This document shows positions 1-23,228 of a DNA stretch of 23,228 bases, in pieces. The position numbers were made by a program, and so were the translations under genes. Below the pieces are notes generated by a model, which ran no database searches, was not told the origin of the DNA, and saw only the letters and a list, made by a program, of their open reading frames with translations. The DNA comes from Aduncisulcus paluster (lineage: Eukaryota; Fornicata), in contig BQXS01012537.1 in NCBI GenBank assembly GCA_024181965.1, positions 6,475 to 29,702 on the forward strand, in the 5' to 3' direction. Position 1 is the stretch's first letter. The number at the start of each line of letters is the position of its first letter.

Positions 1-171
1 CATATGATAATATATTCAGCAGGAATTGATGAGGCAGCTAGAGCGGGATTCGATGATTCTGCTTTTTATAAGGAGGTCAGAGATGAAGCATCCATGGGGA
101 AGTTACTTGAAAAAAAATGTCATATCCATTCTTCTCTGGTATTTTCTGCCACCAAATACAAACTCTATTAG
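1..171 (+). CDS. 3' end of an unidentified protein-coding gene
   Basis: The frame beginning at base 1 is open for 56 codons and stops at TAG 169-171. The visible C-terminus is mixed and soluble (acidic EVRDEA, then basic LLEKKCHIHSS and a short KYKLY end). Codon choice resembles the coding regions downstream and differs from the AT-rich spacer that follows at 172. I recognise no family. An in-frame ATG at position 4 is probably internal, since the frame runs off the left edge. A short perfect stem-loop starts on the base after the stop. Coding status is inferred only from the open frame, composition and the abrupt change after the stop. Confidence 0.5.
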   Translation, partial: HMIIYSAGIDEAARAGFDDSAFYKEVRDEASMGKLLEKKCHIHSSLVFSATKYKLY

Positions 172-189
172 GAATAATTAGTATTATTC
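172..189. repeat. stem-loop immediately after a stop codon
   Basis: GAATAAT (172-178) and ATTATTC (183-189) form a perfect 7-bp inverted repeat with a TAGT loop. It begins on the base after the TAG of the upstream partial gene. The remaining spacer to the next gene (190-337) is AT-rich with no other clear feature. Confidence 0.5.
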
Positions 190-337
190 TTTTCAATTTT
201 CGTCCATTTTTCTCTCCTGATGCAATCATGCATAAAATTCTTATATTCATGGTAAAATAAAATTTCTTTTGGATCTTTATTGCCGTTTGTTTCCATTAAA
301 TGTGAAAGATGCTACTATTTGGTGCTCAGTCCAAATC

Positions 338-1786
338 ATGTTAAAATCAGTGTTATTTTGTGATTTTGAAATGGGAGAAATATCAATTTTATTACCTTTA
401 GCATGTTGTCTTATTACTTTTGGAACACTAAATACTGTTTTTACAAATCTTAGTAATGAAACATATGTTCCCTATGAAGATGGTTCTCCTGCTATTCAAT
501 ACCACCATCCAGCTTTCCAAACTTTTAGTATGTTCATTGGAGAATCTGTTTGTTTTGCTGTATATGGAATTCAACAACTTGTTATAAAGCTGCGAGAAAA
601 AAAGCATGGAGTTGATGTTTTTGAAGGAGCAAAAGAGTTGGCAGAAACAAAATTTTCTCAATTAGAAATCAATGAAGCAGAAGAAGATATTATTACAACG
701 TCTCCAGCTCAGATTGTAAAGCAACCATTACCTTGGAGCAAATGTTATTTATTCATTATCCCCACACTTTGTGACTGTACAGGTACCACATTAATGCATC
801 TTGGATTGATTTTGACCACTCCTAGTGTTTATCAAATGCTCAGGTCTCTCTCAGTTGTTTTTACCGCTTTCGCCGCTCGTATTTTCTTAAAACAGAAATT
901 GTATCACTTTAAATTATTAGGTATTGGATTGATTGTTGTTGGTACTCTCCTTGTGGGTATTCAGAGTGTCCTTGTTGGAAGTACTGGAGATGATGCTCCA
1001 AACCCTCTCCTTGGAGACATTCTCATCTGTCTTGCCCAATGTTTTGTTGCTGGCCATATGCTCACAGAGGAATATTTTCTCAAAGGGTATGAAGTTCCCG
1101 GTCTTAAGGCTGTTGGACTTGAAGGTGTCTTTGGTATGGCTATGACTGGTATCCTTCTTGCTATCCTCCAAAACACTTCACATCTTCACACTGTCACCGT
1201 CGAGGGTGGCACCGAAATTGAAATTGTTGGACCCATTGAAGATACAAGAGCGGCCTTTTATCAGATTGCTCACTCAGTCCCCCTCTTACTATTCGTGATT
1301 GGTTCTGTGTGCTCTATTGCTGCCTTTAACTTCTGTGGAATGAGCATCACCAAGCATTCCACTGCATCTGTTCGTGTGACAATTGATGCTTGTCGTACAT
1401 TCGCTGTCTGGCTCGTGTCCCTTTTTGCTGGTTGGGATGATTTCTACATAATGACTCTTTTGGGCTTCTTTATTCTCGTTAGTGGTACCATTACTTACAA
1501 CAAGGTTGTGAAATGTTCATGCCTTCAGACTTCGTATGATCTTGAAACTGAAGATGAAAGCGATGCCAAAATTGCTGCTGCCCGGAAGGCTGCCCTCCAA
1601 CAAAGCAATGTCGATGACCAAGGAATGCTTGGGGTTGGACAACCCACTGGTGATGCCCTATTGTATCCTTCGCCAGGCGGCGATGTTGATGATCTCGAAG
1701 GTGACATTGGAGATGATACAATGCTCGAAGAGGTATTCCCAGACACAATGATGGATGCCGATTTCGATACTAAATCGATCGTGTAA
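338..1786 (+). CDS. SLC35F6: SLC35F6-like drug/metabolite-superfamily transporter
   Basis: Multipass membrane protein of the nucleotide-sugar/drug-metabolite transporter superfamily. From ATG 338 it has 482 residues; ATG 371 gives 471 and matches the short N-terminus usual for this family, so either start is possible. Family signatures run in order: an N-terminal helix (LACCLITFGTLNTVF), then the HPAFQTFSMFIGESVCF segment, a polar acidic loop, then PTLCDCTGTTLMHLGL followed by SVYQMLRSLSVVFTAF, and later ISLEGVFG-like and FNFCGMSITKHSTASVR segments. These correspond to SLC35F6 signatures (PALCDMTGTSLMY, FQMLRGAVIIFTG, FNFAGISVTKELSAT). About ten helices are visible. The last ~80 residues are an acidic cytosolic tail longer than in the animal protein. 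Family members sit in lysosomal or mitochondrial membranes; the substrate is not predictable here. The 5' third is clearly more AT-rich than the rest. Confidence 0.85.
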   Translation: MLKSVLFCDFEMGEISILLPLACCLITFGTLNTVFTNLSNETYVPYEDGSPAIQYHHPAFQTFSMFIGESVCFAVYGIQQLVIKLREKKHGVDVFEGAKELAETKFSQLEINEAEEDIITTSPAQIVKQPLPWSKCYLFIIPTLCDCTGTTLMHLGLILTTPSVYQMLRSLSVVFTAFAARIFLKQKLYHFKLLGIGLIVVGTLLVGIQSVLVGSTGDDAPNPLLGDILICLAQCFVAGHMLTEEYFLKGYEVPGLKAVGLEGVFGMAMTGILLAILQNTSHLHTVTVEGGTEIEIVGPIEDTRAAFYQIAHSVPLLLFVIGSVCSIAAFNFCGMSITKHSTASVRVTIDACRTFAVWLVSLFAGWDDFYIMTLLGFFILVSGTITYNKVVKCSCLQTSYDLETEDESDAKIAAARKAALQQSNVDDQGMLGVGQPTGDALLYPSPGGDVDDLEGDIGDDTMLEEVFPDTMMDADFDTKSIV

Positions 1787-1802
1787 TTTTAACAGTTCGT
1801 AT

Positions 1803-1874
1803 ATCAACTTGATCAATGATAAATTTCATCCCTCTCCGAGGTGTATGTAGAGCCTCTACATACACTGAGTCAGT
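1803..1874. repeat. palindrome cluster 3' of the SLC35F6-like gene
   Basis: Three odd-centred inverted repeats lie within 90 bases of the stop. ATCAA-c-TTGAT (1803-1813) runs straight into a further ATCAA, giving arm, complement, arm. GTGTATGTAGAG (1841-1852) and its exact complement (1854-1865) are 12-bp arms around one C. ACTGA-g-TCAGT (1864-1874) shares two bases with the previous right arm. The 12-bp perfect stem is the longest in the window. It may act in RNA (3' end formation) or as DNA. The rest of the spacer (1875-2077) is AT-rich with T runs and nothing else recognisable. Confidence 0.7.
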
Positions 1875-2077
1875 CATGAAGATTGAGGCTCGTTATATAT
1901 ATTTTGGAAATCTTAATTAAAATAATCAATATAGAATGCTTGAAGCATCGTATTTTTTCATTCTTTAATTCCAATAAATTGGTTTTGTGCTCGTATTTTT
2001 TCAAATCACATTTTTTGTTGTTTTTGTAGCTTTCCAAGCTTTTTGCTGAATTTTTTTGGCAATTAATATCCTTTTAT

Positions 2078-2596
2078 ATGTGGGATTCATATAGGTATAA
2101 TCCATATATCGTAAGAATTAGATTTTCTGATGTAAAGGCGATTTGTACAGGTGGATCTTCTCATAGGGATGCAATTGAGGCTTTAAAAGCAGAAAAACCC
2201 ATAGACTTCTTCTTTAAGCGTTTAAATATCCCTCTAGAAGCCCCATCATATGTCTATGCTGTTAATATGTGCGTTAGCGGTAATTCTTGTTGTCCTAGGT
2301 TTATTTTAATGCATGTTTATCTATTAAATGGAAAATTGGTCGAAAAAGAATTTTCTTTGACACACCCTAGATCAATAGCCGGTGAGTGGCAATCATTCTG
2401 TGTTGATTGTCACGATGTCATTAGAATCGATGTTATTCCACAGTCTGATTATGGGTATGGAATGATTAAAATATATGGAATGTTAATTAAATCTCGTGAT
2501 AGTAGTAGGGAAGAAGATAAGCTTGTTGAGAAAAATAGAAAACTTCGAACAACTCAACTTCAAATCCAACGGACCATACAAGACAAGAAAAAGTAG
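2078..2596 (+). CDS. hypothetical protein, possible beta-sandwich fold
   Basis: A 172-residue ORF from ATG 2078 to TAG. I do not recognise a confident family. Residues ~20-150 alternate hydrophobic strands: SYVYAVNMCV, FILMHVYLLNG, EWQSFCVDC, VIRIDVIPQ and MIKIYGMLI. The SSHRDAIEAL...FFFKRL segment followed by these strands is reminiscent of discoidin/galactose-binding-like domains (as in IFT25 or F5/8C proteins). That is a weak resemblance, not an assignment. The last ~25 residues are charged and may form a short helix (KLVEKNRKLRTTQLQIQ). No signal peptide or membrane segment is seen. Codons are AT-rich like neighbouring short genes. Confidence 0.7.
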   Translation: MWDSYRYNPYIVRIRFSDVKAICTGGSSHRDAIEALKAEKPIDFFFKRLNIPLEAPSYVYAVNMCVSGNSCCPRFILMHVYLLNGKLVEKEFSLTHPRSIAGEWQSFCVDCHDVIRIDVIPQSDYGYGMIKIYGMLIKSRDSSREEDKLVEKNRKLRTTQLQIQRTIQDKKK

Positions 2597-2648
2597 AATC
2601 AAAATCTTTTTTTTCCTGGTTTTAGCCATATACGAGAATAAAACTTTG

Positions 2649-2727
2649 ATGTCAAATTGACATAAAATAACCTGAAAATATGATAAAATAATATTAATAT
2701 TGGCAATGTTTTGAATAATTTATTCAA
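2649..2727. repeat. two odd-centred palindromes in the 2597-2790 spacer
   Basis: ATGTCAA-a-TTGACAT (2649-2663) has 7-bp arms. TTGAATAA-t-TTATTCAA (2711-2727) has 8-bp arms. Both are perfect and have a single central base. Between them lies the even palindrome AATATTAATATT. They occupy the 3' flank of the 2078-2596 gene and the 5' flank of the next. Confidence 0.65.
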
Positions 2728-2790
2728 TTCAGATGATATTCGTTCAATAACCGTCCAAATCTAAAATCTGCCCTTTTCGTTCCAAATCAA

Positions 2791-3455
2791 ATGCCAGTTG
2801 GATTATCCGATCGTCAATGTGATATACTTCTTGCAAGAGAAGAAAAAGAGAGGGACATTTCATATCATGCTGTTGTATGTTCATGATAATAGTAATTGCT
2901 ATTTTAAACACGATTTCAATGTTTTAAACTGATTTATTCTTATTTTTGAATACCATGTTTGGATTTCTTTAACAAATTCATCTTAATTTGATATGTGATA
3001 CATGAATTTGCTTGATTTCACATTCACCATTTTAGACAAATTTACCAAGAGTAGGTTCTTCTCCTGTTTTTTCATCCATGATAAATGAAGATTTGAGACC
3101 CAAACAATGGAGTTCTGAAATAGCCACCCCGATCCATATTTCCTCATCAAGTTCCCCATCCAAAATTGAACCTCAAAAGGAAGAAGAAGAAAAAGATCAA
3201 GAAACATATGCAACTAAAACAATTACGAATGCCCAATACATTGAAAAAAGACTCCTCGAAAATGGGGGAAAATGGATCACATCAAAACATCCCTTCTTTT
3301 CGGAATTACTTGATGTATGTCTAAAATCAATGAGTTTAGACGAATCCTTAGAATTTGTTCTTGGTTTTGAAAAGAAATTTATATCCAAAATCGATTCGAT
3401 GTCCAGTATTGAAAAGACAGAGTTTTTAGAGAGTACAAAGAAAATTATTGAATGA
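2791..3455 (+). CDS. two-exon hypothetical protein
   Basis: Exon 1 (2791-2874) starts ATGCCAGTTGG and encodes 28 coding-like residues (MPVGLSDRQCDILLAREE...). At 2875 it meets GTATGT and would otherwise hit a TGA at 2884. The downstream frame is preceded by TAG at 3033-3035, exactly at a TTTTAG acceptor. Exon 2 (3036-3455) then reads TNLPRVGSSPVF and on to TGA. Joining the exons in phase 0 gives 167 residues. The sequence has a polar serine- and glutamate-rich middle (SSSSSPSKIEPQKEEEEKD) and a helical C-terminus (HPFFSELLDVCLKSM, ESLEFVLGFEKKF). No known domain, signal peptide or membrane helix is recognised. Without splicing the first internal ATG is at 3078. The spliced model is an inference from frame and splice-site agreement. 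Confidence 0.65.
2875..3035 (+). other. predicted spliceosomal intron, 161 nt
   Basis: The donor is GTATGT and the acceptor TTTTAG, preceded by a C/T/A-rich stretch. A stop in each flanking frame lies at or just inside the boundary, and both exons stay in phase 0. The intron is AT-rich (runs of TTTAAA and TTTTTG), in contrast to the exons. No strict CTAAC branch site is visible near the 3' end; CTTGATTTC about 20 bases upstream is a possible one. Confidence 0.65.
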
Positions 3456-3585
3456 ATTAGTTAAATAACGATAAAATAAATATGTCCTATCTCCTAACAT
3501 CCAATTATTTTTCTCCCTGTATTTTTCATTTTCCAATTCCGTGTTTGTTCACACCTACAGAGAAGATATCGAAGATATTCGAATA

Positions 3586-6500
3586 ATGCAATATAAAATA
3601 CTCAGTAGAATTGGATCTGGTGGGTTTGGTGTGGTATATAAAGTTCAAACAGAGCATGGTATCATGGCTCTAAAAGCTACCCATCATACAAGTGAAACTG
3701 AGTTTCGAAAAGAATTTAAGAAGTTAAAAGTCCTAAGTCGACTAGCTCCTAATGCTGTTCCGAAACCAGTCAGTGTTATTACCAATATCCCGGGATATAA
3801 AATAGGATACCTCATGGAATATATGAATGGAGGTGATGTTCTCTCATTTGCGCAAAAATGGGGGAAAAATGATCCAATTAAACGCTCAATTATTGTATAT
3901 AAAATGTTAAAAGCGCTCTCAGAACTCCATAAAATCGAGTTTGAAGGTAAGAAGCTCGTTCATCGTGATATTAAACCTGCCAACTTTCTTGTTAATATTG
4001 ATCCGGTTCAATCACACTCCTTTAATTCAATTCATTTAAAATTTCAAGTGGTTGTCAGTGATTTGGGCTTCACAAGTCTTAAGGCCGAATCATTGTTCTC
4101 ATTTCGATCCATTCGATCCCCTGCCTCCGATGAACCAGCAGTGACAGACGCCCCTCTTGCTGGTACTCCCGTTTATTTTTCTCCTGAAATTTTGAGGAGC
4201 GGCAAAGTTACACAGGCAGGCGATGCTTGGGCGGCGGGTCTTTCTATCTTCACTATATTTTCGAATACACCCCCATTTCTCTCACATCCATGTCTTCGGG
4301 GAGTCACTGATCCAATTGATATTTGTGAGAAAGTCTTGAATCTAGTATTGAAGGATCGCCTGCCCTCTCTCGATGACACCTCGATCTTTGAGCAGCTCAA
4401 GTTCGTTGGAAAGACTGGATATGACCTGAGTGACCTTGACAAGCCCCATGTATTGAAGCTTATTGAAGCCAGCAAGACATTATACACAAGAATCAAATAT
4501 ATCTACAAAGCTATGACCCGCCAGTCGAGACGGGAGAGAATGAGTGTCATTGTGGCGGAGGAAAGGATGAGAGATGTTTTAGAACCGTGGATGGGAACTG
4601 ACCCTGGAAGGAAACCATCTGTGGATGGGAAGTTAAAGGAGGACAAACTCAAAGAAGAGAAGAGAAGAGGAGAGGAGAAGAAAAAGGATGAAGAAAAGAA
4701 AAGACGGACCAGAAAATCCTCTTTTGACCGTCATTATTCACAGGATTCGAGTGAAGGAAGCTCCTCTGGGACAACCCATAGTACTAGCCAATATTCTGAC
4801 CATGCCAGAAAACTCTCAGACGATCAAGCCGAGCGCCTTGCACGTCGTGGTTCTTGGATGGATCGGAATGAGGGACATATCCGTCGTAAGAGCCGAGAAG
4901 AGTCGTATCCGAGTGAATCCTCCCATGAAAAGCCCACAAAGCGTTCCACCAAACCATCCTCCAAGCCCTCATTCCCTCCTCTTGACTTTAGTTCAAGGCC
5001 TCCACCAATCCAAACCCCCAGTCTTGAGGTGGGAATGTATGTAACGATCAACCCAAGCTCCTTCTCTCCAAGATATGGATGGGGTGGTGTCAAGAAGGGT
5101 GAAGAGGGCGTTGTTGTCAAAGTATGTGCCGATGGAGATGTTATTGTTGATTTTCCTCAGTGCAAAGGGTTCCTTGTGAGCCGTGAAGATGTCAAACAAC
5201 TTAGTAAGGCAGACACCTCGAAGACTCTGAAGCCATCCTGGCGTCATGGAGAAGGTTCTTCCAACCCACAGTCTCCCCACAAAGAAAGAACACACGGTTC
5301 AACCCGCGAAGGTCGTATCTCGAAGGAAGCCAAACAGACATCTGATGTCACTGGCATTGGCTCAATTCCAACCAAAGCCACGGCCGGTACTATGCTCCGT
5401 CATCGCAAACCGTATCATATCCGTAAGCTCAGTGATGAGTTCAAACGGCAGCAGCGTGCTACCCTCCCCCATGTTGCCCCTTCAGCCTCCTCACGAGCTT
5501 CAACAGGACGCCCAGATATGAGCGATAGTGATAGCTCTAAGGAGGACAGCACAAGCAGTCGAAGACAGCCAAGGACCCGCATGAGTGTGTTGCGCGGAAA
5601 GCTTCAAGAGAAGAAAGATATGACCCGACACGAGTCCCATGTTACTCTTGGATCTAAAGCTTCATCCAGATCTGCTCGCAAAGATGCGACCGATGCGTCT
5701 ACCCTCCCTAAACGATCGTCTGTCGGCTCAAGGCTCAGTGCGATGGAAAGAAATGTGTCCGTAGATACTCATAGTGATCGGGATGATGAGGATTCTTACC
5801 CACGCAAGGTTGATATCCCTTCTTCGCCCACATCAAGTACTGAGTCCACCAGTGGTAATCGTGGGAAAGGTCCCATTGGAAGGAGCAAATCTTCTGCCTT
5901 TCCTTCTGGAGCTCTCCCAGACAAACCGCAGCATCGAAGGGAAACCAGCGATGCTTATCTTGTCCCTCGTGCCGTTTCTGATACATCCCTGGCCTCGCTG
6001 CCTGGATCTGGAATCCGTTCTTTCTCACCTCATATCGGAGATTGTGTATATGCTGGGACTTATGGTTTTGGAAGTATTGTCTTTGTAGGTGGAGATAGAT
6101 GCATCGTTGATACGGGATGTGATGAACCCATTCTCGTGTCTTCATCTGTCTTGACTTTTATTGACTCAGTCCTCACCAAAAATGGTTTCAAAGCCCCTCT
6201 CCCGTTCTCCTCTTATCTAGCTTTCTGGTTCTCAAGAAGTTTCAACCCCCGTATTCTTGCCACTTTCAACGAAGAACAAGAAGAAGGGCAGGAAGAACAT
6301 GATGTGGCGGAAGTTCAAAAGGTTGGTACAACTGGAAAGAAATGTACCTTCAAAACCAAACAAAAGAAGAAATCGTCTAAAAAACATCGGTCAAAGTCAC
6401 ATTCCATCCCACTTTCAAAGAGATTCCCTGGATCTGGATTGTTCCCATCTCTCACATCTCGATTCTTTTCACTGATTGCTCCTTGGAATCTCCATTTAAT

Positions 6501-7512
6501 TAAACCTGGACTTAGAGTTCGAGTTATGGACACCTCTGGTATGTTTTCCACGGATTCTGATACTCCATCCTCAGTTGCATCTGTTCTGAGAACATTCGGT
6601 GTGGATAATTATAGCATCGGTATCGTTCAAGCTCTCAAATGTGAAGAGGAAATATGTCAATTGAGAAAATATTTCGACACTTCTGTGGGTCTGTCTTCCA
6701 GCAAAAAAGATATCCATGCCAAGAGTAATAATGTAGAATCATCTGGTGGTTTATTCTCACCCTCAGTTTCTCAATCTATTCTTAGATATTTATCACTCCC
6801 TCTTCTCAAGATTACTGTTAGGTTTTCGAAAGAGATTGTTCTTGATGTGCCTCTTCTCTACCTGTATTCGGTCGATCGTAACAAGATTATTAGATCATCC
6901 GAAACGTATGGTTTTGTTTGTCCATCCATCAATTCGTTATCTAGATCAGGCCGTAAACAAAGTATTTCAGGTTCTTCTTCTTCGTCTTCTTCTTCTTCTT
7001 CTTCTTCTTCTTCTTCTCCCTCTTCCTTTTCTTCCACTTCAATTCGTCTCACTTCTGCTATCGATGATCTTCTCCTATGTGATGGCGATGAAGTCTCTTT
7101 CCATCTTTCTGACCCCCATCAGTCAGACGACTATGAGTGCCTTGAAGAGTCCGATTGTACTGAAGTTCTCTATAGAGTGAGTCTGACGGGTAGAAAGATG
7201 CTTGGAAGCAAGACCACATCTGGCATATTGGATGCTTCAATCATTCGTGGGAATGCAATCGTGTGCTCCAATAACATATCAGTCATTTACGACGACGAAG
7301 AAGGCGCTTCCGTCGTGAAAAGGAAGGATCTCCGAGTACCCTATGATTCTTCAAGGTCTAAACATTCTTTAGAGGTTCATAACGAGCATATTGAAAAGTC
7401 TTTTGTTTATAATTCTCCTTTCTTTATTGTTCACAATCCAGCAATGGCCATATTTGTGAGCATTATAATTGTTTTTGCATTAATCTTTGTCATTTTTTCA
7501 ATGATATTATGA
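3586..7512 (+). CDS. protein kinase with Mind bomb/KEG-like SH3 repeats and C-terminal membrane anchor
   Basis: 1308 residues from ATG 3586, the first in-frame ATG; the frame is open further upstream but without one. N-terminal kinase: glycine loop GSGGFG (10-15), beta-3 lysine K30, HRDIKPAN (126-133), DLG at 159-161 in place of DFG, SPE (199-201) and DAWAAG (213-218). All catalytic residues are present, so it is probably active. A long basic, serine/arginine-rich region follows. At ~480-540 VGMYVTINPSS...PRYGWGGVKKGEEGVVV...GDVIVDFP resembles SH3-like repeats of Mind bomb and plant KEG. Two weaker copies appear near 814-860 (IGDCVYAGTYGFGSIVFV) and in the C-terminal third (GLRVRVMD...YSIGIVQ, then VRFSKEIVLDVPLLYLYSV). 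The last ~21 residues (AIFVSIIIVFALIFVIFSMIL) are a hydrophobic tail anchor ending at the stop. This would place the kinase on a cytosolic membrane face. A TCT/TTC tract encodes polyserine. Confidence 0.85.
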   Translation: MQYKILSRIGSGGFGVVYKVQTEHGIMALKATHHTSETEFRKEFKKLKVLSRLAPNAVPKPVSVITNIPGYKIGYLMEYMNGGDVLSFAQKWGKNDPIKRSIIVYKMLKALSELHKIEFEGKKLVHRDIKPANFLVNIDPVQSHSFNSIHLKFQVVVSDLGFTSLKAESLFSFRSIRSPASDEPAVTDAPLAGTPVYFSPEILRSGKVTQAGDAWAAGLSIFTIFSNTPPFLSHPCLRGVTDPIDICEKVLNLVLKDRLPSLDDTSIFEQLKFVGKTGYDLSDLDKPHVLKLIEASKTLYTRIKYIYKAMTRQSRRERMSVIVAEERMRDVLEPWMGTDPGRKPSVDGKLKEDKLKEEKRRGEEKKKDEEKKRRTRKSSFDRHYSQDSSEGSSSGTTHSTSQYSDHARKLSDDQAERLARRGSWMDRNEGHIRRKSREESYPSESSHEKPTKRSTKPSSKPSFPPLDFSSRPPPIQTPSLEVGMYVTINPSSFSPRYGWGGVKKGEEGVVVKVCADGDVIVDFPQCKGFLVSREDVKQLSKADTSKTLKPSWRHGEGSSNPQSPHKERTHGSTREGRISKEAKQTSDVTGIGSIPTKATAGTMLRHRKPYHIRKLSDEFKRQQRATLPHVAPSASSRASTGRPDMSDSDSSKEDSTSSRRQPRTRMSVLRGKLQEKKDMTRHESHVTLGSKASSRSARKDATDASTLPKRSSVGSRLSAMERNVSVDTHSDRDDEDSYPRKVDIPSSPTSSTESTSGNRGKGPIGRSKSSAFPSGALPDKPQHRRETSDAYLVPRAVSDTSLASLPGSGIRSFSPHIGDCVYAGTYGFGSIVFVGGDRCIVDTGCDEPILVSSSVLTFIDSVLTKNGFKAPLPFSSYLAFWFSRSFNPRILATFNEEQEEGQEEHDVAEVQKVGTTGKKCTFKTKQKKKSSKKHRSKSHSIPLSKRFPGSGLFPSLTSRFFSLIAPWNLHLIKPGLRVRVMDTSGMFSTDSDTPSSVASVLRTFGVDNYSIGIVQALKCEEEICQLRKYFDTSVGLSSSKKDIHAKSNNVESSGGLFSPSVSQSILRYLSLPLLKITVRFSKEIVLDVPLLYLYSVDRNKIIRSSETYGFVCPSINSLSRSGRKQSISGSSSSSSSSSSSSSSSPSSFSSTSIRLTSAIDDLLLCDGDEVSFHLSDPHQSDDYECLEESDCTEVLYRVSLTGRKMLGSKTTSGILDASIIRGNAIVCSNNISVIYDDEEGASVVKRKDLRVPYDSSRSKHSLEVHNEHIEKSFVYNSPFFIVHNPAMAIFVSIIIVFALIFVIFSMIL
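6972..7040 (+). repeat. TTC/TCT microsatellite encoding polyserine
   Basis: A nearly pure TTC/TCT trinucleotide run inside the kinase gene encodes about 17 consecutive serines. It is likely variable in length between strains. It sits between the third SH3-like region and the C-terminal domain, so it is probably a flexible linker. Confidence 0.85.
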
Positions 7513-7530
7513 TAACTTCATTATCATAAT
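7506..7530. repeat. 10-bp stem-loop overlapping the kinase stop codon
   Basis: ATTATGATAA (7506-7515) pairs exactly with TTATCATAAT (7521-7530) across a CTTCA loop. The TGA stop (7510-7512) lies inside the left arm and is followed in frame by TAA, so the arm carries tandem stops. A perfect 10-bp stem at a stop codon suggests a role in termination or 3' end formation. Confidence 0.65.
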
Positions 7531-7579
7531 CTCATACTCTCAATATCTCAATATATATAGAAATAGATACATACTCCAA

Positions 7580-7624
7580 GATTTTTTTCCATTTTTTTTG
7601 AACTTTTTTTCTTTTTTTTTTCTC
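7580..7624 (+). repeat. T-rich tract
   Basis: Four T runs of 7-10 bases broken by short non-T stretches lie between the kinase stop hairpin and the palindrome array at 7626. It could be a polypyrimidine signal or simply low-complexity spacer. Confidence 0.6.
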
Positions 7625-7625
7625 T

Positions 7626-7794
7626 TCACTGCCAGTGAGCCTCACTATCAGGCTGATAGCTTATTATTAATAATATCGTGAATCATACCACGATTCTTCA
7701 AAATGACCTGAATAAATAACTTTTAGAGAAATTACGAAAGTTAGAAACACTGCCAGTGTTAACATAAGTCTTATGTTTGACACTCACAGTCAAA
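7626..7794. repeat. dense palindrome array reaching the MFSD1-like start
   Basis: In order: TCACTG-c-CAGTGA (7626-7638); AGTGAG-c-CTCACT (7634-7646); CTATCAG-g-CTGATAG (7645-7659); the even palindrome TATTATTAATAATA (7662-7675); ATCGTG/CACGAT with an 8-base loop (7675-7694); AACACTG-c-CAGTGTT (7746-7760); AACATAAG-t-CTTATGTT (7761-7777); TTTGAC/GTCAAA with a 7-base loop (7776-7794). Neighbours overlap or abut. Two share the core CACTGCCAGTG. The 7761-7777 element contains the first ATG (7773) of the next gene. Such packing is far beyond ordinary AT-rich spacer. Confidence 0.75.
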
Positions 7795-9458
7795 TCAGCT
7801 TTTTTTTGAAGAATCAAAAGGATATGCCCAATATTGTGGGAGAAAAATCCAATTTTGGTTCGACCATACGGATAATTTGTGAGGTAATTCTCAAAATCTT
7901 TATTATTTTGACCCTTACGACCGGCACGTGTTTTTTTTACAATTCTGTGAATGTTTTAGGTTCAAATCTTCTTGAAAATTATGATACAAGTGATTCTATT
8001 CTCTCAATCTCATATATGGTCCACTCTTTAATGTCCATTCCCATGTCACTGTTTAGTGGTGTTATTGCTGATAAACTTGGATGTAGTTTAGTTTCTTTGA
8101 TCTTAACATTGATTGTATTCCTAGGCACGCTTATATCTGCGATATCTGGGACTTCTATTTTTGTTTTCCTCCTCGGCCGCTTTCTCTATGGAATTGGAGC
8201 TGAAGCCACTCTTTGTGTTCAAACCAAATTAATTGTTGATTGGTTTGATGGGTTTTTAAAGACATTGTCTTTTGGTCTTGCTTTTCCTTTCTATATGCTC
8301 CCTGAAATTTGTTGTGGTCTCATTCTTCCCAAAATAGTTCAAAATGCTGATTCTCTCCATCAAGGAGTCTCCCATGCTCTCTGGATATGTGTTGCAGTGA
8401 GTGCCTTTTGTGTTTGTTTCAGTGGTATTCCCATATTCTTCCTCTATGAGAAATTTAAGGTTTCAAGAACCTCTCCGATCCTGGAACCAGAAACAACACC
8501 AACGGATAAAACTACGACCAAGAATATGTCAGGAAAATATCAAAAGAAACATCCTCATTTGAAGGATTTAGAACCACTTTCCCAGATGATGGACCAAGTT
8601 ACTCATGATTCTCTCATAAAAACGTCATCTTATGGCCAAGAAATGCAAGTCTCCAATGAACGAGTAACGGGCCCCATCCTCAGTTCAACAAGCCCCTCTC
8701 CTTCAAGCTCACCATCTCACTCTCGTTCCTCTTCATTTTCTGAACAAGTTGTGATAGATCGTGAAAACACCCATAATCGAAATAATATATCATTGGACAA
8801 TGTTGAAGGAGAGGATAAAGAACATCATTCTACTTCGTTATGTTCAGATAAAATAAGTTTATTTTTCTCAAATATTCCTACAGTTTTATTCTTTCTATTT
8901 ATCATATTTCGTTCTTTGTTCATGGCTGCCTACACTGTTGTCGTCAATATCTCAACTACTATTGTGGTAGATGTGTTCTCATTCGCTGAAGAGGATGCTC
9001 CTCGTGTGTTCGTCGTGATTCAGGCTACAGCTTGTGTCGCATTCCCAATCATGTCTATCCTTTCTCACCTCATCCTCCCTTCTCCAATGCTTCTAATTGG
9101 AGGGATTTCTCTCTCTTTTGGAGTGAGTTTTGGTGTGCTTCAATGGGGAAATGCATGGATGTTCGCTGTCTTCTTAGGCCTAGCCTTCTCGATGGCAGGT
9201 CCAACTGGTATTATCATGCTTACCAATATCGTAGGACATGAACGAACTGGAACCGGGACTGGATTGCTATATACCATTCAGTTTGCATTAATGAGTGTTC
9301 TATTACCTATTTTTACCTCAATGCGAAAAGGTCTTGGATATCAATTTGTGTTGTTTATTGTTGAAATTATTGCAATATTATCAACCATTGGGTTCACCGT
9401 GATCACTGTTATCGATATCAAACGACATCATAGTGCCCAAAAACACACTAACGCATAA
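7773..9458 (+). CDS. MFSD1: MFSD1-like major facilitator transporter
   Basis: 561 residues from ATG 7773, or 544 from ATG 7824 (MPNIVGEK). The later start is attractive because 7773 lies inside a palindrome. It is a twelve-helix MFS protein. The first half has a motif A-like GVIADKLGC between helices 2 and 3, then FLLGRFLYGIGAEATLCVQTK with IVDWFDG. This matches the MFSD1 pattern GRFVFGIGGES...AQNTYAVSWF. A polar, serine-rich central loop of about 140 residues separates the halves and is longer than usual. The second half has FRSLFMAAYTVVVNI, GLAFSMAGPTGIIMLTNIV and a glycine-rich RTGTGTGLLYTIQFALMS helix. Animal MFSD1 is a lysosomal dipeptide transporter. Membership is inferred from motifs, and substrate specificity is unknown. 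Confidence 0.75.
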   Translation: MFDTHSQISFFLKNQKDMPNIVGEKSNFGSTIRIICEVILKIFIILTLTTGTCFFYNSVNVLGSNLLENYDTSDSILSISYMVHSLMSIPMSLFSGVIADKLGCSLVSLILTLIVFLGTLISAISGTSIFVFLLGRFLYGIGAEATLCVQTKLIVDWFDGFLKTLSFGLAFPFYMLPEICCGLILPKIVQNADSLHQGVSHALWICVAVSAFCVCFSGIPIFFLYEKFKVSRTSPILEPETTPTDKTTTKNMSGKYQKKHPHLKDLEPLSQMMDQVTHDSLIKTSSYGQEMQVSNERVTGPILSSTSPSPSSSPSHSRSSSFSEQVVIDRENTHNRNNISLDNVEGEDKEHHSTSLCSDKISLFFSNIPTVLFFLFIIFRSLFMAAYTVVVNISTTIVVDVFSFAEEDAPRVFVVIQATACVAFPIMSILSHLILPSPMLLIGGISLSFGVSFGVLQWGNAWMFAVFLGLAFSMAGPTGIIMLTNIVGHERTGTGTGLLYTIQFALMSVLLPIFTSMRKGLGYQFVLFIVEIIAILSTIGFTVITVIDIKRHHSAQKHTNA

Positions 9459-9480
9459 TATAAAAATTGTCTTTCTTGTG

Positions 9481-9500
9481 ATTGAATCAATGTGATTGAT
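9481..9500. repeat. short arm-complement-arm palindrome between convergent genes
   Basis: ATTGA-a-TCAAT (9481-9491) is followed by ATCAAT-gtg-ATTGAT (9486-9500). The middle arm can pair with either outer arm. It lies 22 bases after the MFSD1-like stop, in the 110-bp gap between convergent genes. The arms are short, so chance is harder to exclude than for the other clusters. Confidence 0.4.
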
Positions 9501-9568
9501 ATCTTAAGTAATCCCTCCAAATTCAGCTCTTTATCAAGATATATATATTGTACTAGATATTCTATTTA

Positions 9569-11638
9569 TCATTTCAAGTGGTATTTATGAGGAATGGTTT
9601 CAAATATCTCTTTTAACGGCTCAAACCGACCGAGGCTTCCAGCCCTGTCGCAGACTTTCTCAACATGTGCTATTCTTGTCGATATTTCTTCATGAGTAAG
9701 TAAACTCCGATGTCTCGATGCTTGGAATCTCCTAAATACAAGGTTAACCCCTTCACAAATATGTTTAATCGAAATAACTGGCAATTTACACAATAGACTC
9801 ACGTCCATTCCTTGAGGGGAACGAGTAGAAGAAGCTGTACCTTCAGATTCATTCAAAATGGGAGAAGAGGAAAGAGAATAAAGTTTACCTGTCTTCTCCC
9901 AAGCATTTAAACATAAATACAGAGCAGCGTACACCTCTGCCGCACATCTAGCAACCTCCAATATGACAGATATCAGAGAGACTGAGCACGGACACGAAAT
10001 ATTATTCGCTGCACCAGAGAGGGTAACTATGCAACTCATCAGCATCTCAAGAGACACGGCCTGCTGAGTCAAACGAGGGATAGAGAGAATCATGACATCA
10101 AGGGAACTGGCTTTCTTCTTCATAACACCTGAACCGGAATATATGGATGTGGGTGGATGACTGCTCGATGATAAGGAATATGTTGGGGTGGGACAGGAAG
10201 GAGATTGTTTAGAGGAAGAGAGAGGAGACACTTGGGGAGAAGACTGGTCTGAGGGCTCTTGGTGATCAATGAAAGAATCCAAATCAATCTCTCCAGTACA
10301 TTGTTCACGTGAATCATCAGAATGGGAGTAGACATCACTCGAATACTCGGATTCCTCAGACTCTGTGCCACATTCAGGAGTGGAAACATAGGAAGAGGAA
10401 GATGAAGAGGAAGAGGAAGAAGGAGTAGAAACTAAGGGAATCATAGCCTTCATTCCTGCAATCTCCTCTTTCTCAGAAGGAGAATGATGGATAGAAGGGA
10501 TACTGATTTTGCCTTTCCCATGTGATTTGAGAGAATCATATTGATGTAAAATAGATTGAAGTGAATTCGTTTGTTTTAATTTCTTAATTTGATCGACCAT
10601 TGAAGGTCTGGAATGTATAGTCTCAGATATCACAATGTTATCTTGTATGGTTGAATTTGGAGCCTTTATCGACTCAATAAATCCACTAGAATCGAAACTT
10701 GAGTCAATCTCACTCCCAGAGTGTAGCAAATGAGTCCCCATGGAAGAGATTGACGTTGGAACATTCACATGTCTGGTGGTAGACTTTTGATGTTTTGATA
10801 CCGACGATTGTTTGAACAATGCATTAAATCCAACATAAATAGAGCCATCGACACTTGGAATAAGAGAAAAGGTGAATAATATTGCAGAACAAGAAAGGTT
10901 CAACGCTCCAATACGTGCATTTCTCTCTTCTTCAGTGCATAAATTTCTTTGAATTGTTTGTTTTGCCGCACTTTTGGAAAATGGCAAAATGCATTTGGCC
11001 TCACGCTCGATGACTCCGAGTAAATAACTAATACTTGCACGAAATAGCTTTAAAGATGAACATAATTTAGGCAATTCTTCACATATATATGTATTCACGT
11101 CTTTTCGCTTCTTCACGGAGGAAACAATTTGAACACAGCCCAACAAAAGACTAATACAACCCGAATATGAGGCAGATTCGTGTTGAGATGATTTCATAGT
11201 ACGACCAAGGATCGACGAAAGAGCTTTTGAGGCAAAATAATTATCAGAAAATTTGGCGCTAATTGAATACACAAAAGATAATACAAATATTACAAATACG
11301 GGCGGTGCAGAATCGGTATGATTGCATAATTCAAGAATATTATGAGATGAGATAAGAGAATTCGAAAAAGAAACACTGTGAAAACGTGGCTGTTTCGGAG
11401 ATTCAAGACAAGATGATCGTTGATTACAGAGTACTGGTGATATCGATAAAATGTTAAAATATTCTTTTGAAACATTCACTAACATGCGAGAAAATGTTGA
11501 TGTTGACTTCTGAAAAGATTGGATAGCATGTAAAGAGAACTCAGGAAAACAAAAGCTAAAATCTCCAGTTTTATGAGTTTGTTGGCAACTACATTTTAGT
11601 AAACTTATAATTTTGAACGCGGTTTCTAGCTTAGGCAT
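9569..11638 (-). CDS. hypothetical protein, serine-rich, 689 residues
   Basis: An uninterrupted minus-strand ORF from ATG (11638-11636) to TGA (9571-9569). I recognise no family. The N-terminal ~270 residues look helical and hydrophobic-patterned (PPVFVIFVLSFVYSISAKF near 112-130 is the strongest stretch; GCISLLLGCVQIV; FRASISYLLGVIE), as in helical-repeat proteins. A single membrane helix is possible but not convincing, and no signal peptide is seen. The middle (~275-500) is low-complexity, with polyserine encoded by a GAAGAG-type repeat on the + strand and many acidic/serine patches likely to be phosphorylated. The C-terminal ~190 residues are again helical (LEMLMSCIVTLSGAAN, LEVARCAAEVYAALYLCLNAW, THEEISTRIAHVEKV). 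The gene converges on the MFSD1-like gene. Codons are AT-rich in the 5' half. Confidence 0.8.
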   Translation of the reverse strand: MPKLETAFKIISLLKCSCQQTHKTGDFSFCFPEFSLHAIQSFQKSTSTFSRMLVNVSKEYFNILSISPVLCNQRSSCLESPKQPRFHSVSFSNSLISSHNILELCNHTDSAPPVFVIFVLSFVYSISAKFSDNYFASKALSSILGRTMKSSQHESASYSGCISLLLGCVQIVSSVKKRKDVNTYICEELPKLCSSLKLFRASISYLLGVIEREAKCILPFSKSAAKQTIQRNLCTEEERNARIGALNLSCSAILFTFSLIPSVDGSIYVGFNALFKQSSVSKHQKSTTRHVNVPTSISSMGTHLLHSGSEIDSSFDSSGFIESIKAPNSTIQDNIVISETIHSRPSMVDQIKKLKQTNSLQSILHQYDSLKSHGKGKISIPSIHHSPSEKEEIAGMKAMIPLVSTPSSSSSSSSSSYVSTPECGTESEESEYSSDVYSHSDDSREQCTGEIDLDSFIDHQEPSDQSSPQVSPLSSSKQSPSCPTPTYSLSSSSHPPTSIYSGSGVMKKKASSLDVMILSIPRLTQQAVSLEMLMSCIVTLSGAANNISCPCSVSLISVILEVARCAAEVYAALYLCLNAWEKTGKLYSLSSSPILNESEGTASSTRSPQGMDVSLLCKLPVISIKHICEGVNLVFRRFQASRHRSLLTHEEISTRIAHVEKVCDRAGSLGRFEPLKEIFETIPHKYHLK
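10391..10432 (-). repeat. GAAGAG-type microsatellite encoding polyserine
   Basis: The + strand is a purine run of GAAGAG/GATGAA units, read on the minus strand as consecutive TCT/TCC serine codons in the 689-residue protein. Confidence 0.8.
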
Positions 11639-11988
11639 TACCAGGTATCAATCCATTACATCAAAATGCGCAGAATTATTTTTCTCTGGTACTCATGCAA
11701 ATTCAGAGCTTCCCATAATTATCTGTTGGATGAAATCACATTTAGTGTTTTTTTCGGATTGAAGTTAGATCCGATGATTATAAGCCAAGAACTTTCATGG
11801 TGGACGGTTGAATTTAATATGCAAAATATTGCAATAATAAAAATTCATTTTTATTTTATTTTTCATAAAAATATCAATATTCAGTTGATATATATAAATT
11901 AATTCAGTTGTCTGGCGGTTTCTCGGATCTGTTTCTATTTTTATTCTTTTTTCGCTCGTTAAATATAATCAAGAAACACACCTTTTAA
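11639..11988. other. divergent spacer with a 7-bp hairpin
   Basis: 350 bases between the minus-strand 689-residue gene and the Myb-like gene, so both promoters should lie here. I see TCGGAT/ATCCGA with a 9-base loop near 11756-11776, and ATATCAA/TTGATAT with a TATTCAG loop at 11871-11891. The rest is AT-rich. A 78-codon frame at 11666-11902 has AT-driven codons and no protein-like pattern, so I do not call it a gene. The Myb start codon sits in CTTTTAAATG. Confidence 0.5.
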
Positions 11989-12894
11989 ATGTCAAAATAC
12001 TCTTCTAAAACTTGGTCTGAGGATCAAATCTCCAGCTTGAAACGTGAGTTTGCCATATCTTCATCTTTAAACCGAATCAATTGGATTTCCATTTCTAAAT
12101 TGGTCGGTCGTTCTCCCGCTCAATGCCAAAGTATGGCTACCCTTCTCTTTCCTGAATCTTTTTCTTTGTCTAACCAATGGATGGATGAAAAAACTAGATC
12201 TTCTCGTCATGCTACTCGTGGAAAGGGTATGAGTGGAGAATCCTCTCGTAAGCACCTCTCTTGGTCTGAAGAAGAAATTTTACAATCCGTTTTCCTTTAT
12301 AGCCGTCTCCAAAACAAATGGAAACTCTACGATGAATACGCTGGCCTCATTTCCCGTCGTGCCACTCAAGTCAAGTGTAAAATCTTTAATTTGAAGACAA
12401 AAAACCTTCTTGGTGTCAAGGAACAAGCTGTTAAAGATTTGTTCTTTACAAAAGGATTGAAATGGGATTCTTGTACTATTCGTGATGGTCTCACTGCTTT
12501 GGGCGTTGACTTCAATGGACCCAAAGTCGCTGTCAGGCCTCCTATCCCCAAACACCCCCAAATCCTTTCTTTTTCCGAAGCCACCTCTCCTCGCTCTATC
12601 AGAAAGCCCCGCGTTCCTTCTATTCCCGAAGAAGCCCCTGTTGTTGAACCTTGTTCCCAATCTTTCTCCGAATCCCCCGTAACCGCCTCTTCCGAGGATG
12701 ATTTTCTCACATTTTCTCCGTCAACAGGTGATTCACCTTCTCAATCCACTCTTGGAGGGAGTCAATATTTCTCTCTTCTTCCACCCCCAGGAGTCCCTTT
12801 GTTCGATGAATATGAACAATGCTTCCCTCGTCTTGCCCTTGAACGCATGATCCCATTCCCTACCGCTGCCCCTGGCTTTGGTTTCTTTGAATAA
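11989..12894 (+). CDS. Myb/SANT-like DNA-binding protein, two repeats
   Basis: 301 residues from ATG 11989. Two Myb/SANT-type helical repeats are visible. Repeat 1 (~8-54) has W9 and W32 and ends GRSPAQCQ, the typical third-helix signature. Repeat 2 (~90-136) starts LSWSEEEI with W92 and W111 and ends RRATQVKCKIF. A basic linker (KTRSSRHATRGKG) joins them. Residues ~175-301 are proline- and serine-rich (RPPIPKHPQ, PRSIRKPRVPSIPEEAP, LLPPPGVPLF) and probably disordered, possibly an activation or interaction region. The expected role is sequence-specific or chromatin-associated transcription control in the nucleus; the target is unknown. Codons favour CGT, CTC and CCC-type synonyms more than the AT-rich neighbours, which may indicate high expression. 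A long T-rich 3' region with repeated TGCGT follows. Confidence 0.8.
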   Translation: MSKYSSKTWSEDQISSLKREFAISSSLNRINWISISKLVGRSPAQCQSMATLLFPESFSLSNQWMDEKTRSSRHATRGKGMSGESSRKHLSWSEEEILQSVFLYSRLQNKWKLYDEYAGLISRRATQVKCKIFNLKTKNLLGVKEQAVKDLFFTKGLKWDSCTIRDGLTALGVDFNGPKVAVRPPIPKHPQILSFSEATSPRSIRKPRVPSIPEEAPVVEPCSQSFSESPVTASSEDDFLTFSPSTGDSPSQSTLGGSQYFSLLPPPGVPLFDEYEQCFPRLALERMIPFPTAAPGFGFFE

Positions 12895-13350
12895 GGATCA
12901 TTTTCCGCTTTCTATGACTTAATTTCTTGATTATTTTCAATTTATAATTCTTACAATCATTAATATTTTCTTATTTTGCGTATTTTATTATTCTCTTGCG
13001 TTTTAATATCTTTTGTTTACAAATTCTTGTTTTTGCGTCTGTGTTTTCATCCTTCTATGATATCAAATTGCGTTGCGTTGTCATTTCTACCTTTTCTTTC
13101 AATATATTAAGATTTTTGTATATTTTTTTTATTATGTCCTTCTATTTCATGCGTTTTTTTTTTTTTTTTGTTCTAATTCTTGCGAAAACTATTCATTTCA
13201 ATTTAGAAATTCTCAGATTTCTTATATGTGACTCTTTCTTCCCTGCGTTTTTTCTTTTTTTTTATAATTTACCAGTGATAATGATCAATGTCATTATTCT
13301 GGTGATTCTTCTAATCCCCTTCAGTAAAACTATTCTCTTCTTTGAGCGAA
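12895..13350 (+). other. T-rich 3' flank of the Myb-like gene with repeated TGCG motif
   Basis: A T-rich stretch with an 18-base T run near 13153. It contains TTGCGT at 12976, 12996, 13033, 13068 and 13073, ATGCGT at 13149, TTGCGA at 13180 and CTGCGT at 13243. An open frame at 12996-13373 is a product of this composition (phenylalanine- and isoleucine-rich) and is not called as a gene. It is probably a long 3' untranslated region or an unrecognised RNA. Confidence 0.5.
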
Positions 13351-13353
13351 TTG

Positions 13354-13487
13354 ACCACAATAGTGGTGGCTAGCAAATTTATTCGGGAGGCAGTGACCGG
13401 TACAGCCGGGGAATGCCGGTTAGTAACCGGTTACCATCACATCAACTTGATGATCAAGCGAATTGTCAATTTATGACTTTATAAATT
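13354..13487. repeat. palindrome cluster between convergent Myb-like and TRM11 genes
   Basis: ACCAC/GTGGT with an AATA loop (13354-13367); CCGGTTA-g-TAACCGG (13416-13430), whose right arm runs into the even palindrome GTAACCGGTTAC (13423-13434); CATCAA-c-TTGATG (13440-13452), overlapping CTTGAT-g-ATCAAG (13446-13458); AATTTAT/ATAAATT with a 6-base loop (13468-13487). The stretch 13385-13440 is a GC-rich island of repeated CCGG within AT-rich DNA. It is about 40 bases 3' of the TRM11 stop (on the minus strand). Confidence 0.7.
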
Positions 13488-13526
13488 AGATTTGTATCAA
13501 ACTGAACACTTTCAATTAAATCTAAA

Positions 13527-15197
13527 TCATTTCGTTGAATCCAATTTGAATAAAGTTTCTCTATATTTTCTTTGTGCAGGTTCACATTCGAAATAAGCTT
13601 TGGATCCATCATCCTTACGTATCTTCTCATAACACAAACAAATTCTTCCTGTTTTGGTCGTCAATGGTTGTAAACAAGCACAGATCAACTTCAAACAATT
13701 ATGTTTAGGAAAATGGTCAGGAGATACGGAAGACAATATTACAGGCATAAAAAACACTACTCGCTTACAAAGAGAGAGTTTCTGAACACTGAGATTCAAA
13801 GTTTCCAAATATAGACCACACATATCGGTGTTGAATGTTTTTGAACCAGCCCATTTCGAGTGAGTTGCAGAAGGAGAAACAATCGAAGATTCAGATCCAT
13901 CCTTTTCTTTCAGTTGACGCCTCTTTCCAATAGAATTTGACGTCTCCCCAGTCTCAACTTGCATAGAAGAAGGATCCGAGGATACTCTGCATCCTGCCCT
14001 TATCCCATAGGGGGGATCACATACAATCGCATCAATATTCATGCAGATGGGATGATCAGAAGCGTCAGCACACATGACAAGAGGGTGAGGAAGTCCATAA
14101 TCATCGAAGTTGCTGAACATGTCCACTTCCATTGTGTTTTTTTGCAGGTCAGAGATGTGCTCAGTGTGATCATGGGAGGATGCAGATATCCTTTGCTCTT
14201 CCTCACTAATACTTACACGTGATGATGCGAGGAGATCTCTGTGTGACCGCTGCATGCGAAGCATTTCTTTCGGAGTGTAATGACACCACGAGGACGCAAC
14301 AGCTTCGGAAATACCAAGGGCACGCTTCTTCACTCTCTTGCGCTTCAAAAAGGCATCTCGGTTAAGATCACTGCCAAAAACCAAGCCACCAAAGATACTA
14401 AGGGCGACGAGAATACTTCCACTCCCGCAGAATGGATCCAGGCAGACACTCGTCGCTGAAACACAGGCAAGGTTGCACATCACGAGACTAAGCTCCGTAT
14501 CCATGCTAGTGGGACCAAGGAAAAGACGCTTCGTCAGGGAATACGTTGGAATCAGAGATCGAGCGGTAGAATGAGGCATTGAATGAGCACAAAATACGAT
14601 ATCTGGGAGTGAAGAAGGCACACCGTGTTCAATGGGCATGGGGGAATATAAGCCAGCAGATTCGGCAGATACCATCAAATCTTGGTAATGTTGAACTTTT
14701 TTAGTTGAAACAGAAAGAATATGAGATTTGTTTGTAGAATTGGCAAGAAGAAAACACACTTTGGGATTCGATAAACTCACAGAACAATTAGATGAAATTG
14801 AAGGGAAGGATTTAATGTATGAATCAAAAATCAATAATTTCTCTTTTTGGGGGATTCGTTGGACAAATTTAGGCGATTCAAATTTAAAATCTTTGTCGTT
14901 CTCAAGGTATTCTTTCACATTATTGAAATTATTTTTAAAATTATTAAGAGTATCAGCGATACATTCTTCATGATTCGATCCACTCCCAAGATAACGGGAA
15001 ATAGACTTCACTAAAACACATCTCGATGATATCAATTTAGCAATTTCATCGTGTGGGAGAGATATAATCTGAAAAATATCCTCATATCCCAGCTTTGTTA
15101 AAAATTGATACTTAACTCCGAATAGGTTACATATTGAAGCAACTTCACATGCCCTGAAATCATGGTGCCTGGATACATAATAAATAAGATATATCAT
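13527..15197 (-). CDS. TRM11: tRNA (guanine-10-N2)-methyltransferase Trm11
   Basis: Catalytic subunit that methylates guanosine 10 of tRNAs; in other eukaryotes it works with the Trm112 activator in the cytosol. From ATG 15197-15195 it has 556 residues; the frame extends eight codons upstream without an ATG. The N-terminus matches the THUMP-containing half of human TRMT11: YLIYYVSRHHDFRACEVASI, then IISLPHDEIAKLISSRCVLVKSI. The central FLGPTSMDTELSLVMCNLA block is the family signature. The methyltransferase has the SAM motif DPFCGSGSI (D254) and the catalytic DPPYGIRAG (D394). About 100 residues between LNRDAFLKRKRVKKR and MNIDAIVCDPPYG include a polar insert that explains the extra length over the usual ~430-460. 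The C-terminus (KRVVFFMPVI, ETLNLSVQKLSL) also fits. It is convergent with the Myb-like gene and divergent from the large membrane-protein gene. Confidence 0.92.
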   Translation of the reverse strand: MIYLIYYVSRHHDFRACEVASICNLFGVKYQFLTKLGYEDIFQIISLPHDEIAKLISSRCVLVKSISRYLGSGSNHEECIADTLNNFKNNFNNVKEYLENDKDFKFESPKFVQRIPQKEKLLIFDSYIKSFPSISSNCSVSLSNPKVCFLLANSTNKSHILSVSTKKVQHYQDLMVSAESAGLYSPMPIEHGVPSSLPDIVFCAHSMPHSTARSLIPTYSLTKRLFLGPTSMDTELSLVMCNLACVSATSVCLDPFCGSGSILVALSIFGGLVFGSDLNRDAFLKRKRVKKRALGISEAVASSWCHYTPKEMLRMQRSHRDLLASSRVSISEEEQRISASSHDHTEHISDLQKNTMEVDMFSNFDDYGLPHPLVMCADASDHPICMNIDAIVCDPPYGIRAGCRVSSDPSSMQVETGETSNSIGKRRQLKEKDGSESSIVSPSATHSKWAGSKTFNTDMCGLYLETLNLSVQKLSLCKRVVFFMPVILSSVSPDHFPKHNCLKLICACLQPLTTKTGRICLCYEKIRKDDGSKAYFECEPAQRKYRETLFKLDSTK

Positions 15198-15369
15198 CCG
15201 CTTCAATAATCCCAGATTCAATCAAACACGTTGATATTTTATCATAGGCCAGTATGTCCCCTTCATAATGAATAATACAATGAAATTGAAAAATAATAAA
15301 GAAGATAATAATATGTATTCAAATAAATTCAATGTAATTAATGAATAGCACCAGACATTATCAAAGAAC

Positions 15370-15511
15370 AGAAAAACCGTTTTTCTACTAGAACAACTAG
15401 TAGTTGTTTTTCTTGAAGGTATTTTCCAGAGTCTGGAATCCAGACTTTTTCTCGATCATAGAGATGAGTTCGTCATCCACCGTGGATCTGTGACAGATCA
15501 ATCTTCAAGAT
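15370..15511. repeat. dense palindrome array upstream of TRM11 and the large membrane-protein gene
   Basis: Eight inverted repeats in 142 bases: AGAAAAAC-c-GTTTTTCT (15370-15386); CTACTAG/CTAGTAG with an AACAA loop (15385-15403); AACAACTA-g-TAGTTGTT (15392-15408); TTCCAGA-g-TCTGGAA (15424-15438); AGTCTGGA-a-TCCAGACT (15430-15446); ATCCAC-c-GTGGAT (15475-15487); GATCTGT-g-ACAGATC (15485-15499); ATCTT-c-AAGAT (15501-15511). Most have one central base and successive elements overlap. It lies between divergent genes, about 170 bases from the TRM11 start and 310 from the other. The flanking parts of the spacer (15198-15369, 15512-15710) are AT-rich without further recognisable features. Confidence 0.75.
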
Positions 15512-15710
15512 AAAGGGTGAATTACCTTCAGCCGGGTAACTTGAATCTCATTATAAGTGAGCAAAACACAAATTAACGCATTTATTTTATTAAAAGCTAC
15601 TTATAAAGATTCAAAAAGGTTTTTGTTTTAAAAATCCTCCAAAATTTTTCTTTATTTCTATGACGGCAAATCTTTGCATAAAAACTTCCAAAACGGATTC
15701 AATTCAATTT

Positions 15711-15743
15711 TTTGGGGATATCTCCCCAAATGAGAATTGGGGA
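15711..15743. repeat. TTGGGGA / TCCCCAA / TTGGGGA triple-arm hairpin
   Basis: TTTGGGGA (15711-15718) pairs with TCCCCAAA (15723-15730) over a TATC loop. After seven bases TTGGGGA (15737-15743) repeats the left arm, so the middle arm can pair with either side. It lies about 75 bases upstream of ATG 15819 and could be a 5' UTR switch or a factor-binding site for the large membrane-protein gene. Confidence 0.6.
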
Positions 15744-15818
15744 TGGGCCTCAAATAACCACTTTTATGATCAGCCTTTTTCCTGACAATATTAAATCTTT
15801 TTGATATATAAAAGAGAA

Positions 15819-16457
15819 ATGAGATTTTTAAATCGACTTTTCGTCTTTTCTTGTATCTTGAGTTTATGTTTCTTGTTTTGCCATGGATTCAGAAATGGAT
15901 TCCAAATTCCATCTTTCATTCTTGAAGAATTGAAAGATTTAACCCCTTGGGGTTCAAGAAGTGTGATGTTGACCGAGACTAGATCAGCCTTTGAACCAAT
16001 ATTTGGTGAATTCTCTCTAGATTCTCTTGACTATGTTGACGACATTATTCCCGTGATCAAGAGGATGTCGACTCACATCGCCGCTCCCGTATTGCCTCTA
16101 CAGAACCACCCTCTTATAGCTGGCGCCAAATTCTTTGATTCTAAGAGTTTGATTGAAGGAACGGCTGTATCATCACAGTTATCCACAGATGTCCCACTGA
16201 CCGACCAAGATTTCCATGTATTTATCCAAACCGATAACGTTGAAGATGTTTTGGCTTCCGATATCTCTGAGGAAGTTGAGATAAAGCTGTTCTCTGCAAT
16301 CGTCCAAGAATATCTCTCCGAACTCTACTTCAGCCATCCTGACTTTCCCAACAGTGTGTTCAAGGTCCACTATTGTGTTGATTCCTCGGATCTTGAGAGT
16401 GAAGACGTGTCTAAACTCTCAAACCTCCACATGTGCCATGTTACTGGTAAGAAGTAA
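15819..16457 (+). CDS. N-terminal segment of a large secretory-pathway membrane protein
   Basis: This ORF starts at ATG 15819; the frame is open back to 15801 without another ATG, and a TATA-like GATATATAAAAG lies just upstream. The first ~23 residues are a classic signal peptide (MRFLNRLF, then a C/L/F-rich core, ending CHG). A polar, aspartate- and serine-rich extracellular-type sequence follows with no recognised domain. The frame ends at TAA 16455-16457, but the next frame is already open from 16451 with the same style of sequence. The break can be removed by an intron 16447-16520 (donor GTAAGA, acceptor CTGACCCAG) that joins HVT to DFERYLDD in frame. Otherwise it is a one-base frameshift. 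I take it as the first part of one gene ending at 21279. Confidence 0.7.
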   Translation: MRFLNRLFVFSCILSLCFLFCHGFRNGFQIPSFILEELKDLTPWGSRSVMLTETRSAFEPIFGEFSLDSLDYVDDIIPVIKRMSTHIAAPVLPLQNHPLIAGAKFFDSKSLIEGTAVSSQLSTDVPLTDQDFHVFIQTDNVEDVLASDISEEVEIKLFSAIVQEYLSELYFSHPDFPNSVFKVHYCVDSSDLESEDVSKLSNLHMCHVTGKK

Positions 16458-16520
16458 CAAGTGTCTTAAGTGGACTCACAATGAACGTAAAATCCAACTC
16501 TTTGGATGATGCTGACCCAG
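16447..16520 (+). other. candidate 74-nt intron in the large membrane-protein gene
   Basis: The donor is GTAAGA and the acceptor CTGACCCAG, with CTGAC as a branch-like element placed directly before the AG, as in short introns of some anaerobic protists. Removal restores a single frame across the two ORFs. The competing explanation is a one-base deletion (biological or sequencing) near 16449-16457. Residues encoded between 16481 and 16520 look coding-like, which is mild evidence against the intron. Confidence 0.4.
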
Positions 16521-19024
16521 ACTTTGAGCGTTATCTCGATGATACGACAGCTTATGATGTATTTCAGGTTGGATATAATCCTGATTTGCCTGTTGATTCA
16601 TCTGATGACTATTCAGCTATTTCTGACAACTCATCTTTGAATATGAATGCCCAAATTGAATTATATGTGGATATTACAGTATTCGGAGGTATCAAAGAGT
16701 TTAGGTTGGTGTTTCAGGCCGACACATACAACGCTTCAGATCATGATATCACCATCAGCAATGCCTTCGATGAGGAACAAACGTCCAAACACTCCTTCTC
16801 CAATCTTATTGAGGAAACAAAATTTGGCAGCCTGCTCGATTTCACCCTTCTGGGTCTGGATCTCAGTTCTGGCTTCTTTTTTTCTGTTGACATGACAAAT
16901 GACATGGAGTTCCAAGGTGAATTTGAGCACACTTTCAAAGCCAAGCAGTCCAACAGGATTGTATTTGGAATTACCAAAGTTAATGGCGAGTGGAGCAACT
17001 TTTACAAAACCACTGAACCCAATATGGTGATTGAAGAGAATGTCCCAAGTATTTCATCAAGTAATCAGGACAATATGTCGAATTTCATGCTCCAATACAC
17101 CATTGCTATTATTCCTTCGTTCGAGTTTAAATTGTTCGGTTCTTCACTGGCGCTGCTTGGAATTGAAATGAGTTATCAGCAAACCCTAATTGCTTCATCG
17201 ATGTGCTCTACGACTTCCATGGACACAAAATCATTGGTCTCCTTCACCTTGCACACTCAAATTCTTGACTACACACATGATTTTCCCCTTGGAACCACCC
17301 ATGAGTCTGAACAAGAGATTGGAGACAGTCAACTTCTCCCACTGAGTGTCATTGACTCCACGAATGCTATTGGATGTGTTGGGCCGGATAGTATTGCAGA
17401 CAATCAAGATTTTCCGAGAATTCCTCCCAATCTGGTTGATCCTGAGGAAATTCATTTGCAGATTAATATAGATTACACTTGTTTAAGCGGAAGGTCTTTT
17501 GAAGAAGTAAGTGGAACAATCCAATTGGGAAATAAGAAAACGTCGTACTCTTATTATGAATATCCGTACCATAAGAACAAAAACGATAACTATCGTCTTG
17601 TGGCGTGGAAGGAACTGATCACAGTAGATTCCGATGATGTATTCACGATTAGTATTCATAACGATGAGTGGTGGCATGAAGATGATCAATCTTTCCATAT
17701 TGGCCCTGTTTCTGACATGTTGTCGGAACTTATTAACAATGTTTATACATGTCAATTCCAGTGGTATGACCAGAATAACGACGGTCACCACCTTCTTGAT
17801 ATATCTATTACATTTTTGGCTCGGAGCATTGATCTTGGAATACCTTATCCAGAGTGGTATACGTCGGATCAATATAGTACTTATCTCGACAACTGGTATC
17901 ACACTTCAATGCCTCGTTGGTCAGATAGTCTCACCGTTTATCCGTTTTTAGAACCTGTCTATCAGTATACTCCATTTGTTAATGAAGATGAAATGGTGTA
18001 TACTTTCTTCCCTGATGTCAACAACTTTCAGATATTTCAGGATATGGAAGTCACCTTCCCTCTTTGGATGAGTACACGCTATTCTTCAGTTGATAACCCC
18101 GAAATGATGGTGGATTCTGATGGAAATTATCATGATGCTATTGTGTTCTACAATGATACCTTTGATTATCGAGCCATTCGAGAGTATTTTCACTCCTCCC
18201 CTAATGATTTCTCTGAATATTCTTCAATGATTAGGATGAATATGGAATGCTATGGGTCTTCCTCATCAAATGCATATTCTCTCTATTACATGTGGGAGTC
18301 GAATAAGTATTATTACGAGTTAGATTATAGTGTTTATCCAAATGTTCCTTTAATTTGGGACATTGATTCTCATTCCAACAATCAGGACGAATTTCCATTT
18401 GCGTGGGGCTCCTCCATCTTTTCTGCTTCATTTAACCCTTCTCAACCAGAAATGTGCCTTCAAAAGGATCATATTGGATTCAAATTCTATTCTGATTCTC
18501 TATTCAATTCGTATACTCTGAAGGGTGATATTGAATTGGATGATTCATATTTCTTACAGTCGAATGATGGTTCAATGATTTGGGAGACTCAAGACGGTGA
18601 TTCTTATTGTAAATTGTTCTCGCATGTTCAAAACCCCAGGCTCTGGGTCAGAGCAGAACTATCCTCTGGAAACACTAATCCCTTCAATGGTATTGATTGG
18701 TTCTCTTTTGTGCCAACTGCTCAGCTCTTTATTGATGGCGGCAATGTCTCCATGAGCACTAACATTGGAGATGAGGATTCCCCGTTCAGTTCGCTTGTCA
18801 GTCTTGCATTTGATCCTCATTCGATGATCTCTTTACTTGATGGAACAGAATGGACAGAAAACGTCAGCTTCCTTTTCAGGTATACTATTGAAGATATAGA
18901 TCGGGAAGCTGGTGTTCCTATCCCTTCCTCTTCCATTGAAGTTCGGATCGGTGGTGGATTCTCAGGTCTTTCAGAATATTCAGACTCAACATATTCAGAA
19001 TCTTCAGGCCAAATGGTTCCTTAG
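16451..19024 (+). CDS. central ectodomain segment of the large membrane protein
   Basis: The frame is open from 16451; the first ATG is 16481 and TAG lies at 19022-19024, giving 847 residues from that ATG. It lacks its own signal peptide and membrane anchor, so it is most simply the middle of a larger protein. The sequence is rich in Ser, Asp, Asn, Tyr and aromatic residues, with alternating strands (IELYVDITVFG, EFRLVFQADTY, FLFRYTIEDI), many N-x-S/T sites (NAS, NDT, NVS) and scattered cysteines. This suits a beta-rich glycosylated ectodomain. No domain family is recognised. After the TAG the same frame continues for 116 codons in the same style, so the stop seems to interrupt rather than end the protein. 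Codon use is even along the ORF and like that of the flanking segments. Confidence 0.65.
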   Translation, partial: EVTSVLSGLTMNVKSNSLDDADPDFERYLDDTTAYDVFQVGYNPDLPVDSSDDYSAISDNSSLNMNAQIELYVDITVFGGIKEFRLVFQADTYNASDHDITISNAFDEEQTSKHSFSNLIEETKFGSLLDFTLLGLDLSSGFFFSVDMTNDMEFQGEFEHTFKAKQSNRIVFGITKVNGEWSNFYKTTEPNMVIEENVPSISSSNQDNMSNFMLQYTIAIIPSFEFKLFGSSLALLGIEMSYQQTLIASSMCSTTSMDTKSLVSFTLHTQILDYTHDFPLGTTHESEQEIGDSQLLPLSVIDSTNAIGCVGPDSIADNQDFPRIPPNLVDPEEIHLQINIDYTCLSGRSFEEVSGTIQLGNKKTSYSYYEYPYHKNKNDNYRLVAWKELITVDSDDVFTISIHNDEWWHEDDQSFHIGPVSDMLSELINNVYTCQFQWYDQNNDGHHLLDISITFLARSIDLGIPYPEWYTSDQYSTYLDNWYHTSMPRWSDSLTVYPFLEPVYQYTPFVNEDEMVYTFFPDVNNFQIFQDMEVTFPLWMSTRYSSVDNPEMMVDSDGNYHDAIVFYNDTFDYRAIREYFHSSPNDFSEYSSMIRMNMECYGSSSSNAYSLYYMWESNKYYYELDYSVYPNVPLIWDIDSHSNNQDEFPFAWGSSIFSASFNPSQPEMCLQKDHIGFKFYSDSLFNSYTLKGDIELDDSYFLQSNDGSMIWETQDGDSYCKLFSHVQNPRLWVRAELSSGNTNPFNGIDWFSFVPTAQLFIDGGNVSMSTNIGDEDSPFSSLVSLAFDPHSMISLLDGTEWTENVSFLFRYTIEDIDREAGVPIPSSSIEVRIGGGFSGLSEYSDSTYSESSGQMVP

Positions 19025-19372
19025 AAGCTGTTTACATCCACTCCATCTGTTAGCACAGATGGTAATTCCGATGCCAACACCATTCCTCTGACAAGCGTCT
19101 TCCATTCTGATCATACTGTGCTTATTCCATATTCTTTTGTGGAAGTTGATCAAGAAACTCGTGATGCCCATGCTGACAATAAGCTCACCCACATCCTTCT
19201 CAAGCTCACCAGAAATGACATTGAAGACACTTCTCAGGACTCATTTGGTGTTACATCTTCATCCGCATCTATTGTTCCTTTATGGTTGAAAACAAACATT
19301 GCAGGTTCTCTGTTCATCAAAGATAGGTTTCCAACTATTATTCCGATTGTTGTTACCCTTCGTGGAACATAA
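19025..19372 (+). CDS. in-frame continuation beyond an internal TAG
   Basis: 116 codons in the same frame as the preceding ORF run from just after TAG 19022-19024 to TAA 19370-19372. The encoded stretch (TSVFHSDHTVLIPYSFVEVD, LTHILLKLTRNDIED, IVVTLRGT) has the same ectodomain character and codon use. Eighteen bases after the TAG, CCATCTGT (19043-19050) and ACAGATGG (19055-19062) form a perfect 8-bp stem with a TAGC loop. An intron from 18966 (GTCTTTC) to 19058 (CACAG) would also remove the stop in frame, but its donor is poor. Readthrough, a nonsense mutation and a sequencing error remain open. Confidence 0.5.
   Translation, partial: KLFTSTPSVSTDGNSDANTIPLTSVFHSDHTVLIPYSFVEVDQETRDAHADNKLTHILLKLTRNDIEDTSQDSFGVTSSSASIVPLWLKTNIAGSLFIKDRFPTIIPIVVTLRGT
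19043..19062 (+). repeat. 8-bp stem-loop downstream of the internal TAG
   Basis: CCATCTGT and ACAGATGG are perfectly complementary across a TAGC loop. It is the clearest hairpin noticed inside the large membrane-protein reading frame, and it begins 18 bases after the interrupting TAG. That geometry is compatible with, but does not prove, a recoding stimulator. Confidence 0.5.
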
Positions 19373-21279
19373 ATGGTCTATTCTTCTTCTTTGATGGTTC
19401 TACTGATGTGTGGAATGAAGTTGCATATGGGAATCCTATTCAGTATTTGCCCATGACCAATGCTAACAATGATGACATTGGCATTCCAATAAGTACATCT
19501 TTCCAGACACAAAGTCGTGGTATGTACCAAATTAACAACATTGAGAATGTTTCGTCTGGCGATCACAATCCTAGTTTTATTGATGACTTCACAAGAGACG
19601 GATACATTATGTTCCAGACAGCAATGATGTATGGAAGGATCGTATTCGCTTCCGAGTTTAATGCTCTTGTGATTCCAATGTATGATGTTGATGGTCATGA
19701 ATTCAATCAGAAGAACTCCAGTTCTCTTCGAATTGATATCGAGACAGACCAAACTAGCCCGTACTCTTCCGTTTTCATTCACAACACTTCATTTGCTGAT
19801 GGGAAAATGCTAACAATTGAGAGCAAGAACTGGCAAGAAGATTCTCAGAAACTGGTTGCTAATTTCTGGCCTATTGTCAATGGCAGCGGTGAGGTTTTGT
19901 TTCCAGACGACGCAACGTCCTCTCCTTCCGATGATCCATGTTCCCTCGATTCCTCAGATGTTGTCACGTCATTCGATGGCAGGCTTTCTCTTGTGAATGA
20001 TGAGGATGGGTATTGGCAGGTCACTGTGTGTTCCCCCGAGTCTTCCTCCCTGACAACCACTCAGTTGTATGTGTCCACTGTGTCCACGTTCTTGATTGAT
20101 CCCAACGCAATAGTCCTCGTCGCTGATCTTCTCGAATACATCGAGGATGATTCTACCATTCATTTCATTCCCGTGTCTGACGTCGATGTGTCTGACTATG
20201 AAAGGAAGCAATTCAATGATAATTACGCGTTGGTAAGCTATTCTCGCGCTTGTTCATCATACATCAGTGGGATTAACATGGATGTTTCTGACTATATTTC
20301 TCTGAATGCTAAAGATGGTGTCACTGATGATTACCCTCTTCGAATGACTTCAGCGATGCAATGGTATGACAAACAGATTTTGATACTCAATTCTGACGAA
20401 AAGAGTGGAGACATTGATCATATTGTCGTGACAAACTCAAACTGGAGTCCGGATGGACATTTTGTGTTGAAACAACTTAACATGGATGCCGAATTGACAA
20501 TTTCCCTTGTCGCCACTGCTAATCTTTTAGAAGAACAAGATCAAGAAGAGGAAATTGTCAGTGATGTCGGTGATAGTAATTTTTTGGCCTCATTCCAAGT
20601 CGGTCTTCTCCTCTATTTCACCAGTGAAAACGATGCTGAGACTGTCATGTTCTCCAATAGTGTGTTCGCTAATCAATCATCTGTGACATCCTCTCTGGTC
20701 AATGTTCTTCAACATGTTACGTTTGATGGAAATGAAGAGTTGCAGTCTTGCTTGAACGATGAATCTCTCGATATTGAGTTCATCAACCGTTCCAAGGTCT
20801 CATATGGAATCCTTTTCACCTGTTCACTCCCACAAAACTTTGAAATGCCCTCTCACATGGATGTTGACGGGACATTCGAGATGACTTCCATGTTCAATCA
20901 TGATGTATTGCCCGTGCATTTCTCCGTCTATGACATTTCTGCGTTTGAGAAGAGTCCTCTGTCGTCCACTTCAGTTTGTGGGAATCTGAGTGCCCGTGCT
21001 CCTTCTTTCCATCCTCCTACAATTCCTCCCTCCACTCCCGCAGAAGATAGCACGAATGGATGGATCATTCTCTTGTGGATTGGTGTTCCTTTGATTCTTG
21101 TTTCCGTTGCTATCATTTTGACTTTCATTCTGGTGAAAAGGAGGACTTCAACCAAGAAGAAAGCCAATATGCAAAGTGGATCCGCAAATAGTGACGTTCC
21201 CATACCATCAATGCATGTTAATCCACTAGCAACGATCATCTCTCCTTCTGGGCTATCTGGCCAACTTGAAAAGATTTAA
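19360..21279 (+). CDS. C-terminal segment of the large membrane protein with its membrane anchor
   Basis: This frame overlaps the end of the previous one. It reads NGLFFFFDGSTDVWNEVAYG upstream of any usable start, then runs to TAA 21277-21279 (623 residues counted from the GTG at 19408). There is no in-frame ATG before it that would make a natural start, nor a signal peptide, which argues for continuation by a one-base shift or splicing near 19349-19372. The ectodomain part repeats the Asp/Ser-rich style, with PPTIPPSTPAEDS as a stalk-like linker. A single transmembrane helix (WIILLWIGVPLILVSVAII) is followed by basic KRRTSTKKK and a ~40-residue cytosolic tail, giving type I topology together with the signal peptide at 15819. 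The full gene would encode about 1,800 residues. It is probably a surface glycoprotein; function unknown. Confidence 0.65.
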   Translation, partial: SWNINGLFFFFDGSTDVWNEVAYGNPIQYLPMTNANNDDIGIPISTSFQTQSRGMYQINNIENVSSGDHNPSFIDDFTRDGYIMFQTAMMYGRIVFASEFNALVIPMYDVDGHEFNQKNSSSLRIDIETDQTSPYSSVFIHNTSFADGKMLTIESKNWQEDSQKLVANFWPIVNGSGEVLFPDDATSSPSDDPCSLDSSDVVTSFDGRLSLVNDEDGYWQVTVCSPESSSLTTTQLYVSTVSTFLIDPNAIVLVADLLEYIEDDSTIHFIPVSDVDVSDYERKQFNDNYALVSYSRACSSYISGINMDVSDYISLNAKDGVTDDYPLRMTSAMQWYDKQILILNSDEKSGDIDHIVVTNSNWSPDGHFVLKQLNMDAELTISLVATANLLEEQDQEEEIVSDVGDSNFLASFQVGLLLYFTSENDAETVMFSNSVFANQSSVTSSLVNVLQHVTFDGNEELQSCLNDESLDIEFINRSKVSYGILFTCSLPQNFEMPSHMDVDGTFEMTSMFNHDVLPVHFSVYDISAFEKSPLSSTSVCGNLSARAPSFHPPTIPPSTPAEDSTNGWIILLWIGVPLILVSVAIILTFILVKRRTSTKKKANMQSGSANSDVPIPSMHVNPLATIISPSGLSGQLEKI

Positions 21280-21332
21280 GGTATATTGTGCATAGTTTAA
21301 TAGGTTGTTTATTGTGTTTACTAAAACTGTGA

Positions 21333-21423
21333 GTTTAGCTGCTAAACGTTAGCATACACGTATTGGTTTCTCCTTGATAAACAAGGTTTTCCTTCGTCAA
21401 TCATTTGACCCCGGTCAATGACG
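21333..21423. repeat. palindrome cluster 3' of the large membrane-protein gene
   Basis: GTTTAGC-t-GCTAAAC (21333-21347) is followed by TGCTAA-acg-TTAGCA (21340-21354). CCTTG/CAAGG with an ATAAA loop (21372-21386) runs on to a further CCTT at 21391. GTCAA (21396), TTGAC (21405) and GTCAA (21414) alternate around the stem TTGACC-cc-GGTCAA (21405-21418), closed outside by CGTCA/TGACG (21395-21423). All show the arm-complement-arm arrangement seen elsewhere. Confidence 0.7.
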
Positions 21424-22131
21424 TAAATTGAATAAATTTGTTGCATTTGATTTTTCTTGGTGCACAGGGAAGTTCTTAACACCTTTCCACAGATCTCATC
21501 GACCATAACCAAAGAAGCAAAAATAGCTCGAAGGGCTCGAACCGAAGACACAATGATACTGGACAGAAGGACAGTCAGAACCCCACGCAGTTCGACAATA
21601 GTTCCACTTGATATCATCTTGGATCCAAAAATTGAGGGAGGGAGCCACACCAAAACCCTTGCTCGATCACTGTGAAGTTGTTTAAGAATGCGATAATCTT
21701 GAAAGTGGGGTTCTGGATGTTTCTGGATCGATTGTGGGATATTAGCACCACAAAATACCTTTACCATTGATTCATGCATTTGGGCAGTCGATTTCATGGG
21801 AGAAGAACTCCTTCACAAGCATCAAAACTTTTGACATACAAATATTGTTGGAGGGTTACAAATGCACTAGAATCAGTAAAAATACAACCCCAATATTTGA
21901 TTTTCCAGGTTTAGCAAATGCAAGACTACCAAGAATCGAATTTTAGACTGATTAAGCTACAACGACAACAATTGATGAATCTGTTGTTTCAACAAAAGAA
22001 TCACCATCAACAGCACCATTTTCAACCGTAGAATCACTTTTCATCAAAACTATTTTGCCAAGGCAGCAAGATAGAACTAAGAAATTAAAACATCTATCCA
22101 AGCCGAAATCACTGCTTCATGGTATTGCAAA
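21342..22131 (-). pseudogene. broken or unspliced coding-like region, minus strand
   Basis: The minus strand is coding-like in several consecutive frames. From 22131: FGLDRCFNFLVLSCCLGKIV and on to a stop near 21967; a short SILGSLAFAKPGKSNIGVVF; then DSSAFVTLQQYLYVKSFD; then a 151-codon ORF from ATG 21797 to TAG 21342. Codons end mostly in T or C as in the real genes here, whereas the overlapping + strand frame at 21457-21675 uses many ATA/AGA/ACA codons. The stretch GSKMISSGTIVELRGVLTVL with VRALRAIFASLVM loosely recalls the last helix region of ABC-B transporters, a weak likeness only. A GTATGT at 21839-21834 could be a donor, so an intron-containing live gene is possible. The C-terminal 100 bases overlap the palindrome cluster and may not be coding. 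Confidence 0.35.
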
Positions 22132-22352
22132 ATGATTATTCATATGTTATATATTGATTCGAAAAAAATAGGCGTAATAAAATCTATATTAATTATGTGA
22201 TTTGAGCTGGAAGATTATCGATTGGTGTTTTCTTTGAAAGTGAATATTGGATATTATTGTATGAACATTTTAATTTTGTAATTTACCCTTAATTTATTTT
22301 ATCAATTGACCAATCAAAAAAGCTCACAATACCTAAGTGCGTTCTGAAGAAG
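22132..22352. other. AT-rich spacer, nothing specific
   Basis: A strongly AT-rich stretch between the broken minus-strand region and the Sfi1-like gene; it probably holds the promoter of the latter. Weak short inverted repeats such as AATAT-tgg-ATATT near 22244 are within what AT-rich DNA gives by chance. Confidence 0.5.
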
Positions 22353-23228
22353 ATGCTGACAAAACTGTGTCGGAAGGGGTTTAAAGTGCAACGAAAGTTG
22401 TTTAATAATCCAAAATGTTTCCATCGTATCCCTCGTCCTTTATATATTCTTGCTTCGGTTGGGAGAACTTCAACAAACCCTATTCATCGCAAGTAGTGTT
22501 GCTTCTCTTAAAAGAGCTTTAATTGTTTGGCAAAGCTCTTGTTCTGCCCGCCAAGATCATCGGGATCTTTTAGAAAAACAAATAATTTCATATTCAAATT
22601 CTCAATTATGTTTCAAAGTCTTATCTCAGTGGCTCAAGCGTACAAAGACGTCATTAAATGATAAGATACAGAACTACAAGGCCCGTGTGCATTATGATCA
22701 ATTCCTCTCCAAAATCGGTTTCAAGTCACTCCGAATGTATAATTCAGTGACAAAACAGATGAGAAAGTCTGCAAGGATGAATAGAATGTGTTCTAGATTC
22801 ATCGCTATGCACGAAAGTATGAGGAATCGGAGGGAAGTGAGCCAGGCATTTCATTTATGGTGTAGCAAAATACGAACCGTGGTTGATCGGAGACGTGAGG
22901 AAGAATTATGGAAAAAATCTGTTAAATTTCATGAAACTCAAACCAAAAAACATTGTTTCCTCGCATGGCGTAGATATGTTGCCGGATCATTCTGGAGATC
23001 ATCCCACCATGCCTTGTTACGTACTCCAAGCCTTGTTCAGAAACATACTCTCCCCATACCTTCAGTCACTCAACAAGTCACTGATAAAGTCTTTGCCAAA
23101 ACAATATCAACTCAAAAGAGATATGATGTGTCTGAGAGGAAAATACCCCGTTTTGGAAGGTTTTCAGAAGTTATCAAAGGTTCCCCCCAGCCCCGTGACA
23201 GACGATCTGCCGCTCCTCCTCTTCACGC
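22353..23228 (+). CDS. 5' part of a Sfi1-like centrin-binding repeat protein (runs off the window)
   Basis: From about 22466 to the window end one frame stays open (~254 residues) and shows Sfi1-type repeats: ALIVWQ, FKVLSQWLKR, FKSLRMYNSV, AFHLWCSKIR and CFLAWRRYV. The key aromatic residue recurs every 34-40 positions. Sfi1 repeats form one long helix that binds centrins at microtubule organising centres or basal bodies. The tail becomes basic and proline-rich. The start is uncertain: that frame has no early ATG, while ATG 22353 in another frame gives a basic N-terminus (MLTKLCRKGFKVQRKLFNN) and stops at 22494-22496. A short intron 22426-22465 (GTATCC to GGGAG) would join them in frame, but other GT-AG pairs also would, so the exact junction is open. 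A frameshift is the alternative. Confidence 0.65.

Follow-up and report, generated by a model that had tools for sequence, protein, structure and literature searches.

Single-base-centred intergenic palindromes of Aduncisulcus paluster as likely excision footprints of hAT-type transposons

Palindromes at the joints of known excision systems

In V(D)J recombination, P nucleotides form a palindrome at the coding joint when a hairpin has been opened away from its centre. The likeness of transposon excision footprints to this reaction has also been drawn in PMC1978519. The closest described system is Ac/Ds, a hAT element studied in plants and yeasts, whose footprints are reported to be palindromic, the central base being complementary to the base beside the transposon ends (PMC5873905). 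Their length varies, with arms of at least 3 nt in 47% of the baker's yeast footprints and a maximum of 20 nt, whereas in Candida they do not exceed 3 (PMC5873905). For one Ds element, a duplication of 7 bp has been reported, along with cutting at the nucleotide that adjoins the insertion (PMC1978519), and putative microhomology is described at most of the joints in Arabidopsis and baker's yeast (PMC5873905; PMC1978519). A domesticated hAT transposase, Kat1 of Kluyveromyces lactis, is reported to produce hairpin-capped breaks on the flanking DNA (PMC4763223).

The DNA analyzed here, referred to as the window, is a stretch of 23,228 nucleotides of the fornicate A. paluster (contig BQXS01012537.1), and its palindromes resemble the reported Ac/Ds footprints in that they appear as palindromic insertions on one base, complementary to the base that would have bordered a transposon. 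Unlike in Ac/Ds, the perfect products contain the duplicated target over its full length, in inverted form, with a direct copy on either side, and they have built up in the intergenic DNA of a natural genome. While Kat1 is described as acting at the mating-type locus for switching, the marks found here are scattered and would stem from a putative source element. Another difference, from V(D)J recombination, is that annealing of the two hairpins appears to span the entire target duplication. We consider it likely that the palindromes are scars, or excision footprints, which DNA transposons of the hAT type left behind in cut-and-paste transposition; they are thus probably traces of earlier transposon activity and not regulatory signals. 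According to the initial annotation, no named element of this kind is known in protist nuclear genomes, which may hold for the palindromes themselves, but palindromic excision footprints of transposons are a named kind in PMC5873905. Among the open-licence papers listed, no title or abstract beginning describes this pattern in a protist, which is no proof of absence.

Abundance and placement of the palindromes

All 13 palindromes listed in the initial annotation were confirmed at the positions given there, with arms of 7 to 12 bp and one central base. In a sample of 31,731 intergenic bases from 13 contigs, there were 37 one-base-centred palindromes with arms of at least 7 bp, compared to 5.8 ± 2.2 in 60 dinucleotide shuffles (maximum 11), and 15 with arms of at least 8 bp, compared to 1.6 expected. 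The greatest absolute excess by exact arm length was observed for arms of 7 bp (22 versus 3.9). In contrast, the 124,584 bases of coding DNA contained 11 palindromes with arms of at least 7 bp, where 12.7 were expected. The density above chance was thus borne out, and the proposed comparison of coding, intergenic and shuffled DNA places the excess, in this sample, in intergenic DNA only. The palindromes do not, however, fill most intergenic spacers, as had been claimed: only 22 of the 70 sampled spacers of at least 60 bp carry one. A 14th palindrome, at 8258-8272, lies within a gene and was not on the original list.

Among palindrome spacers in the sample, a length of 1 is the peak. Symmetry is of about the same strength at the innermost arm pair and at the outer ones, and it falls to background at offset 9. 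The centre is not a loop because the inner pair is kept, and the hairpin-loop reading is ruled out on this ground. In addition, a hairpin loop of a single base, with a base pair closing it, is not stable, and an RNA hairpin of this geometry would be unstable. That the palindromes are RNA hairpins at transcript 3' ends is exceedingly improbable, although those at 1841, 2649 and 21333 begin 53-55 bp past a stop codon of the window. Convergent, tandem and divergent spacers hold 9, 15 and 7 events, compared to 6.6, 14.4 and 10.0 expected (P = 0.41, one event at a contig end being omitted), so 3' end signals were rejected for lack of a spacer-class bias. Divergent spacers also bear palindromes; five are placed between two divergent genes. 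A search for RNA families in the window, up to E = 0.5, returned a single match, whose 24.8 bits fall short of the gathering score of 62, and the same search in the C4 spacer returned none.

The two-fold symmetry on a base, the intergenic placement and clusters such as that at 15370-15499 would also suit sites at which many different transcription factors bind as homodimers, some of them in arrays of alternating orientation. Genome-wide, the pair CCAGA..TCTGG with spacers of 0-12 occurred 74 times, compared to 22 for the reversed control, and CACTG..CAGTG 82 times, compared to 22. However, no half-site is common to the arms, and for these two arms there was no clear peak at spacer 1, which accounted for 4 of the 50 matches listed out of 74 and for 5 of the 50 listed out of 82, where even use of spacers 0-12 would give 3.8. 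Relatives without the palindrome exist, moreover, at two sites (see below). Dimeric factor sites are thus very improbable and were rejected.

Three-part products and relatives without the palindrome

The complete form of the structure can be written as t1..t(n-1), followed by the reverse complement of t1..tn and by t2..tn, where t is the target and n is mostly 8. Perfect n=8 products numbered 5 in the 31.7 kb of intergenic DNA and 0 in coding DNA, compared to a mean of 0.01 and a maximum of 1 in 300 first-order Markov resamplings. Another 23.4 kb of later-fetched DNA contained 3 further perfect n=8 cases (L034, L045 and L046), giving a total of 8. The products are not exactly uniform, since n varies: three perfect n=7 cases were found (resampling mean 0.03). 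Products of n=5 and n=6 were near chance (3 versus 1.8 and 1 versus 0.25, respectively), the 4 cases of n=7 with one mismatch allowed were within the resamplings (mean 0.9, maximum 6), and the formula scan found no perfect product of n=9 or n=10. Six other end-offset layouts gave 0 perfect n=8 products, compared to 5 for the layout in which each side has lost one base, which argues that the palindrome is centred on a base complementary to the one that flanked the element. The mode at n=8, in turn, points to a target duplication of 8 bp.

In coding DNA, the formula that assumes the loss of one base per side had no match for n=7, 8 or 9 with up to one mismatch. An assembly or amplification artefact, conceivable in a draft of 397 contigs, should also strike coding DNA, where there is neither an excess of palindromes nor such a match, and we regard it as hardly credible.

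The window contains a perfect n=8 footprint at 15424..15445, in which the target TTCCAGAC gave TTCCAGA + GTCTGGAA + TCCAGAC. Its two centres are those of the palindromes at 15424 and 15430; both are real, but they are two faces of one structure and not separate structures as initially annotated. A perfect n=7 footprint at 13440..13458 (target CATCAAG, read as CATCAA + CTTGATG + ATCAAG) had been overlooked because its arms are of 6 bp. The footprint at 13416..13435, CCGGTTA-G-TAACCGG-TTACC, does not follow the formula exactly, since its second direct copy is either truncated (n=8) or, in an n=6 reading, one base too long. Partial third copies adjoin the left side of the two-arm palindromes at 2649..2663 (5 nt) and 15392..15408 (4 nt). 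A third copy is lacking at 1841..1865 (arms of 12 bp), at 2711..2727, 7761..7777 and 15370..15386 (arms of 8 bp), and at 7645..7659, 7746..7760, which adjoins 7761..7777, 15485..15499 and 21333..21347 (arms of 7 bp); we infer a footprint origin for these as well. Overall, a third copy of at least 4 nt abuts 16 of 39 palindromes, compared to 1.7% for random flanks, and an exact third copy of at least 4 nt was absent in 21 of 32 events counted by hand.

Transposon-free repair, in which a broken end snaps back, is copied and is joined (polymerase-theta-like synthesis-dependent end joining), also yields local inverted copies at mended breaks. Such copies are thus expected at repaired breaks, and the many palindromes without a third copy are in line with it. 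Snapping back requires a loop, and therefore spacers of at least 3 should predominate; instead, spacer 1 peaks, the inner pair roughly equals the outer pairs in strength, and the signature of a multi-base loop is absent. Neither does a random break predict an n of 7-8 together with a one-base offset on both sides, so that repair of this type is quite unlikely.

Relatives without the palindrome were alignable at two sites. At L046, the target ATGAAACG became ATGAAAC-CGTTTCAT-TGAAACG, the exact n=8 product with a gain of 14 bp. The 8-bp target is intact in seven relatives without the palindrome (L047-L053), and L054 also lacks the insertion but differs by two bases within the target; the comparison took in 9 of the 14 other long family members, and the alignment of the C4 copy ends before the site. 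The 222-bp dispersed family was considered as a mobile element, and no terminal repeats were found in its C4 copy. The second site is the 13416 footprint, borne by a dispersed-repeat stretch at 13350..13422 (+ strand) with 5 other genomic matches, 4 of them full-length. It is an 11-bp insertion relative to four alignable copies (L039, L040, L041 and L042), which read (C/T)(C/T)GGTTACC, whereas the fifth copy, L043, is not homologous at the footprint. As judged from these alignments, the palindrome at both sites is an insertion built from local DNA. Among the three readings initially offered, the product of a replication or repair process was right in kind, and 3' end signals and dimeric factor sites were not supported. 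Used as queries, spacers 1787-2077 and 7513-7830 had no relatives elsewhere in the genome, and spacers 15230-15800 and on C2 had no relative extending to a footprint.

Candidate transposases and a putative route to the scars

The genome that contains the palindromes also encodes hAT transposase genes, as judged by matches to Pfam PF05699 above the cut-off at 3 places, one of them within an open frame of 885 aa. Decayed and internally deleted hAT relatives are present as well. The hAT-like matches are few, 7 including the query, compared to about 1,400 palindromes by extrapolation. Of the copies on C326, C277, C48, C138 and C356, two were examined, the hAT gene on C326 and its deleted relative on C277, and around neither was an element with convincing terminal repeats and an 8-bp duplication resolved.

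The genome also encodes one MULE transposase domain, in an open frame of 809 aa, and another cut-and-paste family, for example a Mutator-like one with duplications of 8-9 bp, could have left footprints by a similar route. This is in agreement with two sites that are compatible with n=9 at one mismatch, one of them AT-rich, and with the target duplications of 8 or 9 bp reported for Muta1 (PMC5225508). However, there were 0 perfect n=9 cases, excision of Muta1 with duplications is described as mostly precise and without them as causing mainly deletions of 1-4 bp (PMC5225508), and palindromes whose central base is complementary to the bordering one are reported as an Ac/Ds, and thus hAT, feature (PMC5873905). 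We therefore consider a Mutator-like source unlikely.

In the hAT reading, which we infer for the agent and for the hairpin steps alike, an inserting element would duplicate its 8-bp target t1..t8 (sometimes 7 bp, perhaps 9). On exit, the transposase would nick one base outside each end and the flanking DNA would be sealed into hairpins. The tip of the left hairpin would read ..t7-t8'-t7'.., with a single central base complementary to the base next to the element. If the opening of both hairpins took place at the distal edge of the duplication or past it, the overhangs t8'..t1' and t1..t8 would be fully complementary, and their annealing and sealing would give t1..t7, the reverse complement of t1..t8 and t2..t8, a gain of 14 bp. 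Later trimming or decay of the second copy would leave a two-arm palindrome of about 15-17 bp. The arm sequences would all differ because each scar copies its own target, and the geometry would be common because it is set by the enzyme. In an exon, selection would usually remove an insertion of 14 bp, and intergenic scars would survive. hAT elements prefer targets of the form nTnnnnAn; in nine 8-bp targets inspected by eye, 9 of 18 half-positions fit, compared to about 6 expected, and no such preference is claimed from this.

The full-length product suggests that the hairpins were opened at a distance from their tips and that the ends were joined through annealing; the footprints reported in Candida are short. 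There is a small chance that a regulated or domesticated hAT-type system removes many elements and leaves a near-uniform palindrome per exit, both hairpins being opened precisely where the 8-bp duplication ends on its distal side; the transposase, with its stagger of 8 bp, might do this itself. Were this the case, hundreds to more than 1,000 excisions could be read from the intergenic DNA as from an archive. The hAT reading cautions against taking such palindromes for regulatory sites, and the formula, which can be scanned for in any genome, may reveal past activity of this kind even where no element survives. With the hAT reading, transposon departures in a eukaryote would become countable from an intergenic pattern that had lacked an explanation.

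Abundance and location of the palindromes

The draft genome assembly of Aduncisulcus paluster comprises 7,088,625 bases in 397 contigs, the window being bases 6475-29702 of contig C312. Our main sample, drawn from 13 contigs, amounted to 156,370 unmasked bases; a further stretch, from contig C11, was wholly masked. A purpose-made codon-usage caller returned 76 reading frames, dividing the sample into 124.6 kb of coding and 31.7 kb of intergenic DNA; introns and missed exons fall in the latter, where they are expected mostly to dilute the signal. All 13 inverted repeats with one central base that the initial annotation had listed in the window were found at their positions (13/13), and the intergenic excess that it had claimed was borne out. 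With arms of at least 7 bases, 37 such palindromes lay wholly within intergenic segments, as compared to 5.8 in dinucleotide-preserving shuffles (maximum 11 in 60 shuffles), and with arms of at least 8 there were 15 against 1.6. Counted by centre, the palindromes number 39 and group into 32 separate events; two of the 39 lie within identical tandem copies on contig C2. Coding DNA of the 13-contig sample, included in the comparison that the annotation had called for, contained 11 palindromes against 12.7 in 20 shuffles and thus no excess, and this clean coding DNA speaks strongly against an artefact. The statement that palindromes fill most intergenic spacers was too strong, since, among the 70 spacers measuring 60 bp or more, 22 carry one.

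Central spacers of 0, 2, and 3 bases showed smaller intergenic excesses over shuffles (9 against 4.9, 14 against 5.7, and 18 against 5.3, respectively), spacers of 4, 5, and 6 bases weaker ones (10 against 5.4, 9 against 5.5, and 11 against 6.0), and spacers of 7 to 15 bases gave 6 to 9 observed against 5.2 to 5.8 shuffled. For arms of at least 6 and a spacer of 3, the count was 61 against 19, a figure that includes spacer-1 sites. An exact arm length of 7 had the largest absolute excess (22 against 3.9), followed by 6 (26 against 13.8) and 8 (10 against 1.3). Each of offsets 1 to 7 was paired in 0.59 to 0.79 of the cases in which the other six were paired, and pairing was 0.41 at offset 8 and 0.30 at offset 9 (base rate, 0.28).

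Two functions had been proposed for these repeats. Sites for a sequence-specific dimeric factor fail as an explanation because the arms share no common half-site and because a spacer of 1 accounts for only 4 of the 50 matches listed for CCAGA arms (74 in total) and 5 of the 50 listed for CACTG arms (82 in total). The location of the palindromes speaks against a role as 3' end signals.

The three-part formula

Overlapping palindrome pairs (arms of at least 5) with centres 6, 7, and 8 bases apart were observed 3, 6, and 4 times, against 0.2 to 0.35 each in Markov resamplings. Most of these pairs form one structure, namely, t1..t(n-1), the full reverse complement of the target, and t2..tn, where n is the target length. 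Intergenic DNA held five perfect cases with n = 8 (resampling mean, 0.01) and three with n = 7 (mean, 0.03), and coding DNA held none of either. Allowing up to one mismatch, there were 7 cases for n = 8 (mean, 0.09) and only 4 for n = 7 (mean, 0.9; maximum, 6). For n = 9, the intergenic set contained no perfect case and two one-mismatch cases, one of them AT-rich. Six alternative end-loss layouts gave no perfect n = 8 case in the formula scan, and three of them gave one perfect n = 7 case each. Snap-back repair does not account for the central spacer and the near-fixed n.

A second set comprised 23.4 kb of unmasked DNA, coding and intergenic together, from later-retrieved loci, excluding those repeating the main sample and loci L030 to L032, which had been chosen for a palindrome core. 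It contained three further perfect n = 8 cases, in L034 and L045, retrieved for other questions, and in L046, retrieved for the copy comparison of a dispersed family.

At least 4 bases of an abutting third copy were present at 16 of the 39 palindromes, against 1.7% with random flanks; by event, the row count was 11 of 32, one of them AT-rich. Another three events, among them both of the identical C2 copies, agree with the formula except at a single position. The remaining events show two arms alone and may derive from joins with a trimmed second target copy or from later decay. The tandem repeats at C2:7380-8100 are 495 bp long, show 100% identity over the 392 bp compared, and contain gene pieces together with a one-mismatch footprint, as we call the proposed excision scars. 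Scars cluster, for example, at window 15370-15499 and at L034:101-165, where four one-base-centred palindromes occupy ~65 bp and one pair is a perfect n = 8 three-part scar; such clustering might reflect repeated insertion at preferred spots.

Comparison with related copies

A dispersed element of ~222 bp (C4:7163-7384), found from a spacer on contig C4, matched itself, 14 other long stretches (73 to 96% identity), and 8 short stretches covering one part only. Nine of the 14 long matches were retrieved. Where seven relatives have ATGAAACG, locus L046 carries ATGAAAC-CGTTTCAT-TGAAACG, a 14-base gain that follows the formula exactly with n = 8. The ninth copy, L054, likewise lacks the insertion, its target having diverged, and the alignment of the C4 copy stops short of the site. 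The C4 copy had no detectable terminal repeats and no Rfam match, and the family may consist of non-coding RNA genes or be a mobile element.

The second readable site, window 13416, lies in a dispersed repeat (window 13350-13422, roughly 75 to 95 bp) present at five other genomic places, on C26, C277, C30, C120, and C366. Four relatives can be aligned across the site, and all of them are without the 11 bases creating CCGGTTA-G-TAACCGG-TTACC; the fifth (L043) is non-homologous at the footprint. As an 11-bp gain is odd, the site departs from the formula proper; it is compatible with n = 8 if the second copy has lost its four initial bases (CCGG microhomology) or with n = 6 plus one kept base. 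The C277 copy follows, at a distance of ~50 bp, a hAT-type gene with an internal deletion. The alignable relatives at both sites lack the palindrome, which was thus gained there and built from the site's own DNA. Four other spacer stretches used as queries retrieved no relative reaching a footprint.

Two further sequence features were observed. Window 15713-17312 shares 97% identity over 1.6 kb with locus L028 (C382); the match begins just upstream of the gene at 15819 and continues as far as the retrieved stretch extends. The window's reading frame is interrupted where the L028 copy stays open, and upstream of the match L028 carries tandem repeats whose unit includes the palindrome CCAATAAACTTTATTGG. 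A doubled element, TTCTAAAAATAGAA-N-TTCTAAAAATAGAA, occurs at C2:5658-5686, C2:6066-6094, C8:8587-8615, and elsewhere, with 60 places in the genome assembly at up to 3 mismatches (18 exact) and none for the reversed control pattern. It resembles the MEF2/MADS-box site, CTA(A/T)4TAG, and may be a shared regulatory element.

Transposon excision as the probable source

The three-part scar has three marks: a complete inverted copy of n bases, a left direct copy without its last base, and a right direct copy without its first. According to PMC5873905 and PMC1978519, in Ac/Ds excision the cut falls at the nucleotide next to the insertion, the flanks form hairpins, and these are then opened, yielding palindromes that have the complement of the bordering base at their centre; PMC4763223 describes 8-bp duplications for hAT elements and hairpin-capped flanks for Hermes. 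The three marks would follow from hAT excision proceeding as described for Ac/Ds. If both hairpins opened at the far edge of the duplication or farther out, their overhangs would be complementary over exactly n bases, and their annealing would, as we infer, produce the three-part formula.

Pfam hAT-type matches exceeded the cut-off at three places, on C326, C138, and C356, that on C326 lying inside an 885-residue open frame. Further remains are fragments on C48, C175, and C356 and a relative on C277 that has an internal deletion. No terminal repeats were found for the C326 or C277 copies, so the connection from hAT gene to scar is one that we infer. A MULE-type element may be the source of some sites, as one MULE-type transposase domain is encoded (G000:C39:17267-17560, within an 809-aa open frame); however, for Muta1, PMC5225508 describes mostly precise excisions where duplications are present.

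Taken together, the palindromes are most likely excision footprints of palindromic form, left by hAT-type cut-and-paste transposons and accumulated naturally. Extrapolation from the excess of 31 palindromes in 31.7 kb to an intergenic fifth of 7.09 Mb, masked stretches being ignored, suggests ~1,400 palindromes and ~360 perfect three-part scars genome-wide. The scar is most likely of a known kind, and its completeness of form and density are what is unusual in A. paluster.
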